Both the position numbers and the translations under genes were made by a program. The notes beneath the pieces were generated by a model. That model was not told where the DNA came from, ran no database searches, and worked only from the letters and a program-made list of their open reading frames with translations. Source: Halorientalis salina (lineage in GTDB: Archaea > Halobacteriota > Halobacteria > Halobacteriales > Haloarculaceae). From it: a DNA stretch of 64,000 nucleotides. Location: positions 1-64,000 of the forward strand of contig NZ_SOSC01000012.1 in NCBI RefSeq assembly GCF_005049285.1. The letters are read 5' to 3'. Shown here in pieces: positions 1 through 64,000 of the stretch. The first letter of the stretch is position 1. Each line of letters begins with the position of its first letter.

Positions 1-114
1 TCGCCACCGCCGCTGTTGGAGCGGTTGATCGAAGATGCACAGAAGATCCACCAGCAACGACCGATCTTACAAGAGACGCTCGCTACCGCTACGCAACCGA
101 GGTGTGAGTCTTAG
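1..114 (+). CDS. 3' end of an unidentified gene
   Basis: Frame 1 is open from the window edge to a TAG at 112-114 and encodes the last 37 residues of a protein, ending ...TQPRCES. The tail is hydrophilic and partly helical (LLERLIEDAQKIHQQ). The family cannot be named from so short a piece. A GTG at 104-106 inside its last codons is the likely original start of the next gene, so the two were probably translationally coupled. Confidence 0.4.
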   Translation, partial: SPPPLLERLIEDAQKIHQQRPILQETLATATQPRCES

Positions 115-161
115 CTAAAGACGAATGCCCCTACGAGTACTACGCGGCAGGCCCGTCGAGA

Positions 162-506
162 GTGACCGCCGAGGACGGCATCCATCAATGCGTCCACTGT
201 GACACGAGCGGCGGCGACGAGACGTACACGTTCTGTCCGAACTGCGGGGCAATCGCCTGCTCCAGCCACATCAAAACGGAGCGGCTGGAAGGCGAGCCGG
301 TCTGTACGGGCTGTGCGGTGACGGAACGGTTCGCGCTGAAGACGAAGTACTTCTACGACGAGGAGAATCTCGAAGCGTTCCGCGAGGAGTACGCCGCGAT
401 GCCGCTTCACAAGAAGGCGATGGAGAACAAGTGGCTGGCCGGGGGAAGCGTTGTCGCGACGCTGCTGGTCGTCGTCGGACTACTCGTCATCGGCGGCATC
501 ATCTGA
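162..506 (+). CDS. Zinc-ribbon membrane protein, N-terminus possibly lost
   Basis: The 114-residue protein has paired cysteines CVHC (residues 10-13) and CPNC (25-28), further CS and CTGC pairs near 33 and 49-52, and one C-terminal membrane helix (about 92-113, rich in V, L and G). It should be a small membrane-anchored zinc-ribbon protein with the ribbon on one side of the membrane. The role is unknown. The start used is GTG at 162. The same frame is open back to 108 and encodes a plausible N-terminal piece (KDECPYEYYAAGPSR) with no start codon. A GTG at 104 would join it if one T near 116 were absent, so a one-base insertion may have cut off the native start. Confidence 0.6.
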   Translation: MTAEDGIHQCVHCDTSGGDETYTFCPNCGAIACSSHIKTERLEGEPVCTGCAVTERFALKTKYFYDEENLEAFREEYAAMPLHKKAMENKWLAGGSVVATLLVVVGLLVIGGII

Positions 507-519
507 GCGGGCTAAGCGT

Positions 520-1092
520 TCACGCCGGCTCAGCGACCAGCTCTTCGAGCGCGTGCTCAAGCGGGCCGTGGAACTGCCAGCTGGCCCGCTCGAAGGCTTC
601 CTCGGTCGGACCATCCCAGCGCGGGAAGGCGGAGTGACCACTCACCTTGACGGTCCACTCGGACGGCTCCTCGAACGGGTTCCGGTTCGGGAGCTCGACG
701 ACGTAGAGATACTCCTCGTCGCCGTGAATGCCGTCGGCTGGGTTCTCGACGCCGTGTCCGAGTAGGAACATCGGCTGGTCGAGGTGCTCCATATTGTCCG
801 GCTCGAGGAGATCCGAGGGGTGGTCAGCGTGGATGCTCCGATCACGCCCTTCGTCCACGTAGAGGGTCATCGTCGAGAGCGTGTCGAGGAAGAGGAACTG
901 GGCAGCGGCGTACGCAGGCCCGCGCTCTGTTCGTGTCTCGTCGAGCAGCTCCTTCAGCTGGACAAGGTCACGGAGGACGCCGTCGGGATAGCCATCCGAG
1001 TGACGGTAGATCTGTGCGATGCGGTCGGTTTCGGACTGTTCGTCTGCGGGCTCGCTCCGTTGGATGAATCGGAGTTGACTTCGTGTGGACAT
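520..1092 (-). CDS. Conserved haloarchaeal hypothetical protein
   Basis: This 190-residue soluble acidic protein starts MSTRSQLRFIQRSEP at an ATG (1090-1092) and ends at 520. No catalytic motif, cysteine cluster or membrane segment is visible. The N-terminal half looks helical (LVQLKELLDETRTERGPAYAAAQFLF) and the C-terminal half has beta-type stretches (EYLYVVELPNRNPFEEPSEWTVKVSGH). A perfect 9-bp palindrome with a 7-base loop lies 20 bases upstream, as for several other genes in this region, which suggests shared control. I do not recognise the function. Confidence 0.65.
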   Translation of the reverse strand: MSTRSQLRFIQRSEPADEQSETDRIAQIYRHSDGYPDGVLRDLVQLKELLDETRTERGPAYAAAQFLFLDTLSTMTLYVDEGRDRSIHADHPSDLLEPDNMEHLDQPMFLLGHGVENPADGIHGDEEYLYVVELPNRNPFEEPSEWTVKVSGHSAFPRWDGPTEEAFERASWQFHGPLEHALEELVAEPA

Positions 1093-1111
1093 CGATCACC
1101 GCCGACGCGTG

Positions 1112-1136
1112 TGCGCCGGCACCCATCGCCGGCGCA
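1112..1136 (-). promoter_or_regulatory. Promoter-proximal GC palindrome (copy at 1.1 kb)
   Basis: Arms TGCGCCGGC (1112-1120) and GCCGGCGCA (1128-1136) pair perfectly around the loop ACCCATC. A T-rich box, read GGGTTTGTTTCT on the minus strand (1137-1148), abuts it. The start codon of the 190-residue gene is 20 bases further down. The same arms and loop recur at 4910-4932. It could be an operator lying between the TATA region and the transcription start, or a hairpin in the 5' end of the mRNA. Confidence 0.6.
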
Positions 1137-1243
1137 GAAACAAACCCTACAGACTCATGGTGAGTGGCCGAAAGTTTGTAAATTGACTGAGGAGATTAGG
1201 TTCTACAACGAGTAGCTCTATAGTCCGAACGTTCGAGCGTCCA

Positions 1244-1250
1244 TTTATAA
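1244..1250 (+). promoter_or_regulatory. TATA box of the 700-residue gene
   Basis: TTTATAA at 1244-1250 lies 28 bases before the ATG at 1279. That is the spacing expected for a leaderless haloarchaeal transcript. Confidence 0.55.
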
Positions 1251-1278
1251 TCCAGTTCCACAAGCAGAATAGTATAGG

Positions 1279-3381
1279 ATGTGCATCGACTTCGGGGAAC
1301 TCCGCGATCTAGAACTCGAACACGAAGAGCAACGGGAGTGGTGGGAAGCCAATCGCCAAGAGCTAACTAGAAGCCAGAAAGACAAACTGTTCCACTGGAT
1401 CTTCGACGAACAACCCTTCCATTACCGTTGGCTAGTAATAGAACTCTCCCTAGATAATCTCGAGAACCCACCGAGACTCGTTGACGATTTCCAACGACTA
1501 GCACCTCATATCGATGGAGACCTTGCTTGGCGAGAATTCTACGACGCATTCAGAAGCCGAGTGGAAGGGCATGAAGACTTGATGTGGGACATCTACGAGC
1601 ACCTCATTGAAACGGACGATGAGTGGTTAACGTGGATGGCCGGAGTAGTACTGGCTCAATTACCAGAGGATCAAATGCGCGAAATCACGCTCGATCTCCT
1701 CCATGCGGACGAAGGTACAAAGGTGCGGGCTGGACTCCAAGCAACACTTGAGCAGTATCAGGAGCAGGAACTACCTGAGGAGTATATTTCAGTATTTCGT
1801 GGATTGGCATTAGATTCGGAATCCGCGACGTTACAGGAATTGATCAGGGCAAATGTCGTCCTCTTCGAGGAAAACAACCAACTTTGGGATATGACGGTGG
1901 ACATTGCGGAGCGTAACCCAGAAACGATTCCCCAGATCAGCCGACGCTTTGCGAGCAAAATCGAGAATGAACATCTTGAGGAGTACATCCAGATTCTCAA
2001 ACACGGAATTGAAAACGGCCAAGACGTAGACTTAGCGCACGCAAACCAGTTCCTTCAATCCAACTTCGCCAATGAAACCGAAACCTTGGCAGAGTTCACT
2101 ATTTGGCTCGACAACCGAGATGCACTGACTTCAAATCGGTTGGCGGAGGATGTCTCCCGGGAAAACCCCGAGTATCTCCCAGAACTCTTCAGTCGGCTCG
2201 ACGACTACGAACACCCGCTCAAAGGACAGTTTTCGTTTATTCATGCAGGCAGATCCAGACCGGCCGAACTCGTACAGCTCATCCTCGAAGAATATGACGA
2301 AGAGAAATCAGTGTTCTACCTCGAACTGCTACGAAAGGCGCTCGGTGAATTATTTGAGCACGAGGACACGCATCTTTCCACCGTCGAGGACATTTACGAG
2401 TTCTTGGTTGAACATTTTTCTAGCGAACAATTCGTACACGCGCTCGACCGTGACCGACTAAATCTGGATGATCCGGACGTATACGATGAGGAAAGAGCTC
2501 TTGGGACGCTTCGGGAGTTCCTCATCGAATTGCACACCATCCGGGATTTTGACGATGAACTCTTGGAAACGCTCGATGAATATGAGTCGCTGTCAGGCCA
2601 CTTTTATGATCTCGTGGGAACCAGGATAGAAACGGGCAGGCCACATCCCTTCCTGTATCTACTCCGGGACGAAAGGAAGGAACTTGATTTCCTTGAGAAC
2701 AACTGGGACCGGATACCCCAGGACAAGCGTGACGATCTGCTAGCCAGCACCGGTTTCTACGATTTTCTCTCCGAAATTATGTTCTATCTCCACTTGGACA
2801 ACCAAAATGTGGCGTTCGAGCCGGAGGTCCCGTTACATGATTGGCAGACGGATGAGCCGAAGGGAAACGTCGACTTGGTGGTCGACGACATCTTCATCGA
2901 TATTTACCGGCCTGAAGCATGGACCCCCCTAGCCTTGTCGAACCGGGGTAGGTTCATTCCGAATAACGCCGAGAGCAAAATCCTGGGTAAGTTCAAGAGT
3001 AAATTCCTCGGGACACGGGAAATGGCCGAGAATCCGTGTTTCATCGCTCTCGATATCGACCGGTCCGAGATTGATCGTGAGCAAGTTGTGGCAGCGCTCC
3101 TCGGCTCGATGCAGGTGAGAATCTATTATGACGAGGAGACGGGAGAGACCGTTGGCGAGGACTACGTTAGAAACACAGATGAACGTCTCGAAGGCGACTA
3201 TTATCTGTTAGATAAGCATCTCAATGGGGTCATCTGGTACGAGACAGACCTCGTTGAAGAAGAAGATGGAGTTATGCCTGCTCTGGATCTTGGTGTTGTC
3301 CCGAATCCGGAACATGAAGACGGAGAGAGTAATTTCGAAATTTGTCAGAAGCTTGAGCGTTCGCTTACTGAGGGTAGCTGA
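1279..3381 (+). CDS. Helical-repeat protein with nuclease-like C-terminal domain
   Basis: This 700-residue soluble protein has no signal peptide or membrane segment. Residues 1 to about 490 are almost all amphipathic helices, as in HEAT/ARM repeats. From about residue 500 the pattern changes: a helix (YDFLSEIMFYLHL), a strand ending FEPEVP, NVDLVVDDIFIDIYRP, then a Lys-rich helix (ESKILGKFKSKFLG) and a strand (FIALDID). This order resembles PD-(D/E)XK nuclease domains, but the E-x-K motif reads D-I-Y, so activity is uncertain. TTA and ATA codons are commoner than in the neighbours, which suggests recent transfer. The gene stands alone on the plus strand among minus-strand genes. An anti-phage role is my inference. 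Confidence 0.6.
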   Translation: MCIDFGELRDLELEHEEQREWWEANRQELTRSQKDKLFHWIFDEQPFHYRWLVIELSLDNLENPPRLVDDFQRLAPHIDGDLAWREFYDAFRSRVEGHEDLMWDIYEHLIETDDEWLTWMAGVVLAQLPEDQMREITLDLLHADEGTKVRAGLQATLEQYQEQELPEEYISVFRGLALDSESATLQELIRANVVLFEENNQLWDMTVDIAERNPETIPQISRRFASKIENEHLEEYIQILKHGIENGQDVDLAHANQFLQSNFANETETLAEFTIWLDNRDALTSNRLAEDVSRENPEYLPELFSRLDDYEHPLKGQFSFIHAGRSRPAELVQLILEEYDEEKSVFYLELLRKALGELFEHEDTHLSTVEDIYEFLVEHFSSEQFVHALDRDRLNLDDPDVYDEERALGTLREFLIELHTIRDFDDELLETLDEYESLSGHFYDLVGTRIETGRPHPFLYLLRDERKELDFLENNWDRIPQDKRDDLLASTGFYDFLSEIMFYLHLDNQNVAFEPEVPLHDWQTDEPKGNVDLVVDDIFIDIYRPEAWTPLALSNRGRFIPNNAESKILGKFKSKFLGTREMAENPCFIALDIDRSEIDREQVVAALLGSMQVRIYYDEETGETVGEDYVRNTDERLEGDYYLLDKHLNGVIWYETDLVEEEDGVMPALDLGVVPNPEHEDGESNFEICQKLERSLTEGS

Positions 3382-3528
3382 GGAGATCCCGCCTCATATC
3401 GGGCTTGAAAGTGCCCATTCAAGTTACCAGGCCTTGGTTTGTTGGCTAAATTGGGGTTACTAAGTTCCTGCCCTCTATTCAGCAAGATTGCTGAGAATCA
3501 TTACCTACTGCCGATTTCGTCAAGGTCA

Positions 3529-3924
3529 CTATGCGAGATGCGACACCTCTGATGGTTCCTCGACGTCGTCGAACTCGCCACGCTCCACAGGTTCCCAGTC
3601 CTCACCCGGCTCTGGACTCCACCAGTCGACCTTGTAGGCGCCCGGTGCGCCGAGGATCTTCACGCGGGCCGACCCATCAGGCAGGTCGCGGCGCAGTTTC
3701 TCGTCGACGTGTAGGTTCCAGGTCGTGGTAGAATCGAAGCAGGCGAGCACGGCTTTCTCGTAGCCCCGTGACTCTCGGGATTCCTGGAGTTCGACCTGGG
3801 TGTTGCAGTTCTTGCAGAACACCCCCTCGAAGGGGATGTGAGTGAAGACCTCCTGCCCGCAGACGGGGCACCAGAGGAACTCGAACAGTGCCTCACTGTG
3901 TCGGTCAAGTACTTCGAGGGTCAT
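3529..3924 (-). CDS. Zinc-ribbon protein, DUF7567-like
   Basis: This 131-residue protein starts MTLEVLDRHSEALFEF. It has a four-cysteine zinc ribbon, CPVC (about 18-21) and CKNC (about 36-39), followed by a beta-rich domain containing DSTTTWNLHV and a Trp-rich tail. I remember near-identical haloarchaeal proteins labelled DUF7567, but I cannot check that name here. The frame is open further upstream to a GTG at 4044, but that extension would overlap the next gene and a palindrome (3946-3968), so the ATG at 3924 is preferred. It is probably co-transcribed with, or in the same regulon as, the DUF7568-like gene that precedes it. The function is unknown. Confidence 0.75.
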   Translation of the reverse strand: MTLEVLDRHSEALFEFLWCPVCGQEVFTHIPFEGVFCKNCNTQVELQESRESRGYEKAVLACFDSTTTWNLHVDEKLRRDLPDGSARVKILGAPGAYKVDWWSPEPGEDWEPVERGEFDDVEEPSEVSHLA

Positions 3925-3945
3925 TGGTTGACTAACCCGGTCGTC

Positions 3946-3968
3946 CCGGGCCACCACCTCGTGCCCGG
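3946..3968 (-). promoter_or_regulatory. Promoter-proximal GC palindrome (copy at 3.9 kb)
   Basis: Arms CCGGGC (3946-3951) and GCCCGG (3963-3968) enclose an 11-base loop that reads ACGAGGTGGTG on the minus strand. A T-rich box (CTGTTTTTTCG, minus strand) lies immediately upstream at about 3969-3978, and the ATG at 3924 is 22 bases downstream. The layout matches the palindromes at 1112, 4910, 8469 and 10810. Confidence 0.5.
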
Positions 3969-3997
3969 CGAAAAAACAGCGCCCAGCGCTCACCCAC

Positions 3998-4363
3998 TCA
4001 CCGTTCGGCGCCGTAGACGATGCGTGAGGGGGCTTCGTATCCACAGTCGGGGCATTCGTACCACCGCTGGACTTTCGCCCCGTCTGCTACCTTCTCGCCG
4101 ACGCGAACGTCGTCGTTCGGACACTCCGGGCAGTTGAGGTCCGGTGCGGGCCGCTCCCGGGGCTCGTCACGGAACGACGTCGCATTCTTCGTCTCGTATC
4201 CTCGCGACCACACGGGGTAGCCGTCGACGAGAATCACTCCGCGCCATTTGTACCGGTAGGAGTCCGGGGCTCGATGCAGGACGGCTCGCGCACCGGTCTC
4301 GGTGTTCCGATACGCGAGTGTCGGCGAGCGGCTCTCGCGTCGCCAATTGGTGATGGGAGGCAT
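3998..4363 (-). CDS. Zinc-ribbon protein, DUF7568-like
   Basis: This 121-residue protein starts MPPITNWRRESRSPTLAYRNTETG. Its N-terminal half is a small beta domain (YRYKWRGVILVDGYPVWSRGY). The C-terminal half is a zinc ribbon, CPEC (about 78-81) and CPDC (about 105-108), with an aromatic core (RWYECPDCGYEA). I remember close haloarchaeal relatives labelled DUF7568, but cannot verify this here. The ATG follows the stop of the gene at 4367 by only 3 bases, so the two are co-transcribed. Probable role: nucleic-acid or protein contact through the ribbon. No enzymatic motif is visible. Confidence 0.75.
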   Translation of the reverse strand: MPPITNWRRESRSPTLAYRNTETGARAVLHRAPDSYRYKWRGVILVDGYPVWSRGYETKNATSFRDEPRERPAPDLNCPECPNDDVRVGEKVADGAKVQRWYECPDCGYEAPSRIVYGAER

Positions 4364-4366
4364 TAT

Positions 4367-4858
4367 TCAGAAGTGGACGTCAGCGGGTACGATCCAGAGC
4401 TCTTCACTCTCCTCGAGGAGTCGATCCAGTTGTCCACGGTGGCGAATGCCGGTTCCGTGTTCGGTGTACAGGAAGATCGTCGGGCCGTCGTACGCACCGA
4501 CCTTGTGGAAGGCGTGCCGGGCGAGGTCCTCGTCGCGCATGATCTCCTCGTCGGAGAGTTCGTCGATGGCCTCTTTCACCCGGTCGAGATTACGCTCGAA
4601 TTCCTCCATCGTCGCTTCCCAGCCACGCTCGAGCAGGTCTTCGCCGTCATCAGAGTCGACGGGGGCTGCAGTCGGCAGCTCTCCCCATCGCGCCTTCCCC
4701 GCAACGGACGTGTCCTCCTCGTCGAAACAGACGTAGTAATCGAAGACGGCGCCGGCGTGTGGGTCCGCGCCGACTAGGCGGTCGAACACCGTCTTTCCGG
4801 TGGCCAGCGCGTCGTCGTGCGTCGATGCCTCTACCAGTGCGTAAATCACCATATGCAT
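4367..4858 (-). CDS. Conserved haloarchaeal hypothetical protein (MHMVIYALVEA type)
   Basis: The 163-residue acidic protein starts MHMVIYALVEASTHDDALATG and ends WIVPADVHF. The opening strand (MVIYALVEA) followed by a helix resembles a ferredoxin-like fold, and the middle is helical (ATMEEFERNLDRVKEAIDEL). The frame is open to an ATG at 4885, but the Met at 4858 fits the beta-strand start better and leaves more room between the gene and the palindrome at 4910-4932. No membrane segment or active-site motif is visible. It is the first gene of a unit that continues into the DUF7568-like gene with a 3-base gap. The function is unknown. Confidence 0.65.
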   Translation of the reverse strand: MHMVIYALVEASTHDDALATGKTVFDRLVGADPHAGAVFDYYVCFDEEDTSVAGKARWGELPTAAPVDSDDGEDLLERGWEATMEEFERNLDRVKEAIDELSDEEIMRDEDLARHAFHKVGAYDGPTIFLYTEHGTGIRHRGQLDRLLEESEELWIVPADVHF

Positions 4859-4909
4859 CTCGAACACCTCGAAACGCCGACGCACCGGGAATCGTTGCTC
4901 GCTCCAGCT

Positions 4910-4932
4910 GCGCCGGCACCCATCGCCGGCGC
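4910..4932 (-). promoter_or_regulatory. Promoter-proximal GC palindrome (copy at 4.9 kb)
   Basis: Arms GCGCCGGC (4910-4917) and GCCGGCGC (4925-4932) enclose the loop ACCCATC, identical to the copy at 1113-1135. A T-rich box (AGTTTTTCG on the minus strand) lies directly upstream at about 4933-4941. The start codon at 4858 is 51 bases downstream, or 24 if the 4885 ATG is used. Confidence 0.6.
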
Positions 4933-4962
4933 TCGAAAAACTCTCCTCGTGACGGCGGATTC

Positions 4963-5379
4963 TTAGGATTCGTCCGCTCGTTCGACAGTGATGGTCAGGT
5001 CGCCCGATTCGTAGTCGGCCTCGAAGTCGACCGCGAACGCGTCCGACTCGTAGGCGGCGTGGTAAGCACGGTGGCGTTCGAGCGAGCCTGTCGCCTTGAA
5101 GTGGAAGAATGCGGCCGCCGTGTAGGGCTTGCTCTGTGTTTCGACCTGCGACTCGACGGATGCGGGGAGCGCGATCTGGGGTGTGTCCGTGTCGATACTC
5201 GCAGCGAACTCCTTCGCTTCCTCGACGGTTGCTTGCGAATGTGCCGGTGTCTCGCCGGTGAGCACGTTCACCGGAGTTTCTGTCTCGTCGGTGAATAGGA
5301 CGTCTTCGAAGGTGTGTGTTCCGAGGATCGCTTCGGGGTCCAACTCGCAGTCGTGAAACGGGTCGTCCTCTGAGGTCAT
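4963..5379 (-). CDS. Conserved haloarchaeal hypothetical protein
   Basis: This 138-residue acidic protein starts MTSEDDPFHDCELDPEAIL. It has no membrane helix or metal cluster. The C-terminal third is beta-rich (AFAVDFEADYESGDLTITV) and the middle has an amphipathic helix (TVEEAKEFAASI). A weak G4/C4 inverted repeat with the sequence CACCCATT in its loop (5399-5420) and a CTGTTTTTCAG box (minus strand, about 5419-5430) precede the ATG. This repeats the upstream layout of neighbouring genes. The function is unknown. Confidence 0.6.
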   Translation of the reverse strand: MTSEDDPFHDCELDPEAILGTHTFEDVLFTDETETPVNVLTGETPAHSQATVEEAKEFAASIDTDTPQIALPASVESQVETQSKPYTAAAFFHFKATGSLERHRAYHAAYESDAFAVDFEADYESGDLTITVERADES

Positions 5380-5453
5380 CGAATCACGAGCCTACGGCGG
5401 GGCTCACCCATTCCGACCCCTGAAAAACAGCAGTTGCCACGAAGCAGATCGAC

Positions 5454-5630
5454 CTAGGAGTGGTTCAGGCTCGCCTTCTCGAAGGGTGACTCTCCGGTCG
5501 GAATGAGCAGTTCCTGTCGGTCTCCGACTCGCTCGGCCAGCTTCCGTTTCAGGTACTGTCTCGCCGTCGACGGTCGAACCTCGCCGGCGAGGTAGCCGTC
5601 GACGGAATCTACCCCGAGGCTATTGGCCAT
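5454..5630 (-). CDS. Small basic orphan protein (58 residues)
   Basis: An ATG at 5628-5630 opens a 58-codon frame encoding MANSLGVDSVDGYLAGEVRP followed by STARQYLKRKLAERVGDRQEL. The STARQYLKRKLAERVG helix is basic and could contact nucleic acid. It lies in the gap between the genes starting at 5379 and ending at 5721. It could equally be the remains of a longer gene. The product is not recognised. Confidence 0.35.
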   Translation of the reverse strand: MANSLGVDSVDGYLAGEVRPSTARQYLKRKLAERVGDRQELLIPTGESPFEKASLNHS

Positions 5631-5720
5631 AACGTGTGAACGGGCGGAGACACCACCAACATCAAGCGGTATGATAGTGATGGATTCACGAAAAGTGGCC
5701 TCGAGAAACGATAGTACGTG

Positions 5721-7727
5721 TTACCGGAAGACGTCGTTTCGATAATCGATATCGTCTGTGTCCTCGACCAGTTGGCCTGATGGGGCGATTCGGGACTGAG
5801 TCCAGGAGTTGGTCTCTTTGCCCGGGAGTTCTCGGGTCTTGCCACCACGCTCCCGAAGGACGTGAATCGAGGCGATCAGATTACACCATTGGGCATAGGT
5901 AAACGCCACATCGGCGCCCTCCGTCTCGCTTCCGAGGCGGAACGACCCGATCTGGGCGTCCGGACTGACACCCTCCAGGTCGGTGCCGTTAGAAACGATT
6001 TCTAAGGAAAGTCGCTTTTCGTGGTGTGTAGCGTACGACGGGCGAGGTTTCGCACTCGTCGGGAAGTCAAGGTCCGCAACGGACTCGGCCGCAACGTCAG
6101 TCTCCGGGAGTACGTTGTTGTCTATCCATTCGATATCCGGGTCCGGGCCTCTGAGGCTTATCTCGATACGGGTGTAGTCATCGTACAAGCTCGTTTTTAC
6201 GAACCCCTTGCCGGGGACCATCACCGACTCCAGGTCCTGTATGGCGGTGAGATTAGCCAGCAAGTTGTCGATCTCCTCCCCCGTAAACCAGATGTACCCA
6301 CCGTAATTCCGTCCGAAGTTGAACAAGAGAGTATCCGTCTCTCGGTAGTAGTCGACCAGTAATTCCACGTAGCCCGTTTCCATCTCGTGCTGGCTTGCGA
6401 CCGAGCCCTCCAGCACATAGATGCGACTGCCGGACTTCTCCACCTCTTCGGTGAGTTCCGAGAGTGGCTCGCGGGTCTCCGCTTGTGCGTCAAGCGTGTC
6501 GGGTACCTGCCAGGGGTTCTCAGTCAAGACATCTTGGGCGTAGGCGATCGGGTCGGAGTACTTGAGCCGGTCTGCTTCTTCCTCCGTGATATATGGAGAG
6601 ACAACCTCCCCGATCTCAGACGGAAACCGATCACCATAGCCAGTTTTCCGTTGTTGGTGTGTCTCCATGTATCCGTCATACGCGGGGACACGGTCGGTTG
6701 GTGTTCTGCAAATCTCGCTGTGGCCGTCCTCAGTGACGAGTATGATCCCGACATCCGCGAGGTCGGAATTGCCCTCAACTAACTCCGTCGCCCGCTCTTC
6801 GAGGCTCGCAGGAACGGCAAGGTAGAGCTGTGAGACCGTCTCCGTCTGCAAGAATTGGGTCAGCTGCTCGTGAACAGACGTTGGCGAGAACGAGCCTTCG
6901 CCTTTGGCCTCGACGCCAATGATCTTGTTCTCCTCGGGGTGTTCGAGTGCGTCGGTTGGGTTCCTACTTCCTTCGAAGGCGATCAGATCGATTGGCCGGT
7001 ACGGTTGATCCGAGCTGAGTGTGTTCGGGATATGTCCCTCCGGGATACCGCCCAGCGACTGCCAGATGGAGTGTTGAATCCAAGGCTCTTCGCGACGGGC
7101 GAACGTCACCCCACCAGCACTCTCGAGAGGCGCCCCGTCGTGGGTAATCTCCGGCGTGGGGGCGTCCATAGCCCCTAGAAGGTCATATGGTTCGACGTCC
7201 GGCACATGAATCACACCGACCTCCGGGAACGAGACCGCTCGAGAGATACGCTGTACCGCCTCATCCAATGGGATGGGGCCTTTGCTGGAGAGAAATAGCG
7301 TCACATAGTCCAAGACGGTTTGGCTCCCGATTTTCTGGTTCAGTATCTCATCGGGGAGTGCTTGTTCGATCGCTGAGCGGGCCTCTTCTTCGGTGTAGTG
7401 TCCAGCGTTGATCGCCCCTGCCATCCGTTTTCGAACTTGACTCAGTTCGTTGACGTCGAATGATGTCGTATCAGTCGTATCGAGTTCGGCGGCCGAGGCG
7501 ATGAAGAGCCGATCGAGTTTCCCACTCTCAACGTATCGGTGGAGCTGTTCGGTCCGATAAGCGCCCGTCTTGACTTCGATACCCCACAGCTCCCCGTTAT
7601 CCGTTTCCGCGACGAGGTCGATCCGTCCGGTCCCGAGCTCCACCTCCGCATCAACCGTCATCCCCTTGTCCCGCTCGAGCCAGTCCCATACCCGCTGGCG
7701 GAGTAGTTCCTCGCCGAATTCAGCCAT
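5721..7727 (-). CDS. Protein with two PD-(D/E)XK nuclease-like motifs
   Basis: The 668-residue protein starts MAEFGEELLRQRVWDWLERD. The first domain has the core D37 (GRIDLVAE) then E51-V-K53 (WGIEVKTG), typical of PD-(D/E)XK enzymes. A second similar core occurs at about 247-275: PIDLIAF, then GVEAKGE (E273-A-K275), followed by a helix and the strand QLYLAVP. The remaining 350 residues are soluble and unassigned. No methylase or helicase gene lies beside it, so a classical restriction system is unlikely without remote partners. A DNA-cleaving defence or plasmid-competition role is inferred. A TATA-type box (CTTAAATA on the minus strand, 7749-7756) lies 22 bases before the ATG, which implies a nearly leaderless mRNA. 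Confidence 0.7.
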   Translation of the reverse strand: MAEFGEELLRQRVWDWLERDKGMTVDAEVELGTGRIDLVAETDNGELWGIEVKTGAYRTEQLHRYVESGKLDRLFIASAAELDTTDTTSFDVNELSQVRKRMAGAINAGHYTEEEARSAIEQALPDEILNQKIGSQTVLDYVTLFLSSKGPIPLDEAVQRISRAVSFPEVGVIHVPDVEPYDLLGAMDAPTPEITHDGAPLESAGGVTFARREEPWIQHSIWQSLGGIPEGHIPNTLSSDQPYRPIDLIAFEGSRNPTDALEHPEENKIIGVEAKGEGSFSPTSVHEQLTQFLQTETVSQLYLAVPASLEERATELVEGNSDLADVGIILVTEDGHSEICRTPTDRVPAYDGYMETHQQRKTGYGDRFPSEIGEVVSPYITEEEADRLKYSDPIAYAQDVLTENPWQVPDTLDAQAETREPLSELTEEVEKSGSRIYVLEGSVASQHEMETGYVELLVDYYRETDTLLFNFGRNYGGYIWFTGEEIDNLLANLTAIQDLESVMVPGKGFVKTSLYDDYTRIEISLRGPDPDIEWIDNNVLPETDVAAESVADLDFPTSAKPRPSYATHHEKRLSLEIVSNGTDLEGVSPDAQIGSFRLGSETEGADVAFTYAQWCNLIASIHVLRERGGKTRELPGKETNSWTQSRIAPSGQLVEDTDDIDYRNDVFR

Positions 7728-7748
7728 GCCCGTAAGTACGCAGCTGCG

Positions 7749-7756
7749 TATTTAAG
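7749..7756 (-). promoter_or_regulatory. TATA box of the twin-nuclease gene
   Basis: CTTAAATA on the minus strand lies 22 bases before the ATG at 7727, fitting a leaderless or nearly leaderless transcript. Confidence 0.55.
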
Positions 7757-7840
7757 TCGAACTGTGGAGTAGTCTACTAATTGTTAGATATGGCTGTAGT
7801 GTCCTGGGCATGTATGGAAGAAGCATCCTGTACGACGGGT

Positions 7841-8008
7841 TCATGGGCCTGAATCCAGCAGTTCGCGTGCCGAACCGGTCCTCAAGAGGGGCGCCGTTGA
7901 AGTGTCCTCCATGGGAATCTCGGCGAGCCGGTCAAGAGCAAGTGATTTGAGGTCGTTAGCCGTAATCGTAGCGTCTGGTTCTTCGAGGATCACAACCGAA
8001 TGAACCAA
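7841..8008 (-). CDS. Possible small protein (55 residues, TTG start)
   Basis: A frame from a TTG at 8008 to TGA at 7841 encodes a short acidic protein containing VVILEEPDATITANDLKSLA and LDRLAEIPMEDTSTAPLL. The composition is typical haloarchaeal coding, unlike the other frames here. It may be a true small gene, or the decayed end of a larger one, since no ATG start or promoter stands out. The rest of 7757-8069 shows nothing further. Confidence 0.3.
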   Translation of the reverse strand: MVHSVVILEEPDATITANDLKSLALDRLAEIPMEDTSTAPLLRTGSARELLDSGP

Positions 8009-8069
8009 ACATCTCCTCAATCAGCTACTGATTCAGCTGTCACACTACAGCGGAGAAGTACCTACAACG

Positions 8070-8450
8070 CTACTCGTCGATCGGGTCGGGGGAACTGAGG
8101 TCCGCGTGGAGGACTTCGCCGTCGCGAACGACGTACCGCTTGGCCAGGACTGGGAAGCGGCACTTGGTGAACCCCGCCGTCTGGATATCGAGTTCCTCGT
8201 CAGCTTCGAGGTGGTCGGCGAGTTCTCGCAGGAATTCGTGGGTCACGATCCCGCCCTCGTAGTCCGGCAGGCCGTTCTCCCGCGCCTCGTACACCTCGAA
8301 GTCGTCGTACCCCCAGATGGTGAGCTCTCCGTCTTCGGTCACCTCCCAGTCGAGCGTCCCGAAGCAGTAGCTCTCACAGAGCTCGCGGACTGCCTGCGGA
8401 TCCGATACGATCGCGCCAGTCGACGTAGTCGCAGCTTGCAGTGTCGCCAT
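8070..8450 (-). CDS. Conserved haloarchaeal hypothetical protein
   Basis: This 126-residue acidic protein starts MATLQAATTSTGAIVSDPQA. It has a helix-strand-strand pattern (VRELCESYCFGTLDWEV, ELTIWGYDDFEVYEA) and a C-terminal beta hairpin (KRYVVRDGEVLHADL). There is no membrane segment. Its two N-terminal cysteines and one later cysteine do not form a clear zinc site. The ATG is 18 bases below a perfect 8-bp palindrome (8469-8493) and a TATA-like GGTTTATCG box, so it probably has its own promoter of the type shared by the small genes here. The function is unknown. Confidence 0.65.
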   Translation of the reverse strand: MATLQAATTSTGAIVSDPQAVRELCESYCFGTLDWEVTEDGELTIWGYDDFEVYEARENGLPDYEGGIVTHEFLRELADHLEADEELDIQTAGFTKCRFPVLAKRYVVRDGEVLHADLSSPDPIDE

Positions 8451-8468
8451 GTCTGGACTTCACGGGGT

Positions 8469-8493
8469 CGCCCCCGCACCCCTCTCGGGGGCG
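8469..8493 (-). promoter_or_regulatory. Promoter-proximal GC palindrome (copy at 8.5 kb)
   Basis: Arms CGCCCCCG (8469-8476) and CGGGGGCG (8486-8493) enclose a 9-base loop reading AGAGGGGTG on the minus strand. GGTTTATCG (minus strand) abuts the upstream arm and is the most TATA-like of the boxes in this set. With a start about 25 bases downstream of that box, the palindrome would sit between TATA and the +1 site. Confidence 0.6.
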
Positions 8494-8541
8494 ATAAACC
8501 GACGCGAGAGTTGCCTCCCTGGTCGTGGCCGGGGACTCCAG

Positions 8542-8730
8542 TTAGGAATCTGCGTGGGCGTCCGCCCCGGCTCCGTCGCCCGGCCGCGTGAGAAGGCTCA
8601 CCTCTTCTAGGAGGTCTCTCGCGGTCTCGACTCGCTCTCGATCCGCGTCGTCCAATCGGTCGACGTCCAGTCGATTGAGATTGCTGAGTATACGATGCAT
8701 CCGGTAGCCCTGTTTGAACTCTTGCTCCAT
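8542..8730 (-). CDS. Small helical acidic protein
   Basis: From the ATG at 8730 the product is 62 residues, starting MEQEFKQGYRMHRILSNLNR, with two predicted helices separated by a turn (LDVDRLDDADRERVETARDLLEEVSLL) and a disordered acidic tail. The frame is open to 8772, but the extra residues (GCLSAPASGEALP) come from the GC-rich leader that carries a GCGCC/GGCGC inverted repeat, so the shorter form is chosen. The two-helix shape resembles small antitoxin-like or adaptor proteins. No family is recognised. Confidence 0.5.
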   Translation of the reverse strand: MEQEFKQGYRMHRILSNLNRLDVDRLDDADRERVETARDLLEEVSLLTRPGDGAGADAHADS

Positions 8731-8735
8731 CGGAA

Positions 8736-8757
8736 GCGCCTCACCACTCGCCGGCGC
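8736..8757 (-). promoter_or_regulatory. Short GC inverted repeat before the 62-residue gene
   Basis: GCGCC (8736-8740) and GGCGC (8753-8757) flank a 12-base loop that reads GGCGAGTGGTGA on the minus strand. GTGTCTTTCCG lies just upstream. This is a weaker member of the palindrome set, ending 5 bases from the ATG. Confidence 0.35.
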
Positions 8758-8807
8758 GGAAAGACACCCCATCGAGACTGGCGTCGGGCTTGCAGGAGCT
8801 CGCTGCC

Positions 8808-8849
8808 TTAACCAACGAACCTCGACGCTACTCGCAGGGTGTTGGTTAA
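8808..8849. repeat. TTAACCAAC inverted repeat, copy 1
   Basis: TTAACCAAC (8808-8816) and GTTGGTTAA (8841-8849) are perfect inverted repeats with a 24-base spacer. Identical arms occur at 19661-19702 and 34804-34844 with 24- and 23-base spacers, while the spacer sequences differ. Each copy lies 10-21 bases past the stop codon of one minus-strand gene and 80-150 bases before the start of the next. It is therefore either an operator pair three helical turns apart or a shared 3' end structure. Confidence 0.75.
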
Positions 8850-8868
8850 TCGACGCCCAGCACTGGCG

Positions 8869-9750
8869 CTACTCGAGACTGGGTCCGTAGCGAGCCGATC
8901 CACACACCCGGCACTCCCAGATCGGTTGCCCCGTCCACGCCTCATCCGGGACCGACTCGTGGGTCTTGAACCGATGGTCGGTCGCCCGTCCACAGGTTTG
9001 ACAGTCGAGTTCCTGAGTCGTCGGTACCGACGACACCTGGCGATCAGCCGCAGCCTCGCCTCTGGATTCGGTCACCGCCATCGCTGGAACCAGCCACACC
9101 GCGTCGTCGGCGTCGTCGAGGACCGCGTCGAGACGCGACGCGTCGCGGATGCCGTCCCCACGCTGGTCGTAGAGCCGCGTCGGGGCCTGCCCCTGCCGCT
9201 CCGACGCTCTCTGCCCGTGCCACCCAGCCCGGTCACGGGCGACACTGAGAAGCCGCTCTCCCTCCTCTGACGACACCTGTACCGCGTCGGGGAGTGAGGG
9301 CCATTGCTCGGCCAGCTGGCGCGCCGGCGCCTCGTCGAGGTCGTAGATGAGCGTGTAGTCGTCGACGGCCGGCTCCGCCTCGTTGGCGGAGAGGAGGTTC
9401 GCCGCGGCGCCGCCCTTCGCGACGGCGCCGTAGAACGTGGTCGACTCGACGACCAGGTGGACGATGCCGAGGCACGTCGTCGACGCTGCCTCGTTCGTGC
9501 TAGTGGCGTCACTCTCGAGATGGTTGCTGAGACAGAACCGGCATTTCGTCTGGCCGTCTGGGACTGAGGCCCCACAGGACCGGCACTCGCCATCGGCGGC
9601 CGTCGGCGCATCAGGGTAGCCACCAGCGCTCGTCGCGACGCGTTGCCGCCGGGGGGCACCCTCACAGCCGTCGTCCAGCCTCGTATCCGGAATGTGGGAC
9701 GCCTCGCCGGTCGGCCGCAGTTCCTCAAAGTCGGAGTAACGACCGTTCAT
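8869..9750 (-). CDS. Two-zinc-ribbon haloarchaeal plasmid-type protein
   Basis: The 293-residue protein starts MNGRYSDFEELRPTGEASHI. A first zinc ribbon (CRSCG...CRFC, about residues 56-74) is followed by a 150-residue alpha/beta domain (LGIVHLVVESTTFYG, DDYTLIYDLDEAPARQLAEQWP). A second ribbon at the C-terminus (CQTCG...WECRVCG, about 250-285) ends the protein. The upstream frame reaches 9771, but the Met at 9750 matches the start I remember from related haloarchaeal sequences. No enzyme motif is visible. It is a common type on haloarchaeal mobile elements and its role is unknown. The TTAACCAAC repeat lies 20 bases past its stop. Confidence 0.65.
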   Translation of the reverse strand: MNGRYSDFEELRPTGEASHIPDTRLDDGCEGAPRRQRVATSAGGYPDAPTAADGECRSCGASVPDGQTKCRFCLSNHLESDATSTNEAASTTCLGIVHLVVESTTFYGAVAKGGAAANLLSANEAEPAVDDYTLIYDLDEAPARQLAEQWPSLPDAVQVSSEEGERLLSVARDRAGWHGQRASERQGQAPTRLYDQRGDGIRDASRLDAVLDDADDAVWLVPAMAVTESRGEAAADRQVSSVPTTQELDCQTCGRATDHRFKTHESVPDEAWTGQPIWECRVCGSARYGPSLE

Positions 9751-9844
9751 AGGGCAGTCTACAGAGAACATGGCTCGTCTTCGTGTTTAAATCGTAGCGT
9801 GGATAGACCGATGTGCAGTACAGACGGAGAGACAGTGGACTGCC

Positions 9845-10771
9845 TCAGGCGACCCGTTCCTCCAACGTATCCTGGTGTGCCCGAACAGTCGCCTTCGAGG
9901 CGTTCGCTACGTCCGCGGCCTCGGATTGCGTCAACCATCGGCCCTCTTCGCGACCGGCCTTGTAGAGGCAGGCCGCGGCGAACCCGGCCGGATGGACGCC
10001 CGTCGTGACGCCGCGCTCCTCGGCCTGTTCCGCGAGGGCTCGGGCCCGCTGTCGGATTTCGTCCGGACACTCGAGGTCCGAGGCGAGGCGCGGCACGAAC
10101 ATGCTGGGGGAGACGGGCTCAGCGGGGAGGCCCAGCTCTTCGTTCAGCGTTTTGTACGCGTTCGTGACTCGTGACTCCGCCACGCGGGCCATCTCGCTGA
10201 CGTCGTCCACCAACCGCGAAAGACCGTTACACCGACAGGCCCCGTAGACGCTGGCCGCGGCGATGGCCTCGATGGACCTGCCACGAAGCAGATCCTCGTT
10301 CTGGGCGCTCCGGAAGAGTTGACACGCTTGGTCGCGGACCGAATCGGAGACCTCGAGGGCACTCGCCAACCGGCGCACCTCGCCCAGCCCGTGTGCGAGA
10401 TTCCGTTCCGCCTTCGACCGCCAGCGCCCACGGGTCTGCTCACGGCGCATCCGCGCGAGTCGCCGTCGCTTCTGCCCCGAGAGTTCGTTCCCCTTCGCGT
10501 CGGTACCGCGACCGATCTCCGTCGACAGGCCGCGATCGTGGCGGGCCGCAGTGAGTGGAGCGCCCGTTCGTTCGCACTCCTCGTCGTCGTACGCCCGCCA
10601 CTCCGGCCCGTGATCGATACGCTGTTCGTTGATGACCAGGCCACAGTCCTCGCAGACCGTTTCGACCGCGTTCGTGGTGACCCGGCCGTCGCACTCGGGA
10701 CACTGGTTCGCACTGGATTCCGTTCGGACGTCTTCGTCGAATCCGCTCTCGTAGATGTCTCTGGTTGCCAT
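9845..10771 (-). CDS. tfb: Transcription initiation factor IIB (accessory TFB)
   Basis: This 308-residue protein has the TFB layout: an N-terminal zinc ribbon (C24/C27 in CPEC and C40/C43 in CEDC), a B-finger/linker with GPEWRAYDDEE and the TGAPLT segment, then two cyclin repeats (about 115-205 and 215-305) rich in Arg. TFB recruits RNA polymerase to TBP-bound promoters. Haloarchaea carry several TFBs, and extra copies on plasmids can redirect transcription. The frame is open to 10864, but MATRDIYESGFDED at 10771 is the typical TFB start and leaves a palindrome (10810-10830) in the leader. It lies beside the Argonaute operon and could serve the element's own unusual T-rich promoters. Confidence 0.9.
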   Translation of the reverse strand: MATRDIYESGFDEDVRTESSANQCPECDGRVTTNAVETVCEDCGLVINEQRIDHGPEWRAYDDEECERTGAPLTAARHDRGLSTEIGRGTDAKGNELSGQKRRRLARMRREQTRGRWRSKAERNLAHGLGEVRRLASALEVSDSVRDQACQLFRSAQNEDLLRGRSIEAIAAASVYGACRCNGLSRLVDDVSEMARVAESRVTNAYKTLNEELGLPAEPVSPSMFVPRLASDLECPDEIRQRARALAEQAEERGVTTGVHPAGFAAACLYKAGREEGRWLTQSEAADVANASKATVRAHQDTLEERVA

Positions 10772-10809
10772 CGTTCTCACCGTGTTCAGGGAACCCGCCA
10801 GTACAGCGA

Positions 10810-10830
10810 GCCCCTCGCCCATTGAGGGGC
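10810..10830 (-). promoter_or_regulatory. Promoter-proximal GC palindrome before tfb
   Basis: Arms GCCCCTC (10810-10816) and GAGGGGC (10824-10830) enclose a 7-base loop reading AATGGGC on the minus strand. A box reading GTTTCTATCG (minus strand) abuts it. It lies 39 bases above the tfb ATG. The tfb gene therefore shares the upstream layout of the surrounding small genes. Confidence 0.5.
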
Positions 10831-10888
10831 CGATAGAAACGGATGGTATCGGTACTCCAGTCAACTAGAACACAATCCAGCTGATGTT

Positions 10889-12307
10889 CTACATATAATG
10901 GTAGTAATGGATGTCCAGACTGGTGTTTTGAGCTTCAGCTTCAGCCAGAATGTTCCCAACGGCATCTGAGATTCCGATTGTAACCGGAAGCTTCGTGCAG
11001 AAATCCGAAGTGTTCCAGTCCAGTTTCGTGAACGCCAGCATTTCTCGGCACAGCTTCTGTGGCGATGAGTCACTGACCTCTGGATCCGGCTTGACCACGA
11101 TCGGCTCCGGGATGTTCGAGGCCGGATACGTCGACAAAGCCGGGATGTACCCCTTCGTGTACAGGTAGTGCTCCTCATTGTTCGGTGCGGAGACCATCGT
11201 GCCTCGAAGCGCCGGATAAATCCCGGAACTCAAGGCCCGGACTGGGTGCCGCTCTCGGACCGTGACGAAGTCCATCAACTCGATGTTCCCGGCACCTTTG
11301 ATGAAGCCCTCTCGCTCCTCTTCCCAGAACTCCGACCGCTTGTGAAGCACCAGTCGTCGCGGCTCAGTCTTTTTGTGGCTACGGTAGTGCCTGAGAATCT
11401 TCTTTACCAGTTGCTTGGCGTCGTCTTCTGCGAGGTGGTTGTTCCCTGGGCCGTGCTTCTCTCCTTCGACGGGGTCGCCTCGAAGGATGAAGTTCTCCCC
11501 TGTCTCCAGGAAGACTTGGGCCATAGCTGTCCGTGTCCGGGATTGGTCTCCGCCTCGCTCTTTGTAGAAGGATATCCCGGCGAAGCACGTTCCGTCCTCC
11601 AGATCGGTTAGTTTCCAGGGATGGCCGCGTTGCGCCTTGTACAGTGTTTCAACCGCGATGTTCCATGCGATCTCGGACTTGTCCTGGACGCCCTCACCGC
11701 GGAGGGTCTTCGGCTGCATCAGCTGCGTCGGCAACCCGACTTCCATCCCTAGCAGCTTGATCCGGTTGTGGAAGTCGCTGGTCTCTGACTGCATCCGGGC
11801 ATGGTCCTGGTGGGATGGAGTGCATGCGTCCCACATCGCTTCTGGAATCGCGATGAACACGACGTCAGGCGGCGTTTCCTTGGCGTACAGGACTTCAAGG
11901 TTGATCTTGATGATCTCGACCGCTTCTTCCAACCGGTCTTTCCGGCTGCGGATTTGTTTCAGGTCCCGGATCTCGCCTCGAGTAATCGTCTGCCGCCACC
12001 GCTTCTGCGTGTTGAACGTGAAGTTCAGCGGCGACCGTTCGCCGAGGCCGGGGAACGGTGGTTTCCACCGCTTCGACTTGTCCTCGTCGGCGGTGATCGC
12101 CAGCTCCATGTCCTTGAACAGTTTTTCGAGGCCGCCGAGAGACCGGCCAGACCCGATGTATCCGACGTTGATTACCTGGTGTTCGGATTTGCCGGATGGA
12201 GTTCTTGGTCCGTATTTCATCAATCCGACTCGGGGGTCGATGGAGTCCTCGCCGTCAGCGAACATCAAGCCGGGTTCGTCGAGGACTTCGGCGGTGAACT
12301 CGTTCAT
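10889..12307 (-). CDS. Short prokaryotic Argonaute (MID-PIWI, inactive type)
   Basis: From the ATG at 12307 the protein has 472 residues, the usual length of short pAgos that hold only MID and PIWI domains. Family landmarks are FAGISFYKERG (about 242-252), RRLVLHKRSEFWEEEREGF (about 317-335), SSGIYPALRGTM (360-371) and FTKLDWNTSDF (426-436). The first PIWI strand reads GISFY with no catalytic Asp, so guide-directed cleavage is not expected. Such proteins use a guide to sense invader nucleic acid and switch on a partner effector. The start overlaps the stop of the nuclease-APAZ gene in ATGA (12304-12307), so the two are translated together. An upstream in-frame extension to 12454 lies inside the partner gene and is rejected. 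Confidence 0.88.
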   Translation of the reverse strand: MNEFTAEVLDEPGLMFADGEDSIDPRVGLMKYGPRTPSGKSEHQVINVGYIGSGRSLGGLEKLFKDMELAITADEDKSKRWKPPFPGLGERSPLNFTFNTQKRWRQTITRGEIRDLKQIRSRKDRLEEAVEIIKINLEVLYAKETPPDVVFIAIPEAMWDACTPSHQDHARMQSETSDFHNRIKLLGMEVGLPTQLMQPKTLRGEGVQDKSEIAWNIAVETLYKAQRGHPWKLTDLEDGTCFAGISFYKERGGDQSRTRTAMAQVFLETGENFILRGDPVEGEKHGPGNNHLAEDDAKQLVKKILRHYRSHKKTEPRRLVLHKRSEFWEEEREGFIKGAGNIELMDFVTVRERHPVRALSSGIYPALRGTMVSAPNNEEHYLYTKGYIPALSTYPASNIPEPIVVKPDPEVSDSSPQKLCREMLAFTKLDWNTSDFCTKLPVTIGISDAVGNILAEAEAQNTSLDIHYYHYM

Positions 12308-13692
12308 TGGAAATCTCCTAACCACTTGTTCTGCATGGTGCCGTCCCGTTCGTCGGTGTCTTTGGGCGGCCTTTTGTTGACTTCGAGCATCACGGGTTCT
12401 GTCCCGATGTCCAGATCGTCCTGTTTGGGGTTGCCGTAGTCCAGGATTTTCCACCAGTGGTTGATCCGACTCCGTGTTTTCCGGTTGTTCCCGTGTCGGC
12501 TGGGGCTGAACCTGTCGTGTAACGGTTTGGCTTGTTCCCCGGTGATCCGGTTTTCTTTCCCGTTGGTGGTGAACAGGATAGCTGGTTTCAGGGTGAGGAA
12601 GTACTGTCCCGAGTATTCGAGGATGCCGATACGGAGTGAGTGGTGGCGGAAGAAGGGTGATTCGGCCTCATCGTAGTGTTTTGTGACCTGTCGCCCCTCT
12701 TCTTTCCGGACCTCCGCTTCGGGGTCTTCGTGTGGGAAGTACAGGTGGTAGTCGTTACGGTAGTTTATCGCGATGCAGCCACGGTCTTCACCCTTGGAGA
12801 GGACAACGGCCCGAATCAGCCGTTTCCCAATATCGGCGTTCCCTTGGTCGGCTTCTACCCACGACCGGAACCCGGTCTCCTCGACCGTGTCCGGGTCAAT
12901 GAACTGTTTGACCGCTCTCGGCATTTCCTCCGGCGGTAACAGGCTATACACCTTGTTCGACTTGAACCACGTCGGTACCGTGAATGGGCGTAGCTTGAAT
13001 GCAACCTCTTGTGTCGCGCCCTCCACCTGGTCTCCGATGTACAGAGTTTCAGGGTACTCTGTTATCTCGACGAGGTTGGTGGTCAGCTCTGACCTGTCGG
13101 TGATGGGTTCGGCTTCACGCTGGAAGAAGTCGGGTTTGAACCGGTCGTCTTTCTCGAACTCCTCGATCTTCATCAAGAGCGAGTCGTAGTCGGCCTGGTA
13201 GACGTGGGTGTCACTCAGGAACTCCTCGAAATCGTCCATCGAATAGCTCTTAATCTTCTGTCGATGCTCGTCCGAGAGTTTGTCGTTCTCGCAGACCCGG
13301 TCGTAGAACTCCTGGATTGCCTCGTCGGTCTGCTTGGTGACGTCGAAAATCTTCTGCCACTCTTTGAAGTTCTCGAGGTTCCGCCCGAAGATGGCCACGT
13401 CGAACCGTTTCTCAGGAGACCGGTCCATGTAGTGGAGGAAGTACTTCCCCATCTCCTCGAGGAATTTCTTCCCGTGACGGCGCTGGTCTGTCCACTTGAG
13501 CTCGACCCAGACCTCTCGGTCACCCCTGATCTCTGGGAGTTCGTATTTCTGGTCGACAAGCCCGCCATGGGTGGGCGATGTTTCCGTGATGTAGTATCCC
13601 ATCGCCTCCATGTACTCCTGGACCTTGTCACCGTAGATCTCCGAGTTTTTAGCGAGGGCCTCGCGTTCGCCTAGGAGGTTGGTGAGGGCCAC
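12304..13692 (-). CDS. PD-(D/E)XK nuclease-APAZ partner of short Argonaute (SPARDA-like)
   Basis: This 462-residue protein starts at a GTG (13690-13692). The N-terminal 110 residues form a restriction-type fold: helix (YGDKVQEYMEAMGYYI), D47 in GLVDQKYE, then E64-L-K66 (EVWVELKWTD) and a helix, i.e. a PD-(D/E)XK active site. A helical linker follows. The last 260 residues (LRPFTVPTWFKSNKVYSLLP onward) fit the position and size of an APAZ domain, which holds short Argonautes. In SPARDA systems the DREN-type nuclease cuts DNA and RNA without specificity once the Argonaute binds a target. The same is inferred here. The assignment to SPARDA rests on layout and motifs, not on an alignment. Confidence 0.75.
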   Translation of the reverse strand: MALTNLLGEREALAKNSEIYGDKVQEYMEAMGYYITETSPTHGGLVDQKYELPEIRGDREVWVELKWTDQRRHGKKFLEEMGKYFLHYMDRSPEKRFDVAIFGRNLENFKEWQKIFDVTKQTDEAIQEFYDRVCENDKLSDEHRQKIKSYSMDDFEEFLSDTHVYQADYDSLLMKIEEFEKDDRFKPDFFQREAEPITDRSELTTNLVEITEYPETLYIGDQVEGATQEVAFKLRPFTVPTWFKSNKVYSLLPPEEMPRAVKQFIDPDTVEETGFRSWVEADQGNADIGKRLIRAVVLSKGEDRGCIAINYRNDYHLYFPHEDPEAEVRKEEGRQVTKHYDEAESPFFRHHSLRIGILEYSGQYFLTLKPAILFTTNGKENRITGEQAKPLHDRFSPSRHGNNRKTRSRINHWWKILDYGNPKQDDLDIGTEPVMLEVNKRPPKDTDERDGTMQNKWLGDFQ

Positions 13693-13857
13693 GTTATGCC
13701 GAACCTCACAATGGAGTACCTAAATCATTTCGTCGCAGTGAACGGTCCGGATTCAGGCCGAGAATTGGATGCCTGGCCACGGTTTTGGGAGTTCCTGATT
13801 CAGATTCACTGTTTTCAATACAGTAATTAGAGGTGGTGCTGTTAGCCTCGAATAAGC

Positions 13858-14727
13858 ATGACCTCTACACTGAGCGTAGGTGAGGTAACGGCCCTTCTCT
13901 TGGACGAGAGATTCTACTCGAACCCGTTACGCCCCAAAACCTTCTATAAACTACTCTACTTCGCAGACAAGGAACTCAACGACGTCGGATTGGACACGGA
14001 TATCCAGCACTTCTGGTACAAGTTCGGAACCATGGCGAAGACCGGTGGATCCCCAGTCACGGTAGACTGGAGTGACGATAGCCGAGAAGTCCGTTGTAGC
14101 CTTTCAGCTTCTCAGCTCAGCCTCCCCAGGGAGGAAGAGACAAAGGCTCGACTCGCACTCTCTCGAGCACTCAACCGTCTGTACGAACAAAATACGGAGG
14201 GGCTGACCGATGACATGTACGAGGACGCGCCTTACGATGTTCAACGCCACTACCGACGACTCGACAAACAGCTCAGTGACGCTATCGACGACAAACCAGA
14301 TTACCCCGAAGTAGACTCCAGCAGGGAAGCAGTCATCAACACGGTCTTCGATATCATCGATACCTTCCCAGTCGACGACTACCCGTGGCTGGAGCAGGAC
14401 TTGGATCTCTGGTACTCGGTTGTAAGTGCTGAACTTGATGCCGAAGAGTACCGGCCGCAGAAGGCCCTGAAGGTCTCTGAATTGTTCTGGACCATCTTCT
14501 GCATCGACCTCGCCCAACGCGAAAACACCGGGTTGACCCCCGAAGAGATCGCCGAGGAACTAGACACGGAGGACCTCGAAGGCCGACAAGAGGATATCCG
14601 GAAGGAACTCGAACTGATAGAGCGAGAACGCTCCCGGCTACACACAGACTTGGAAGAGAACCAAGTAGTGTCCGAAGCCGCTGACGGGGTTGCAATCGCC
14701 CTCCTCGGTCTCTCACCCGCCCCCTAA
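13858..14727 (+). CDS. Panacea/SocA-like antitoxin candidate
   Basis: The 289-residue protein has near its N-terminus LRPKTFYKLLYFADKELNDV then TDIQHFWYKFGTMAKT. This resembles the start of the Panacea (SocA-like, DUF4065-type) domain, whose hallmark is a K-L-x-Y helix followed by a YGP-like turn, here YKFGT. The middle is helical, and the C-terminal 60 residues are a charged coiled coil (GRQEDIRKELELIERERSRLHT). Panacea domains are chaperone-like antitoxins paired with unrelated toxins. The next gene, 12 bases on, is a PIN-domain ribonuclease candidate. The pair is transcribed away from the Argonaute operon, with a 165-base divergent promoter region between them. Confidence 0.55.
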   Translation: MTSTLSVGEVTALLLDERFYSNPLRPKTFYKLLYFADKELNDVGLDTDIQHFWYKFGTMAKTGGSPVTVDWSDDSREVRCSLSASQLSLPREEETKARLALSRALNRLYEQNTEGLTDDMYEDAPYDVQRHYRRLDKQLSDAIDDKPDYPEVDSSREAVINTVFDIIDTFPVDDYPWLEQDLDLWYSVVSAELDAEEYRPQKALKVSELFWTIFCIDLAQRENTGLTPEEIAEELDTEDLEGRQEDIRKELELIERERSRLHTDLEENQVVSEAADGVAIALLGLSPAP

Positions 14728-14739
14728 CCAACCCCCTCC

Positions 14740-15516
14740 ATGACCCGGTACTTCGTAGACACCAACTGCCTGCTCGGACTCACCTTCATCAAGGACCGGT
14801 GGTACCCTGACGCCAAACGATTGTTCGACACCGACAACACGATCTACACCGGGAAGAACGCCGTCTACGAGTACTGTTCCAGCACCGAGGACAACAGTCG
14901 GCGTTCCGCCGACATCCGGTTAGACCGGGACGAAGGCCTGTACGGGGAGAAACGGGCGAAGCTCCGGTTGAAACTGAGGCAGTTCGGGAAGATGCTGCAA
15001 ACCTACAGTGACGACGAGCTCGATATTGAGACGGTGATGGACGAGTACGTCGAGCGGTTCGACATGAAGGAGTCCGAGGAGAAGGAGGTGCGGCCTCGGC
15101 TCCAGAAGTACTTTGAGTGGTACTTCGAGAAGGAGGGCGAGCTCACTCGGCGGACAGCTCGGGAAGCTGCTCGGAAGCTGAAGGACGTCTTGATGGAGCG
15201 GTCGATCAAGCACAAGGACCAGATCGAGGCCCGTGTCTATCTGGAACCGATGCGAGACCGCGAGTATCCCGACGTTGAGAAGCGGTTGAAGGAATGGCCG
15301 GTCCATATGAAGAACAGTGCGGATATCGCGCTGATCTGTGACGCCGTGTTCCTGAAGGAGGAAATCGGTATCAGCCACTTCGTGACCGGCGACTTCACGG
15401 ACATCTACTCGAATCAGGACTGGATCCATGAGAACCTCGGGTTCAGCGTGCTGTACTTGCTGGAGACGTTCGCGGGTGAGGAAACACCGACCGCCTCAAT
15501 AGACTTGGGCAATTAG
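14740..15516 (+). CDS. PIN-domain ribonuclease, toxin candidate
   Basis: The 258-residue protein starts MTRYFVDTNCLLGLTF, with the first PIN acid D7 and N9. A distal PIN block reads NSADIALICDAVF and HFVTGDFTDIYSN, supplying further Asp residues (GDFTD matches the usual TxDxxD). Between them lies a helical insert of about 130 residues (60-190), so the protein is twice the length of a VapC toxin (about 130). The expected activity is metal-dependent RNA cleavage. It follows the Panacea-like gene by 12 bases, probably as one operon. It could instead be a stand-alone RNase linked to the neighbouring Argonaute system. Confidence 0.6.
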   Translation: MTRYFVDTNCLLGLTFIKDRWYPDAKRLFDTDNTIYTGKNAVYEYCSSTEDNSRRSADIRLDRDEGLYGEKRAKLRLKLRQFGKMLQTYSDDELDIETVMDEYVERFDMKESEEKEVRPRLQKYFEWYFEKEGELTRRTAREAARKLKDVLMERSIKHKDQIEARVYLEPMRDREYPDVEKRLKEWPVHMKNSADIALICDAVFLKEEIGISHFVTGDFTDIYSNQDWIHENLGFSVLYLLETFAGEETPTASIDLGN

Positions 15517-15644
15517 AGTTGTACATAAATCGAATCCTATAATGTCAATTTAACATCAAGTTCTCTAGGTCGTGGCTGCGCGCGCAGCGAAGCGAGCACG
15601 GAGCGGAGGGTGGGGCGGCGGGGTCAGGGTCGGTCCGGCACACA

Positions 15645-15658
15645 CCAAAAAAGAAGGG
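15645..15658 (-). terminator. T-rich terminator after the RPA-like gene
   Basis: On the minus strand CTTCTTTTTTGG includes six T (complement of A at 15647-15652), 13-20 bases past the stop of the OB-fold gene. T-tracts are the normal intrinsic termination signal in archaea. Confidence 0.5.
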
Positions 15659-15670
15659 CGACGTGCTCGC

Positions 15671-16537
15671 CTACTCTTCCCACCACCGACCGCGCTCTGG
15701 GAATTCGATCCTGCTCCAGCCCGTGATGGCGATGCTGCACCGCCCCTGGTACCAGTTCTTCTTGACGGCCCGGAACCGGACCGTCTCACCTTCGCCCACG
15801 ACCGTCTTCCGAGAGGCCTCCCAGATCGTGAACTTGATCTTCCCACTGTCGTCCTCGATCAACCCGACCTGCGAAATCGAGGTATCACTCGGATCCCAGA
15901 GTTGCGTGATTTCACCCTCGACCGTCACCTCACCGACCGGGACGTCCGGCACGTCCGCGATGGGCACGATCGCCCCCGGCGCCGCCTTCAACTCCTCGAG
16001 GGTCTCCAGCACCGCCTTCGTGACGTCCCGCCTGCGCTGCACCTTCTCGGCCAGCTGCTTCGCGACGACCGCTCTCGACCAGCCGCCCTGCACTTCGTCG
16101 CTGATCCGCATTGCCTGCTCGTTGACCTCCGCGAGTTCCTCTTGCGTCAGCTTCTCTCGGGGATCCGTGCGCTCCGACGGCGCCGGCTCGTCACGACCAC
16201 ACTGCTCGCTGACGACCTCTCGCGTGCGCTGCTCACGACCGTCCTGCGTTCCCAGCTCGGCCTGGGCACTGATGCGCTCCAGTTCGGCTTCCCGCGCCCG
16301 AATGCGCTCCTCCTGTTCGAGGGTGACACCGTGAATCCGATCCTGGCTCGTGTCCGCGATCCCGTCTGGGTGGTTCGCATCCACCTTCGCTTGGGTCTCC
16401 TGCTCGACCGCCGCCTCGAACTCCGGCGTCTCGTCGACGACCGGGAAGCCGTCTTCATCGACCGCCTGACCGCCCGCTTTCTCGAATGCCTGTTCATCGA
16501 CCGAAACGACCTTTCCGCTAGCGTTGTTACTAGACAT
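15671..16537 (-). CDS. RPA-like OB-fold single-stranded DNA-binding protein
   Basis: The 288-residue protein starts MSSNNASGKVVSVDEQAFEK. Residues 1-175 are acidic and helical. Residues about 190-280 form an OB fold: GEVTVEGEITQLWDP, ISQVGLIEDDSGKIKFTIWE, GETVRFRAVKKNWYQGRCSIAITG. This matches the DNA-binding domain of archaeal RPA. It may protect single-stranded DNA during plasmid replication or transfer. The frame extends to 16633, but those residues lie across tandem hairpins (16538-16603), so the ATG at 16537 is chosen. The T-tract terminator downstream and the large inverted repeat upstream make it a separate unit, possibly beside an origin. Confidence 0.7.
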   Translation of the reverse strand: MSSNNASGKVVSVDEQAFEKAGGQAVDEDGFPVVDETPEFEAAVEQETQAKVDANHPDGIADTSQDRIHGVTLEQEERIRAREAELERISAQAELGTQDGREQRTREVVSEQCGRDEPAPSERTDPREKLTQEELAEVNEQAMRISDEVQGGWSRAVVAKQLAEKVQRRRDVTKAVLETLEELKAAPGAIVPIADVPDVPVGEVTVEGEITQLWDPSDTSISQVGLIEDDSGKIKFTIWEASRKTVVGEGETVRFRAVKKNWYQGRCSIAITGWSRIEFPERGRWWEE

Positions 16538-16603
16538 TGGTATCACACCAAGATACCACTGAAGGCGCTCACGCGCCGACTCCGCGATGCTCCAACATCG
16601 CGG
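16538..16603 (-). promoter_or_regulatory. Three tandem hairpins in the leader of the RPA-like gene
   Basis: Directly before the ATG lie three perfect inverted repeats: TGGTATC/GATACCA (16538-16544 and 16552-16558, 7-base loop), GGCGC/GCGCC (16564-16577, 4-base loop) and CCGCGATG/CATCGCGG (16582-16589 and 16596-16603, 6-base loop). In RNA the first would hide the start region, so control of translation by structure or by binding of the OB-fold product is possible. Confidence 0.5.
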
Positions 16604-16635
16604 TTTTCCGACGATAACGACCGACAGAACCATCT

Positions 16636-16691
16636 GCGCGCTCTCGCTCGCGCCTTCGCGAGCGCCCTACCGGGCGCGAGCGAGAGCGCGC
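16636..16691. repeat. 19-bp perfect inverted repeat, possible cruciform or origin element
   Basis: A 19-base arm (16636-16654, made of GCGCG, CTCTCGCTCG and CGCC) is repeated inverted without mismatch at 16673-16691, with an 18-base spacer. The left arm can also fold locally with the spacer as GCTCGCG/CGCGAGC. It lies 100 bases upstream of the RPA-like gene at the edge of a 430-base non-coding GC-rich block. Such elements occur at plasmid origins and transfer sites, but no replication gene other than the RPA-like protein is close. Confidence 0.6.
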
Positions 16692-17129
16692 CTGCATGAG
16701 GTGGCCCCAACCAGCACCGCGCGCCGACCCGCCCGGAGCGAGCGGCCAGCGGAGTAAGCGTGGGGGGTGAGCAGCCACGCCGCGCAACCCCTCGCGCTTA
16801 CCCGCTGGCGCCGAGGGCACATGCACTTTAGCCCGGAACGGGCGCGGGCGGTGCGGAGAGCGCCCGCACGCCCGGAATGGTCGGTCGCGAGCGACGCGGA
16901 GGGCGGCAGCGGCGAGCGGGGCGGGCCGATACGTACACACCTGTCCAGCCGGCCGCATCGCTCGGTGAGCCATCTACAGTCCTGGTGGACTCAGAAAGGG
17001 CGAGGCCGCCTCGGCCGTCCCCCGACCCCGCAAGCACCGCAGTCACGAGGCGCGCAGCGGTGGTCTCGGGACGTCGAGCGGCCGAGGGCTTTCGAGGGTC
17101 CTCTCCCACCGAATCAGACTAGCACTCAG
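16692..17129. other. GC-rich non-coding block containing a large imperfect hairpin
   Basis: No frame here has convincing coding character. Positions 16987-17101 start with GGACTCAGAAAG and end with CTTTCGAGGGTCC, which pair imperfectly, and inner segments (CTCGGCCG near 17010, CGGCCGAG near 17080) continue the stem. I remember similar AAAGGGCGAGGC...GGGCTTTCGAGG stretches recurring in haloarchaeal genomes, which would make it a dispersed palindromic repeat or a structured RNA. That memory is not verified here. Confidence 0.4.
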
Positions 17130-17639
17130 TCAGCTGTCGCCGGCGACCAGGTCCTCGATGAACCGGAACCCGTTCACGAACGTCACCGAGTCACCGTACC
17201 CCTCACTCGCGAGCACGGTTTCGGCTCCCTCGCCGGCCGCGATGTCGGTCGTGTAGATGTACACATCGGTCGTCGTCCCCGCGCTGAGGTGTTGGGCAGC
17301 GAGGGCGGCGAGGGCAGTGTCGGCGCGTTCGACCTCGTCGGCGGGTCGGTCGTCGGCGTTCGCGATGTACCGCTGGATACCGTCCATCACCCGCGAGACA
17401 ACCGGTTCGGAGAACTCGAGCGACGCTGCAACCGTCGCCCAGTCCTCGTCGATCACGGTGTCAATCGGCACTTCCTCGACATCGGGATCGTCGACGGTCA
17501 GCTCCTCGTACACCCGTTCAGGCAGGACGAATGTAACGTCGTTCCGGCGAGCGAACCGCCGCACGGCCTGGTACCGGCTGTTCGACGGCTGTCCCATCGC
17601 GACGAACAGACCGGTGTCAGCGATGTGGAGCCGGCTCAC
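17130..17639 (-). CDS. PIN-like toxin candidate of a winged-helix/PIN pair
   Basis: This 169-residue protein starts at a GTG (17637-17639) and reads MSRLHIADTGLFVAMGQPSN, with an early Asp after a short strand as in PIN folds. Later come an acidic helix (ADEVERADTALAALAAQHLSAG) and a strand with an Asp (VYIYTTDIAAGEGAETVL). The order fits a PIN-type RNase of about normal VapC size. The start codon overlaps the stop of the winged-helix gene (GTGA), so the two are coupled, as in toxin-antitoxin operons. The active-site acids are fewer and less standard than in VapC, so the toxin role is inferred. Confidence 0.55.
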   Translation of the reverse strand: MSRLHIADTGLFVAMGQPSNSRYQAVRRFARRNDVTFVLPERVYEELTVDDPDVEEVPIDTVIDEDWATVAASLEFSEPVVSRVMDGIQRYIANADDRPADEVERADTALAALAAQHLSAGTTTDVYIYTTDIAAGEGAETVLASEGYGDSVTFVNGFRFIEDLVAGDS

Positions 17640-18235
17640 GCGTCGCTAGTGTCGTCGCCGTCGTCGATGTCTAACTCATCGAGACCAGATCCAGCTTCCT
17701 CGATGTCGTAGTGCTCGTGGACGACGGGCCGGAGTGCCTGCAGAATCATCTCCGCAGCTAGCGGGGAGATGTCGAGGTCCTCCGCCATCAGCCGGTGGGT
17801 CACCTCGCCGCGTTCGCGGGCGATGGCGTAGGTGAGCGCGGTTGCGAGGCCGGCGACGCCGTGGCGGTCGATGTAGGTGTCGATGTCGGCGTCCGTTTCG
17901 CGGCGGCCGACGGCGTCGATCAGCGTCGGCGTGATGGTGTACTCGCGGTCGCCAGCAGCCGTCGTCACGGTCAGGTCGATCTCCCGGGCGGCGTATCGGC
18001 GCGGCTGCTCGTCGTCGGTGACGTCGACGACGCCGGCGTCGACGAGCCGGTTGACGTAGCTGTAGGCCGTCCCCTGGGCGAGTTCGAGGTCGTCCATCAC
18101 GTCCTGGACGGTCGCCTCCCCCTCCCGAGCGAGATACGCGTACAGCTGGGCCAGCTGTGGCCCTTCGAGGAGGTCCGCGACCGAAAGGAAGTCCTGGACG
18201 ATGTCGCCGTCCGCGCGGTTTGAGGTGCGTGACAC
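17636..18235 (-). CDS. Winged-helix transcriptional regulator, antitoxin candidate
   Basis: The 199-residue protein starts at a GTG at 18235 (SRTSNRADGDIVQDFLSVAD). Residues about 22-85 form a winged helix: LLEGPQLAQLYAYLAREGEA, TVQDVMDDLELAQGTAYSYV (recognition helix) and NRLVDAGVVDVTDDEQPRRYAA (wing). The rest is helical with an acidic tail. It should bind DNA and probably controls its own operon. It overlaps the PIN-like gene by 4 bases. Frames upstream to 18598 are open but run through the next gene region and lack coding character. Confidence 0.7.
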   Translation of the reverse strand: MSRTSNRADGDIVQDFLSVADLLEGPQLAQLYAYLAREGEATVQDVMDDLELAQGTAYSYVNRLVDAGVVDVTDDEQPRRYAAREIDLTVTTAAGDREYTITPTLIDAVGRRETDADIDTYIDRHGVAGLATALTYAIARERGEVTHRLMAEDLDISPLAAEMILQALRPVVHEHYDIEEAGSGLDELDIDDGDDTSDA

Positions 18236-18284
18236 GATTCGTTCTTGATTACAGTTTACAGCGAATCGGTAAAGAGTGTTTGGG

Positions 18285-18620
18285 TCACTCCGCCGGCGTC
18301 GCGACGAGATGCTCTTCGAGGGCGCGCGTCCAGTACGTCGCGAGCCCGCCCGGACTACAACGGGCGCACAGCTGCAACGGGCCTTCCAGATGCCCGAGTT
18401 CGACCCTGAACCGCGTGAGCGCTGCGAGCGTGTCGACGACCAGCCCACAGCCGTCACAGGCGACGTGATCGCACTCGTCGGGATCCGGCTCCATCTGAGT
18501 CGCGCAGTCGACACAGATCGGGTGAGTGACCCGCTCGTCCTGTCCCCAAGTGTGGGCCTCGCCAGTCTCGGTACCGGGCGGCGCGTCGCAGAATGCACAG
18601 CCGACGAGGGTTTGCTGCAT
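18285..18620 (-). CDS. Zinc-ribbon protein, DUF7558-like
   Basis: The protein has 111 residues from the ATG at 18620 (MQQTLVGCAFCDAPPGTETG). It has four cysteine pairs: CAFC (8-11), CVDC (about 36-39), CDGC (about 55-58) and CARC (about 86-89), so it can hold two zinc ions. I remember close haloarchaeal relatives called DUF7558, but cannot check that here. Its ATG overlaps the stop of the upstream 96-residue gene (ATGA), so they form one unit. No enzymatic motif is visible. A nucleic-acid or protein adaptor role is plausible. Confidence 0.7.
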   Translation of the reverse strand: MQQTLVGCAFCDAPPGTETGEAHTWGQDERVTHPICVDCATQMEPDPDECDHVACDGCGLVVDTLAALTRFRVELGHLEGPLQLCARCSPGGLATYWTRALEEHLVATPAE

Positions 18621-18910
18621 CACTTTCCCTCCGCGTCGGCGTCGCGGCTGGCCGTCCAGCCACGGTAGAAGACAGCTAACTGTGTCGATGAGTCGAACAC
18701 GGTACCGCTCGGCTCGTGAACCAGAACTTGGTCCTCGGGAACCGCAGTGACGATGTCCGCGTCGACGAGGTCGTTGACCAGGCGTTGGGCCGTCGTGTCG
18801 TCGATGTCCGCCGTGTCGACGCTGGTGGCGTCGCGGTCCTGGGCGAGCTGTTCCTTCTCGAACCGTTCGTAGTCGCTACTCGTGTCGTCGTGCGGATCGG
18901 GACCCGGCAT
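18620..18910 (-). CDS. Small conserved haloarchaeal protein
   Basis: This 96-residue acidic protein starts MPGPDPHDDTSSDYERFEKE. Residues 30-75 look like a small winged-helix-like domain: TTAQRLVNDLVDADIVTAVPEDQVLVHEPSGTVFDS. It is followed by a strand with aromatics (LAVFYRGW). It overlaps the DUF7558-like gene by ATGA. A palindrome GCAGCGC/GCGCTGC (18921-18944) lies 10 bases above the ATG. The function is unknown. A regulatory role is possible from the helix-turn-helix-like segment. Confidence 0.6.
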   Translation of the reverse strand: MPGPDPHDDTSSDYERFEKEQLAQDRDATSVDTADIDDTTAQRLVNDLVDADIVTAVPEDQVLVHEPSGTVFDSSTQLAVFYRGWTASRDADAEGK

Positions 18911-18920
18911 GGTGAGTCAC

Positions 18921-18944
18921 GCAGCGCACGCTGTCGCGCGCTGC
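18921..18944 (-). promoter_or_regulatory. Promoter-proximal palindrome before the 96-residue gene
   Basis: GCAGCGC (18921-18927) and GCGCTGC (18938-18944) pair perfectly around a 10-base loop. A CTGTTTGTCGG box (minus strand) lies about 9 bases further up. The layout resembles the other palindromes, but the loop lacks the G-rich motif. Confidence 0.4.
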
Positions 18945-18983
18945 ACGCCTCCCGGCGCCGACAAACAGCCAGGGCGGACAAGG

Positions 18984-19529
18984 TCAGTCCGGTCGCGGGT
19001 CGCGATAGCCGATGACCGCGACGTCGTCGATGAACAGGACGCCCTTCATGAAGTCGAGCTTGGTCAGGCTGTGCTGGTAGAGGTTATGCCGGCCGAGATA
19101 GTTCACCGGCACCACCAGACAGCCGAACTCGATCTTTGGCCGGCCGTCCTTCTGGGTGCGGTACCCCTTCTGGAACTTGAGGAGGTCGTCGCTGACGTTC
19201 TTCCGCTCGCTCTTCTCGACCTCGATGGCGATGCGGTCGTCGGCGTCGTAGAGGTCGACGCTGTAGTTAAACCCCTGATGCGCCCAGAGCTTACAGTTCG
19301 GGTTGTAGCCGCCGGCGGCGTCCCCTTCGTACTCGTACTGCGAGAGCTTGTCGGCGATCGCGGCATCGAAGCCGCCGACCTCTGTGTGCTTCGTCGACCC
19401 GTCGAAGACGCTTGCTGGGACGGCCTCGACGGACGACCGAATCGACGCCAGCGCATCGTCCGGAAACGCCTCGGACGAGGTTTGGGTGCGGCGCGCGCTC
19501 AGTTTGGTGACCTCCTCGACGACGACCAT
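18984..19529 (-). CDS. BglII/BstYI-like PD-(D/E)XK endonuclease, orphan
   Basis: The 181-residue protein has YSVDLYDADDRIAIEVEKSER, giving D92 then E103-V-E105-K106, the arrangement of the BglII/BstYI branch of restriction enzymes (D-x9-12-E-x-E). It continues with a helix (NVSDDLLKFQKGYRTQ) and the strand FGCLVVPVNYLG. The length is close to that branch. No DNA methylase gene is present in the window, so it is either an orphan or a nuclease that recognises modified DNA. The TTAACCAAC repeat lies 132 bases upstream. Start ATG at 19529. Confidence 0.7.
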   Translation of the reverse strand: MVVVEEVTKLSARRTQTSSEAFPDDALASIRSSVEAVPASVFDGSTKHTEVGGFDAAIADKLSQYEYEGDAAGGYNPNCKLWAHQGFNYSVDLYDADDRIAIEVEKSERKNVSDDLLKFQKGYRTQKDGRPKIEFGCLVVPVNYLGRHNLYQHSLTKLDFMKGVLFIDDVAVIGYRDPRPD

Positions 19530-19660
19530 ACTCGCACTCGACGAACAGTGCCCCGATAAAACCCGTCGCGACTGCCGTTCGAGCGGACCGGCCGCCAGGA
19601 TTCACTCACTCGAGGGACAGGGCGGTGGGTGGGGGCGAGGGAGTGGATCCAGCCCCAGAG

Positions 19661-19702
19661 TTAACCAACACTGTGTCGGTATCGGTTCGGAATGTTGGTT
19701 AA
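19661..19702. repeat. TTAACCAAC inverted repeat, copy 2
   Basis: TTAACCAAC (19661-19669) and GTTGGTTAA (19694-19702) have a 24-base spacer, the same as copy 1. The left edge is 132 bases above the BglII-like gene start and the right edge is 9 bases past the stop of the gene at 19712. Confidence 0.75.
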
Positions 19703-19711
19703 GTCTAGCCG

Positions 19712-20152
19712 CTACGGTGTCTGGAGCTCTCGAACTGGCTTCACGACGAAGGTGTCTGGCTCGCTGGCTGCTCTCTCACCTGACCGCTGCGCCGACGTCG
19801 AGGCCGACCGCGTGAGCTGAGTGATGAGCTCGTCGCGAACGGTTCGTCGAGGGACGGTGGTCTCGTGCCAGCCCAGCCGGTCGTCGAAGTGCCGCTTCTG
19901 GAACTGATCGCCGACGTCGTCGGCCGCGACGTACTGCGTCCGCGTCGACCGCCCGACCTGCCGGGAGATGAAGACGGCCCCCACGGTCTCGTGCGTGAGT
20001 TCGACGAGAGCACACTCCACGAGGGCAACGACCGACGCGTGATCCCGGTCGGTCGGGACCGTCATCTCAAGGTCCGCCCACGGCGCCTGACTGTCGGGAG
20101 TACTTGCTGCGTGATCCGCTGCTCGTGTCTTCCTGCGTTGTTCCGAAGCCAT
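19712..20152 (-). CDS. Hypothetical protein
   Basis: This 146-residue soluble protein starts MASEQRRKTRAADHAASTPD. The core is alpha/beta (DHASVVALVECALVELTHETVGAVFISRQVG), and the N- and C-terminal parts look disordered (rich in Ser, Ala, Thr and Arg). No motif is recognised. The ATG is 22 bases below a CGCCCC/GGGGCG inverted repeat (20175-20200), so it follows the upstream layout of the other small genes. Confidence 0.55.
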   Translation of the reverse strand: MASEQRRKTRAADHAASTPDSQAPWADLEMTVPTDRDHASVVALVECALVELTHETVGAVFISRQVGRSTRTQYVAADDVGDQFQKRHFDDRLGWHETTVPRRTVRDELITQLTRSASTSAQRSGERAASEPDTFVVKPVRELQTP

Positions 20153-20174
20153 CGTCTATCGGGGGCACGTGATG

Positions 20175-20200
20175 CGCCCCTCCACCCCCTCATGGGGGCG
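20175..20200 (-). promoter_or_regulatory. Promoter-proximal GC palindrome (copy at 20.2 kb)
   Basis: CGCCCC (20175-20180) and GGGGCG (20195-20200) can pair around a 14-base loop. An alternative tighter hairpin is CCCCC/GGGGG (20185-20189 and 20194-20198) with loop TCAT. The minus-strand loop contains GAGGGGGTGGAG, again G-rich. GTGTCTGTCG lies upstream. Confidence 0.45.
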
Positions 20201-20694
20201 ACAGACACCACCGAAACGCACCCGCCCAACCTATGAACTAAACCTGACACGTCTGTGATTCCATTACCCCCGTGATGGCCCCTCGGCCTGAGAGAGCCGG
20301 CGGCCTTCGCACACTGCATATCGCCCCTTTCTTTGGACAAAAACCGCGATATACAAGCCGAAATAACGAACTCAAATTGCAGAAGAGTCCCGTCGGGCCG
20401 ATTTGAGGGCGTAGAAAGTACCTCGACGAGTTCCGTGATAATACTGTAGTTTCAGAAATTGCTCGACGGCGGGTTAATGAAGGAGACATCGGCCGTGTCT
20501 GGATTCGTTAGGGTCGCTGCTTCACATATTCTGAGTTCCTCGAGGTCCTCCGTCTCGGCACTTCGGGTCGTGGAATACCTCCGATTCTCTCGATTCTGGC
20601 TGTGTTAGGTGCTGAAAATTGCTCGACGGGGATTCAGAAGGGGTTGGTTTTGGTCTACAAAACAACTCTCGAAAATCTGAGGGGAGACTATGAT
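20201..20694. other. Non-coding stretch with a repeated 14-mer
   Basis: No frame has convincing haloarchaeal coding character. The 14-mer AAATTGCTCGACGG occurs at 20456-20469 and 20616-20629. A diverged form (AATTGCTCAGCGG) forms the last codons of the primase-associated gene at about 20699-20711. The stretch is AT-richer than its surroundings. It may hold remains of duplicated 3' ends of that gene. Confidence 0.4.
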
Positions 20695-22218
20695 TTAGAA
20701 TTGCTCAGCGGCCCCAGCTGATTCCTCCTCAACCTGCTCGTACATCTCATCCGGGAATGGGAGACTCCCCCAGATCGAGTAGGGACACTGGTCCTGGCCG
20801 ATACAGTAGCGCTGCAGATCGTCGTTATCGCAGTTCATCGGTAACGGCGTGTCGCCGTCGATTGTGTTCGAGAATTCGTAGCGAATCTGGTATTCGGTCT
20901 CCTGCTCGTCGTACCACGGCCACCGGGAGAAGACGTCCTTGAGGTCCGCGACGATCTCGTCGAGGCTGCTGTCCTGGTACTGCGGCAGCCACATCACCAT
21001 CCGCGCGAAGTTATAGAGGTCCTTCCGGACGGGCTTCTTCTCGTGGAGCCGCTCCTCCATATTCGCCATACAGGGGAGTTCGAAGAGGTCCTCGATCTCT
21101 CGCACTTCGATCTGTTCGGCGCCGGTTCCGGCTCGCCCGATTCGGTACGCATTGACGCGCCCGTCGCGGTCGATCGTGACGGCCGAGTGAGACTCGTGGT
21201 CGGCCAGCGTCTTCGCGAGACTGCTCGGACTCGAGATCCAGTCTGTTACTGAGGATTCCCAGTCATCCTCGGCATCGTACGCCGTAACCGCTCGGTAGAG
21301 CTCCTTCGCCGTGTGGAACTCACCCTTTTGCGCCACGTCGTCGGGGGCGTCACTCAGGGCCCGTCGGAGGACGCGGATCGTCCGTTCTCCACGGTCCCAG
21401 TTCCGCCAGATTCGCTCGTGATGGCCGGTTTCGAGAAAGCGGTCGATCCGCTCCGTAATCGCCGACTCGTTCGTGGTCAGCCACGATAGCTGGTCGTCGG
21501 AGAGTCCGTCTTCTTGCACCCGCAGGAGCTTCTTGAACGCCTGCTCAGCGTAGTCCCGATACTTGCTGTCGAAATCACCAACCGGGACGTACAGGTTGTT
21601 GTCCTTAACTCGCGTCAGTATCTCTCCATCGTCGTCACTCCCCGCCACCGCTTCGTCCTCCCGAACAAGGCATTTTCGTGACGCCGCCGCCATCGGGATT
21701 TCGAGGTACAGGCCATCCCCGAACTCCGGCATCTCCGTGATGCCCGTACAGACCCGACCCGGATGTGGGCCATCCTCACCGGGCTCCTTGCTGTACAGTA
21801 CGTCGGCGATGTCCTGCTGGAGTGACCCATCGCCGTGGGCGCGGATGAGGGAGGCGAGATTGTTGACGTACAGCTCCCGGATGTCGAAGAGTACCTGGAT
21901 GTTCCGGGGCGACGCGTGCTCGAACTTCGGGTGCTCTTTCACACAGATCGCACTCAGCGTCGCGAGCACGGCGAGCGTCCCCGGCTCGTCGACGAACGGC
22001 TCCTCGGCAGCATCGGCACGAACCTGCTCTTTGAACGCTGCCGTCCCGAACCGCTCGACGTCGTTCACGAGGTCCTCGGGTTGGTCCTCACCGTCGACGA
22101 CGTATCGATTGTAGCCACGCGTAAACAGCTGGTTGATGCGGGTCTCACCGTACTCCAGCGGGAGTGCTGCAACTCGATACGCCATGTCCTCGTCGTCGGT
22201 AGGCGTACTCGGGCTCAT
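20695..22218 (-). CDS. PriL-like primase-associated protein
   Basis: This 507-residue soluble protein starts MSPSTPTDDEDMAYRVAALP. The C-terminal 130 residues have four cysteines: ELPCMANMEERL (about 382), MNCDNDDLQRYCIGQDQCPYSIWG (about 470-485, three cysteines), with aromatic segments between them. This resembles the iron-sulphur C-terminal domain of archaeal/eukaryotic primase large subunit PriL, though with different spacing. It lies directly after the PriS-like gene with an ATGA overlap (22215-22218), which supports a two-subunit primase. It is the last gene of the conjugation-like operon. Its likely role is priming of the transferred or replicating element DNA. Confidence 0.65.
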   Translation of the reverse strand: MSPSTPTDDEDMAYRVAALPLEYGETRINQLFTRGYNRYVVDGEDQPEDLVNDVERFGTAAFKEQVRADAAEEPFVDEPGTLAVLATLSAICVKEHPKFEHASPRNIQVLFDIRELYVNNLASLIRAHGDGSLQQDIADVLYSKEPGEDGPHPGRVCTGITEMPEFGDGLYLEIPMAAASRKCLVREDEAVAGSDDDGEILTRVKDNNLYVPVGDFDSKYRDYAEQAFKKLLRVQEDGLSDDQLSWLTTNESAITERIDRFLETGHHERIWRNWDRGERTIRVLRRALSDAPDDVAQKGEFHTAKELYRAVTAYDAEDDWESSVTDWISSPSSLAKTLADHESHSAVTIDRDGRVNAYRIGRAGTGAEQIEVREIEDLFELPCMANMEERLHEKKPVRKDLYNFARMVMWLPQYQDSSLDEIVADLKDVFSRWPWYDEQETEYQIRYEFSNTIDGDTPLPMNCDNDDLQRYCIGQDQCPYSIWGSLPFPDEMYEQVEEESAGAAEQF

Positions 22219-23099
22219 TCGTCGATCACCTCGGGCGTCGCCGACCGAACGTCGAACGCCGGACTCTCGATTGGTTGAACGATGCTACAGACGTCGGCGT
22301 GCAGCGAGTAGGGCAGGCGAGCGACACGCCGGCGGTCGGCCGTCACGACGGGGTCGATCGGGATGTCGTACGTCTCGAGGAGGAGGTCGTTCAACGCCTC
22401 GCGACTCTGCTCGTCGTATCGGTGCGCCGGGTCGGTATCCAGCAGGTAGACGTGGACCCCCTGCCCGCTGTACACGACCATCGTCTCCTCGGCGTCGAAA
22501 TCGTCCTCGAAGATGTCGCGCACCTCGAACCCGTACTCGATGGCGCGGTCGATGTCTTCGAAGGCGTACGGATACCCCTCGGGAGCGGCGTCGAGGATAC
22601 CCGCAGCGTCGAGGAGCGCATCGTCGTCCTGATCATCGACGGCCGCCGAGACCAGTTCCTCCGCTCGGGCTCGGGCGATCTCTTTCGCGTCGATGTCGAC
22701 GAGGAGGACCCACGGTCGTTCCCAGTGATCCAGCGCGTAGTAGACGGCGTCGGGCCGTGGGTCCGGTTTCTCCAGCACTTCCGGATCAGCAAGTGCGAAT
22801 TTGCTCCGCCCCAGCGGGTCGTTGCGGGCTGGATGCCGAATGAAGTCGACGACGTCCTCGAAGTCGTTGAACTCGGATGTCGTTCGGTCCCCCGACGGAT
22901 CTGTCTGCCACGTATCCCGCCGGATGAAGTCCTTGTCCGGCACCTCGTCTTTGCGCACCGGGTGGGACTCGCGGAAGGCGACGGCGTACTGTTTCGGGCC
23001 GGTCGCCGTGATGAATTCCGGCAGGTCATTCAGATAGCGGGGGAATTCTTCGGCGTAGTAGTCGTAAAGCTCCTCGCGGGTCGCCTGTCGCCAGGTCAT
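22215..23099 (-). CDS. PriS-like archaeo-eukaryotic primase
   Basis: This 294-residue protein has the catalytic signature of the archaeo-eukaryotic primase fold: WVLLVDIDAKEI (D135 and D137), MVVYSGQGVHVYLL (SGxGxH at 211-216) and ARLPYSLHADV (about 260-270). These supply the metal-binding acids and the nucleotide-binding His. Start ATG at 23099, overlapping the coupling-ATPase stop (23096-23099). It is shorter than chromosomal PriS (about 350-380) and lacks an obvious zinc knuckle. Together with the PriL-like gene it would prime DNA during conjugal transfer or plasmid replication. Placement at the end of a secretion operon suggests that replication and transfer are expressed together. Confidence 0.85.
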   Translation of the reverse strand: MTWRQATREELYDYYAEEFPRYLNDLPEFITATGPKQYAVAFRESHPVRKDEVPDKDFIRRDTWQTDPSGDRTTSEFNDFEDVVDFIRHPARNDPLGRSKFALADPEVLEKPDPRPDAVYYALDHWERPWVLLVDIDAKEIARARAEELVSAAVDDQDDDALLDAAGILDAAPEGYPYAFEDIDRAIEYGFEVRDIFEDDFDAEETMVVYSGQGVHVYLLDTDPAHRYDEQSREALNDLLLETYDIPIDPVVTADRRRVARLPYSLHADVCSIVQPIESPAFDVRSATPEVIDE

Positions 23100-26000
23100 T
23101 GGTTGAGTTCTTGATCGAGATTTTTGAAGCCCCGAACGGTGGTCAGGCCCGCAGCATCGAAGTCGTCGACGGCGTCTCTGATGGTCGCGAACGACCGTGC
23201 CGCCCGCCCGCTGACCCGCTCGTCGATCCGCTCCGCGTCGGCAAGGCTATCCAGGACGTCGAGCGCCGTCTCGCGATTGTTGAAGGCCCAGATCGCGTCG
23301 GCGTCCACCGCGCTGAGTTTGTCGTAATCCTCGACCGGGGCGTGCCGGTTGTTACTCGCGAGCTCTGCTTCGCCGGCCCAGACGAGATCGCCGTCCTCGT
23401 CGATGCCGGCCACGTCCAGTACGGTGCCGTCGTCGGTTTCGTAGTACGGTTCCACGCGAACCACGTCGTCCCGCTGCTGGAGCCAGAGCTCGAGGAGCCG
23501 GACGCCAACCTTGTGTGGCGTTTTCTCGCCGAGATCGCCCGCTCCTGGCCCCGCCTTCAATTCTCTCCCGAGGAGGTCTCGACCGTCCGGGAGGACGGTG
23601 TAGTACTTGCGCCCCGCCGCGGAGTCCGCGTCCAGGAGGTCCTGCTCCGTGAGCCGCTCCACATGGAGGTCGTCGTATTCGTCCCGAAGCTGGCTCATCC
23701 TGTCCAGTAGCGTGTACTCGTCGTCCTCTCGGTTCATCACGTCGAGGACCCGATTCAGGAACCGAACGTCGTCACGGCTGAGTCCGTGTTGTCGGAGTTC
23801 GTCATCGGGGACGGGTACGCTGCTTTCTTGGACGGGCGTTGCCCCATTCTCCGGCTCCGCTGTTTGGTCACCAGCTGATTCCTCGTCCGTCTCGGTGGCC
23901 TGCCCGAACAGGGGGCTCATCTTTGACTCGTCCGCATCTGGGTCGCTGTCCGTCTCGGGTTGGGGGGTCGACGTCGACGCGTCCTCGGTCGTCGATTCGC
24001 TGATGAACGCGGATTGCGTCGTGTCCGTTCCTGAGTCGCCGTCAGCAGCCGAGCCCGTCGTCTCAGCCCCCGAACTCCCCCAGCCAGTCTCCTCTGGGGC
24101 AGTGCTCGACTCAGTCGGCTCTCTCAGCCCGTACTGGGCCTGTGTCCGTTCGACCATCCGTGTCCGGGACACGGACTCGAAATGGTCTTCCTGGGGCTCT
24201 GTGAGCGGCTGATCGCTTTCTGGATGGCCCGGCGCAATCGGGAGCGGCTTCAGCGAAAACGGCGGCGGCCCAGTCTCGCCGAACGACGGACTGGGGAGCT
24301 GTGCGATCCACTCGCCGCTCGGCAGCGTGTTGATCCGGTTGCGGAGTTCGGTCGGGCTGAGGTCCTCGTGGGCAAGCGACTCCGCGAGGTCGCGCTCAAT
24401 CGAGATGTTGCCGATGAGCTTCGTCTTGATGTTGTTCAGCACCTCATCGTAGGCCCGCTCGTTCCGGTTCCGCACCTGTTCAGGGAACTGCATCACGAGC
24501 CCTATACTCAGCCCGAACGATCGGCCCTGCGGCAGTAGCTGCTCGGAGACGAGCTTCGTCGACGCGACCGGCGCCGCCTCCTCGATGATGAGGTTCGTGA
24601 GCTTCTCGTAGTCGGTCTGGCCGTCGCGCCGGCGCACCTGGACGGCGTCCCAGAGATTGCTCAACAGTAGTAGGGTGATCGCTCGCTGGGCCTCCGGCCG
24701 CAGGTCGCCGAGGTCGAAGATGATGGTGGCGTCTTCATCGAGGAACTCGCGGAAGTCGAACCGGTTGTCGACGTACTCGCCGGCGTCGTTCTGCTCGGGG
24801 ACGTGGCTGAAGATTCGCCGGAGATGCGCGTCCTCTTTGAGCTTGTCGAGGCGATTCCCGACGGCGTCCATCGACACCTGGAACTGGTGGTTGTCCTTCG
24901 CGAAGTGGCGCGTCAGCGATTCCTCGATGTTCTGGTTGTCCGCTGAAACCGGGGGAATCGTCTGGTCGCGCTGCATCCGGAGGGCAGCAGCGAAAAGATC
25001 GTCCAGCCCGAACACGTCGCTCCCGTACTCCTCGTCGAACAGCGCCTTGATCAGATAGCTCAGAATCTCGTTCGCGACGAACGCCTGCCCGTACTGCTCG
25101 CGACCCATAATCATCCGAAGGATGTCGTGGAAGTGGTCGACCTTGTCTTGAATCGCGTCCTCACGGTTGCGGCCCGCTTCGAGCGCGGGACGGATGTCGA
25201 AGAACGAGAACGCGGGGATGGTCTCCGGGACGCGGAAGTGGTAGACGTCGTCGAGACCACCGAACCGCTCGTAGTGGCAGCGCAGGTAGTTCTCACACAT
25301 TCCGTCCCCCTTCGGGTCGACGAGGACGACGGGGCCACCCGTCGACTCGCGAAGCGAGAGGGCGTCGTTGATGATGGCCTTCGACTTCCCGCCACCAGTC
25401 GACGCGAACCGGCCGTAATGCGTCGGCAACAGGTCCGGCGGGATACGGATCGGGTCGGGTCGTGGCTCGCCGTTCTCGTCGAGTGCGTAGCCGATGGCCA
25501 TCCCGTCCTGGAACTGCTGGATCAGATCCGGATTCGGCCACGGGAGCGGGTTCCGACTCTGCTGTTCGGCTCTCGTTCCCCGCGTCCCTTCGACGGTCAA
25601 CTGTTCGGAGGAGGGGACGAGAACGAAGTTCGCGAGCTCCGTCCCACAGAGGACCAGCTCGGGGCGTGTCTTCCCCCGGCCCGTCGTCAACTCGCGATTG
25701 AGGAGGCGCTGGAGAGCGGCCCGTGCCTTCTTCTCCTTCGTTTTCTCACGGAAGCCGCTGTCTCGGAGGCGTTGCCCCTCGACCTCGTAGAACGGTCCAT
25801 CCAGCGGGTCGAACACGGGGAGGAGCGAGTCCATCCGACCATCGAGGTCGTCGCGGGTGTCGTCGGTGGGGACACCGACGGCCCGGATGTTGACCGTGAA
25901 CGATCGTTTGGCGTTCTTCGCGTCGATGGACTCGATGCGCTTCTCGACGGCCTCGCTGAGCTGCCGGTCGTCCTGGTCGCTCCGTTGCTCCTCGACCTCG

Positions 26001-26920
26001 AGCAACGACCCGACGACTTCCTGGAAGAACGTATCCCGGCCGTCGACGAGGTCCTCTTTCCGCACCTCTGCGTCTGACTGCCAGCTGGCACGCCGTTGGA
26101 AGACAACCTGGAACGCGGTCGGCGCTGTCGCCTCCATCAGATGGTCGATCAGCGACGCCAGCGCCGCGCCCGGTTCGTCGACGGACGAGAGATCGCCGTT
26201 CGTTTCCTCTGCCGTGAACGGTGCCAGCGAGGTCATCCAGTCCTGCTTCCGCGACGCGGCGCCACACCACCGGACACCGAGCGGCGAGACAGCGTCTTGT
26301 GCCGGGCGGGCCAGAATCGTTCCCGCCGGTGTCATCGTCGGCTTCTCGATGGCCTGTCGCTCTTCCTCGTTGTCTGGAAGTGCATCGGGCGGCGCTAGTT
26401 CGAGGGCTGAGTCCCCGACAGTCACGTGATGATCGGGGACGCTCGTGGATGCCGTACCGCCGTCGACAACGGGGTCCGCTTCGGCTGACTCGGAGTCCGC
26501 TGATTCTTCGTCGACGATGTCGTACTGTTCTGCCGGGCCAAACTCGTACTGCAGCCGCCCGGCCTCGTAGTGGTCGACGAATTCCTCCGGTGTGAACTCG
26601 ACTGGCTGAATGAGCCGGGCAGCGACGTCGACGTCGACGCGCTCGATGTCGAACGTGGCCGGATAGATGGAGCGGAGGCGCTTCTCAAGCGTATCGAGGT
26701 GCGAATCGGCCCCGTAGAAAAACTCTACCGGGTCGTCCGGGCCATCACTGATCGCGAAGAACTCGAATCGGGGTGGTGTCTCACTGTAGAGTGGGTTCAG
26801 CTTCGCCCCGAGGCCCGACGAGCCGGGCGTGGTCAGCTTGTGGAGGCTGTCGAGGACGCGGGAGATGCTCTCCGGGTCAAGTCGCTCGGATGTCGGCGTG
26901 ACGCGCAGGTACTCAGCCAT
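23096..26920 (-). CDS. VirD4/TraG-like coupling ATPase with C-terminal nuclease-like domain
   Basis: This 1274-residue protein has an N-terminal 490-residue region of unknown fold, then a RecA-like ATPase. Walker A is ASTGGGKS (506-513), followed by VVLVDPKGD, and Walker B is LIIEEAAPVA (about 780). A disordered acidic Ser/Thr-rich linker (about 920-1060) follows. At the end comes a domain with VLDVAGIDEDGDLVWAGEAE (about 1167-1186), which looks like a PD-(D/E)XK core with E-x-E in place of E-x-K. It should act as a coupling protein that feeds DNA to the secretion channel. It overlaps the VirB4 gene by 8 bases and the PriS gene by 4. No membrane helix is evident. Confidence 0.8.
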   Translation of the reverse strand: MAEYLRVTPTSERLDPESISRVLDSLHKLTTPGSSGLGAKLNPLYSETPPRFEFFAISDGPDDPVEFFYGADSHLDTLEKRLRSIYPATFDIERVDVDVAARLIQPVEFTPEEFVDHYEAGRLQYEFGPAEQYDIVDEESADSESAEADPVVDGGTASTSVPDHHVTVGDSALELAPPDALPDNEEERQAIEKPTMTPAGTILARPAQDAVSPLGVRWCGAASRKQDWMTSLAPFTAEETNGDLSSVDEPGAALASLIDHLMEATAPTAFQVVFQRRASWQSDAEVRKEDLVDGRDTFFQEVVGSLLEVEEQRSDQDDRQLSEAVEKRIESIDAKNAKRSFTVNIRAVGVPTDDTRDDLDGRMDSLLPVFDPLDGPFYEVEGQRLRDSGFREKTKEKKARAALQRLLNRELTTGRGKTRPELVLCGTELANFVLVPSSEQLTVEGTRGTRAEQQSRNPLPWPNPDLIQQFQDGMAIGYALDENGEPRPDPIRIPPDLLPTHYGRFASTGGGKSKAIINDALSLRESTGGPVVLVDPKGDGMCENYLRCHYERFGGLDDVYHFRVPETIPAFSFFDIRPALEAGRNREDAIQDKVDHFHDILRMIMGREQYGQAFVANEILSYLIKALFDEEYGSDVFGLDDLFAAALRMQRDQTIPPVSADNQNIEESLTRHFAKDNHQFQVSMDAVGNRLDKLKEDAHLRRIFSHVPEQNDAGEYVDNRFDFREFLDEDATIIFDLGDLRPEAQRAITLLLLSNLWDAVQVRRRDGQTDYEKLTNLIIEEAAPVASTKLVSEQLLPQGRSFGLSIGLVMQFPEQVRNRNERAYDEVLNNIKTKLIGNISIERDLAESLAHEDLSPTELRNRINTLPSGEWIAQLPSPSFGETGPPPFSLKPLPIAPGHPESDQPLTEPQEDHFESVSRTRMVERTQAQYGLREPTESSTAPEETGWGSSGAETTGSAADGDSGTDTTQSAFISESTTEDASTSTPQPETDSDPDADESKMSPLFGQATETDEESAGDQTAEPENGATPVQESSVPVPDDELRQHGLSRDDVRFLNRVLDVMNREDDEYTLLDRMSQLRDEYDDLHVERLTEQDLLDADSAAGRKYYTVLPDGRDLLGRELKAGPGAGDLGEKTPHKVGVRLLELWLQQRDDVVRVEPYYETDDGTVLDVAGIDEDGDLVWAGEAELASNNRHAPVEDYDKLSAVDADAIWAFNNRETALDVLDSLADAERIDERVSGRAARSFATIRDAVDDFDAAGLTTVRGFKNLDQELNQ

Positions 26921-29138
26921 CGTTGGTCCCCTCCGTTGACCCGCCGTCTGGCTCAGCTTCGACGGCGTCTGATTCCTCGTTCAGTTCGTTCGTTCCGTTC
27001 GTTGCTCGATGCTCGAGCTCTTCTTGGAACTCCTCCATCTCGGTATCGACGGCGTCGTCGCCGGCGCCGGGCAATGAGGACCGAACTTGGGAGGTTGGGT
27101 CGAAGTCGATGACCTGCTTCTCCTTGGGCATCGCTTTGACCTGGATGCCGCGCCACTCACCGTCGACGCCCACCAGCGCCTCGGAGAAGCCGGCGTCCTC
27201 GTTGCCCGGCACGGCGTCCTGGACGAACCGCATCTGCGCGTAGTTCAGTCCGAACTCGTCGGCCCACTCCTCGTCCATCCCGTCGAGGCGGTGGAACTGC
27301 TTGACCGCACACTGGTCCAGGATGGCCTCGCTCTCGGCGTGCTCGAAGAACTCGTCGACGGTCTGCGTGACCAGCCGGATCGAGAGGTCGTGATGGCGGT
27401 GGTGGCGGAACACCGTCTCAAGGAACGCCAGGCTCGCGGCGTCCTGCATGATGTAGCGTGCCTCGTCGATGTAGAACACGACCTCCTTCTCCGAGACTTT
27501 CGCCCGCTCGTACACCAGCGAGATCAACAGCTGCATCGTCAGTGCCGTGCTGCTGTCGACGCTGCCCTCCTGCTGGGCGAGATCGAGGTAGATGACCTTT
27601 TCGTCCCGGATGTCGAAGTCCGATTCTTGGCCGAGGTTGGCGTGCCGACCTCCCTCCTCGAAGGGACGAAGCTGATCGAGGAGCCACGTCGCGTCCTCCT
27701 TGATCTTCCCCGCCTCCTCGTCGGACCGGACGACGAACTCCTCGGGGTCGTCAACCATGTCCTCGAAGACGTCCATCATATCCCGAATCGTGGGGCTCGG
27801 GTTGTCGTGCGTCGAGATGTCGTCGGTGACCCCGTTGCGCTTGTACGCTCGCTTGAGCCCGAGTTCCAGCGTCGTCCGGCGGTCGCCCAGCGAGATGCCA
27901 CGGAGCGCGAAGAAGTTCGTGAGGAAGCTCATCGCGTCGTCGAGCTTCTCGTTGAACGGGCTGGCGTCCTCACCCATCGCCCGCTGGACGTGCTCGGGCG
28001 TCTCCCGGATCTCCAAGGGATTCAGTCCGAGCGTCCCGCCGACAGTGATTCGTTTGGCATCGAGCGCTTCGGCGACCCCTGCCCAGTTGTTCAACGGCTC
28101 GAGGATGATGCCGATACGGTCCTTGCTCTGTTCGATGGAGCGGATGAAGTTCTGCTTCGAACTGAACGACTTCCCCGACCCCGTGTCGCCGACGGTGAAC
28201 ATCGCGTAGCCGTTGTCCCTCGCGAACGGGTCGATGACGACCGGGCTCTGGTTGTCCTTGTGGATCCCGAACTCGACGCCACCTTCCTCGAGAATCGTTG
28301 CGTTGTGCGGCGAGGACAGCAGCGCGCCGACGGCGCCGCCGAGCGCAATCGACGTCCGCCCGAACTCGTTGTCACCGATGGGTGCGGCGGACTGGAGGGC
28401 GAGGTCCTGCCGGCAGATCGCCGTCTTTGGTGTGAGGTTCGCCGGGTCGTCACGGAGCGCGCTCTTGACCTTCTGGACGGCGTCCCTGAGTTCCTCCTTC
28501 TCGTCGGCTCGTACCGTGATGAACATCCCCTGGTCGAAGACGTTCGCGCCATTTTCGACGGCCTTGTACGTCGCTGCGGCCTCGTTGGCACGTTCCTGTA
28601 GGTAGGCACTCCGGACGCTCTGTTCGAGGTCAGCGTCCACCTGGAGGTCGTCAGCGATGTCCTGCAGTTCGTTCCGGGCCCGCTCCTGGTTCTTCGGCGT
28701 GATGTGGGCCGTCAGGTCGAACTGCACGTCGGTCATCTCGAAGAGCTCGGAGAGGTAGCCGTCGTTGGGGTAGTCCGGGTAGTCAGCGATGTACAGCGTC
28801 GTCGTCCACTGCTCGCCGACCCATGCCGCGCGCGTCTCCCACTCGATCGCCGCCGGTGCCGTCACCGTCTTGTGTGACTCAGCGATGTCGTCGAGGAGTT
28901 GGCGTTCGGCCGCGCCCTGTTCGATGGTCTCCTCGTCGAGCAAATCCGAGAACTCGACCTCTTCCTCGTCGTCTTCGGTGTACCAGTCCCAGAGGAGTTT
29001 CCCGCCGATCCCGACCAGTACCGCGAGCAGGATGTAGAGAGCCGCACCTTCCGCTGAGGTTGGGTTCGTGAGCCACTCCGTGAGCTGGCCGACGGCTCCG
29101 CTGTCCGTCTGGAGGACGAGGTTACGCATCGTGGTCAT
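26913..29138 (-). CDS. VirB4/TraC-like conjugation ATPase
   Basis: This 741-residue protein has a single N-terminal membrane helix (about 32-50, AALYILLAVLVGIGGKLL), an unusual feature for VirB4. A domain before the ATPase contains FMFITVRADE-type strands. The ATPase has Walker A GDTGSGKS (317-324) and Walker B VVFYIDEARY (about 545-554), with the typical VTQTVDEFFEHAE (about 590). It should power pilus assembly or substrate transfer. It overlaps both neighbours. ATGs at 29138 and 29129 are both possible starts, giving overlaps of 17 or 8 bases with the preceding gene. The acidic C-terminal tail is disordered. Confidence 0.88.
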   Translation of the reverse strand: MTTMRNLVLQTDSGAVGQLTEWLTNPTSAEGAALYILLAVLVGIGGKLLWDWYTEDDEEEVEFSDLLDEETIEQGAAERQLLDDIAESHKTVTAPAAIEWETRAAWVGEQWTTTLYIADYPDYPNDGYLSELFEMTDVQFDLTAHITPKNQERARNELQDIADDLQVDADLEQSVRSAYLQERANEAAATYKAVENGANVFDQGMFITVRADEKEELRDAVQKVKSALRDDPANLTPKTAICRQDLALQSAAPIGDNEFGRTSIALGGAVGALLSSPHNATILEEGGVEFGIHKDNQSPVVIDPFARDNGYAMFTVGDTGSGKSFSSKQNFIRSIEQSKDRIGIILEPLNNWAGVAEALDAKRITVGGTLGLNPLEIRETPEHVQRAMGEDASPFNEKLDDAMSFLTNFFALRGISLGDRRTTLELGLKRAYKRNGVTDDISTHDNPSPTIRDMMDVFEDMVDDPEEFVVRSDEEAGKIKEDATWLLDQLRPFEEGGRHANLGQESDFDIRDEKVIYLDLAQQEGSVDSSTALTMQLLISLVYERAKVSEKEVVFYIDEARYIMQDAASLAFLETVFRHHRHHDLSIRLVTQTVDEFFEHAESEAILDQCAVKQFHRLDGMDEEWADEFGLNYAQMRFVQDAVPGNEDAGFSEALVGVDGEWRGIQVKAMPKEKQVIDFDPTSQVRSSLPGAGDDAVDTEMEEFQEELEHRATNGTNELNEESDAVEAEPDGGSTEGTNDG

Positions 29139-30243
29139 CCTCCCGGCGCGAATGGCCGATGATGGGTTGTTCGCGAACGACGCTCTCTGCGTCGTCGTAC
29201 TCGTGTTCGCGGCCGTTCCAGAAGTCCATATTCAACACGAAGAGTTCGACCGTGCTGAGCCGGCGTGCGGACCAGCCCGACGCCTGCTGGATGAACTCCG
29301 AGCGCACGTCGTTGACCCGGCTATCCAGCTTCTCGAACATCTGTGCGCGGCGCTCGACGTCGGTGAGGTCCTCACGGCGGGTCACGAACGGGTTGAACAG
29401 GAACCCGATGACGGGGAACTGCGTCAGCTTCTCGGCCGGCGTCCCCTCGTCGCGGAAGCGGTCGTAGACTTCCAGTGGGGTGACCTCGACGCCGATGTAG
29501 TACCGCACCTGCTGGATGCCCCGTTCGCGCATCTCCTTCGGCCGCGTCTCCCGATACTCTTCGAGGAGTTCCCGGAAGATCGGGTTTTCTTTGACGTCCT
29601 CGTCGTTCAGGCGGTCTTCGATGTTCTCCGTAATCTGTTCGACCGGGAACGAGCGGGTCGTCGCGTGGAGTTTGAGCTTCGAGTCCAGTTCCTTGTTGGC
29701 GAACTCCTCGCCGGCGTCCTGGAGCTGTGCCCAGTCGTCGGACATCGCGAAGTCCATGTTGCCGGGGTCGATCTCGATGAACGCCTCCATCGTGCCGTCC
29801 GCGCGCTGGATCGCGCCAGCGCCCGGCCACGCCCGTTCGATGTTCGTGAGGTCTTGCGTCCGCTCGTCGGGCTTGAACGGTGTGTAGTTCGCGAGCCCGC
29901 CCTCGTTGCGCTCTGTCTCATTGGTACTACTGTCGGCTTCCTCCGGCGCGCTGAACGTGATCTGTGGGCGCTTGACGTAGCGATAGACGTCTTTCGTCCA
30001 CGTCCACGCGTTGAGGTGGTCAGGCGAGACGTAGACGATCGCGACGCCGAACCCGAAGCCACCCGCGACGAACGGTAGAGCGAGTGATTCGATGCCAGTG
30101 AGGCCGGCGATGAACAAGCCGACAATTGGGAAGGCGATGAGGACACCGACGTCGCCTTCCTCGATGTTGAGGTAGGGGATGCGGCTCTCCTCACCGAACT
30201 GGTCCATGATGCGCCGTGCGGCTGCGTCTTCGTCGATGGACAT
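29122..30243 (-). CDS. VirB3/VirB4-N-terminal-like membrane protein
   Basis: This 373-residue protein has two adjacent membrane helices at about 33-72 (VGVLIAFPIVGLFIAGLTG, ALPFVAGGFGFGVAIVYV), as in PrgI/VirB3. A soluble domain of 250 residues then resembles the N-terminal domain of VirB4/TrbE (EAFIEIDPGNMDFAMSDDW, RYYIGVEVTP, FNPFVTRREDLTDVERRAQMFEKL). The VirB4 ATPase that follows lacks part of this domain, so the family's usual single protein may be divided between two genes here. It probably anchors the ATPase to the membrane. The stop is inside the start region of the ATPase gene. Confidence 0.7.
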   Translation of the reverse strand: MSIDEDAAARRIMDQFGEESRIPYLNIEEGDVGVLIAFPIVGLFIAGLTGIESLALPFVAGGFGFGVAIVYVSPDHLNAWTWTKDVYRYVKRPQITFSAPEEADSSTNETERNEGGLANYTPFKPDERTQDLTNIERAWPGAGAIQRADGTMEAFIEIDPGNMDFAMSDDWAQLQDAGEEFANKELDSKLKLHATTRSFPVEQITENIEDRLNDEDVKENPIFRELLEEYRETRPKEMRERGIQQVRYYIGVEVTPLEVYDRFRDEGTPAEKLTQFPVIGFLFNPFVTRREDLTDVERRAQMFEKLDSRVNDVRSEFIQQASGWSARRLSTVELFVLNMDFWNGREHEYDDAESVVREQPIIGHSRREDDHDA

Positions 30244-30245
30244 TG

Positions 30246-31361
30246 TTAGTGGATACCTCGGTCAAAGTCAATACCGCGGTTGTCACTCGCTGTCCCCGAT
30301 GTGGTACCACCGGGGTCGTTCTCGGTGCGTCGGTACGACGGTGCGCCCCCTCCTTCATCGCCGTGACCACCTCGGGCAGCGGCCTTCTGTGCGACAGCGT
30401 GTCCGGCGGCGGCTTTCGGGCCCCACCGGGCGGCGGTTGTCGCGACGCCGGCCCCACCGACGTAGGCTCCGGCTGCAACGCCGCCAATGAGAGCTGCTCC
30501 TTTCGTCGCGCCTCCGAGGACTTTCGCCGTCATCGGAGTTGCGAATTTGAACGTCTTCCACGTGACATAGAGGGCAACGAGTGGAAGGGAAGACGCGACG
30601 AGATACTTGAGAAACGCTGTTCCCGGCGTCAAGGCCCCTCCAGAGTAGAGTAAATCGTATCCCTTGAGAACTATCGCTGCAGGCAGGGGTAGGATGGCTA
30701 AGGGAACGAACCGTTTGCTGAACCCCATAGCGACATCTGAGAGAACAGGGATATTGCCATATGCGACGGCGAATGCGATGGGCATCCCATACAGGTAGAC
30801 GTAGAGGAGAATCTGCCGGATGTAGAACAGCGCTTCCAATGCCCACATCGAGATTCCCCCGATAAGAGCAAAAAGTAGACCGAGACCGGGATTGGTAATT
30901 GACCCTGTTATGAACTGTAGCATAGCAGAGGCCAGCGAGGACAGCTCCGGCATCAGCGCTATTGTGAACCCGTCGACAAGGTAGAGAGCGAGCGCTCCAA
31001 TCCAGTACCACGTAATGATCAGGAACGCACCGACCCAGGCAGTCTTCTTGGTCTTCCGAGCCTCGTATGCACTCCCGATATTGAAGATACGGATGGTGTG
31101 CCGTCCCTGAACGCTCATCACAAGGAGCAGAAGAGAAATCAACATGATCTCGCCGCCGATGAGCCCTTCCTGGATTGCTGGCCAAGGGGCGTTACTTGGT
31201 TCTCCGAAAATGAACGCCCCGTCGGTCTGGGGAGTTGGAGTGCCAAACATCTCTTCGGTCAGCGTCTGATACCCCGACCGAAGCCCGTCCATGAACAGAC
31301 CGATGAACCAATCGACAACGTCTTTGAACCCCTCGAGAACGACGTCTATCAGGTCCACCAT
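30246..31361 (-). CDS. VirB6/TrbL-like polytopic membrane protein
   Basis: This 371-residue protein starts MVDLIDVVLEGFKDVVDWFI. It has about six to eight membrane helices (for example IMLISLLLLVMSV, AWVGAFLIITWYWIGALALYL, PGLGLLFALIGGISMWAL, VPLAILPLPAAIVL, LVASSLPLVALYVTW), then a Gly/Ala-rich, charged cytoplasmic tail. This is the shape of VirB6/TrbL, the inner-membrane channel part of type IV secretion. The ATG at 31361 sits 2 bases after the lipoprotein stop. The upstream frame to 31391 lies in that gene and is not used. Confidence 0.7.
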   Translation of the reverse strand: MVDLIDVVLEGFKDVVDWFIGLFMDGLRSGYQTLTEEMFGTPTPQTDGAFIFGEPSNAPWPAIQEGLIGGEIMLISLLLLVMSVQGRHTIRIFNIGSAYEARKTKKTAWVGAFLIITWYWIGALALYLVDGFTIALMPELSSLASAMLQFITGSITNPGLGLLFALIGGISMWALEALFYIRQILLYVYLYGMPIAFAVAYGNIPVLSDVAMGFSKRFVPLAILPLPAAIVLKGYDLLYSGGALTPGTAFLKYLVASSLPLVALYVTWKTFKFATPMTAKVLGGATKGAALIGGVAAGAYVGGAGVATTAARWGPKAAAGHAVAQKAAARGGHGDEGGGAPSYRRTENDPGGTTSGTASDNRGIDFDRGIH

Positions 31362-31363
31362 CG

Positions 31364-32194
31364 TTAGGCCTCCGTGATTGAAACCTCGCAATCACTCATC
31401 TCCGTGGATCCAGAGTACTGTACATCGAAGGTCTTCGATACCTGGTCGCCGCCAACTTGAGTTCGGACTGTGACGGTGAACTGGCCGCTGTTTCCGTCCG
31501 GGGAGCATCCCATCCCCTTTTCAGATTCGGAACCAAATGGGAACGAACTACTGAACAGGTCGGTAGTTTCTCCCGGTGAGATCACCACCTGCTCGGTTTC
31601 ATACATTCCGCTACCTCTGGGATCTTCAATCGGGTTTGGTACATCACCGGAGAAAATCAACTCAACAACCGCTTCTGGTCCGCTTCCGGTGTTTTCGACG
31701 GTGGCGTACGCTTCCCCGTTCTTTAGCCGATCCGTCTCAGTATCTCCGTAGACTTCGTCCCACGACTTCTCCGGGTTATTCCTGTAAAGACCGACATCTT
31801 GAATTCCAATTTCCGGCTGAATCAGTGAAGAACTCTCAGCTATTGTTTCTTCACCGCTGAGAGCCACGACAGTATACTCTCCAGGCTCGTAAGAAGTTCC
31901 GATCTCGAAAGAGACCTGTTGTGACCCAGCAGCAGTTTCTCGTTGACCGAACAGCTCCCCATTCGGCTGGACGAGGTTGATCTGATCGACTCCCTCCTCT
32001 GACGTGTATTCAATGACGAGTTCTGTCCCCTCTACGGTGACTTGCTGGATGATTCCCTCTCCATCAGACGGGGTTGAGTTCCCGCTACCCGGGGAATCGC
32101 CGTTGTTGAGGCATCCGGCCACGCTCACGAGAGCGGCGCCGGCGACTGTTCGGAGGGCGGTTCGTCTACTGAGGTGGGGATTGTCCTGAGTCAT
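31364..32194 (-). CDS. Tat-exported lipoprotein of the conjugation operon
   Basis: From the ATG at 32194 the protein has 276 residues. The N-terminus has a twin-arginine signal (HLSRRTALRTVAGAALVSVAGC) ending in a lipobox Cys, so it is exported folded and anchored outside by lipid. A Gly/Ser/Asn spacer follows, then two or three beta-sandwich-like segments (TVEGTELVIEYTSEEG, YTVVALSGEETI, AVVELIFSGDVPNP). It may be a surface or mating-pair component. Its ATG overlaps the stop of the preceding surface-protein gene (ATGA, 32191-32194). Confidence 0.7.
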   Translation of the reverse strand: MTQDNPHLSRRTALRTVAGAALVSVAGCLNNGDSPGSGNSTPSDGEGIIQQVTVEGTELVIEYTSEEGVDQINLVQPNGELFGQRETAAGSQQVSFEIGTSYEPGEYTVVALSGEETIAESSSLIQPEIGIQDVGLYRNNPEKSWDEVYGDTETDRLKNGEAYATVENTGSGPEAVVELIFSGDVPNPIEDPRGSGMYETEQVVISPGETTDLFSSSFPFGSESEKGMGCSPDGNSGQFTVTVRTQVGGDQVSKTFDVQYSGSTEMSDCEVSITEA

Positions 32195-33924
32195 GGGTTT
32201 TGCTGGAAGATGTCTTCTGGGCCGAGCATCCGCAGGAGGCGCTTGCCAGCGTAGAACATCACGAAGAACGGCAGGAGCTGCCAACCGACCTCAAAGATGA
32301 GGGCGAACCAGCCTTCAATCGTTCCGAGTGGATGCCAGCGGGCCGTCGCGGAATCGCTCACGTACGCGGGATTATGGCCGAGCCACGAACCCGGATGGTA
32401 GCGGGCCGTGTAGATCCCCGGCTCGTCGATCGTCACGATTGCCACGCCCGATTCGTTGGTCTCGACGCGCTGATCTGCGACGGTGATGTATCCATTCCGG
32501 GTGGTTCCGCCAATCGGGTACTGGCGGCTATCGTCGAGCGTGATGGGAGCGCCGGTCTGATTGTCCCGCAGTTCAATCCGGAGTGTCGCCTGTGACTGGT
32601 TCTGCTTGAGTACCTCCACGGTGAGGTTGCTGCGACGGAGCTGTCGCTCGGAGCCACCGTTCGGCTCGACGATCGAGGCGTTCACGCCACGGACGATACC
32701 CGCAACGTGGAGCGCTTCACGGTCGACGGTCTCCGCTCGAACGGCGACGCCGTACGTCGTCGTGTACGACTGGTTGACGATGTCGATGTTGATGTTCTCC
32801 CCAATGGTGCCGACCGGCGACGGGCGGTCAGTCCCCCACGTCTCGATGAGTTCGGGGCCATCTCGAACCGGCTCGGCACGCGGCCCGATGCGAGACGGAT
32901 ATGCGTGGACGTACACGGGAATCGCATCCGATTCAACGGTGGCGCTATCTGTCCGGTTCGACCGAACGAGCGTGTCCCAGTTGGTGTTCCGAGCAGTGTA
33001 GAACCGCCAGACACCACGCACCCGTGCATCGCCATCCTCGGTAAGCGTGTACCCCTGCCACGGGCGGGACTGGAAGATGGCCACACCGGCGTCGCCGTTA
33101 GGGTACTCGGCGTAGTAGGGATATGCCGAGAGGTCGTAGATCTCGACGTCGATCGCGTTCGAGACGTTGCGTGATTCCGTCCGGTAGGTTACGTCGACGT
33201 CCGTCCGGTTGCCTTGGTCGAACCGAGTGGTCTTCTTCAGACGGGTACTGATCTCCGCTTCGAGCGTGAGATTCGCGCTCCAGTCATCCTCGATCTGGTA
33301 GTCGAGGGCTGGCGTATGGGACCCGTCCTGCGTCGCGATGGTCTCGCCGTTCTTCTTCAGCCGGACTTCTTCGACCTCGTGCTCCGTGAGCGACCACGAG
33401 ATAGTCGTGTTGCCGGAGGAGCTCCCGTTGGGTACGCGAACGCGATAATCAACGAAACCGCGCATCGTCCCATTCGGCGCGATGTAGAGTGGGGTTTCAC
33501 CGGACTCGAGGTGTCCACGAGTAGAGGGCTGGACGGCGAAGATCGTTGCGTGAGCATCTTCGATGAAGACGCCGTCCTCGAGGTCCGCGTGCGGCGGATG
33601 CACGGACGTATCTGGGCCGCCGGCGTCGAGGTCCTCGAAGTCGTTCCGAGTCCACGTCGCCGCGGTCGCGGGCGGGCGCTTGAACGTGACGTCGGTCCCG
33701 TTCGCGACTTGGTGGACGGCGGAGCGGTCCTCGCCGTACCGCTGGCGGTACTCCTCCTGGCTGATGTAATTGTCCGAATCGCGGGACCACAGCGTTGCCG
33801 ACTCGTTTTCCGTGAGCCCGTTCCCCTCCGTACCCGGTCGCGGCGGGTCGGCTGCGACGATACCCGTGACTAAGCTCGTCACGAGCAAGCCGGCCATGAG
33901 CACGGAGAGCTCTCGGTGGTTCAT
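32191..33924 (-). CDS. Large exported, C-terminally anchored surface protein
   Basis: This 577-residue protein has an N-terminal signal peptide (SVLMAGLLVTSLVTGIVAAD), a long beta-rich outer domain with many N-glycosylation sequons (NES, NGT, NGSS, NTT, NLT, NVS, NRT, NQS) and a C-terminal membrane helix (about 545-562, WFALIFEVGWQLLPFFVMFYAG) with a short basic tail. It is probably displayed on the cell surface and may serve in mating-pair contact, a role given by VirB5 or TraN-like proteins elsewhere. It lies between the pilin-like and lipoprotein genes. The sequence family is otherwise not recognised. Confidence 0.65.
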   Translation of the reverse strand: MNHRELSVLMAGLLVTSLVTGIVAADPPRPGTEGNGLTENESATLWSRDSDNYISQEEYRQRYGEDRSAVHQVANGTDVTFKRPPATAATWTRNDFEDLDAGGPDTSVHPPHADLEDGVFIEDAHATIFAVQPSTRGHLESGETPLYIAPNGTMRGFVDYRVRVPNGSSSGNTTISWSLTEHEVEEVRLKKNGETIATQDGSHTPALDYQIEDDWSANLTLEAEISTRLKKTTRFDQGNRTDVDVTYRTESRNVSNAIDVEIYDLSAYPYYAEYPNGDAGVAIFQSRPWQGYTLTEDGDARVRGVWRFYTARNTNWDTLVRSNRTDSATVESDAIPVYVHAYPSRIGPRAEPVRDGPELIETWGTDRPSPVGTIGENINIDIVNQSYTTTYGVAVRAETVDREALHVAGIVRGVNASIVEPNGGSERQLRRSNLTVEVLKQNQSQATLRIELRDNQTGAPITLDDSRQYPIGGTTRNGYITVADQRVETNESGVAIVTIDEPGIYTARYHPGSWLGHNPAYVSDSATARWHPLGTIEGWFALIFEVGWQLLPFFVMFYAGKRLLRMLGPEDIFQQNP

Positions 33925-33952
33925 AGGGCTCGTAACGGGGATCGCGGAGTGC

Positions 33953-34372
33953 TTACCAGGGGACGAGGTCGACGCACTGCGCCAGCGGCAGCCCCATCAT
34001 CGACCCGGCGACGGTGTACAGCGGGCCGAGGACGACGAGGACGACCGCGGACTTCATCGCCGACCGTTTGTGGCGCTTAAGGCCCTTCTTCTGCTCGGGA
34101 TTGAGGGTGAACATCTCGATAAGGGAGTCAGCCTGCCAGACGATTGCGAGGCCGACGATCCCCAGCGCGGTTGTGAGCTGGAAGAATCCCTCAATCATGC
34201 TGGGAAGGTTGTCCGCGCTACAGACGGCGTTACTCTGGGCGGCGACCGGCTGGACGGCGAACAGGCTCAGGAAGACGACTGTTAGTGCGGCCTGTCGTGG
34301 AACCTTGCCGGTCAGGGATGACTCGGTGTCGGTGCTACGTTCAGGGTCGGAGGGAGTCTTGTTCTGGGACAT
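33953..34372 (-). CDS. VirB2-like small membrane protein (pilin candidate)
   Basis: This 139-residue protein has an N-terminal charged region, then a hydrophobic segment ending AVQPVAAQS (about 28-46, a likely signal peptide). Two further helices follow: SMIEGFFQLTTALGIVGLAIVWQ and AVVLVVLGPLYTVAGSMMG, separated by a basic loop (KKGLKRHKRSAMK). Signal plus two helices with a basic loop is the design of VirB2/TrbC pilins. Its position early in the operon fits. The protein is short and divergent, so this is inferred from topology. Confidence 0.55.
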   Translation of the reverse strand: MSQNKTPSDPERSTDTESSLTGKVPRQAALTVVFLSLFAVQPVAAQSNAVCSADNLPSMIEGFFQLTTALGIVGLAIVWQADSLIEMFTLNPEQKKGLKRHKRSAMKSAVVLVVLGPLYTVAGSMMGLPLAQCVDLVPW

Positions 34373-34378
34373 TGCGGG

Positions 34379-34657
34379 TCAATCATCAGTAGCGTCTCCA
34401 GCCGTCGGCTGGCTCTGCTGATCTTCGACGAGCGAACGGAGGTCGTCGATTCGATTCGTGTACTCTGCGATCTCTTCGAGCGTGTAGCCTTGCTCGCGGG
34501 CCCGGTCCAGGAGGTCGCGGAGCTCGTCGGGGTCAACACCGCGGACTTCCATTTCCTCACGGAGGGCGCGGCGATAGAGGGCTGAGGCGTTGATGTGGCC
34601 GTTCCACATCAGGTACAGATCATCGATGTCCTCGATGGTGACTGACCTCGTAATCAT
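34379..34657 (-). CDS. Small regulator-like first gene of the conjugation operon
   Basis: The 92-residue protein starts MITRSVTIEDIDDLYLMWNG. After a short strand come four helices (YLMWNGHINASALYRRALREEMEVRG, PDELRDLLDRAREQGYTLEEIAEYTNRIDDLRSLVED). The strand plus helices resemble a ribbon-helix-helix or antitoxin-like protein, so it may regulate the operon it leads. The ATG at 34657 is 20 bases below a TATA box and palindrome (34678-34705). Frames further upstream cross that promoter and are rejected. Its stop is 6 bases before the pilin-like gene. Confidence 0.55.
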   Translation of the reverse strand: MITRSVTIEDIDDLYLMWNGHINASALYRRALREEMEVRGVDPDELRDLLDRAREQGYTLEEIAEYTNRIDDLRSLVEDQQSQPTAGDATDD

Positions 34658-34677
34658 ACATGCGGGTATGGGTATGC

Positions 34678-34705
34678 ACCGGCTGAGTCCCGGTACATAT
34701 TTACT
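34678..34705 (-). promoter_or_regulatory. Conjugation operon promoter with palindrome
   Basis: On the minus strand AGTAAATATGT (34695-34705) is a good TATA box. It abuts ACCGG (34678-34682 and its partner 34690-34694) with a 7-base loop, and the ATG follows 20 bases on. This is the same box-palindrome-start order as the small genes at 1-20 kb, but with a strong TATA. Confidence 0.55.
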
Positions 34706-34803
34706 GACTATCTGGAAAATATATAAATATTTTCTGGTTGTTCGAGATTGAGATTCGCCATACAAATTATCGGCAAATAATTGAGGAACGTTTCGGGTGT
34801 GCC

Positions 34804-34844
34804 TTAACCAACGGGTGGAGTCTTATCGCGTGGGTGTTGGTTAA
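34804..34844. repeat. TTAACCAAC inverted repeat, copy 3
   Basis: TTAACCAAC (34804-34812) and GTTGGTTAA (34836-34844) have a 23-base spacer. It lies 146 bases above the first gene of the conjugation operon and 20 bases past the xseB stop. Confidence 0.75.
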
Positions 34845-34864
34845 ACTCTCACAATAGAACCGTT

Positions 34865-35047
34865 CTACTCGATCTCGATGACGTCCCCACTTCCATCATT
34901 AAGGAGACTGCGTACTTCGTCAAGGAGTTCCTCACCTTCCTCGTGGAGTGCAGTACCTTCATCGAGGTCGCACTCGTTCGCGTCGAGCTGCTCAATAATC
35001 TCCTCGACGCGACTCAACCGATCGTAGATGTCTGGATCTTTTGCCAC
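34865..35047 (-). CDS. xseB: Exonuclease VII small subunit
   Basis: From a GTG at 35047 the protein is 60 residues (AKDPDIYDRLSRVEEIIEQL...CDLDEGTALHEEGEELLDEV). The two-helix pattern with LEEGTALYEEG-type turn (here DEGTALHEEGEEL) is characteristic of XseB, which binds the coiled-coil of XseA in the single-strand exonuclease. The GTG is 2 bases after the xseA stop at 35050, so the two are co-translated. An in-frame GTG/ATG further upstream would start inside xseA and is not used. Confidence 0.85.
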   Translation of the reverse strand: MAKDPDIYDRLSRVEEIIEQLDANECDLDEGTALHEEGEELLDEVRSLLNDGSGDVIEIE

Positions 35048-35049
35048 GG

Positions 35050-35889
35050 TTAGATCACCCCCAGCCAAAGCCCGGTGATGACCAACAACAGCAACAGCAG
35101 CACAGCGATGGCGACCTTGTAGTAAATCGGTGGGAGGCCCTCGGGTGCGGTCGCTTCATCGACTGCTTCGGCGAGCTCCTGTTCGTGTTCGTGGTCCTGC
35201 TGGAAGGTCTCGTACGCGGCGTCGAGCTGTTGCTCCAGCGGCTCGATCTCACTCGCAAGGAACTCTTGGCGGGAGTTCACGATGTACTCGCCGGCGGCGG
35301 TCGGCGTGATCGTCGCGACGTCCGCCACCTGATCCGCGATGAGTCGGTCATCAGTGTGTCCAATCGCGGTGACCACCGGGGTATTCGCGGTGAAGATCGC
35401 CTCCGCAACCCGCTCGGTGTTGAAGGCCTGGAGGTTCGAATCGCTCCCACCGCCCCGACCAACGATGATGGCGTCGACGTCCTCCGAGCGGTCGAGATGG
35501 TGGATGCCGTTCGCGATGGACGTCGGCGCGTTCGACCCCTGGACGGTTGTGTCCTTCACTAGGATGTCGACGGTGGGGTCCTGTCCGTGGATCGCGTTCT
35601 GGATGTCGTACCGGGCGTCTCCTCGAAGGGACGTGACGACGCCGACCCGCTCCGGGAACGCCGGCGGTTGCTGTTTCTGCTCGTCGTCGAACCAGCCACG
35701 CTCTTCGAGTTCGCTTCGTAGCCGCTCGACGGCAGCTGCTTGGTCGCCGTCGCCGACGACGATCACCTCCCACGGTTTGAGGTCGATTTTCCCGCCCTCA
35801 GTCCAGTAATCGATATCGCCCTCGAGGATAACCTCGGTGCCGTCTTCGAGCTCGGTGTCCATCTCCCGGTAGCGGTTTGCCCAGATCAT
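35050..35889 (-). CDS. xseA: Exonuclease VII large subunit, catalytic part (split gene)
   Basis: The 279 residues begin MIWANRYREMDTELEDGTEV, which is the second half of the OB domain of XseA. They continue with the catalytic domain: PERVGVVTSLRGDARYDI, AIIVGRGGGSDSNLQAFN (GRGGGS loop) and TAIGHTDDRLIADQVADV. The C-terminus has a shorter coiled coil than bacterial XseA and a membrane helix (YKVAIAVLLLLLLVITGLWLG), so the enzyme would be membrane-attached. The first part of the protein is in another frame (35886-36101), overlapping by ATGA. A missing C in the C-run at about 35893-35896 explains the break. Confidence 0.8.
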   Translation of the reverse strand: MIWANRYREMDTELEDGTEVILEGDIDYWTEGGKIDLKPWEVIVVGDGDQAAAVERLRSELEERGWFDDEQKQQPPAFPERVGVVTSLRGDARYDIQNAIHGQDPTVDILVKDTTVQGSNAPTSIANGIHHLDRSEDVDAIIVGRGGGSDSNLQAFNTERVAEAIFTANTPVVTAIGHTDDRLIADQVADVATITPTAAGEYIVNSRQEFLASEIEPLEQQLDAAYETFQQDHEHEQELAEAVDEATAPEGLPPIYYKVAIAVLLLLLLVITGLWLGVI

Positions 35890-36101
35890 ACAGGGAGCTC
35901 GGCATTGCCGTCGGTGAGCGTGAAGTAGAGTGCCGTACTGTTCTGGTGAAGGTCAGTGACTTCGCCGATACAGCGGACGCCGTTGAGGGCAGGCGTGTCT
36001 TGGACGACCGATGCGATCCGGTCGTTCAGCTGTGACACGCTGAGGACCTCTTTCGCATCCGGTTCGACCGCCTGCCGTTCTGTATCCGGTGCGTCCGCCA
36101 T
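35886..36101 (-). CDS. xseA: Exonuclease VII large subunit, N-terminal OB part (split gene)
   Basis: These 71 residues (ending LYFTLTDGNAELPV) form the first strands of the XseA OB fold, with the typical SVSQLNDRIASVVQ helix. Translation stops at a TGA that overlaps the ATG of the second part (GTATGATC). Adding one C to the CCC before TGT would give ELPCMIWANRY and fuse the two parts. Either the gene is broken, or the sequence has an error, or the halves are now translated by coupling and assemble. Confidence 0.8.
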   Translation of the reverse strand: MADAPDTERQAVEPDAKEVLSVSQLNDRIASVVQDTPALNGVRCIGEVTDLHQNSTALYFTLTDGNAELPV

Positions 36102-36172
36102 CTTCGTCTGTTAAATTCTGAACAGCACCCTCAAAAAGGTACCTTCAGTTGATGGTTCGAGTGGATAAACCG

Positions 36173-36601
36173 TCATTCATGCTCGGCGTTTTCGGCATCT
36201 GGATCCCGGATCACAGTTACTTCGATACCCGTCGCTTCCTCGATGACTTCCTCTGGGTCTCGCTCTATCCCGAACATCACGCTGAGGAGACGTTGCCATC
36301 GATTTCGTCGCTGTTCGCTGAGGATGATCATATCCATCTCGAATTCGATCGCTATTTCGATGACCGCTTCCTCTACAAAGAACCCATCTCGAATAACGTA
36401 GTTCGCGTCGAGCTCCCCAACTGAAGATTCAACTGCGGTTCGGAGCTCTTTCCGACTGACTCGACGGTCCTCCAGAACTTGATTAAGGTGGAAAATCAAC
36501 AGTTCAGTTCCTTCACGACCGTCGGTTAAGTCCTGGCCGCGGCGGATGGCCCGTCTGTTCGTCTCCGTGAGAGGATATTGGACAGGAACGAGAACGTTCA
36601 T
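36173..36601 (-). CDS. Universal stress protein (UspA) family
   Basis: The 142-residue protein starts MNVLVPVQYPLTETNRRAIR. It has the Usp alpha/beta core: strand-helix N-terminus, LLIFHLNQ, a middle helix and MDMIILSEQRRNRWQRLLSVMFG, then VTVIRDP. The glycines of the classical ATP-binding motif (G-2x-G-9x-G-S) are mostly absent, so nucleotide binding is doubtful. A TATA-type box (CATTTAACC, minus strand, about 36628) lies 25 bases above. It starts the ion/stress island. Role: small stress or transporter-associated sensor, not more precise. Confidence 0.75.
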   Translation of the reverse strand: MNVLVPVQYPLTETNRRAIRRGQDLTDGREGTELLIFHLNQVLEDRRVSRKELRTAVESSVGELDANYVIRDGFFVEEAVIEIAIEFEMDMIILSEQRRNRWQRLLSVMFGIERDPEEVIEEATGIEVTVIRDPDAENAEHE

Positions 36602-36727
36602 TCACTACCGCTAGCGATGCCGGGGGTTAAATGTATATTTGTCCCACAGGCGCAGTCGCTCGGAAGATGAGTGTGCAGAATCTATGAAGCTTCAACACAC
36701 TCCGGATACTACCGCCAGTACTGACCT

Positions 36728-37975
36728 ATGGCGGAGGATTTAGCAGAGATTCAGCAGGAGATTGCGGCTTCGTCCCATCCCACAACAGAATTCAGCCAAC
36801 TGAGTCGAAGCCGACAGCGGGACGTGTTCTTTCTGCTTCCGCAGAGTCTCCAGGAATCGCTCGTCGAGGATATGACCGGAGAAGAGCTCCAGCGATTCGT
36901 TCGCCGGCTCGGCCCCGACGAGGTGGCTGACGTTCTCGGATTCGCGGACGAAACCACGAGAACAGACGTCCTGCAACGACTCGACGAGGATCGCCGAGAG
37001 AAGGCCGAGTTCCTGCTCGAATTCAGTCCGGAGAGTGCTGCTGGCCTGATGCACCTGGACTACGTCACGGTCGATGCGACTAGGGATATCGACGATGTCG
37101 CCCACCGAGTACAGCGATACGAGGACCGAACGGGGAACGTACCGACGATCTTTGTGACCGAGGACGACGAGCTGGTCGGCGAACTTCCCGGGCAAGCGAT
37201 CGCGATGGCAGACACCGACGACGTCGACCTCCACGACTACGTCCAGGAAACACCTGTCGTCACATACGATACGCCCGACACGGAGGTCGTCGACGTGCTC
37301 CGAGAGCATCCGGAGAGCTCAGTTGCAGTCCTCGACGACGACCGAACCATTCTAGGAGTTATCTATGCCGGGGACCTCCTCAGAGTCATCGAAGAGGAAG
37401 CCGGAGAGACACTCTACGAATTCACCGGTGTTCGAGAAGAGGAGAGCATTCTCGACGGACCGCTCACGAAGGTTCGGTACCGGTACAAGTGGTTGATCAT
37501 CAACCTCGGAACGGCGTTTCTTGCCGCGGCGGCGGTCGGCTTCTTCGAGGACACGATCGCTGCGTTCACGCTCTTGGCCGTGTACATGCCCGTCGTCGCC
37601 GGGATGGGTGGGAACGCCGGGACGCAGTCGATGGCGGTGACCGTCCGTGGCATCGCCCTCGAACAGGTCTCGCTGTCGACCGGGCGTCGAGCGGTGATCA
37701 ACGAAATCATCGCAGGTGGAGCGAACGGCCTCATCACCGGCGTCCTCGTTGCAGCGATAGCGTCGGTATTCAATCAGAGTCCGCTGCTGGGGCTCGTACT
37801 TGGCGTCTCGATGATCCTGAACCTCATCATCGCCGGATTCTTCGGAACGACGATTCCCCTGGTGCTCGAACGTATCGGCAAGGATCCCGCGACGTCGGCG
37901 ACGATCTTCATCACGACGGCGACGGACGTTCTCGGGTTCTTCATCTTTCTCGGATTGGCGCAATCCGTTCTCTAA
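36728..37975 (+). CDS. mgtE: Magnesium channel/transporter MgtE
   Basis: The 415-residue protein has the MgtE layout: an N-terminal helical domain (SQLSRSRQRDVFFLLPQSLQ, 20-125), a CBS pair (about 125-250, GVIYAGDLLRVIEEE) and five membrane helices from about 260. The pore helix TM carries AGMGGNAGTQSM (about 290-300) and the last helices contain FFGTTIPL. The CBS/N domains sense cytosolic Mg2+ and close the pore. It reads on the plus strand, separate from its neighbours. Confidence 0.93.
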   Translation: MAEDLAEIQQEIAASSHPTTEFSQLSRSRQRDVFFLLPQSLQESLVEDMTGEELQRFVRRLGPDEVADVLGFADETTRTDVLQRLDEDRREKAEFLLEFSPESAAGLMHLDYVTVDATRDIDDVAHRVQRYEDRTGNVPTIFVTEDDELVGELPGQAIAMADTDDVDLHDYVQETPVVTYDTPDTEVVDVLREHPESSVAVLDDDRTILGVIYAGDLLRVIEEEAGETLYEFTGVREEESILDGPLTKVRYRYKWLIINLGTAFLAAAAVGFFEDTIAAFTLLAVYMPVVAGMGGNAGTQSMAVTVRGIALEQVSLSTGRRAVINEIIAGGANGLITGVLVAAIASVFNQSPLLGLVLGVSMILNLIIAGFFGTTIPLVLERIGKDPATSATIFITTATDVLGFFIFLGLAQSVL

Positions 37976-38104
37976 ATTCTCTCCTTCAGTTCGCTGGCAA
38001 TGATGAACCTCTGAAGTCACGGCCCGGATGCCCCAGTGATCTTTGCGAGTTTACACGCTGTTGTGAGGCCACAGTATTATTCGGACGGCTGACGGAGAGT
38101 CGGT

Positions 38105-38590
38105 ATGACCGTCTACGAGACCGACCTCCCCGGAGTTGGCCGCAAATTCGACCTTGAATTAGCTGATGACAGTCTTGCATCGGTCGTCATCCATCACGAC
38201 GGCCGGTGTGAACTCTATAAACGGCCCCACCGTGAAGCGAACGGTGAGAAACTCCTTGACCTGACGGGAGAGGAAGCGAACAAACTCGGGTCGATACTCG
38301 AAGGGGCGTACTTCGAGTCTGTGAACGTGGATGAACTAACCGTCCCGCTCGGTGACGCTATTATCGAATGGATCGACATCCCTGAAGACTCGCATATCGC
38401 AGGACAGACACTCGAGGAAAGCAAAATCAAACGCCAAACAGGCACGACGGTAATCGCCATTCAGCGGGATACCGAGACGATACCGAATCCGGGAGCTGAT
38501 TTCGAACTCCACAGCGAGGATATCCTCGTTGCTATCGGGACACGTGAAGAGCACGCGGCTCTGGACGATTTGGTCGAACGCGGTCCCTGA
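38105..38590 (+). CDS. KhtT-like regulatory protein with TrkA-C domain
   Basis: This 161-residue protein has an N-terminal domain (MTVYETDLPGVGRKFDLELA, to about residue 80) and a C-terminal RCK_C/TrkA-C domain (IEWIDIPEDSHIAGQTLEES...TVIAIQRD...DILVAIGTREEH). This is the layout of B. subtilis KhtT, which controls the K+/H+ antiporter KhtU and binds c-di-AMP. The antiporter candidate lies head-to-tail opposite (38599-39798), 8 bases apart and convergent, and a second KhtT gene is upstream of that. Confidence 0.85.
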   Translation: MTVYETDLPGVGRKFDLELADDSLASVVIHHDGRCELYKRPHREANGEKLLDLTGEEANKLGSILEGAYFESVNVDELTVPLGDAIIEWIDIPEDSHIAGQTLEESKIKRQTGTTVIAIQRDTETIPNPGADFELHSEDILVAIGTREEHAALDDLVERGP

Positions 38591-38598
38591 TAGCGTCG

Positions 38599-39798
38599 TC
38601 ACTCGGTGTGGAACGTACGTGCTACCCGTTCGATGAGATGTGCGTTCCGCATAAGTATCGTGCCGAGGATACTCGTGAGCAGGACGTAACCGACGGTGAA
38701 TGCCGGGATCGTTTCCCTGAGAGCGTCTGTGGTCCCCGCAGTGACGAGGAACGCGGCGATCACCAGCGAGAACTCCCCGCGGGGAGCGAGCGCACTCGCC
38801 ATCCTCGATGCCTGCTCGATCGAGAGACCGAAGCTCCGACCGGCGAAGAACCCACTCACAATCTGTCCGAACACCGTGACGACGACGGCAACGAGAACGA
38901 ACCCCGCGACCGAGAGCACGAGTCGCGGATCGGTCTGGAGACCGATGACGAAGAAGAACACCGCTGCGAAGAGGTCACGGCTCGGGGCGAGTTTACTCTC
39001 GATACGCTCGACGTGCGATGTCTGTCCGAACGCCAGGCCGACGAGGAACGCCACGATAGCGTCACTGACACCGGCAGCGAAACCGAGACCGGCCACGAGC
39101 GTAGTCACACCGAGGACGCCGAGGAGGAATAGTTCGCTTGACCGGATATCGAACATTCTATCGAGCCAATCGCCGCCGTAGTAGGCGAACAGCGTCAGTA
39201 CTACCAACACGATCGCTGCCTGTCCGAGTGTCCGACCGAGTGAAGCAATGTCGGCAGCACCCAGGAGGACAGCAGAGAGGATTGCGAACACAGCGGCGGT
39301 GAGAACGTCTTCAATGACGATCACGCCGAGAATCCCTTCGCTCTCCGGATTGACGATCCACTCCAGATCAAGGAGGGATTTGGCGATAATGACCGTCGAC
39401 GAGTTGAACGCGATTAGACCGATGAACAGTGATTCGAGAAGGTTGAATCCGAAGAGGAGACCGACGACGATACCGAGTGGGAAACTGACGCCGACGTCGA
39501 TTGCGCCGGCACGGAGGAACTGCGAACGCTTCTGGATTAGCGAGGTCAGGCTCAGCTCCAGGCCGACGAAGAATAGCAGGAAGATCACACCGAGATCTGC
39601 CAGTAGTCGGATGAACTCCGTCGAGTCGACGACCGTGAGAGAGACGCCGCCGATCGAGGGCGCAAAGGGGCCGATGAGAACACCGACGAGGATGTACGCG
39701 GGGATGACCGACTGGCCGACACGAACGGCAATCAAGCCACCAATCGTGAGGACTGTAAGAAAGATGCCGGCCGAAAGTATGAGACTCGTCGTAGCCAC
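38599..39798 (-). CDS. KhtU-like CPA2 cation/proton antiporter
   Basis: This 399-residue protein has about 12 membrane helices and no C-terminal TrkA domain. CPA2 marks include the conserved acidic and Gly-rich helices (GLIAFNSSTVIIAKSLLDLE, VIVIEDVLTAAVF, FLVGLAFGQTS, ASALAPRGEFSLVIAAFLV). In KhtTU systems the regulatory TrkA-C domain is a separate protein, and here a KhtT gene lies on each side (38105-38590 and 39858-40346). The second is 59 bases upstream in the same direction and is probably in the same operon. Role: K+(or Na+)/H+ exchange. Confidence 0.88.
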   Translation of the reverse strand: MATTSLILSAGIFLTVLTIGGLIAVRVGQSVIPAYILVGVLIGPFAPSIGGVSLTVVDSTEFIRLLADLGVIFLLFFVGLELSLTSLIQKRSQFLRAGAIDVGVSFPLGIVVGLLFGFNLLESLFIGLIAFNSSTVIIAKSLLDLEWIVNPESEGILGVIVIEDVLTAAVFAILSAVLLGAADIASLGRTLGQAAIVLVVLTLFAYYGGDWLDRMFDIRSSELFLLGVLGVTTLVAGLGFAAGVSDAIVAFLVGLAFGQTSHVERIESKLAPSRDLFAAVFFFVIGLQTDPRLVLSVAGFVLVAVVVTVFGQIVSGFFAGRSFGLSIEQASRMASALAPRGEFSLVIAAFLVTAGTTDALRETIPAFTVGYVLLTSILGTILMRNAHLIERVARTFHTE

Positions 39799-39857
39799 GG
39801 ATATGACAGGTATCTACAGGTGAATTATTGTTCCGGTGGTGGCTTCTTTTTAATGGA

Positions 39858-40346
39858 CTATTCGACTTTCGAGAGCAGCTCTTCGAGCGCTTGGTGTGCG
39901 TCGTCATCGCCGACGACGACCAGAACGTCATCTGGTAGTAGCTGTGTGTCTGGCGTCGGATTCGCAATCGTCTGGTCACCGCGTTCGACAGCAAGGACAG
40001 AGACCCCCGTCTGGGTTCGGAGACCCACTTCGCCAATTGTCTGACCGGTAACCGGTGAATCATCCGGGATGGCCACCCATTTGATTCGAGCTCCTGAGAG
40101 CACATCGTCGAGATCGTCGGAGACGGGGTCGAAAAAGACGCCTTCGAATATCTCCGCTATTTTCTCTGCGTCGCGCTCACTCGTCGTGAACAGTTCCTCG
40201 CCGTCGGCGTCCGGTTCATCTCGCCAAAATGCGCTTCGTTTACCGTCGTTGTGGACAACGATCGTGAATACCCCTCCGTCGGGAAACGAGATCTGGTATC
40301 GTCGTCCAACGCCCGGGAGCTGGGTCTCGAAAACCTTCATATCCAT
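39858..40346 (-). CDS. KhtT-like regulatory subunit of the antiporter
   Basis: This 162-residue protein, starting MDMKVFETQLPGVGRRYQIS, is clearly related to the product at 38105 (shared ...TDLPGVGR start and TrkA-C end). The C-terminal RCK_C reads IKWVAIPDDSPVTGQTIGEVGL...VSVLAVERGDQTI...DVLVVVGDDDAH. It precedes the KhtU gene by 59 bases, so these form the functional pair. The ATG at 40346 is followed by a second at 40340. Promoter region shared with the divergent K+ channel gene. Confidence 0.88.
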   Translation of the reverse strand: MDMKVFETQLPGVGRRYQISFPDGGVFTIVVHNDGKRSAFWRDEPDADGEELFTTSERDAEKIAEIFEGVFFDPVSDDLDDVLSGARIKWVAIPDDSPVTGQTIGEVGLRTQTGVSVLAVERGDQTIANPTPDTQLLPDDVLVVVGDDDAHQALEELLSKVE

Positions 40347-40492
40347 AGTGGACTGAGCAGCGTAATCATTGTTCGGACGTCATCGGAGTCAAAACGAACT
40401 GAAATTTACGGTCGTCTTTGGTTACCGTCTCTTTGGGTTACGGTCATACCAGCGCTCTTATATCGGTCGTTCAACTGAGTAAGCAGTAAATA

Positions 40493-41359
40493 ATGGCGAT
40501 GGATCCGTCCCTGCCGCCGAAAGAGCGCGTCTATTTTCTGCTCGACGGAAGACATCGAGAGAGCTGGCTCTCTTTGGGGACGAATCTCTTCATTATGGCA
40601 CTTATCGTCCTCAACGTCGCGACGTTTATAGCGGGGACGGTGTCGTGGATCGGTGCCCGATACGGTGAGCTTTTCGCTGCATTCGACGTGTTCTGTGTCA
40701 GTGTGTTCACGGTTGAGTACGTGCTCCGCGTCTGGTCGTGTACGGTCGACGAGCGCTACTCGAGCCCAATTCGTGGTCGTATTCGGTTTATGCTCTCCCC
40801 CTACGCGCTTATCGACTTGATCGCGATCTTCCCGTTCTACCTCCCGATCGTGCTCGGAGAGCAAGGTGCAGAACGGATGCTCCGGATTTTCCGTCTATTC
40901 CGCTTGCTGAAAATCGCGCGATACTCGAACTCGCTGACGTTGATTACAAACGTTTTTCGGCGAAAAGCGGAAGAATTGCTGATCACTGTCCTCGTGATGA
41001 GCATCTGGTTGGTCTTCGTGTCCAGCCTGATGTACTACGTCGAGCGGGCCGCACAGCCCGAGGTGTTTTCCAGCATTCCGGCCGCGATCTGGTGGGGTAT
41101 CGTCACGCTGACAACAGTGGGATACGGCGATGTCGTCCCCGTGACCCCACTCGGACGTGCACTCGGGGCGACAGTCGCACTCCTCGGTATTGCACTGTTT
41201 GCATTGCCTGCTGGTATCGTCGCGTCCGGATTTGTCGAAGAACTCGAGCGCCGACGACAAGGATCACAATATTGTCCCCACTGCGGAGAGGAAGTCGACG
41301 AGCTCGTCAACGAACCCCCCAAATCTCATGTTCACGACGAACCGGAACAAGAACAGTGA
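40493..41359 (+). CDS. Voltage-gated potassium channel
   Basis: The 288-residue protein has six membrane helices and a K+ selectivity filter TTVGYGD (about 205-211) in the pore loop. The fourth helix has regularly spaced Arg/Lys (RMLRIFRLFRLLKIARY, about 125-142), i.e. an S4 voltage sensor like KvAP. S6 is followed by a cytoplasmic tail with CPHC (one cysteine pair) and acidic residues. Divergent from the KhtT gene at 40346. Confidence 0.93.
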   Translation: MAMDPSLPPKERVYFLLDGRHRESWLSLGTNLFIMALIVLNVATFIAGTVSWIGARYGELFAAFDVFCVSVFTVEYVLRVWSCTVDERYSSPIRGRIRFMLSPYALIDLIAIFPFYLPIVLGEQGAERMLRIFRLFRLLKIARYSNSLTLITNVFRRKAEELLITVLVMSIWLVFVSSLMYYVERAAQPEVFSSIPAAIWWGIVTLTTVGYGDVVPVTPLGRALGATVALLGIALFALPAGIVASGFVEELERRRQGSQYCPHCGEEVDELVNEPPKSHVHDEPEQEQ

Positions 41360-41421
41360 TCTAAGATTGATGCATTCAAACCAGTCAAATTACCTCTCTC
41401 GGGTTTTATGGAGGGTATCTA

Positions 41422-41622
41422 ATGAGTAATACCGATAACGACGAAGCCCTGAGTGAGATCGTCGCATTTAACCTCAATCCGTATGTACTGGGGATACTCG
41501 TTCTAGCGGTGGGTCTGTGGGTATTCGGTCATACAGAATATGGAACGCTTGCCTTTCTCCTATTCCTACTCATATTCACACTCAGGAACATGTGGTTTGC
41601 ATATTCAGAACTCCTTGGATGA
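41422..41622 (+). CDS. Small two-helix membrane protein
   Basis: This 66-residue protein starts MSNTDNDEALSEIVAFNLNP. It has two membrane helices (PYVLGILVLAVGLWVFG and GTLAFLLFLLIFTLRNMWFAY). It follows the K+ channel gene by 62 bases on the same strand and its end overlaps the convergent CBS gene by 18 bases. It may be a channel accessory peptide. No family is recognised. Confidence 0.55.
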   Translation: MSNTDNDEALSEIVAFNLNPYVLGILVLAVGLWVFGHTEYGTLAFLLFLLIFTLRNMWFAYSELLG

Positions 41623-42009
41623 CTGTTCCTCGGAGTCTGCGACCGCCCTAGAGATGTCGCGATCGCTGAGATACCCGATAATCTCGTGTGCCTTCTCGAC
41701 GAGTAGGTACCGGAGGCCGTTCTCCTTCATCATCGCGGCCGCAGTTTCGAGGCTCTCCGACTCGTCTACCGTAACTACCGGTGAGAGTGGACAGTCTGCA
41801 AGCGACGTAGTGGAAATGTTCGCCCCATCATCGACTAATTCAACCACCTCTGTATGAGTGAAGACGCCGAACGGCTCGCCATTCTCCGTCACGACCACTA
41901 AATCGGTATCCGATTCAGTGAGCCTCTCAACTGCGCGGGCAGCATTCCGTTCCTTCTCCAGTTCGGCTGCCCGTTTGCGCATAACTTCTCCAATGTAAAA
42001 TGGGATCAT
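41605..42009 (-). CDS. CBS-domain protein
   Basis: From the ATG at 42009 the product has 134 residues (MIPFYIGEVMRKRAAELEKE). After a helix come two CBS repeats: ERLTESDTDLVVVTENGEPFGVFTHTEVVEL and VVTVDESESLETAAAMMKENGLRYLLVEKAHEIIGYLSDRDI. CBS pairs bind adenine nucleotides and regulate linked enzymes or transporters. A TATA box (CTATAAATT, minus strand, about 42030-42038) lies 20-28 bases above, favouring this start over the one at 42030. It faces the small membrane protein gene convergently. Confidence 0.85.
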   Translation of the reverse strand: MIPFYIGEVMRKRAAELEKERNAARAVERLTESDTDLVVVTENGEPFGVFTHTEVVELVDDGANISTTSLADCPLSPVVTVDESESLETAAAMMKENGLRYLLVEKAHEIIGYLSDRDISRAVADSEEQSSKEF

Positions 42010-42120
42010 GAGTACCGACAGTGCGAGCACGAATTTATAGGCTGTGGGACGACCATCTGAAATTCACCGATTCGGTCGAAATCTCGGATTCAATAGTCCT
42101 GAGCTCGTAAAGTCAATCGA

Positions 42121-43365
42121 CTACTTGAGTGTCTGTTCCCGGGTCTGCTCGTCCTCTTCTTTGGTGTCCTGCAACCGTGTCGGCTCGAACATCTGCGGAG
42201 AGTCGTCCGCCTCTAGATCGGTGAGTTGGACCTGTTCCAGTACTTCGAGCTTCCGGAGAGCTTCGGGGTGTCCAAGAGCGTACAAATCGTCACCAGCCTG
42301 GATATGGTGATCTTGCTCCAGAATCGTTCCGATCTCACCGTTAGCAGAGCGAACAGCGATCACAGTAACGTCAAGACGGCCAATTGCCTGACCGACGAGT
42401 GGACTTCCCGGTTGTATCTGGATGATGCTCATGGTCTCGTCTTCTCGCCGGAGCATCGCAGCGAACTCCCGCTCCGGGTGGGAGTTCGCTGAGAGAGTCA
42501 TCAACCGGTGATTCGCTGTCGGATCAATCTCGGTTGCCGTTGCCTCGTCAAGCACGAGTGTCGCAACCGACCCGACGCTGGCCCGGAGTTCAGCCGTTCC
42601 GAGTCTGGTCTCTGCCCCGTCATTATCGACGCGCCATAACTGAACTGTATCGCCGGGAGAGGCACTAAACGGCGGATCTGCGGAAACCGCCACACCCGCG
42701 GAGTTCGGGGGGATGGTCTGCCCCAATCCGACAGTTCGCTTTCCGACTGCGAGGTAGGTTACGGTCCCGTCCGGATCGATATCCACGTCAACGTACCCAA
42801 CATCGTGTTCTTCTTTGAGACGAGCCGCCACCTGCGAGTGTAGTTCCTCGAGCGTGAGCCCCTTCGGGAAGTCCATCGTTTTGCCGGCGATCACCCGCTT
42901 CGTCTCTGTATCGACGGGATCGTATCCCTCGATATCCTCGATCGACTCGGGAATCGAGACCGTGATGAACCGGCCACTGGCCCGGACGATGGGGCTTAGA
43001 TCGGGCTGGAGGCGCTTCCAGGTAAACCGGTCGGAAGTGCCGGCGCTATCGCCGAGCGAACGGCCAACATAGGATGCGAATCCCGCTACCACAAACACCG
43101 AGATATTGAGTAGTGCCTCCCCGGTGGACACCATCTCGCCCCGGTTCGAAATGAACTGGACGAGTGCGAGTCGGGTATTGAGGTAGACGGCAACCACTCC
43201 GAGTCCGACGATGAGCGTCGCGCCCTCCGGGAACTCGTCTCCGGTTCGCACTCGGAAGACGAACGTGACGATTGCGGTCACCACGAACGCGAGCAGAGAG
43301 AGCGCGACAATACTCACGAGTCCTTCGACCAGCGGGTGGGTGGCGACCGTCGAAACGAGGCTCAC
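42121..43365 (-). CDS. Membrane protein with TrkA-C domain (second of a pair)
   Basis: The 414-residue protein has three N-terminal membrane helices (VEGLVSIVALSLLAFVVTAIVTFVF, LIVGLGVVAVYLN, LLNISVFVVAGFASYVG), then a soluble region with a repeated strand domain (150-310) and a C-terminal RCK_C/TrkA-C domain (SIIQIQPGSPLVGQAIGRLDVTVIAVRSANG...DDLYALGHPEAL). It is a paralogue in layout of the preceding gene, overlapping it by 4 bases (43362-43365). These look like regulatory or transport proteins in which TrkA-C follows a membrane anchor instead of an antiporter. The exact transport role is unknown. Confidence 0.7.
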   Translation of the reverse strand: MSLVSTVATHPLVEGLVSIVALSLLAFVVTAIVTFVFRVRTGDEFPEGATLIVGLGVVAVYLNTRLALVQFISNRGEMVSTGEALLNISVFVVAGFASYVGRSLGDSAGTSDRFTWKRLQPDLSPIVRASGRFITVSIPESIEDIEGYDPVDTETKRVIAGKTMDFPKGLTLEELHSQVAARLKEEHDVGYVDVDIDPDGTVTYLAVGKRTVGLGQTIPPNSAGVAVSADPPFSASPGDTVQLWRVDNDGAETRLGTAELRASVGSVATLVLDEATATEIDPTANHRLMTLSANSHPEREFAAMLRREDETMSIIQIQPGSPLVGQAIGRLDVTVIAVRSANGEIGTILEQDHHIQAGDDLYALGHPEALRKLEVLEQVQLTDLEADDSPQMFEPTRLQDTKEEDEQTREQTLK

Positions 43366-44585
43366 GATACCACCTCCTCAAACTCCCGCAGCTTCGCAGT
43401 ATTCCCGACGACTATCAGCGTGTCTCCCGCGCTGAGTTCAGTCGACCCAGTCGGAGCAATAAGTGGTCCCTCAGTCCGCCGAATCGCCAGAATGACGACA
43501 CCGAAGGTCGTGCGGATTTGCTGGTCGCCGATCGTCGACCCCACAAGCGGACTCTCGTCGTCAAGAGTCACAGAGCGAAATCGATTGCCACCCTGTTTGA
43601 GCACGCCGATGATCTCGTATTCTCGCTGTTTTCCACGCGAATGAACGACCATCGGCGCGAAATCGGAACGGATGACACGTCGCCCATCGTCGTATGGGAC
43701 CGCAATCGTCACGACCCCTTCACCGCCTGTCGTCGTCATCTTCGGAGCGAGCTGTGTGACGACTTCCTCGCCACCGTCTGTCTGTTTCGCCTCCGTGTCG
43801 AGCGGGTCGATAGGGACTTCGGCTCCAGTTGTTCGAGCACTCACAACCGAGCCAGTAACGTCACCTTCTGGAAGTTTCACTGTGACTTTGTCACCACGAC
43901 CGACGCCGGTCGGTAACACCGTCTGAATCGACACGGCTCTCCGTCCGGACGGCACGCGTCGTGAGAGGCCAGCAGCACTCGGTGCGGCTGCGATTTGGGC
44001 TCGCCCCTGTTTGTCGATCGTGATTGATGCCTCAGCAAGTTCGTAATCGGTCAGCAACCGCTCTTCGAGCTTGGCCTCGAGTTCTGGAAGCGAGAGCGTT
44101 GCCGGGAAGCGCCACGAACTCGTCGTTAGCTGGTAGCGAATATTGTCAGGTAGTGGTGGGTATCCTTCGAGATCGGTGATTTCGCCGATCGGACGGACGT
44201 GGACTTGGCCGTACGAGTCGATGCGTTCCACCAGATCCGCTGAAAGCGTCGTTTCCCGCAACGCTTTCAGGGTGAATTTACGTGGCGTTGCAGTGGCGAG
44301 TTTGTCACCCTGGCTATGCGCCCAGAGACTCGCCATGAGGATGACCAATACTGCGGTGATTCCGGTCCAGCTTTCGGCCAACGAGGGGTCTATCAGTCCC
44401 ATCAGCCCACCAGAAACGCCGGCAAGCGTTCCCCCGAGGGCAACGACCCCGAGCCCTGGAATAGTAACGGTCGTGAAGTATTTGAAGAGAAACCCGATGG
44501 AGAAGGCGACGAATGCGGGAAAGATCCCGGCCAACAGACCAAGGTATACACCGAGCAAGACCTCCGTAAAAGCCCCTGTGACCAT
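43362..44585 (-). CDS. Membrane protein with TrkA-C domain (first of a pair)
   Basis: This 407-residue protein has about four N-terminal membrane helices (EVLLGVYLGLLAGIFPAFVAFSIGFLFKYF, LGVVALGGTLAGVSGGLMGLI, AVLVILMASLWAHSQ). A soluble region (ERIDSYGQVHVRPIGEITDLEGYPPLPDN) and C-terminal TrkA-C domain follow (VTLDDESPLVGSTIGDQQIRTTFGVVILAIRR...LSAGDTLIVVGNTAKL). It shares the layout of the next gene, ATGA-coupled. TrkA-C domains bind small ligands such as c-di-AMP or NAD-related molecules, so gating is likely. No ion pore is recognised. Confidence 0.7.
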   Translation of the reverse strand: MVTGAFTEVLLGVYLGLLAGIFPAFVAFSIGFLFKYFTTVTIPGLGVVALGGTLAGVSGGLMGLIDPSLAESWTGITAVLVILMASLWAHSQGDKLATATPRKFTLKALRETTLSADLVERIDSYGQVHVRPIGEITDLEGYPPLPDNIRYQLTTSSWRFPATLSLPELEAKLEERLLTDYELAEASITIDKQGRAQIAAAPSAAGLSRRVPSGRRAVSIQTVLPTGVGRGDKVTVKLPEGDVTGSVVSARTTGAEVPIDPLDTEAKQTDGGEEVVTQLAPKMTTTGGEGVVTIAVPYDDGRRVIRSDFAPMVVHSRGKQREYEIIGVLKQGGNRFRSVTLDDESPLVGSTIGDQQIRTTFGVVILAIRRTEGPLIAPTGSTELSAGDTLIVVGNTAKLREFEEVVS

Positions 44586-44940
44586 TAATTGGCGTCTATC
44601 CTCGGATCCGTATAGGTGTTCTGACCGCTGAAACCGTATGCTATCTATGAGAGTAGAGCTACTGACTGAGCTAGATACCGCCTGACAGGCCGATAGACCG
44701 CGAAGTACTCGGTCGGCTGGTGGCTACATCACTTCTACCGACGATGTTCAGGAACGCAGCACGGCACTGATAGGTCTTCTTACGATACCTGTGAGGATCT
44801 ATTCGATGAGCGATTCGATTACCAATAGTTAAGCGATCTGTGCCATCCTTCGTTCCTTTCAGAACGGAATACAAGGGAACTCTGGAACAACGGCCCCTGA
44901 CACCAATCCTTAAACGTGGTGTCCGAGACCCTACGGTAAG
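44586..44940. other. Divergent intergenic region
   Basis: No frame in these 355 bases has convincing coding character. It separates the TrkA-C pair (minus) from the oxidoreductase gene (plus). CACCTATACGG (minus strand, about 44609) and CCTTAAACG (plus strand, 44909-44917) are the likely TATA boxes, about 25 bases from each start. Confidence 0.5.
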
Positions 44941-45972
44941 ATGACCGTCCGGGAGCACAAATCACAACACGATCACGTAGAATCACTCCCGTTGATTTCG
45001 AGTTCTGCAACGGTCACAACCGTCGAATCGATGGATCGGGACAGACGAGATGAAATCCGAGAGACGCTTCTCGATTTGGCGGGCGAACACGGGTTCGAAA
45101 CTGCGGTCACCGATCGCGGACCTATCGATTGGGACGGGGTTTTCGAGGAAGCGACACGGTTGAACCGACGGTTAGCTGCCCGAATCGGCGCTCTCCACGA
45201 GCGCTACGAACGAGAGCACCCCGCGCTCGTCAGAATCGAGTTTGAGACTGACGAACCGTTCGACTTCGCGGCCGGCCAGTACCTCTCAGTCCGCTATGAT
45301 GGCCGTACTCGACCATACTCGATCGCGAGTTTACCCAACCGAGAAAAGACCGAACTGTGTATTCGACGAGTTCCCGATGGGCGGCTCTCTCCAAACCTTT
45401 GCGACGAGCTATCGGTCGGCGACCGTCTCACCGTTCGCGGTCCGAGTGGGCATCTACTTCTGGAAGACGTTTCGAGGCGGGATATGGCGTTCCTCGCGAC
45501 GGGGACTGGCGTGGCACCCATGAAGAGCATGATCGACTACATCTTCGAGGAGGAACGAGACGAGTTTCGCGGGGAGACACGCGATGTCTGGCTATTTCTC
45601 GGGGCGGCCTGGATAGACGACCTGCCCTACCACGAAGCCTTTCAGGAACTCGCGGAGACCCACGACATCTTCCACTACGTACCCTGTCTCTCTCGAGAGC
45701 CGTGGCTCTCTGGGTGGGAGGGCGAGACCGACTACATACAGGACGCGATGATGAAGTACGTAGATGAGCGCGAACTCGACGATGCGGCGTTCGGCAGGCA
45801 CGTTGCTGAACTGCTCGACGACCGTCCGCAGATCGACGATGGCGCTCGCATCGATCCGCACAACGTAGAGATGTATGCCTGTGGAATCAACGCGATGGTA
45901 TACAGCCTCGAGACTGCAGTACGTAGACTCGGTGTTCCGTCTCGGCACGTACACTGCGAGGGGTACGGATAG
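44941..45972 (+). CDS. FAD/NAD(P)-binding oxidoreductase (ferredoxin-reductase fold)
   Basis: The 343-residue protein has a poorly conserved N-terminal 100 residues, then an FAD-binding barrel with FAAGQYLSVRYDGRTRPYSIASL (RxYS, about 120-140) and an NAD(P) domain with FLATGTGVAPMKSMIDY (about 185-200), ending YACGINAMVYSLETAV. It should transfer electrons between a pyridine nucleotide and a partner. A flavin-only member, no FeS motif is present. The start used is ATG 44941, with a TATA 25 bases before; M31 at 45031 (MDRDRRDEIRETLLDL) is an alternative. The link to the transport island is unclear. Confidence 0.85.
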   Translation: MTVREHKSQHDHVESLPLISSSATVTTVESMDRDRRDEIRETLLDLAGEHGFETAVTDRGPIDWDGVFEEATRLNRRLAARIGALHERYEREHPALVRIEFETDEPFDFAAGQYLSVRYDGRTRPYSIASLPNREKTELCIRRVPDGRLSPNLCDELSVGDRLTVRGPSGHLLLEDVSRRDMAFLATGTGVAPMKSMIDYIFEEERDEFRGETRDVWLFLGAAWIDDLPYHEAFQELAETHDIFHYVPCLSREPWLSGWEGETDYIQDAMMKYVDERELDDAAFGRHVAELLDDRPQIDDGARIDPHNVEMYACGINAMVYSLETAVRRLGVPSRHVHCEGYG

Positions 45973-46061
45973 GCGACAGGTCCGGCAACAGTCTCGTATT
46001 GAGAAGGTCAATCCAGAAGAGATATACCTCCCAGGATGCCGATTAGCGTATCTATATTGAT

Positions 46062-47903
46062 ATGCTGGCTGAAGGGCTGAATACTGGTGCACTCGTCGTT
46101 TTCGTTATCATTGCGGTGACGATGGTCCTATTCGTCAGCGAGATTATCTCTAATGATGTCACGGCGATTGGAGTGATGGTGACGTTGGCCGCATTAGAGC
46201 CGATAACTGGGGTCAGACCCATCGACGCGATTTCGGGATTCGCGAATCCCGCGACGGTAACTATCGTCGCGATGTATATGCTCAGTGCGGGAATCCAGCG
46301 GACCGGCCTCATCGAACGGCTAGGGGTCGAACTCGCGAAGCTCACGCGTGGCAAGGAACGCCGCGTGCTCGCTGCATCGATGGGTGCAACGTACCCGCTA
46401 GCGGGATTCATCAACAACACTCCGATCGTGGCGATCTTCATGCCGATGGTGATCAATCTCGCCAACCGGAGCAAGATTTCCCCGTCGAAGCTGTTAATGC
46501 CGTTATCCTACGTTGCGATCCTCGGTGGCTCGTTGACTCTTATCGGGACGTCGACGAATCTCATCGCGAGTTCGCTTACGACGACACTTCTCGATCGTGG
46601 TCCTATCGGATTCTTCGAGTTCACCCAACTCGGCGTCATCATTCTCGGTATCGGGACCCTGTATTTGTTGACTGTCGGCCGTCGACTCCTCCCGGCACGC
46701 GTGCCGCCGGCAGAGGATCTGACCGAAGCGTTTGCACTTGAGGATCACCTGTACCAGGTCCGCGTCACTGCTGACTCCGAACTCATCGGCCACCACCTTG
46801 GCGAGATAGACCGAGATTCGGAAATCGATATTATACAGCTGGATCGTGGATCGAGTTCTTTCCCCGGGACCTCGGATCTCGTTGTCGAATCCGGGGATCG
46901 GCTCGTTCTGCTGGGGAAGTACAAAGCCGTCGATGAGTTTGCAACGGCGAACGATCTCACACAGTTGTCCAAAAAATCCGTCGACCAAGACACCTTCTCG
47001 GATCAGGACCGCGGGAACTCACTCGCCAAACTCGTGGTTGCCCCGAACTCGAATTATATTGGCAAACCACTCGGCGAGTACCGTCTTTCGCAACGCTACG
47101 AGACGAGCATCCTCGCAATCAACCGTCGAAGCGGGGAACGAATCATCAACGACCTCGAATCCGTCGTTCTCGAGGTGGGTGATACGTTGCTCGTCCGGTC
47201 GAACGACGCGGCACTGGCGTATATTCACGATCGAGGGAACTTCATCCGCGTCGATGCGCCACCATTTGATATCTTCGAACGTGATGGCGACGGATTACCC
47301 CCAATCGATCGGAATGCGAAACTCGCAGTGGGCATCATGTGTGCCGTCGTCGGGATTGCTGCCCTGGGATACCTCCCGATCTCTATTGCAGCGTTGTTTG
47401 GAGTCTTCGCGATGGTGGTGACCGGTGTGTTGACGCCGTCAGACGCCTACAACTCGGTCAGCTGGAACATCATCTTCCTGCTGGCCGGTGTCATTCCCCT
47501 CGGCATCGCCATGCAGGAAACCGGTGGTGCGGAGATGGTCGCCGACGTCCTCTCCGCCAGTGGAGCCTTCCTGCCCCTCATTGGCGTTCTCCTGCTGATC
47601 GTCGTCGTCACCGGTCTGTTCGCGAACGTCATCACTCCCGTTGCGACGGTCGTGTTGATGATCCCCGTCGCCGTCGACGCTGCCGCACAGCTGGGGGCGA
47701 ATCAGTTTGCCTTTCTCCTCGGGGTAATGTTCGCATCCGCGAGTTCGTTCATGACGCCCGTCGGGTATCAGACGAACTTGATGGTGTACGGTCCAGGTGG
47801 GTATCGGTTTACTGACTTCCTCCGAGTTGGAGGCCCCCTTCAGTTCCTCATCGCCCTCGTCATTACCGTCGGTGTCGCAATGTTCTGGGGACTCACTCCA
47901 TAA
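46062..47903 (+). CDS. SLC13/DASS-type permease with central TrkA-C domains
   Basis: This 613-residue protein has an N-terminal set of about six helices with SGFANPATVTIVAMYMLSAG and FINNTPIVAIFMPM. Two TrkA-C repeats follow (residues about 220-305 and 310-395: LYQVRVTADSELIGHHLGEIDRD and KLVVAPNSNYIGKPLGEYRLS). A second membrane half ends with SSFMTPVGYQTNLMVYGPG. The order membrane-RCK_C-RCK_C-membrane is that of bacterial DASS/SLC13 proteins that transport dicarboxylates or sulphate, some of which may be gated by ligand binding to TrkA-C. The substrate is not clear. Confidence 0.85.
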   Translation: MLAEGLNTGALVVFVIIAVTMVLFVSEIISNDVTAIGVMVTLAALEPITGVRPIDAISGFANPATVTIVAMYMLSAGIQRTGLIERLGVELAKLTRGKERRVLAASMGATYPLAGFINNTPIVAIFMPMVINLANRSKISPSKLLMPLSYVAILGGSLTLIGTSTNLIASSLTTTLLDRGPIGFFEFTQLGVIILGIGTLYLLTVGRRLLPARVPPAEDLTEAFALEDHLYQVRVTADSELIGHHLGEIDRDSEIDIIQLDRGSSSFPGTSDLVVESGDRLVLLGKYKAVDEFATANDLTQLSKKSVDQDTFSDQDRGNSLAKLVVAPNSNYIGKPLGEYRLSQRYETSILAINRRSGERIINDLESVVLEVGDTLLVRSNDAALAYIHDRGNFIRVDAPPFDIFERDGDGLPPIDRNAKLAVGIMCAVVGIAALGYLPISIAALFGVFAMVVTGVLTPSDAYNSVSWNIIFLLAGVIPLGIAMQETGGAEMVADVLSASGAFLPLIGVLLLIVVVTGLFANVITPVATVVLMIPVAVDAAAQLGANQFAFLLGVMFASASSFMTPVGYQTNLMVYGPGGYRFTDFLRVGGPLQFLIALVITVGVAMFWGLTP

Positions 47904-47963
47904 TGGAAGCCAGATTTCGAAGCCAGAACGGTCTTCTCACGATATCTCCGTAGTTCAGGCTTG

Positions 47964-49031
47964 CTAGTCGTCTGTACCGTAATCCCCGTTGTGCATTCGA
48001 TAGCCGTCGAACTCACCCCGTCGAATTTCCCGTTCGATCTCATCACGCGTCTCCGTGTCGAGTCGGACGAGGTGGCAGAGCGGATGGCCCGGAAGCGCAA
48101 CCGGATTCTCGAGTACACCGACGATCAGCCCCGTAAAGGGAGCAGTTACGACGTGTTCCTCTGTTTTGAAGTGATCCGTGATCGTACAGATCGTTTCATC
48201 TTCGTGAACAAGCGGATACGGTCCCCACTCCATTTCGACAAGCCCGCCCGTTTCAGCTCGAAGCCACCGTTTCTCGCTGTCAGCCGCGGTCACCTTGTAC
48301 CAACCGGGCCAGTGAACCGGGGTTCCAGGAAGGATCCCGTACTGAGCCAGAACGCTCTCAACGCCATTAACCGCCTTGTCGATCAGGGCAGGTTGAAAAC
48401 GTTGGGCCCGCCCCATCTCGACCGTAATTGTCGGAATTCCATCGGACGTAGCGACCGAACGCAAGGATTTCGATTCCCCAGCCCCGTACAGAATGACGTT
48501 CGCACCGAACGAGCGGGCAAGCGGTTCGACGTCCTCGTTTTCGAGATCCGCCCGAACGTGGAACATCGTGGTCCGGTTGCGCGTTGACGTGTGGAAATCG
48601 ATTCCGAGGTCGCAATTACTGATAAATCGGCTGTAGATCTGATGAGCCATTCGTTCAGCGGTATTACTGCGTTCACGTCCTGGGAATGCTCTGTTGAGAT
48701 CTTGGTCGTAAATCGGGATATACCGCTGTTGAGCCTGGTATGCGGGCACGTTCACCACGTGGAGACAGACGATTGTTCCATGGAGTTCACTTGGCTGATA
48801 CCGGTCCGCAATTTCCTGGACGACTTTCACTCCATTGAGTTCGTCACCGTGAATCGCTGCGGTCAAAAAAATGGTCGGTCCACCGTGCGTTCCGTTGATT
48901 ATCGTGACAGGGATTTCGACCGAGTCGCCGAGGTAGTTCTCCCCCACTTCATACCGGATGTGGCGTTTCTCACCAGGATCGACCTCTGCATCGTATTGGA
49001 AGGGCTCCGGTTCAGAAATATCGGATTCCAT
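47964..49031 (-). CDS. Succinylglutamate desuccinylase/aspartoacylase family zinc hydrolase
   Basis: From the ATG at 49031 the protein has 355 residues. Zinc carboxypeptidase-like motifs: FLTAAIHGDELNGVKVVQ (HxxE zinc site, about 60-70), DLNRAFPGRERSN, LGIDFHTSTRNRT (third zinc ligand His) and IPTITVEMGRAQ (general base Glu). The C-terminal 100 residues are a beta domain with lipoyl-like strands (VVTAPFTGLIVGVLENP). It should hydrolyse an N-acyl amino acid. A GTG at 49043 extends it by four residues. It lies convergently to the SLC13-type permease, which suggests a shared substrate pathway. Confidence 0.85.
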   Translation of the reverse strand: MESDISEPEPFQYDAEVDPGEKRHIRYEVGENYLGDSVEIPVTIINGTHGGPTIFLTAAIHGDELNGVKVVQEIADRYQPSELHGTIVCLHVVNVPAYQAQQRYIPIYDQDLNRAFPGRERSNTAERMAHQIYSRFISNCDLGIDFHTSTRNRTTMFHVRADLENEDVEPLARSFGANVILYGAGESKSLRSVATSDGIPTITVEMGRAQRFQPALIDKAVNGVESVLAQYGILPGTPVHWPGWYKVTAADSEKRWLRAETGGLVEMEWGPYPLVHEDETICTITDHFKTEEHVVTAPFTGLIVGVLENPVALPGHPLCHLVRLDTETRDEIEREIRRGEFDGYRMHNGDYGTDD

Positions 49032-49204
49032 AGGCCACCTCACTCATTGACCAACTAAAACCACAGCGATGCGTGAAATATTGGACTACCATCTCTTGAA
49101 GGAGAACACGACATTATCTCAGAAAAGACGGCGGTCCGCTAAACGGGGACCGGGCAGCCGCTTAAATCAGTATACTCATTGAGGTCGGGACGTACTCTCT
49201 GTAT

Positions 49205-50911
49205 GTGATCGGGCTTCTACAGACTGGGTCGCTTCCCTTTGCGACTGACTTTGCGATCATTATCATTACGGCGGTCCTTCTGAGCTACATCGCCCGGTTG
49301 ACGGGCCAGCCGACCATCGTCGCGTACATCTTCACCGGACTCGTTCTCGGCCCAGTCTTCCTCGACATCGTTTCTCAGTCAGAGCTCGTCGTCTTGATGA
49401 GCGAACTCGGACTCGGATTTCTCCTCTTCCTCATCGGGATGAAGATGCGTATCGACGACATCCGCGAAATTCTCCGACCCATCGTCAACATTGCTATCTG
49501 GCAGACGATTCTCCAGACCGCGCTCGCCTTCGGTGTCGCGTTCGCGCTGGGCTTTACGCTACTCGAGACGACGATTATCGCACTAGCGACCGTCTTCGGG
49601 GCGACGCCGATCATCGTGAAACTGCTTTCCGACAAAGACGAACTGGCGACGCTTCCGGGAAAGATCGACGTCGGCGTCCTCATCATTCAGGACATCTATC
49701 TCGTCATTCTCCTCGCGGTTCTGAGCGCCGACTCACTCTCGAATCCCCAGGAAATCGCCGTCAGCATCGGGACAATACTCCTGTTGATGAGTGGGATCGG
49801 CATCGTCTCGTATCTCTCCGCACGGTATCTCCTCCCGTCGCTGTTCAGGGCCGTTGCCGAGGATAGACGGGCGTTTTTCATCGTCGGTATCGCATGGGCG
49901 TTCGTCTTCATTCTCGGGACCGAACAGCTCGATCTCTCACTCGAGGTCGGGGCGTTTCTCGCAGGACTAAGTCTCGCACAGGTTCCGTACACGAGCGAAC
50001 TCACGGAGCGAGTTCGGCCGATCACCGACTTCTTCATGGTCGTGTTCTTCACCAGCATTGGCCTCCAGCTCGCTGCGGACAACCTTCTGGCCTATTGGGT
50101 CGAAGCGTTAATCGCATCGGCCGCGCTCATGGTCGGGAACTTCCTGATCATCTTCTATCTCATCGACCGCGAACAGTTCACGCCGGAAACGTCGTTCATC
50201 GGGAGCCTCAATATGGCTCAGGTGAGCGAGTTCTCGCTCGTCGTCGGCGCTCTTGCAGTTACTCAGGGCTTCATCGACGCGTCGATACTGGGGTACCTCA
50301 GCCTGATGGCGATCGTCACGATGAGTCTCTCGACGTACCTCATTAACTACAACTACGAGATTTACGAGCGAGTCAAGCCCTATCTGGCACGTTTTGAGAG
50401 CGAGGAAAAACGGGATGTCGACCTCCACGTCTATCGAGATCACGCCGTCGTCGTCGGGTACGACGAGATTATTCGTGCCGCGTTACCGTTACTCCAGGAG
50501 CACTTCAGGGATGTGGTCGTCGTCGATCGGAATCCAGCCCACGCAGAGATCCATCAGTCCGCCGATTACGAGTACATCTACGGCGATTTCAAACACGGCG
50601 AGATCCGAAGCGGCGCCGGGCTCAAGCGAGCCGCGTTCGTGTTGAGTTCGACAGTCGAACCGGATATCAACCGAATCCTCCTCAAGGAGGTTGGGGACGA
50701 GACGGTCGTCTTCGCCGAGGCCGAGTCAACAGAAGATGCAGCTGACCTATACGACCGCGGTGCCCAATACGTCATCCTCAGTACCGCCCTCACGAGTGAA
50801 AAACTGGCCGACCACCTGCGTCGGTATTTCAACGAACCGGAAGAGTTCTGGTCGGTGGTAGACAGCGACATTGGCCACCTCCGCTGGGTCCGAGGTGAGT
50901 TCGATGGTTGA
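49205..50911 (+). CDS. CPA2 (Kef-type) antiporter with TrkA-N domain
   Basis: This 568-residue protein starts at a GTG (49205), about 30 bases after a CTTAAAT box. About twelve membrane helices include LLSYIARLTGQPTIVAYIFTGLVLGPV, ELGLGFLLFLIGMKM, FGATPIIVKLLSDKDELAT and QVSEFSLVVGALAV. From about residue 400 comes a Rossmann TrkA-N domain (HAVVVGYDEIIRAALPLLQEHFRDVVVVDRNP). The first glycine of GxGxxG is replaced (GYDEII), so NAD binding may be lost. It probably exchanges K+ or Na+ for H+. The next gene, another CPA2, overlaps its end by 8 bases. Confidence 0.9.
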   Translation: MIGLLQTGSLPFATDFAIIIITAVLLSYIARLTGQPTIVAYIFTGLVLGPVFLDIVSQSELVVLMSELGLGFLLFLIGMKMRIDDIREILRPIVNIAIWQTILQTALAFGVAFALGFTLLETTIIALATVFGATPIIVKLLSDKDELATLPGKIDVGVLIIQDIYLVILLAVLSADSLSNPQEIAVSIGTILLLMSGIGIVSYLSARYLLPSLFRAVAEDRRAFFIVGIAWAFVFILGTEQLDLSLEVGAFLAGLSLAQVPYTSELTERVRPITDFFMVVFFTSIGLQLAADNLLAYWVEALIASAALMVGNFLIIFYLIDREQFTPETSFIGSLNMAQVSEFSLVVGALAVTQGFIDASILGYLSLMAIVTMSLSTYLINYNYEIYERVKPYLARFESEEKRDVDLHVYRDHAVVVGYDEIIRAALPLLQEHFRDVVVVDRNPAHAEIHQSADYEYIYGDFKHGEIRSGAGLKRAAFVLSSTVEPDINRILLKEVGDETVVFAEAESTEDAADLYDRGAQYVILSTALTSEKLADHLRRYFNEPEEFWSVVDSDIGHLRWVRGEFDG

Positions 50912-52553
50912 GCTCCTGACGCCCCTCGGCGCAATCTTCATCGTCGCCGCCATTTTCCTCGTGTTTGCGACGCGACTAGGGATACCTGCAGTGCCGATCT
51001 ACATCATCGTGGGAGTGATACTGGCGCCGTTTATCCCGCAAGGGACCACCCTTGAGCTCGCACAATGGGGAGTCGCATTCCTCGTGTTCACCTTCGGTGT
51101 TGAAGTCGAACCAGGGCGGTTCCGGGCCGTTGCACGTGACAGCGAGCACGTCGCTGCCCTCCAAGTCCTGCTGATCGGTAGTCTCGTATTCGGTCTAGGA
51201 CTCGTATTCGGACTTGATATGTTGAACGCAGTCTACTTCGCGAGTGCAGCTGCACTCAGTTCTTCACTCGTCGGCCGGGAACTTGCGGTACACGACATTC
51301 GTCGTAATCTCATTCAGGGACGCCTCATCTCGTCGATTCATTTCGCACAGGACCTGTTTGCAGTCGTGCTCATCCTCGTGTTGAGCGCGGACGTGTTCAC
51401 TCCTGATGGTATTGCGCTCAAACTCGGGTACGGCGTCGTTATCCTCCTCGTCGCAGCGCTCGTTCGAGTGTACGTGTTCGATCTTCTCGTCTCGCTATCG
51501 GGGGACTCTGACGAACTCATCATCTTGACCGGAGTCGCGCTCCTCCTCGGGTTCATCAGCCTCGCCGAGCTAACAGGCATCTCGATCGTCGTCGGGGCGT
51601 TCGCCGCCGGACTGGCGATCACACGGGACTTCCCGGACAAATTGGCGCTCGAAGCGGGTCTCGAATCGTTCGACGATTTCTTCGCTGCGGTCTTCTTTGT
51701 CACCGTCGGGAGTCTAATCACGGTTCCCACGCCGCGTGCGCTGCTATTCGCTGGAGTACTGCTGTTCGTAATCGTCGTACTCAAGCCTCTGGTGACGATC
51801 TACGCGCTCCTCTATCAGGGGTACGAAACCAGAACGGCATCGTTGACGAGCTTCGGGCTCGACCAAGTGAGCGAATTCGCCCTCATCATCGCGATTCAGG
51901 CGTTGATACTCGAGCGGATTCAACCGGACGTCTTCGAGGCGATTATCCTCGTTGCGGCACTCACAATGATCACCTCAACCGCGACGCGTCAGTACAGCGA
52001 GCCACTGTACCGAATCCTGATGCGGATTCTCCCGCTGGAATCGACGCACTCCAAACTGAATAGTCGAAGTTCCGTCGACTCATCTCTGACAGACCACGTC
52101 ATTATCGTTGGATACGGCCGACTCGGAACACTTGCGGCGCGGACGTGTGAAGATGAAGGCCAACCCGTTGTCGTGGTCGAACACGATCCGGACAGGCATG
52201 AATTGGCCACAACCCACGAGAATCACATTTTCGGCGATGCAGTTAGCAGCGAAACCTGGGAGCGAGCGAACGCCGATGAAGCGCAATTGATTCTCTCGAC
52301 AGTCTCCGACCGACAGATTTCTAGCCAAATCCTTGGATTAGAAACGGATGCGGATATCATCCTTCGGTCGGACCGCGTCGATGAAGCGGGAGAATTGCTG
52401 GAAGCTGGTGCAGAGTACGTTATCGTTCCCGACTTCCTCGCCTCGGAACAGCTCCTGGAAAAGATTCGAACGGTACTCACCGAAGACGTGTCGCTCGAAG
52501 AGTTGCGGTCACGGAACAAACGCCGCTTACACCAGGACCTGGAATTTCGATAG
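50904..52553 (+). CDS. CPA2 (Kef-type) antiporter with TrkA-N domain, second of tandem pair
   Basis: From the ATG at 50904 (MVELLTPLGAIFIVAAIFLV) the protein has 549 residues with about twelve helices (GVAFLVFTFGVEVEPGRF, SAAALSSSLVGREL, HFAQDLFAVVLILVLS, GLDQVSEFALIIAIQAL). The TrkA-N domain here keeps a normal motif, VIIVGYGRLGTLAARTCEDEGQPVVVVEHD (GYGRLG). It overlaps the preceding antiporter by 8 bases, so the two are co-translated and may form a heteromer in which only this one binds the nucleotide. Extension to 50871 runs within the preceding gene and is not used. Confidence 0.9.
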   Translation: MVELLTPLGAIFIVAAIFLVFATRLGIPAVPIYIIVGVILAPFIPQGTTLELAQWGVAFLVFTFGVEVEPGRFRAVARDSEHVAALQVLLIGSLVFGLGLVFGLDMLNAVYFASAAALSSSLVGRELAVHDIRRNLIQGRLISSIHFAQDLFAVVLILVLSADVFTPDGIALKLGYGVVILLVAALVRVYVFDLLVSLSGDSDELIILTGVALLLGFISLAELTGISIVVGAFAAGLAITRDFPDKLALEAGLESFDDFFAAVFFVTVGSLITVPTPRALLFAGVLLFVIVVLKPLVTIYALLYQGYETRTASLTSFGLDQVSEFALIIAIQALILERIQPDVFEAIILVAALTMITSTATRQYSEPLYRILMRILPLESTHSKLNSRSSVDSSLTDHVIIVGYGRLGTLAARTCEDEGQPVVVVEHDPDRHELATTHENHIFGDAVSSETWERANADEAQLILSTVSDRQISSQILGLETDADIILRSDRVDEAGELLEAGAEYVIVPDFLASEQLLEKIRTVLTEDVSLEELRSRNKRRLHQDLEFR

Positions 52554-52666
52554 TGATGACAGAACCTTGGGATGGAGCCCACCCAGCCTCGTTGTGAATT
52601 CGTACACTCTTCTCCCATATCGGTCGGACCGAACCCCTAAACCCAGTGTGAAACATTCAATACGTA

Positions 52667-53551
52667 ATGACTGATTCGACCACCCAGGGGCCGATTCTCG
52701 TTCCAATCGCAAATCCAGAGACGGCAGACCAACTCGTCTCGACGGCTGCGGATATCGCGACTGACACCGGACGTCCACTCGAGGCGCTGACGGTGATCAG
52801 AGTTCCCGAGCAGGTACCGCTTTCTGAAGGAGAGCGACTCGTCACCGACGAGCGTGAGATTCTCGACTATGCTGCTGATCTCGTCAGCGATCCCGCTATC
52901 CAGGTATCGAGCCGCATTCGTTTTGCTCGCTCGATAGCGAGCGGAATTCTCAGCGTTGCAGAAGAGCAGGACATCGAGACGATTCTCATGGGATGGCGAG
53001 GGCGTCCACGTCGACGGGACATAATCTTAGGTTCCCATCTCGATCAGGTGCTCCGAAAGGCCTCGTGCGACGTACTCGTTAAACGGATGGACGGCGATGA
53101 AGAGCTACAACAAATTCTGCTTCCCGTCGCTGGGGGTCCGAACACAAAACTGGCTGCAACCGTAGCAGGCTCCCTCGCTCGCGTTCACGATGCCGAGATC
53201 CGTGTCATCGTCGTCCACTCACCCAACGAAACAACAGATACACGTGACGAGAAAGAAACGATGTTAGAGGGTGTTATCGCCGGATTTACTGGCGTTCCAG
53301 TGATTACTCAAGAAATCGTGGAGAGTGATTCCGTTGGTGACACAATAGTCGACCAATCGAAAGACGTTGATCTCGTTGTTCTCGGGGCGACGTCTGAAGA
53401 CCTCTTCCGCCGTTCTGTTATCGGATCGCTCCCTGAACAGGTGGGGCGACGATCGGCTAGCTCGGTGCTGATGGTCAAAGAGCACCGAAATATCCCCTCT
53501 CGATTGGCACGGCTCATCTCACGCCTCCGACGCGAAATACTTCGTTTCTAA
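52667..53551 (+). CDS. Tandem universal stress protein
   Basis: The 294-residue protein has two Usp domains: 8-145 (GPILVPIANPETADQLVSTA...IETILMGWRGRPRRRDIILG) and 145-290 (ILLPVAGGPNTKLAATVAGSL...VDLVVLGATSEDLFRRSVIG). The second domain has a fair ATP-loop (LGATSEDLFRRSVIGSLPEQV), the first less so (GWRGRPRRRDIILGSHLDQV). Tandem Usps often sit next to antiporters and amino-acid transporters in haloarchaea. It follows the CPA2 pair by 113 bases and precedes MscS by 25. Confidence 0.88.
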   Translation: MTDSTTQGPILVPIANPETADQLVSTAADIATDTGRPLEALTVIRVPEQVPLSEGERLVTDEREILDYAADLVSDPAIQVSSRIRFARSIASGILSVAEEQDIETILMGWRGRPRRRDIILGSHLDQVLRKASCDVLVKRMDGDEELQQILLPVAGGPNTKLAATVAGSLARVHDAEIRVIVVHSPNETTDTRDEKETMLEGVIAGFTGVPVITQEIVESDSVGDTIVDQSKDVDLVVLGATSEDLFRRSVIGSLPEQVGRRSASSVLMVKEHRNIPSRLARLISRLRREILRF

Positions 53552-53576
53552 CGGTGGCGGAAACCGGAAGCCCGAA

Positions 53577-54776
53577 ATGAGTTCGAGAGCCACTCACTAC
53601 ACACTTATACCGGAATCAACTATGGACAGGACATTGTTCGATATCTCTCACAGCCCAGAATTTCTACTCCAAACCGCTAGCGACATCCCCCTCAGTGACC
53701 GGCCGTGGCTACTCGTCATCGCTATCCTCGTCATCTCATACCTTTTTTCACGGCTGATTGAGTGGAGCGGACATAAACTCCTAGACCAATCAGACTACTG
53801 GCCAGACGACTCGATCAACCGCGCCTTTTTCCAAGAGATTCACATGCCTCTGTACGTTTCAGTAGCTCTTGGCGGGATTTACCTCAGTCTAAGCGTTCTC
53901 GGGGTCGTCGAATCGGGTTACTTCCTCGTCGGTGCCATCCTTTCGATACTCGTCGTGCTGTGGATGCGAGCAGCAAAACGCCTCGGAGGCCAGTGGATCG
54001 AGGCCGTGAATGCGACTGAGAGTGACTATGAATTCTCGCCAATTTTCAAGAACTTCTGGACCATCCTCATCGTTCTCGGGACCGGGATCAGCCTCCTCGT
54101 CATTTGGGAGATTGATATCACCCCGTTTCTCGCGTCGGCAGGAATCATCGGGATCATCCTTGGGTTGGCTGCACAGGAAGCCATCGGTAATTTGATCGGT
54201 GGTGTTTCGCTATACTTCGACGACACCTATAATACCGGAGACGTGATCATCTTGGAGGGCGGCCAGCGAGGGACGGTTACTGACATTGGGATTCGGAGTA
54301 CGACGGTTCTCACACGCGACAATATCCTAATTACAGTCCCGAACGCGGTATTGAACTCCGCATCGGTCGTTAACGAGTCAGCACCACAGCGACGAAAGCG
54401 AATTCGTGTTCCGATTACAGCCGCATATGGAACGGACTATCGAGATGTCGAAGAGATTCTCCTGAGAGTCTGCGACGAAATCCCACTTATCCTCGACTCG
54501 CCCTCTCCGCGGGTGATGTTCCGCGAGTTTGGTGATTCTGCACTCATCTTCGAACTCTGGGCCTATGTTGCCCATCCCTTTAGCGAGCAGCGAGCGATTG
54601 ACCAGATTAATCGGCTGGTCTACGACGAATTCGACAACGCAGACATCGTCATCCCCTTCCCGCAGCGGGAAATCAGCTTCCTCGAATCGGAACAAAATGG
54701 TTTTCCACAACAGTCTGAGGAACAAACATACGTTAATGAGGGGGAAGAACCACTTTCAGATGAATCAAGCAACTAA
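53577..54776 (+). CDS. Mechanosensitive channel MscS family
   Basis: This 399-residue protein has about five membrane helices and the MscS core: TM3-like helix (PFLASAGIIGIILGLAAQEAIGNLIGGVSLYFDDTYNTGDVI) with the pore Gly/Ala pattern and the beta domain that follows (GTVTDIGIRSTTVLTRDNILITVPNAVLN). A C-terminal alpha/beta cage reads RVPITAAYGTDYRDVEEILL. It releases solutes on hypo-osmotic shock. A second ATG (53622, MDRTLFDISHSPEFLLQ) lies 15 residues in and may be the true start. The acidic tail is disordered. Confidence 0.92.
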   Translation: MSSRATHYTLIPESTMDRTLFDISHSPEFLLQTASDIPLSDRPWLLVIAILVISYLFSRLIEWSGHKLLDQSDYWPDDSINRAFFQEIHMPLYVSVALGGIYLSLSVLGVVESGYFLVGAILSILVVLWMRAAKRLGGQWIEAVNATESDYEFSPIFKNFWTILIVLGTGISLLVIWEIDITPFLASAGIIGIILGLAAQEAIGNLIGGVSLYFDDTYNTGDVIILEGGQRGTVTDIGIRSTTVLTRDNILITVPNAVLNSASVVNESAPQRRKRIRVPITAAYGTDYRDVEEILLRVCDEIPLILDSPSPRVMFREFGDSALIFELWAYVAHPFSEQRAIDQINRLVYDEFDNADIVIPFPQREISFLESEQNGFPQQSEEQTYVNEGEEPLSDESSN

Positions 54777-54847
54777 GTAGATCTCTCCCCCAGCTTGTCC
54801 CTGCGATTCTCCGAATTCATTAATGGCGGTCAATTCGTCTCCCTCAT

Positions 54848-55003
54848 ATGGAGTGTAACCGTTGTGAATCGGGAGATGGGGTACGAATGGAAGTCCGATT
54901 CCAGAGTGAGGCGAAGATTATCACGTATCTGTGTCAGAGCTGCGCCCACTCGATGGCTGACGATCCGGAAATTCTCGAAGTTAACCCCTCTCCCCGTCGG
55001 TAA
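54848..55003 (+). CDS. Small zinc-finger protein (51 residues)
   Basis: An ATG at 54848 opens a 51-residue frame with CNRC (3-6) and CQSC (29-32), a classic four-cysteine zinc site. It reads MECNRCESGDGVRMEVRFQS then EAKIITYLCQSCAHSMADDP. Haloarchaea encode many small CPxCG-related zinc fingers of this size, some with roles in stress and biofilm. No other coding is visible between 54777 and 55089. TATA not clear. Confidence 0.65.
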   Translation: MECNRCESGDGVRMEVRFQSEAKIITYLCQSCAHSMADDPEILEVNPSPRR

Positions 55004-55089
55004 CCTCGTCTAAATATCTATAACTATTCTCGAAGGAGAGCACATATTCACCGGCCTTCGACATCCCAATTTGAAACGAAGAACTCCGA

Positions 55090-55650
55090 TTACCGCCACG
55101 CTTGATAGAGTTCATCACGAGGCGTCGTAGTGTACTCTCCATCGTTGAACATTGTTACGCGCCCTGTTTCAGCACTAAGGGTCATCGTCGTAACGACATC
55201 AGGCCGCGCAGACGTGTCGGCGGCACTCATATGGCGTGACCCCATCCAATCGGCATACTGAATGTGAGATTCGGTTGGCTGATTTGGATCAGACGAATAA
55301 TCATGGAATCGGACCATCTGCTCCTGGACGATCCCATCCACACTGATAACGACAGCTCCGTCACGATTGCGAGCAACCTCAGCCGTTGCTTCATAGAAGC
55401 TATCGACGTCATCGAGGACATCACGAGATGTAGATACGGGCCATCTATTCGCCCCCATCGGATCTGCGTGATTTCGCACCGTGTGTCCCGAGACGATGGC
55501 AAAGTAGAGCCCCGGACCAGTGACGTACGGTTCATCCCAAGACTCGAACGCCAAACTAATATCCTCGATACAGAACTGGAGGATATCAACTAACTTTGTT
55601 ACACGTTCATGAGATTGATAATCAATATCCAACGACTCAAGAGGAGGCAT
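55090..55650 (-). CDS. DisA-type diadenylate cyclase (c-di-AMP synthase, DacZ-like)
   Basis: From the ATG at 55650 the protein has 186 residues. The DAC (DisA_N) core has both signatures: D97-G-A in NRDGAVVISVDGIVQEQM and R139-H140 in YADWMGSRHMSAADTS, with the following ARPDVVTTMTLSAETGRVTMF. These bind ATP and make c-di-AMP from two ATP. Haloarchaeal DacZ is known to be such an enzyme. A TATA box (GATATTTATG, minus strand, about 55672-55682) is about 25-30 bases before this ATG, favouring it over the GTG at 55671. It lies beside K+ and osmotic genes carrying RCK_C domains, known c-di-AMP receptors in bacteria. Confidence 0.82.
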   Translation of the reverse strand: MPPLESLDIDYQSHERVTKLVDILQFCIEDISLAFESWDEPYVTGPGLYFAIVSGHTVRNHADPMGANRWPVSTSRDVLDDVDSFYEATAEVARNRDGAVVISVDGIVQEQMVRFHDYSSDPNQPTESHIQYADWMGSRHMSAADTSARPDVVTTMTLSAETGRVTMFNDGEYTTTPRDELYQAWR

Positions 55651-55749
55651 GCCTATTTGTCGTGGAGTCACCCATAAATATCGCCCGCTACACTTGATAC
55701 CGTCCGCGTATTGGGATTTTGTGGCTCTGGTCTGACGTACGTAGTCAGG

Positions 55750-55917
55750 CTATAGGTCTCGAGGCTGGACCGTCTTCCGGTCGTTGGCCTCGGCACGGTT
55801 CGCGGCGTCGTCGAGCAGTTCGACGACTTCTTCGTTGAGAGCGTCGTAGAAATCGGCCGAGACGTTGTGGTCCGAGAGCGCGTCCTTCACGGCTGCTTTG
55901 ACGATTAGGTCAGACAT
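55750..55917 (-). CDS. Small histone-fold protein (DUF1931 type)
   Basis: An ATG at 55915-55917 opens a 55-residue frame reading MSDLIVKAAVKDALSDHNVS, then ADFYDALNEEVVELLDDAAN and RAEANDRKTVQPRDL. The helix-turn-helix with the R-K-T-V-x-x-x-D ending is the pattern of the archaeal histone fold and of haloarchaeal DUF1931-type proteins. It should dimerise and may bind DNA. CTTTATATGG (minus strand, about 55942-55951) is a TATA 25 bases above. It is short and starts in a region with no other gene. Confidence 0.75.
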   Translation of the reverse strand: MSDLIVKAAVKDALSDHNVSADFYDALNEEVVELLDDAANRAEANDRKTVQPRDL

Positions 55918-56063
55918 TCCATCGCGGAGTTCTCTTGTCCGCCATATAAAGGTTCGAAGTTTCTCACGCTAGATATCGTCACATTACAGCTCAGACGTTC
56001 TTAGTGATATGGTAGAATTTATTGAATCTAGAAAAGCTAGCGGGACCGACCTTTTCTGATCAC

Positions 56064-56342
56064 TCAGCAGGACGGTTGATCAAGTAAGTTTTTGTCAGGT
56101 GTTCCGGGTTCAGTCCGTACGTGTTTCTTGGTTTCACCATCAACAGCTACTAGATCAGCCGTGTCACCGTCATACTCTACATATGCTCGGCCACCATCAT
56201 TCTCGATGAAGTCATACATTTGCTGGGGAGACGAAGAGCCTGTGTCGCCGGATGAAGGGTTCTTCCACCCAATAGTAGTAATACATTCACAGCCATCTAA
56301 GTGAGAGTCGTCTTTCGTAACGCAGGTGACTCTAACTGCCAT
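56064..56342 (-). CDS. DUF3892 domain protein
   Basis: The 92-residue protein from ATG 56342 reads MAVRVTCVTKDDSHLDGCEC, ITTIGWKNPSSGDTGSSSPQ, then QMYDFIENDGGRAYVEYDGD. It has the order of DUF3892: strand, HxxI/G-W, a helix and two strands. The function of the family is unknown. TTTATACC (minus strand, about 56369) is a TATA about 27 bases before. The frame extends upstream to 56396 but that crosses the TATA. Tail ends KNLLDQPSC. Confidence 0.7.
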   Translation of the reverse strand: MAVRVTCVTKDDSHLDGCECITTIGWKNPSSGDTGSSSPQQMYDFIENDGGRAYVEYDGDTADLVAVDGETKKHVRTEPGTPDKNLLDQPSC

Positions 56343-56523
56343 AGATCTACATCGTTCATTATATGGTATAAATCTGGCCAGTGGATTCACGGGCATCGTT
56401 GCCGTTCAGGCTGTTCGCTTCGGCACCTCCAGTGGAGTTTAATGGTAGTTCACCAAATCTTCGATGAGAGCCTTGCTCGTGAACTTGATTTATAAGTAGA
56501 GCTGAGTAGTAATACGCACGCAG

Positions 56524-57399
56524 ATGGGCCACGTCTACTACCACCACCCCGGCGACAAGCAGTTCTCTCTTGACTTCGTCCATCCAGATTCCGACGAAAT
56601 CGTCTCGCAGATCGTCAGCTACGACGATGATGTTGCGATAAAGCTCCTAGAATACGACCTTGACGAACCATTCTACGTCATCTACACGTCCCGCATCGGC
56701 GGTGGACCCGTGAGGGAGATTGACTTTAACCTGAAAAAGTCGCTCTCAGAGATGAGTGCCGACAACAGCACCATCGTCGTTCGTCTCCTCGAGATTTATC
56801 GCGCACTTCTCGCTCAGAACGAAGAAGAGGAGGGAGTGCCTGTCGAGGCGTACAAGAATATCGACATCGATGCGCTGCCGGATGTTCTCGATCGGACGTC
56901 ATGGGAAGGATCAGCGACAGACGTAGCTGGTCAACTCGCCTCGAACCTGATCCTCAAACACGCGCTTCCGAATGCCAATCATCGAACCGCTGTTGCGCTG
57001 ATTCAGTTCTACCTCCGGCGCCTGAATCCGGACTTCGCCATGCCGGAAACCTCAGTAGAAACCGACTCAAATTCCTACGACTGGCGAGAATGGGTGAACG
57101 AGTACATCAACGAATCGAAGCGGCTGTTGACCGTTCGACGGAAGAACGTCCTCTTCAAGCACCTGTATAGCTTCGGCGCGAGAACACTTGAGCGGAAACA
57201 CGCAGTCGAAATCGACTTGACTGAATACGAGTTGGATATGTACCCGACTGAGGCGAAAATCGTCTACGCGGAGAAGCACGAAGATCTCTGGGTAACGTTC
57301 GTTGAGGAGGCTGTCGAACGTGCCGGCTATCCGGAGCTAAAAGAGACGCCAGGACTCTCGAAAGCGGAATTCGCGGAAAAGATTCGGAATCTCGACTAA
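56524..57399 (+). CDS. Fic/Doc-like protein with variant active site
   Basis: This 291-residue protein has a helix LASNLILKHALPNANHRTAV (about 138-157) in which H146-A-L-P-N-A-N-H-R154 matches the Fic motif HxFx[D/E]GN[G/K]R except for Leu, Asn and Ala in three positions. Fic proteins move AMP, UMP or phosphate onto targets and several are toxins. The first 80 residues form a separate beta domain (HVYYHHPGDKQFSLDFVHPD), and the C-terminal 100 are helical. TTTATAAG (about 56485-56492) is a TATA 32 bases before the ATG. A tiny frame on the other strand follows (57409-57513). Confidence 0.6.
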   Translation: MGHVYYHHPGDKQFSLDFVHPDSDEIVSQIVSYDDDVAIKLLEYDLDEPFYVIYTSRIGGGPVREIDFNLKKSLSEMSADNSTIVVRLLEIYRALLAQNEEEEGVPVEAYKNIDIDALPDVLDRTSWEGSATDVAGQLASNLILKHALPNANHRTAVALIQFYLRRLNPDFAMPETSVETDSNSYDWREWVNEYINESKRLLTVRRKNVLFKHLYSFGARTLERKHAVEIDLTEYELDMYPTEAKIVYAEKHEDLWVTFVEEAVERAGYPELKETPGLSKAEFAEKIRNLD

Positions 57400-57408
57400 G
57401 TGGCCCTT

Positions 57409-57513
57409 TCAGTCTTGGAGTGTAGCGACTGTTCGGCCCGCTTCCTCGGCCTCTTCGCTCCGCGACATATTGTATGTCGCGAGCGCTTCGTCAACCGCTT
57501 GGTCAAGACTCAT
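57409..57513 (-). CDS. Possible 34-residue protein facing the Fic-like gene
   Basis: ATG 57513 to TGA 57409 encodes MSLDQAVDEALATYNMSRSE followed by EAEEAGRTVATLQD, an acidic helical peptide. It ends 10 bases from the stop of the Fic-like gene, convergent. It may be real, as the haloarchaeal codon pattern and Asp/Glu content fit, or a remnant at the edge of the integrase region. Confidence 0.3.
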   Translation of the reverse strand: MSLDQAVDEALATYNMSRSEEAEEAGRTVATLQD

Positions 57514-57556
57514 TGATCAATCGAATCTAGGTTCTGCTCCCGTATAAACGCTTGCG

Positions 57557-58780
57557 TCAATCGATCTGTTCTAGTGCTTCGGTAGCTACGTCACCGAGCT
57601 CCCCCGCCTCGATGTGTGAGTACCGTTCCCGGACCATCTCCTCAGAGTTGTCGAGATATCGAGCAGCGACTGTATACCCAAACGCGCGAACGAGGACCTC
57701 CCCCATTCCTCGACGACCACCGTGGGGCGCGAGATATTCGTGTTTCGGATGATCAATGTCGATCTCCGCAGCCTCCGAGAGCCGTTGGAGAATCGACCGT
57801 GCGCCGTCCGTCGTGATCGAGGGAGGGCGAATATCCTCATCGACCGCCAGCAATAGGTCGCGAGCGTACTCTTCACGGCGCTCAGTAATTGCTTCCGAGC
57901 GTTCCCCTCGTTCGGCTAGCTCATCCTGGACGAGTCCTGCGAGCGTCCGTTGGTCGAACGTCGGAAACACCGGCCATCGTTCCGTCGGTGGATCCATCAG
58001 CTGGCGGTAGCTCCGCAGCGGCGAGATCACCGGGTCGGGGAGACTCGCGGCGTCCCACTGCTGTTTCTTCCGGTAGACGTCCATACTCCCGTCGTCGAGG
58101 GAGAGGTCCTCCCAGCGAACGCCGCGCCGGCGCGGGTCATTCGGGTCCCGGAGGAGTTCGCCGACGCGGACAGCTGTGTACGCGAGGACGAACACGAGCG
58201 CCCGGTCACGAGCCGCCTTCAGCGCTTCGTAGCGCGCTCGCTGCTTATCGATGGGGTCAGTATCCTCTGGGAGTGTCGTGTACGCCTCGACGGCGTCGCG
58301 GGCCCGTTCGTCGACGTTGCGGGTGAGGGCGTGGCGTTGTGCGGACGTCCAGGCCTGCTGGTCGCCGGGCTTGCGGCCGTCGTCCTCCGGCAGCGGCGCC
58401 ATCGCACTTGCCCGCTGCGCGTAGTGCGCTTCGAGATATCCCTCGTTGACGCACCACCCGCACCACGCAGAAATATAGCGGTAATAGGTTTGTACCGTAT
58501 TCTGTTTGAGTCCTCGGTCGCCACCAAGATGCCGGGCGTACTCCCGGAACACGCGTTCGTCGAGATCGTCGAAGGTCGGCTCCCGGTCGACGGCGTCGGG
58601 GACGATCCCAGTCCAGTCGTCGGCGCCGCGGTCGCCGGTGGCCCACTCGGCGAACCGCGCGAGTTCGCGGGCCGCGTTGCGTCGATAGTTCCCACCGTCC
58701 CCACCGCGGCCTTTCCCCTTGTCCTGGAGGTAGCGCTCGAAGCTGTCGTCGAGTGGCGTCGAAAGTGCTCGGTCAGGCAT
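57557..58780 (-). CDS. Tyrosine recombinase/integrase
   Basis: From ATG 58780 the protein has 407 residues. An N-terminal SAM-like core-binding domain (SFERYLQDKGKG...ELARFAEWATGDR, LKQNTVQTYYRYISAWCGWCVNEGYL) is followed by a catalytic domain with TAVRVGELLRD (Arg), LAPHGGRRGMGEVLV (His/Arg) and SEEMVRERYSHIEAGELG (Tyr). All core catalytic residues appear present, so it may be active. Such haloarchaeal recombinases integrate plasmids or ICEs, often at tRNA genes. No tRNA is visible nearby. Palindromes lie in the upstream 58800-59030. Confidence 0.9.
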   Translation of the reverse strand: MPDRALSTPLDDSFERYLQDKGKGRGGDGGNYRRNAARELARFAEWATGDRGADDWTGIVPDAVDREPTFDDLDERVFREYARHLGGDRGLKQNTVQTYYRYISAWCGWCVNEGYLEAHYAQRASAMAPLPEDDGRKPGDQQAWTSAQRHALTRNVDERARDAVEAYTTLPEDTDPIDKQRARYEALKAARDRALVFVLAYTAVRVGELLRDPNDPRRRGVRWEDLSLDDGSMDVYRKKQQWDAASLPDPVISPLRSYRQLMDPPTERWPVFPTFDQRTLAGLVQDELAERGERSEAITERREEYARDLLLAVDEDIRPPSITTDGARSILQRLSEAAEIDIDHPKHEYLAPHGGRRGMGEVLVRAFGYTVAARYLDNSEEMVRERYSHIEAGELGDVATEALEQID

Positions 58781-58795
58781 CCACCGACCCTCCAC

Positions 58796-59232
58796 CGTCC
58801 TGCAGACCCGGTCTCGATGGCTCTACCCTGGGGGAAGCGCCGTCCTGAGGCGGTTGCAGCATTCGTGCTTCACTGACGGCGTCGGGGTACTTGAAAGTGG
58901 TCGTGATTACCGGCGTAATCATGACCACCGGTGACAGAAGTCTCATAACCATTTTTCCTATGATAGAAGGGTTCTATCCCTCGAAATTCGGATTTGGCCA
59001 ACGGTATAAATCATATACCGCTATACAAAATCCAAGTGATTGGAAGTTGAGACTATGGCGGGTTTAGCGGGCCTGTGATGCGTGGTTTCGGCCGGTTCAA
59101 TTAGTGGAGACTGACTCAGATTGCTCACCAAACGGCCTGTCTTGTTGAACTTGCAACCATATACGCGAATTTCGGAGACGTCCGACAGCGTTGCCACTCA
59201 GATGCTGCGCTACCACGGGGAGAGCCCCATTA
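58796..59232. other. Non-coding region between integrase and transposase with two palindromes
   Basis: No gene seen. GTGGTCGTGATTAC (58897-58910) and GTAATCATGACCAC (58915-58928) are a 14-base inverted repeat with one mismatch and a 4-base spacer. About 70 bases on, CGGTAT and ATACCG flank AAATCAT (59000-59018). These are candidates for recombinase binding or regulation of the integrase, which starts 117 bases away. The edge of the IS element must lie in this region or in the last 200 bases of it, but I could not find its terminal inverted repeats. Confidence 0.5.
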
Positions 59233-60903
59233 CTATCCGATTCCGGTTTCCTTCTTCACCAGCGTCAGCGTGTTATCAGCCGTCACGATCGGCGAGTGTT
59301 CATACTCACCGTTCAACTCGACCTGCACGAGTAGATCGACCGCTCGCCAGATCGAGTACAGCAAACAGGCGAACACGAAGTAGAAGAATCGCAGTCCAAA
59401 ATTCTTCGAGGTCGTCGCCGCCATGAATCGTTTAATCGACTTGTAGCCGCTCTCGATTTCCCACCGGTAGCCGTACTCCGTGAGGTGCCCAGTCCCTCTA
59501 TTCGTCATGAACACCGAGTACTGTCGATGGTCATCGTGCTCGGAGCCCTCTTTCCGCCGATAGATCAGCGTTGTCTCATGCCATTCGTTCTTGCCGAGGT
59601 GGAGCTTCCGATCGGTTTCATATCGATCCTGGTCGCGCTGGAGCAATCGCTTGGCCTGAGCTTTCTCACTGGTCTGCATCCGTTTCGGGACGACGTACGA
59701 CAGTCCACGCTGGCTGATCATTTCCAGAACGTGCTGACTATCGAACTCGCGGTCCATCAGCACGTTATCGACGTGAACGAGGTTTTCCGCAGAGTCGAGG
59801 AGGTCTTCAACGATTTCCTTGCGTGACTCCCCTCGTCGAACTGGCCGCGCATCGAGCACGAGTGGAACAGCGTTGCCGACCAACTGGACGGTCGCCCACT
59901 GGTAAGCGTACTCGTCGGTCTGCTCCTTCGTACCGATGATTTCGTCCTCGTGACCCGTCCTATCACCCGTGAAGGGATCGTCCTCAGTGATGTCAATGGC
60001 GACGATGCCTGCGCGGAAAAACTCCTCCGTCCCCGCGAGTTCGTTGATGAGTTGCTGGACTGCCTGTCGGTACATCTCGCGAATCTGCTCGATAGGGAGA
60101 TCACGAATCTGGTCGCGATGGCCGTGTCCGAGTGGTGTTCGATCACGCGTTGACTCGTGAATGAAGCTGCGAGCACCCTCGTTAGCCGCCAAGTTCTCAC
60201 GGAGCCCTAGGTAGGTCTGTAAGCCCCAGTATGCGTTCTCGTGGATCTCACATCCCTCTCCTCGGTCCAGCGAGAACGCGGGGAATACGATCCATCCGAG
60301 GCGGTCAGTGATCTTCTCTGCCTGCTCCAAGATGGTCTGATTGTCCGATCCTCCCTCTTCAGAGCCTCCTGAGTGATATCTAATCTGTCGCTCCAACTCA
60401 CGCGGAACCGCGACACCCGCATGCTGTGCTTTGATAAGAATCGTCCGAGCAGCTGTTTCGACCGTCTCGCGTAGATTCGCAGTAAAGCGATCGTGCCAGC
60501 TGCGCCACAGCGTCGACTGCTCGGGGACTGTTTCGAGACCCAGCTGCTCACAGAGCTCAGGACGGTGACTGAGATACTCAACGAGCGCTGTTTCGTGGTT
60601 CCACCCGTAGATCTCTTTCAACACGAATACCCGAAATAGTGTATCCATCCCGTAGCGTGTGGAACTCGTATAGCGGTCGTGAGTGTCGAACAGAAAGTAC
60701 TCCAGGGGAAGCGACCGGACGAAGTGCTCAACAGACTCGTGAGCATCGTGTTTGAACCACGTCTCCGAGACGACGCGAATATCCGATTCCAGCCCTGCGA
60801 GCGAGGTTCGATCGTATAGCGGCGTCGAATCATACGCCGGATATTCTGCGTGTGAGCGTTGTGCGATCTGGCGAAAGACAGTTCGATTTGACTTACGAGA
60901 CAT
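59233..60903 (-). mobile_element. IS4-type transposase gene of an insertion sequence
   Basis: This 556-residue protein starts at ATG 60903. The DDE catalytic acids appear as GIVAIDITEDDPF (first Asp), HVDNVLMDREFDSQHV (second Asp) and the IS4 signature Y(2)R(3)E(6)K in YGYRWEIESGYKSIKRF (about 490-507). Cut-and-paste transposition is expected. The gene is complete, so the element may be active. The N-terminus is about 100 residues longer than typical IS4 members of haloarchaea. Terminal inverted repeats could not be located. It separates the integrase from the arsenic genes. Confidence 0.85.
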
Positions 60904-61005
60904 CACTGGATTCTGTGGATGCGTTCATAGTCCGCTCTGACTCCGTCTCTACAGAAGGCAATTATCGAGGACGATACCCTCAGGTGACCGATAGTGGGGT
61001 GAGTC

Positions 61006-61440
61006 CTACGCTGATTCGAGTTCGTCGAACAGCTCGGCCACACGCCGTTCGATCTCGTCACGGATCCGACCGACCTCGGTAGCCGACTTCCCATCCGGAT
61101 CCTTGAGGTTCCAATCGCGGTTCTCGCCTGCCCACCCTGCCGGGCAGACGTCTTCGGCCGAACAGCCCATCGTGATGACGTAGTCGCTTTCCTGTGTCTC
61201 CTCGAATGTGATCTCCCGAGGCGTTTGGTCCGAGATATCGATGCCGACTGCGTGCATTGCCCGATTGACCTCGTCGTGAACGTGGTCGGCGGGGCGTGTC
61301 CCGCCAGTCACGAGGTCGATTTCGCCCGTCAGCTCCCGATCCGCTACTTCCCGCTGGGCGAACGTGTAGGCCATCTGCGAGCGACCCGCGTTCTGGACAC
61401 AGACGAAGGCGACCTGGATCGGATCTGATGGATCGGTCAT
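61006..61440 (-). CDS. arsC: Arsenate reductase, LMW phosphatase type
   Basis: From ATG 61440 the protein has 144 residues. The active loop is VAFVCVQNAGRSQMA (C14-x5-R20-S), the LMW tyrosine phosphatase-type ArsC. A GlyCys motif (TMGCSAEDVCPAG) and the DP pair (NLKDPDGKS) provide resolving Cys and general acid. It reduces arsenate to arsenite by thioredoxin-linked Cys exchange. Its ATG overlaps the stop of a 53-residue frame (ATGA). Downstream of the operon stop lies the IS element. The longer start at 61470 overlaps the small frame and is not used. Confidence 0.9.
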   Translation of the reverse strand: MTDPSDPIQVAFVCVQNAGRSQMAYTFAQREVADRELTGEIDLVTGGTRPADHVHDEVNRAMHAVGIDISDQTPREITFEETQESDYVITMGCSAEDVCPAGWAGENRDWNLKDPDGKSATEVGRIRDEIERRVAELFDELESA

Positions 61441-61598
61441 TCGTCCTCCCCCGCAAGTGCCGTCGCACATCTGTTGTCCGCACTAGGGCTGACGTGAGCA
61501 ACCGCACCGAGTTGTGCTGGGGGTTCGAGATCGCTGCGGGTAGTGGCTTCAGCCGGGACGGTGTCGTCGGTCAGAGCCAGAAGCGTGTCGACAGTCAC
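61437..61598 (-). CDS. Possible 53-residue protein between acr3 and arsC
   Basis: A GTG at 61598 opens a frame of 53 residues (MTVDTLLALTDDTVPAEATT then RSDLEPPAQLGAVAHVSPSA) that starts 3 bases after the acr3 stop and ends overlapping the arsC start (ATGA). The spacing fits a translated gene in the operon. It could be the shrunken remains of a gene. The product is not recognised. Confidence 0.4.
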   Translation of the reverse strand: MTVDTLLALTDDTVPAEATTRSDLEPPAQLGAVAHVSPSADNRCATALAGEDE

Positions 61599-61601
61599 GT
61601 A

Positions 61602-62789
61602 TCAGTCGTCCTCCGTGAGGTGATCGGAGTCTCTATCGGCGGTATTCCCCGGTTTCGTACTCTCCAGCTGTCCCGTGGTATGGCCCCGCCAGTCGATATT
61701 TCGTTGAAGCCACAGCGCGACGTACACCAGCGCGAGCAACACCGGCACTTCGATCAGCGGACCGATGACGGTCGTGAAGGCGACGCCGGATCCGACGCCG
61801 AAGACGGCGACCGCAACGGCGATCGCGAGTTCGAAGTTGTTCGAGGCTGCGGTGAAGCCAATCGCGGTGGTCGTCGAGTAGTCCGCGCCGATCCGATGAC
61901 CCATCCCGAAGCTCACAACGAACATCACGACGAAGTAGATGGTCAACGGGACCGCGACCAAAAGCACGTCAGTGGGCTGACCGACGATTCGCTCGCCCTG
62001 CATTGCGAACATGACGATCACCGTAAAGAGGAGTGCAATCAGCGTCATTGGATCGATGGTCGGGACGAACTTCTCCTCGTACCACTCGACACCCTTGGTA
62101 CGCGTCCCGACCAACCGAGAGAGAATACCAGCTGCGAACGGAACTCCGAGAAAGATCGCGATCGCCTCGAATACCTGCACGACGGTGATGTTGAACTCGG
62201 CGATACCAGCCGACAGTGTCTCTAGCCCCAGCACCTCGGGAAGGAAGAGGGCGAAGAAAGTGATGTACAGCCCGTAGGTCACGATCTGAAAGACGCTGTT
62301 GAATGCGACCAGGCCAGCGGCGTATTCGCTCGACCCCTCTGCGAGGTCGTTCCAGACTAGGACCATAGCGATACACCGCGCCATTCCGATAAACACCAGC
62401 CCGAGGAAGAATTCCGGACGGGCCGGCAGGCCGGGGACGATCCCGCCGAAGAAGATCAACGCCAGCGTGACCATCAACGTCGGGCCGATCAGCCAGTTCT
62501 GGATCAAGCTTAATCCGAGCACGCGCCATTGGGCGAACACCCGCGGCAACTGGCCGTAGTTGACCTTCGCGAGCGGCGGGTACATCATCAGGATGAGCCC
62601 GATCTCCACGAGGTGGAGGTCTTGGATGGGCTGAGTCACCGACGGCGCAACGTAGCCGAGGCCGACGCCGATGGCCATTGCACCGAAGATCCAGACGGTG
62701 AGGTACTTGTCGAGGAAGTCCATCGACCGGGGGTCCCCGCAGTCCGGACAGTCACAGTTCGGTCCGTGTTCGTGTTCGACGTTACTCAT
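61602..62789 (-). CDS. acr3: Arsenite efflux permease ACR3
   Basis: This 395-residue protein has ten membrane helices and the ACR3 signature GMARCIAMVLVWNDLA (conserved Cys, about 137). An additional N-terminal 20 residues carry a HEHGPNCDCPDCG metal-binding-like stretch not found in most ACR3 proteins. It exports arsenite driven by the membrane potential, or with ArsA by ATP. It overlaps arsR by 8 bases (62782-62789). Confidence 0.93.
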   Translation of the reverse strand: MSNVEHEHGPNCDCPDCGDPRSMDFLDKYLTVWIFGAMAIGVGLGYVAPSVTQPIQDLHLVEIGLILMMYPPLAKVNYGQLPRVFAQWRVLGLSLIQNWLIGPTLMVTLALIFFGGIVPGLPARPEFFLGLVFIGMARCIAMVLVWNDLAEGSSEYAAGLVAFNSVFQIVTYGLYITFFALFLPEVLGLETLSAGIAEFNITVVQVFEAIAIFLGVPFAAGILSRLVGTRTKGVEWYEEKFVPTIDPMTLIALLFTVIVMFAMQGERIVGQPTDVLLVAVPLTIYFVVMFVVSFGMGHRIGADYSTTTAIGFTAASNNFELAIAVAVAVFGVGSGVAFTTVIGPLIEVPVLLALVYVALWLQRNIDWRGHTTGQLESTKPGNTADRDSDHLTEDD

Positions 62790-63183
62790 CGTTGGTCACG
62801 CTCCCTTCGAGGACGGTGACGAGTGCCACCGCGCGGTTGGTCGCCCGGTACTTCTTCCAGCGGCCGTCCTTCCAGCCCTCGACGAGGCCGGTATCGACGA
62901 GCGTCGAGAGTGCGTGGCTGAGGCCACTCTCCGTCACATCGACGACGGCGTTCAGCTCGCAGACGCAGAGTTCTTCTCTAGCTGCGACGAGCACGCGGAC
63001 GAGCGTGTACCGCGTCTCGTTTCCAAGGGCCGACAAGACGTCGAGTTCGGCCTCCGCCTGTGCCGTCCCGAGTCCGGCTTCGAGCGTAGAGAGTTCGTCG
63101 AGCCGACGCTCGACGTCCTCGCTGCGGCACTCTCCGAGTTCGTCGTCGAGATACCGCTGTAATCGTTCGGTCGCTTGTGCCAT
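62782..63183 (-). CDS. arsR: ArsR-family arsenic-responsive repressor
   Basis: From ATG 63183 the protein has 133 residues. A winged helix (LDVLSALGNETRYTLVRVLVAA, VDVTESGLSHALSTLVDTGLVEGWKDGRWKKYRA) carries ELCVCEL, the two-Cys inducer site of ArsR, at about 74-76. The N-terminal 45 residues form an extra helical part. It should repress its own operon and probably the divergent arsDA. The palindrome GGAATATTCC (63221-63230) is a candidate operator. First gene of arsR-acr3-arsC. Confidence 0.9.
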   Translation of the reverse strand: MAQATERLQRYLDDELGECRSEDVERRLDELSTLEAGLGTAQAEAELDVLSALGNETRYTLVRVLVAAREELCVCELNAVVDVTESGLSHALSTLVDTGLVEGWKDGRWKKYRATNRAVALVTVLEGSVTNDE

Positions 63184-63220
63184 CAGCAATCACTTGACCA
63201 CTCCCTCAATTAACTATTGC

Positions 63221-63230
63221 GGAATATTCC
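63221..63230. promoter_or_regulatory. Candidate ArsR operator in the divergent promoter
   Basis: GGAATATTCC is a 10-base perfect palindrome 38 bases from the arsR start, in the 245-base region between arsR and arsD. Binding here would control the arsR operon. A separate TATA (GTTTATG, about 63317) lies toward arsD. Confidence 0.35.
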
Positions 63231-63427
63231 TACCAGAAGAGTAGCTCACATACTCTATTGGGTCGTTAATGGGGGTCGTTAGTGGGTCGAGGACTCGTGG
63301 GTGAGCGAACCAAAGTGTTTATGCCGATGTCTGAACAGAGTTTCAATTGAATCGTTTGTAAACTAGATGCGGTGGTTTGTGACCACGACTCTACCGGCAG
63401 TCGGAACGGTAACCGAGGAAACCACAT

Positions 63428-63757
63428 ATGATAGAACTCACACTGTACGAAGAGGCGATGTGCTGCTCCACGGGCGTCTGTGGCCCCGATCCCGACGACG
63501 AACTCGTCGAGGTCAGTGCCACACTTGATCAACTCGAAGAGGAATTCGATCTCGAGGTGTCGAGGGCGAATATGCAACACGACATCGACCGATTCCTCGA
63601 GACCGAGGCGATCGCCGATCTCGTCGACGAACACGGCCCCTCGATTCTCCCGATTACGGTCCTCGACGACGAGATACTTGCCGAGTCCGCGTACCTCTCC
63701 TACGACGAGCTCGCCTCCGAGCTCCGAGAGACCCAGAACGCGACCCAGGAGGCCTAA
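63428..63757 (+). CDS. arsD: Arsenic metallochaperone ArsD
   Basis: This 109-residue protein starts MIELTLYEEAMCCSTGVCGP. C12, C13 and C18 form the arsenite site at the same positions as in E. coli ArsD. The thioredoxin-like fold continues (LDQLEEEFDLEVSRANMQHD, PSILPITVLDDEILAES). It hands As(III) to ArsA. Three bases separate its stop from the arsA ATG. Confidence 0.92.
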   Translation: MIELTLYEEAMCCSTGVCGPDPDDELVEVSATLDQLEEEFDLEVSRANMQHDIDRFLETEAIADLVDEHGPSILPITVLDDEILAESAYLSYDELASELRETQNATQEA

Positions 63758-63760
63758 CCG

Positions 63761-64000
63761 ATGAGTACGGACGCTACGCCCCGAGAGCTCGTCGAACCGG
63801 GCGGTGACGACACCGAGTTCGTCTTCTTCAGCGGGAAGGGCGGCGTCGGCAAGAGCACCGTCAGCTGCGCCACCGCGACGTGGCTCGCGGACAACGACTA
63901 CGAGACGCTGCTCGTGACGACCGACCCCGCACCGAACCTCTCGGACATCTTCGGCCAGCAGATCGGCCACGAGGTGACCGAGATCGAGGGCATCCAGAAC
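63761..64000 (+). CDS. arsA: Arsenical pump ATPase ArsA (5' part)
   Basis: The frame from ATG 63761 runs off the window after 80 residues. It has the deviant P-loop FFSGKGGVGKSTVSCATA (about 22-39) and LLVTTDPAPNLSDIFGQ (switch region), typical of the ArsA/GET3 family. It energises arsenite export with ACR3. The rest of the gene is not in the window. Confidence 0.92.
   Translation, partial: MSTDATPRELVEPGGDDTEFVFFSGKGGVGKSTVSCATATWLADNDYETLLVTTDPAPNLSDIFGQQIGHEVTEIEGIQN

Follow-up and report, generated by a model that had tools for sequence, protein, structure and literature searches.

A haloarchaeal short-Argonaute locus with a candidate nuclease-APAZ effector and a conserved SocA-like/PIN-like gene pair

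Genes and layout of the locus

The window (the entire 64,000-nt stretch of Halorientalis salina contig NZ_SOSC01000012.1 analyzed here) encodes, on the minus strand, a candidate nuclease-APAZ effector of 462 aa (12304..13692; assigned by the PADLOC model Aga_REase_Archaea and hhalign) and a short prokaryotic Argonaute (pAgo; MID-PIWI) of 472 aa with a broken catalytic tetrad (10889..12307; S246, R324). Both genes share 4 bases in an ATGA stop-start overlap on the same strand (12304..12307) that couples effector and pAgo. Coordinates, strand, protein lengths, ATGA coupling and the motifs quoted in the initial annotation were all found in the sequence. Close spacing is common to relatives: with starts set by script, and in a sample that included the window's genome itself as well as a contig present in duplicate, the effector and pAgo genes overlapped by 1–17 bases at 29 of 35 loci and were separated by gaps of 1–4 at the other six.

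A divergent intergenic region of 165 bp (13693..13857), the presumed promoter, lies between this operon and a second one on the plus strand. The latter comprises genes for a 289-aa SocA-like protein, possibly a divergent Panacea-type antitoxin or a regulator (13858..14727), and for a 258-aa PIN-like protein with the acidic residues D7, E44, D195 and D218 (14740..15516). In an alignment of the window with eight close relatives, the spacer showed a mean column identity of 86%. With window positions 8801–17000 as blastn query (E 1e-20), the only block shared with Haloferax marisrubri spanned 10887–15507 (88.1%) and that shared with Halorarius halobius 10889–15494 (89.6%), marking the four genes as an apparent unit of transfer (10887..15507). 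The cassette is probably plasmid-borne here.

A short Argonaute with a broken tetrad

The 472-aa protein matched the PADLOC model pAgo_I (1.1e-144) and ten short-pAgo PDB chains (1.6e-70 to 1e-22; 9om4_B at 1.6e-70, 9jsb_A at 2.9e-60). Judged by these profiles, its identity as a short pAgo composed of MID and PIWI and devoid of PAZ appears far beyond chance, in agreement with the initial annotation, which had also noted the missing first catalytic aspartate. Alignment with haloarchaeal long pAgos placed S246 at that position (Asp in 10 of 11 rows) and R324 at the third (Asp in 9 of 11), while the fourth is occupied by the invariant D430; the DEDX tetrad is therefore broken. Among 17 aligned relatives, position 246 was always serine and position 324 never aspartate. 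K184, K224 and N216, likewise invariant in all 17, could be hand-mapped on the alignment to K187, K240 and N232 of NbaAgo, reported as guide-contacting in the accessible text of PMC12205087. The pAgo clade lies apart from the sampled bacterial DUF4365 and SMEK groups.

The effector combines APAZ with a nuclease-like N-terminal part

The effector matched Aga_REase_Archaea (PDLC02417) at 2.4e-169 over essentially its whole length (profile 1–414 of 416, protein 28–460), and its family aligned with five bacterial DUF4365-APAZ proteins at 99.0% hhalign probability (E 7.4e-18). Its C-terminal half (residues ~187–455, 12328..13134, minus strand, borders approximate) matched five solved partner chains by profile (4.4e-14 to 9.5e-11), and the effector also matched PADLOC APAZ-containing (PNTD1-PNTD2) models (5.7e-19 and weaker); a single-sequence search of the PDB returned no relative. 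On this profile evidence, the C-terminal part is APAZ, as had been supposed.

The N-terminal part (residues ~1–120, 13333..13692, minus strand, border approximate) carries E11, D47 and E64-x-K66, four residues that all 20 aligned relatives share at a mean column identity of 39%, in keeping with the earlier proposal of an E64/K66 nuclease core. In the hhalign alignment, E64 and K66 coincide with Q61 and K63 of bacterial partners and D47 falls one column off D40, suggesting, at motif level only, a PD-(D/E)XK-type core of the form D...(Q/E)xK N-terminal to APAZ. The same comparison sets E-x-K in the window's effector against Q-x-K in all five bacterial DUF4365 partners examined. Similarity of the N-domain alone to bacterial DREN was not significant (hhalign probability 0.3%, E 0.22), no member of the 20-member family matched DUF4365 in Pfam, and the best Pfam nuclease hint was Mrr_cat at 0.25 in a single member. 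The earlier warning against equating the effector with DREN was thus well placed. A structure model from a four-row alignment was poor (mean pLDDT 40.7); its N-terminal order (helix 17–30, strand 33–38, strand 61–65, helix 70–89, strand 99–104) would fit a PD-(D/E)XK core, yet proves nothing at that confidence.

Taken as a pair, pAgo and effector resemble NbaSPARDA (short pAgo plus DREN-APAZ; PMC12205087) in the inactive short pAgo, the effector gene upstream, an APAZ half homologous by profile, conserved guide-contacting residues and the PD-(D/E)XK-type core motif. The differences from SPARDA are the E-x-K in place of Q-x-K, the N-domain without significant similarity, the separate pAgo clade and two extra conserved genes. 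The core is very probably SPARDA-like, the plan already put forward in the initial annotation. Aga_REase_Archaea perhaps corresponds to the archaeal APAZ 'group III' of Ryazansky 2018 (PMC6299218), although the proteins of that group are described, in the part of the article available, as having no domain besides APAZ, whereas the effectors studied here carry a conserved nuclease-like N-terminal part.

The SocA-like and PIN-like proteins

The SocA-like family is clearly related to SocA-like proteins encoded elsewhere in haloarchaea (hhalign 99.7%, E 1.5e-26), but had no credible match among Pfam, NCBIfam, PADLOC or PDB profiles. A guess by eye that the 289-aa protein belongs to DUF4065/Panacea was thus unsupported by these four collections. 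PF13274 was absent among the Pfam families listed for 18 members (25 of 26 shown) and appeared at 0.11 in one of three distant relatives. Aligned by hhalign to five Panacea proteins, the family reached 42% (E 2.6e-4) when pooled with its relatives and 5% (E 0.0078) alone, against 0.44–0.73 for four unrelated alignments. Homology to Panacea is suggestive at most. A structure model from a three-row alignment was poor (mean pLDDT 50.3).

With matches counted up to E 1, Pfam PIN recognized 11 of 18 members of the PIN-like family, the best at 9.9e-5; the window's protein scored 0.086, below the Pfam cut-off, and the family had no match in the PDB. D7 and E44 (17 of 18 members each) and D195 and D218 (18 of 18 each) are conserved, and we take them to be the active-site acids of a PIN domain.

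The four genes travel together

The initial annotation had treated the system as one of two genes and as unusual for a haloarchaeon, and both views had to be revised. The effector system was present in 33 of 391 genomes of the class Halobacteria, relatives occurred on 19 plasmid records, every one named as haloarchaeal, and a PADLOC model for the effector already exists. At 34 of 34 loci in class genomes, divergent SocA-like and PIN genes adjoined the effector, and this linkage held down to 23–35% effector identity. Strong matches to both families were found in the same 33 genomes plus two more (L093, L094), where the pair sits beside an Aga1/Aga2-like short-pAgo system; genes of a short-pAgo system neighbor the pair in all 35 genomes with strong matches to both families. 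In these two loci, SocA-PIN is accompanied by a short pAgo, by an N-region encoded as a separate protein and by another protein that has hydrophobic segments at its C-terminal end; the loci are likened to the SiAgo-Aga1-Aga2 and AfAgo operons as outlined in the available text of PMC10954474 and PMC11705971 by layout rather than by Aga1/Aga2 sequence; the window's locus differs from those operons in having a nuclease-APAZ effector instead.

A search for a fifth component among ORFs of at least 90 aa within ~7 kb at 15 loci (blastp at 1e-6, less sensitive than the profile searches for the core genes) yielded none: the most widespread other flank family occurred at 4 of 15 loci. Three candidates, namely a TFB gene, an OB-fold gene and one at 8869, were discarded as members, being found beside the cassette only with close copies, and not with all of those. 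Distance matrices of the cassette genes, with four cut or broken loci left out, correlated at r 0.87–0.96 (PIN versus pAgo, r 0.90), which reflects joint inheritance, not contact.

Beyond these loci the pair appears separable from pAgo. Of 24 places with distant SocA-like relatives, 20 had an adjoining PIN gene and five adjoined Hma/DISARM genes; three profiles detected no pAgo in the stretches fetched. Conversely, the pair was absent from three extended relatives outside the class and from the surroundings of an orphan Halorubrum pAgo, so that not all systems of this kind require it. Two further genomes contain remnants of the PIN gene but none of the three remaining genes. The SocA-like and PIN profiles had no match in nine bacterial plasmid loci (flank ~2 kb) or three viral-contig loci; the viral collection yielded three pAgo loci and none of the other genes, and phage records gave no effector match.

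A candidate defence cassette with a proposed guard module

We consider it likely that the locus is best explained as a four-gene, two-operon haloarchaeal defence cassette, in which a SPARDA-like core is accompanied by a SocA-PIN guard module of toxin–antitoxin (TA) type. As homology strongly suggests, the nuclease-APAZ protein would form a heterodimer with the catalytically inactive short pAgo, and the latter would bind a 5′-phosphorylated RNA guide and sense complementary invader DNA. Target sensing would activate the PD-(D/E)XK-like N-terminal domain, and the ensuing non-specific degradation of nucleic acids would clear the invader or stop the cell. The SocA-like protein, in turn, may restrain the PIN ribonuclease, the module guarding or backing up the pAgo system; the linkage itself is observed and this function is proposed. 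That the four genes constitute one functional unit is highly likely, and chances are about even that the SocA-PIN module serves as a guard or as a second abortive effector of TA type.

In favor of the TA reading are the conserved PIN-like acids, the order of the two genes (SocA-like first, PIN second) and the existence of distant SocA-PIN pairs without pAgo. The two-gene order with a candidate toxin, and a K-L-x-Y ... Y-x-x-G(P) resemblance among relatives, recall Panacea-type TA pairs (PMC10440598, available text), although homology to the SocA-like family is only suggestive. The coupling of TA to defence is also known from the CreTA guards of haloarchaeal CRISPR-Cas, which, according to PMC9458426 and PMC8501985, are an RNA pair repressed via the CRISPR effector, whereas the present module would consist of two proteins.

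TA genes are common on plasmids. The four genes might represent an ordinary two-gene SPARDA-like system and an independent TA module that do not interact functionally and are linked because they are transferred together and promote plasmid addiction, as the frequent plasmid location of relatives, near-identical copies in several genera and the distant pairs without pAgo would allow. We deem this unlikely in view of the layout shared by 34 of 34 loci even where effector identity falls to 23–35%, when no other flank family exceeded 4 of 15, and of the short-pAgo genes beside the pair in 35 of 35 genomes.

Rather improbable is that the SocA-like protein mainly regulates transcription from the divergent promoter, while the PIN protein, as an RNase, adjusts how strongly the effector operon is expressed: the divergent arrangement and the spacer conserved among close relatives fit such a role, but the SocA-like family has no confident DNA-binding domain (HTH_23 in two of 18 members, best 0.015).

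We attach a low probability to the PIN protein being a guide factory that cuts transcripts into short RNAs for loading into pAgo, with the SocA-like protein regulating or delivering it. The tie of a conserved PIN-like gene to two different haloarchaeal short-pAgo architectures and the correlated PIN and pAgo distances agree with this scenario; it is at odds with the 20 distant pairs lacking a detected pAgo, and with the absence of the pair from the three relatives outside the class and from the bacterial plasmid (flank ~2 kb) and viral-contig loci. Its broader form is similarly doubtful: a guide-producing, quality-controlling or licensing plug-in, in which the SocA-like protein holds PIN off until infection, would serve both nuclease-APAZ and Aga1/Aga2-like systems and have relatives beside Hma/DISARM.

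Very improbable, finally, is a system acting without collateral cleavage, its effector N-domain being a PD-(D/E)XK domain of another kind or an inactive one. The insignificant DREN similarity and the lone Mrr_cat hint speak for this reading; against it stand the four residues invariant throughout the 20 aligned relatives at a mean column identity of 39%.

Implications for short-Argonaute immunity

The effector kind is already known through its PADLOC model; for the conserved SocA-like/PIN pair, absent from the initial annotation, PADLOC has no matching model. The accessible text of PMC6299218 does not mention the pair, and the cassette is not described in the available portions of PMC4158269, PMC10544981, PMC11442185 or PMC12477606. 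No paper on this four-gene cassette was found in the literature searched (main text, few subscription journals), which does not exclude priority. Nuclease-APAZ short-pAgo systems are presented in the accessible parts of the papers cited as a two-protein heterodimer.

If, in line with the cassette favored here, SocA-PIN proves integral to these systems in haloarchaea, it would offer a handle on two matters believed to be open: the source of short-pAgo guides, and how a self-destructive nuclease is controlled or its loss punished. Occurring beside two kinds of pAgo effector, and with distant kin by Hma/DISARM, the pair would be a reusable accessory of archaeal immunity. Genetically tractable haloarchaea would moreover gain a native, putatively SPARDA-like system working at high salt.

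An inactive-type short Argonaute and its APAZ partner

The minus strand of the window encodes a 472-aa MID-PIWI protein (10889–12307; PADLOC pAgo_I, 1.1e-144) and a 462-aa partner (12304–13692; PADLOC Aga_REase_Archaea, 2.4e-169), whose genes overlap by ATGA as described in the initial annotation. The PDB chains nearest to the short pAgo, 9om4_B (1.6e-70), 9qbp_B, 9qbl_B and 9jsb_A (2.9e-60), have partner chains named HNH endonuclease, DUF4365 protein or DREN-APAZ; other short pAgos in the PDB rank lower (8ifk_B, 2.7e-40, and weaker).

Alignment with 11 haloarchaeal Piwi loci (L120 unaligned in the compared stretches, L119 without its end) placed the first catalytic Asp (GxD in 10/11) on S246, the third catalytic position (RDG in 9/11; G in L121) on R324 and the fourth (H in 8/11) on D430, columns that we take to be the first, third and fourth members of the catalytic tetrad. 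Among 17 relatives, position 246 is invariably S and position 430 invariably D, while position 324 is S, R, T or P. The first catalytic Asp, already noted as missing, is thus replaced in all 17 relatives, and from the first and third tetrad positions the window Argonaute is predicted to be inactive. Its guide contacts appear partly kept: K184, K224 and N216, which hand mapping places on the NbaAgo guide contacts K187, K240 and N232, are invariant in 17/17 relatives and Q208 is present in 16/17, with the NbaAgo R183 position being R in nine and H in eight. As these mapped residues are conserved, binding of a 5′-phosphate RNA guide is plausible. We identify 9jsb as NbaSPARDA from the residues named in the available text of PMC12205087, which its chain has at matching numbers, the PDB file itself being silent on the name.

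A profile of 20 effector relatives matched 9qbl_A, 9qbq_A, 9jsb_D, 9qbp_A and 9om4_A (4.4e-14 to 9.5e-11) exclusively in the APAZ part, and by profile the C-terminal part of the effector is APAZ. Compared with five plasmid-encoded bacterial DUF4365-APAZ proteins, the family aligned over 402 columns (hhalign 99.0%, E 7.4e-18), with E64/K66 placed on bacterial Q61/K63 and D47 one column away from D40. E11, D47, E64 and K66 are invariant in 20/20 effectors at a mean column identity of 39%. The proposed nuclease core and APAZ region stand, as does the initial caution that the effector need not be DREN: the N-terminal 130 residues alone score 0.3% (E 0.22) against the same five proteins. Motif, position and conservation mark this part as PD-(D/E)XK-like, with DREN membership unsupported. 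The available portion of PMC6299218 describes 18 archaeal APAZ proteins as having no further domain, a statement that would need correction if these effectors are that group.

A SocA-like/PIN-like gene pair adjoins the effector

The system is larger than the two genes initially annotated. Genes for a 289-aa SocA-like (13858–14727) and a 258-aa PIN-like protein (14740–15516) lie divergent from the effector, and their families adjoin it, with gaps of <400 bases, at all 34 effector loci of 33 class genomes (the window, L060–L091 and L099). A pAgo or pAgo piece is present at 32 of the 34; none is visible at L068, where the contig ends, or at L099, where the effector is cut to its N-terminal part and the SocA-like gene split in two. 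The PIN gene of L069 runs past the contig end, and core genes are interrupted in L080 and L084. At L080, L084 and L099, with effector or pAgo broken or shortened, the PIN gene is retained and two of the three still have an intact SocA-like gene. Outside the class seven genomes are positive, and in the three that were extended (L058, L059 and L092) neither gene was found. The same holds for the surroundings of the H. lacusprofundi orphan pAgo (L055) and for the compared stretches of nine bacterial plasmid loci and L043–L045.

Over the 391 class genomes, strong matches to the SocA-like (<1e-48) and PIN-like (<1e-38) profiles occurred in all 33 effector genomes and in two others, G288 and G102, but nowhere else. 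In these, the pair adjoins a short pAgo (Piwi 5.8e-15 and 1.8e-16; PADLOC pAgo 1.2e-59 and 1.6e-70), a protein weakly matching the class II pAgo N-terminal region (5.2e-4 and 1.8e-4), and a further protein whose C-terminal part has three or two hydrophobic segments, a gene arrangement resembling Aga1/Aga2. At the haloarchaeal loci L093:4120–9521 and L094:4441–9903, SocA-like, PIN, N-region, short pAgo and C-terminal-hydrophobic proteins are encoded in one run; this is by layout an Aga1/Aga2-like pAgo system carrying the same SocA-PIN module. Short-pAgo system genes hence adjoin the pair in 35/35 strong-match genomes, the pAgo itself being visible in 33, and this tie of the window-type branch to short-pAgo systems speaks against a mere hitchhiker. 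A counter-observation comes from two genomes with PIN-gene remnants alone (6.0e-32 with an internal stop, and 1.6e-19), at L104:4340–4735 and L105:8377–8637, where the fetched stretches contain none of the other three cassette genes.

Any other flank family was found at 4 of 15 non-redundant loci at most (blastp at 1e-6 over 882 stop-to-stop ORFs). Across 15 loci the four genes have correlated distance matrices (r 0.87–0.96, Mantel p 0.0002), which shows joint inheritance, not contact between the products. The sole block common to window 8801–17000 and Haloferax marisrubri (10887–15507) or Halorarius halobius (10889–15494) comprises the four genes; other close copies have more in common.

Nature and distant relatives of the pair

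The 258-aa family is predicted to be PIN-like. Pfam PIN matches 11/18 members (E up to 1, best 9.9e-5; the window protein, at 0.086, is below cut-off), and the family has acids at D7 and E44 (17/18 each) and at D195 and D218 (18/18 each). No credible match to the 289-aa family turned up in the profile libraries searched, and hhalign (99.7%, E 1.5e-26) clearly links it to a wider family of haloarchaeal proteins. In a comparison with five Panacea proteins from haloarchaea, of which one falls below the Pfam cut-off and two were trimmed, pooled SocA-like relatives scored 42% (E 2.6e-4). The 289-aa family by itself reached 5% (E 0.0078), next to 0.44–0.73 for four unrelated alignments, and the Panacea similarity is at most suggestive.

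All 24 weak SocA-like places among class genomes were fetched. A pooled profile recovered 23, and a PIN-like gene adjoins 20; as eight of the places were used to build the pooled profiles, their matches are built in, and outside that set the figure is 12/16. Three places adjoin Hma-type genes (L096, L098 and L125, the last assigned from similarity to the L096/L098 proteins rather than by PADLOC) and two adjoin DrmA of DISARM (L102, L103); the other 19 were not counted near either (one of them, L137, matched the helicase marker at 30%), and with six proteins as markers further defence genes may have escaped. No pAgo was found in the 24 stretches with three PIWI profiles, of which two do recover the L093 and L094 pAgos, themselves part of the profile-building set. 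Related pairs lacking a pAgo speak against a pure guide factory and favour an autonomous TA-like core.

Distribution and genomic surroundings

Although initially considered unusual in haloarchaea, the effector model PDLC02417 is present in 33/391 Halobacteria-class genomes (22/86 genera) and in 17/392 phylum genomes; ten genomes belong to both sets, and Methanosarcina acetivorans, the named control, scores positive. Effector relatives occur on 19 plasmid records, all haloarchaeal by name, three at 91.8–98.7% identity. In a tree of 34 pAgos, archaeal rows and one viral-contig row split off by a 100/99 branch, with bacterial DUF4365 and SMEK groups outside. The haloarchaeal rows form several deep lineages, poorly separated (66/93) from the viral-contig row and from L058 and L092, one non-haloarchaeal family whose label Methanosarcina-type is our guess. 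By these counts, the system is not rare in haloarchaea.

Haloarchaeal pAgos were noted early, with three in Halorubrum lacusprofundi (PMC2743648, 2009, in the part available). The accessible text of PMC11442185 reports ago genes in 63/656 haloarchaeal species and, since it describes the PIWI domain as consistently DEDX, seems to leave these short pAgos aside. The viral-collection contig L043 carries an effector-pAgo pair of the window family (4598–7431; pAgo 46% identical), with no SocA-PIN pair in the stretch compared. On H. lacusprofundi pHLAC01, the orphan pAgo (L055:4001–5425) is nested within the haloarchaeal group and adjoins DUF499 and methyltransferase genes, with no effector or SocA-PIN.

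Directly downstream of the window pAgo lies a TFIIB-family gene (9845–10768); most close copies have it at the same position, and it was found beside none of the distant cassette copies. The product of 8869–9771 matches NCBIfam 'biosurfactant protein 1' (NF051898; 2.2e-138, above cut-off), and a 668-aa protein (5721–7727), whose N-terminal end gives weak PD-(D/E)XK-type matches (best 0.0017), is a possible further nuclease near the cassette. Many plasmids of haloarchaea are similar to window 1–25000 (primase-associated protein, TFIIB family), a Halobaculum halobium plasmid covering the most of it (60% cover, 93% identity), and the 82.9-kb contig is probably a plasmid.

A putative guarded or two-effector defence system

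Sequence comparison establishes a predicted inactive pAgo, an APAZ region, a conserved nuclease-like core and a conserved gene pair. By analogy with NbaSPARDA, as described in the available text of PMC12205087, the core would sense invader DNA through an RNA guide and respond with collateral cleavage. The SocA-PIN pair may act as a TA-type guard or as a second effector; a TA module guarding a defence system is already known from CRISPR (CreTA), as covered in the accessible parts of PMC9458426 and PMC8501985. The cassette is a SPARDA-like archaeal system already within a PADLOC model, and its new part is the overlooked two-gene module.

Follow-up and report, generated by a model that had tools for sequence, protein, structure and literature searches.

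In a haloarchaeal genome, the gene for a predicted diadenylate cyclase (DAC) lies at one end of a run of cation-transport genes. Does this cyclase supply a signal that controls the transporters beside it? In bacteria, c-di-AMP acts on the RCK_C domains of KtrA, CpaA, KhtT, and BusR (PMC8517857), and the Usp domain of KdpD is a further binding site (PMC4686210). The archaeal precedent is DacZ of Haloferax volcanii, the one DAC reported in that organism, which is essential and Mn-dependent, makes c-di-AMP in vitro with the same DGA motif, and is encoded in an operon with mscS2; lowered DacZ gives larger cells in low salt (PMC6741144). A preliminary description of the 64,000-nucleotide stretch analyzed here (the window) took a link between c-di-AMP and ion control to be new to archaea. 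The essential messenger and osmotic phenotype of H. volcanii take away part of that novelty, whereas no archaeal c-di-AMP target protein was found in the open-access literature to which our search was confined.

Boundaries and gene content of the insert

The genome, haloarchaeal and 3.66 Mb in size, carries the window on a contig of 82.9 kb, and the run of cation genes within the window is a discrete insert of 19.6 kb between xseA and a gene for a small DUF1931 DNA-binding protein. Plasmids from three further genera of haloarchaea (Halobacterium hubeiense, Halobellus limi, and Halorussus aquaticus) show the site without an insert: xseA and the DUF1931 gene are adjacent there, and only 25 bp lie between the two segments with a match to the window. 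In window coordinates the left match stops at 36146 and the right match restarts at 55746, and the insert is therefore 36147-55745, with the cation genes and the cyclase inside it; the limits first proposed from the letters, 36173-55650, almost coincide with this boundary. No integrase was recognized within the insert, its end sequences share no common word of 8 bases or more when flanking repeats are sought, and no repeat family was found to connect the two ends. A viral origin was dropped, because viral contigs and phage records gave no match.

Some features of the flanks may be recorded here. Just beyond the right end lie a gene with a weak Doc-toxin match (56524-57399) and a phage-integrase-like gene with a SAM-like domain (57557-58795). 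On the other side, xseA (35050-35889) lacks one base near 35898 in comparison with its relatives on other plasmids; a frameshift or an assembly error may account for this.

The insert comprises around 17 genes, nearly all concerned with cation or osmotic control, and assigned by Pfam unless stated otherwise. The leftmost product is a Usp-like protein (36173-36601, minus strand) that is only weakly matched (NCBIfam KdpD-like, 7.8e-4; Pfam Usp, E 0.016, below cut-off). It is followed by an MgtE-type Mg2+ transporter (36728-37975, plus), adjoined by a second KhtT-like/RCK_C protein (38105-38590, plus; Pfam TrkA_C and sequence). A CPA antiporter (38599-39798, minus; Pfam Na_H_Exchanger), the KhtU-like partner, then adjoins on the same strand the gene for the KhtT-like protein proper (39858-40346, minus), which has a KhtT-type N-terminal part and an RCK_C domain. 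Next come a Kv-type cation channel (40493-41359, plus), a CBS-domain protein (41605-42030, minus), and a pair of membrane-anchored proteins on the minus strand, the first with a C-terminal RCK_C domain (43362-44585; Pfam and hydropathy) and the second with a degenerate one (42121-43365; Pfam below cut-off, hydropathy). An FAD/NAD-binding oxidoreductase (44941-45972, plus), an SLC13/DASS-type transporter with two RCK_C (TrkA_C) domains (46062-47903, plus), and an AstE/AspA-type deacylase (47964-49043, minus) lead to two KefB/C-like CPA2 antiporters with TrkA_N (Pfam and NCBIfam), of which the first (49205-50911, plus) overlaps the second (50871-52553, plus). A double universal stress (Usp) protein (52667-53551, plus) and an MscS-type mechanosensitive channel (53577-54776, plus) precede the short DAC (55093-55671, minus; Pfam DAC, predicted fold, motifs, and dN/dS), which closes the insert at its right end.

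TrkA_C domains number 31 in the whole 3.66-Mb genome, and six of these fall within one 9-kb stretch of the insert, distributed over five proteins (at 38105, 39861, 42124, 43365, and 46062, the last with two). By eye, four of the six look intact and two degenerate. Together with the two further proteins that carry TrkA_N (49205 and 50871), the insert thus encodes seven RCK-type proteins, in keeping with the preliminary count of at least six, and Pfam bears out the identities given there for the MgtE, Kv, CPA, SLC13, and MscS proteins. Beyond that list are the CBS protein and the two Usp-type proteins of the island, as well as a canonical DacZ in the genome. Elsewhere in the same genome, a further cluster of four TrkA_C domains (G000:C19:51388-55382) may represent another such pair of membrane-anchored RCK_C proteins.

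The short cyclase and its distribution

The cyclase open reading frame (55090-55671, minus strand) gives 193 residues from a GTG at 55671 or 186 from an ATG at 55650, the latter being the start annotated in relatives. With that start, the gene at 55090-55650 and its D97GA and R139H motifs are exactly as first described; counted from the GTG, as hereafter, the residues become D104 and R146. A TATA-like box, ATATTTAT (55674-55681, minus), was picked out by eye some 27 nt before the ATG at 55650 and is weak.

Pfam DAC (PF02457) matches the C-terminal half of the window protein only, at 25.1 bits against a cut-off of 27, and a family member in another genome, G250, reaches 27.6 bits. The AlphaFold2 model (pLDDT 84) compares with CdaA at Z 14.3 and with DisA at Z 12.5, the next, unrelated fold scoring 4.1, so that the predicted fold is unambiguously that of a DAC. 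The window protein has D104-G105-A106, the D and G of which are invariant across 34 sequences, and R146-H147-M148, which matches the DacZ of this genome; in the same alignment the H of the RH motif is kept, and the R is replaced by K in many members. Judged by its domains, the window cyclase is not DacZ, because it has no match to DACZ_N (PF19294), the DAC match standing alone, and because a normal DacZ is encoded elsewhere in the genome (DACZ_N match 1.5e-53; around 22% identity to the short DAC). Hydropathy gave no hydrophobic segment in the 193 residues that could serve as an N-terminal transmembrane helix, and dN/dS in the window clade, where calculable, is around 0.05-0.26. The fold, the missing DACZ_N, the lack of a membrane helix, and the low dN/dS together indicate that the short DAC belongs to a subfamily that is under purifying selection and exists alongside DacZ.

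Like DacZ of H. volcanii (HVO_1660), the short DAC is haloarchaeal, has a DAC domain with the DGA motif, and has an osmotic tie, but it is without DACZ_N (PK_C-like), is patchily distributed, is often plasmid-borne, and is additional to DacZ; moreover, mscS2 shares the dacZ operon in H. volcanii, whereas MscS is a convergent neighbor in the window. The DAC fold is common to CdaA, CdaM, and DisA (Z 11-14, at 15-21% identity), yet the short enzyme has neither the N-terminal membrane helices of CdaA and CdaM nor space for the further domains of DisA.

A profile built from 34 members and searched across 391 Halobacteria genomes matched 231 of them. About 66 of these matches are weak (E 1e-5 to 1e-3) and are presumably cross-hits to DacZ; with these removed, roughly 165 of the 391 carry a short DAC, whole or fragmentary. 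Many copies are plasmid-borne. In RefSeq, many members already bear the label "diadenylate cyclase," and the open-access literature searched yielded no description of the family. The window protein is 94, 91, and 88% identical to its counterparts in G053, Natrinema versiforme, and Natrinema sp. DC36, whereas the DacZ proteins of the same three genomes are 77, 73, and 74% identical, respectively, to that of this genome, and the cassette has therefore moved horizontally.

DacZ was found in all but two of the 391 genomes. One of the two is a 360-contig assembly; the other, G250, is a single contig of 98% completeness with two short DACs, and no other DAC was found in it. One of its short DAC loci is L156 (G250:C1:1368200-1388100), and L056 is also tied to the observation of a genome without DacZ. 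If c-di-AMP is as essential in G250 as in H. volcanii, a short DAC must make it. As a sign of activity this is suggestive only, being one genome, in which the chance of a short DAC was about 0.4 anyway.

Linkage to transporters and candidate receptors

The preliminary description placed weight on a linkage of cyclase and transporters in relatives, which holds in several clades and fails for most short DACs. We sampled 40 short DAC loci, at most a few per genus, took 40 random stretches of the same contigs as controls, and searched both with identical families, seeded from the window island and three linked plasmids. Within 3 kb, 11 of the 40 loci have one or more cation-transport families beside the short DAC, against none of the 40 controls (McNemar p 0.0005); within 5 kb the counts are 11 and 3 (p 0.019), and within 10 kb, 13 and 3. 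In a larger set with flanks, partly picked from plasmid hits and so not an unbiased sample, 26 of 76 loci are linked within 5 kb, around two thirds having no listed transporter. When the linked state at these 76 loci is mapped onto a tree built from 86 short DACs, it requires 13 changes compared with a mean of 22 in shuffles, a clustering that near-copies inflate. The five rows of the tree closest to the window are all linked to cation genes, as are all eight loci of a clade containing Haloarcula, Halosimplex, Haloplanus, and relatives, and several smaller clades are linked too, with differing gene orders. A general linkage of short DACs to transporters is accordingly rejected in favor of one that is confined to some clades.

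The arrangements themselves are varied. At L132, the genes for a KhtT-like protein, DAC, CPA2, and CPA2 follow one another on one strand, with gaps of around 100-150 nt or overlaps; in Halosimplex and a second genus, the order on one strand is APC-Usp, DAC, TrkA, and TrkH; and at L080, L129, L139, and L151 a CPA gene follows DAC at 26-44 nt, measured between domain ends. From their strand and spacing, these three types of set are apparent operons, and their differences argue against a single inherited block. The contents of the islands likewise differ between plasmids. A DAC-transporter fusion suspected at L064 was rejected, as the long stop-to-stop frame and the APC-Usp match are in different frames and hence represent adjacent genes. 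In the window, the DAC gene stands alone, tail to tail with MscS, and therefore forms no operon with transporters.

Among the candidate receptors of the island, the KhtT-like protein (39858-40346) stands out, matching residues 5-152 of Bacillus subtilis KhtT (7agv) nearly over its full length (E 2.9e-16). Like KhtTU of B. subtilis, the island pair consists of a near full-length KhtT-like subunit and an adjacent CPA antiporter gene; it differs in being archaeal, horizontally moved, and located on the same island as a cyclase, and its KhtT-like subunit is a putative c-di-AMP receptor. The RCK_C domains of the island also resemble those of KtrA, CpaA, and BusR in retaining most of the hydrophobic pocket, but the polar residues of the pocket differ. 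When the KhtT-like RCK_C domain was aligned with BusR and KtrA, most hydrophobic pocket positions were kept and the polar residues were not, and RCK_C domains of the GsuK type aligned at least as well. RCK_C domains are widespread, often with other ligands, and some of the proteins that align equally well are not, to our knowledge, c-di-AMP receptors. The pocket residues were therefore dropped as non-diagnostic of c-di-AMP binding.

A proposed cation cassette with its own signal

On balance, we favor the view that the insert is a mobile cation and osmotic cassette with its own c-di-AMP synthase, whose messenger controls the linked transporters through RCK_C. In such a scheme, the 19.6-kb block would have arrived horizontally, bringing the cyclase with it; the short DAC would make c-di-AMP from ATP, on top of the output of chromosomal DacZ; the messenger would bind the linked transporters at their RCK_C domains, that of the KhtT-like subunit most likely being the first; and the balance of K+ (perhaps also Mg2+) efflux and uptake would shift upon a change in salinity. 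By analogy with Bacillus, raised c-di-AMP may cause the KhtT-like subunit to open K+ efflux, although which sign the control takes at molar K+ is conjecture. Control of the linked transporters by c-di-AMP is, on the genomic evidence, a well-supported but unproven hypothesis. Against it count the two thirds or so of loci with no listed transporter within 5 kb, the K that many members have for the R of the RH motif, and the other ligands that RCK_C domains often bind; in addition, from gene orientation, the window DAC is not co-transcribed with a transporter, and cytoplasmic c-di-AMP made by DacZ would reach the same targets.

A rather unlikely alternative is that the short DAC serves the whole cell by adding dosage or another input to the DacZ pool, its place on the island reflecting joint selection by osmotic stress. 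That c-di-AMP diffuses, that 389 of 391 genomes have DacZ, and that many short DACs are chromosomal and unlinked would all fit, whereas the tight, same-strand spacing of DAC and its KhtT-like, CPA, or Trk neighbors in separate clades suggests a closer tie. It is also conceivable, with a distinctly low probability, that the short DAC has little or no catalytic activity and instead senses nucleotides or tunes DacZ as its partner. The R to K replacement in many members, the tandem divergent copies of some genomes, and the Pfam score under the cut-off point this way; the D and G of DGA, unchanged in all 34 sequences, the RHM kept in the window, and the complete genome of G250, with short DACs only, point the other. 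That the cyclase is a mere passenger, moved by chance with ion-transport genes of the kind that haloarchaeal plasmids gather, seems most improbable despite the unlinked two thirds of loci and the variable island contents, since it is already weakened by the same-contig controls (0 of 40 within 3 kb, against 11 of 40 loci) and by the linkage of several clades whose gene orders differ.

If the insert is indeed a cassette that carries its own synthase, it would account for the acquisition of extra, ready-wired osmotic control by organisms with molar K+, and its candidate RCK_C receptors, encoded together with a cyclase, form a short list of archaeal c-di-AMP target candidates. Tentatively, and with rather less confidence, the idea might be extended to the widespread stand-alone short DAC family as a dedicated signal source of mobile cation cassettes, with circuits of cyclase and RCK_C moving between archaea and DacZ replaced in at least one lineage. 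The DacZ-less genome G250 is a natural setting in which to test the short enzyme.

Two further groups of short DACs deserve mention. Tandem pairs of divergent copies occur at L140, L142, and L143, on two separate branches of the tree, and possibly consist of one catalytic and one regulatory copy. In the Natrialbaceae, chromosomal short DACs (L043, L065-L074, L079, L084, and L087) lie near genes for DUF790 (Bax1) and an XPB-type helicase, at L043 between the two, and have no transporter link; by analogy with DisA, this clade may have a possible link to DNA repair.
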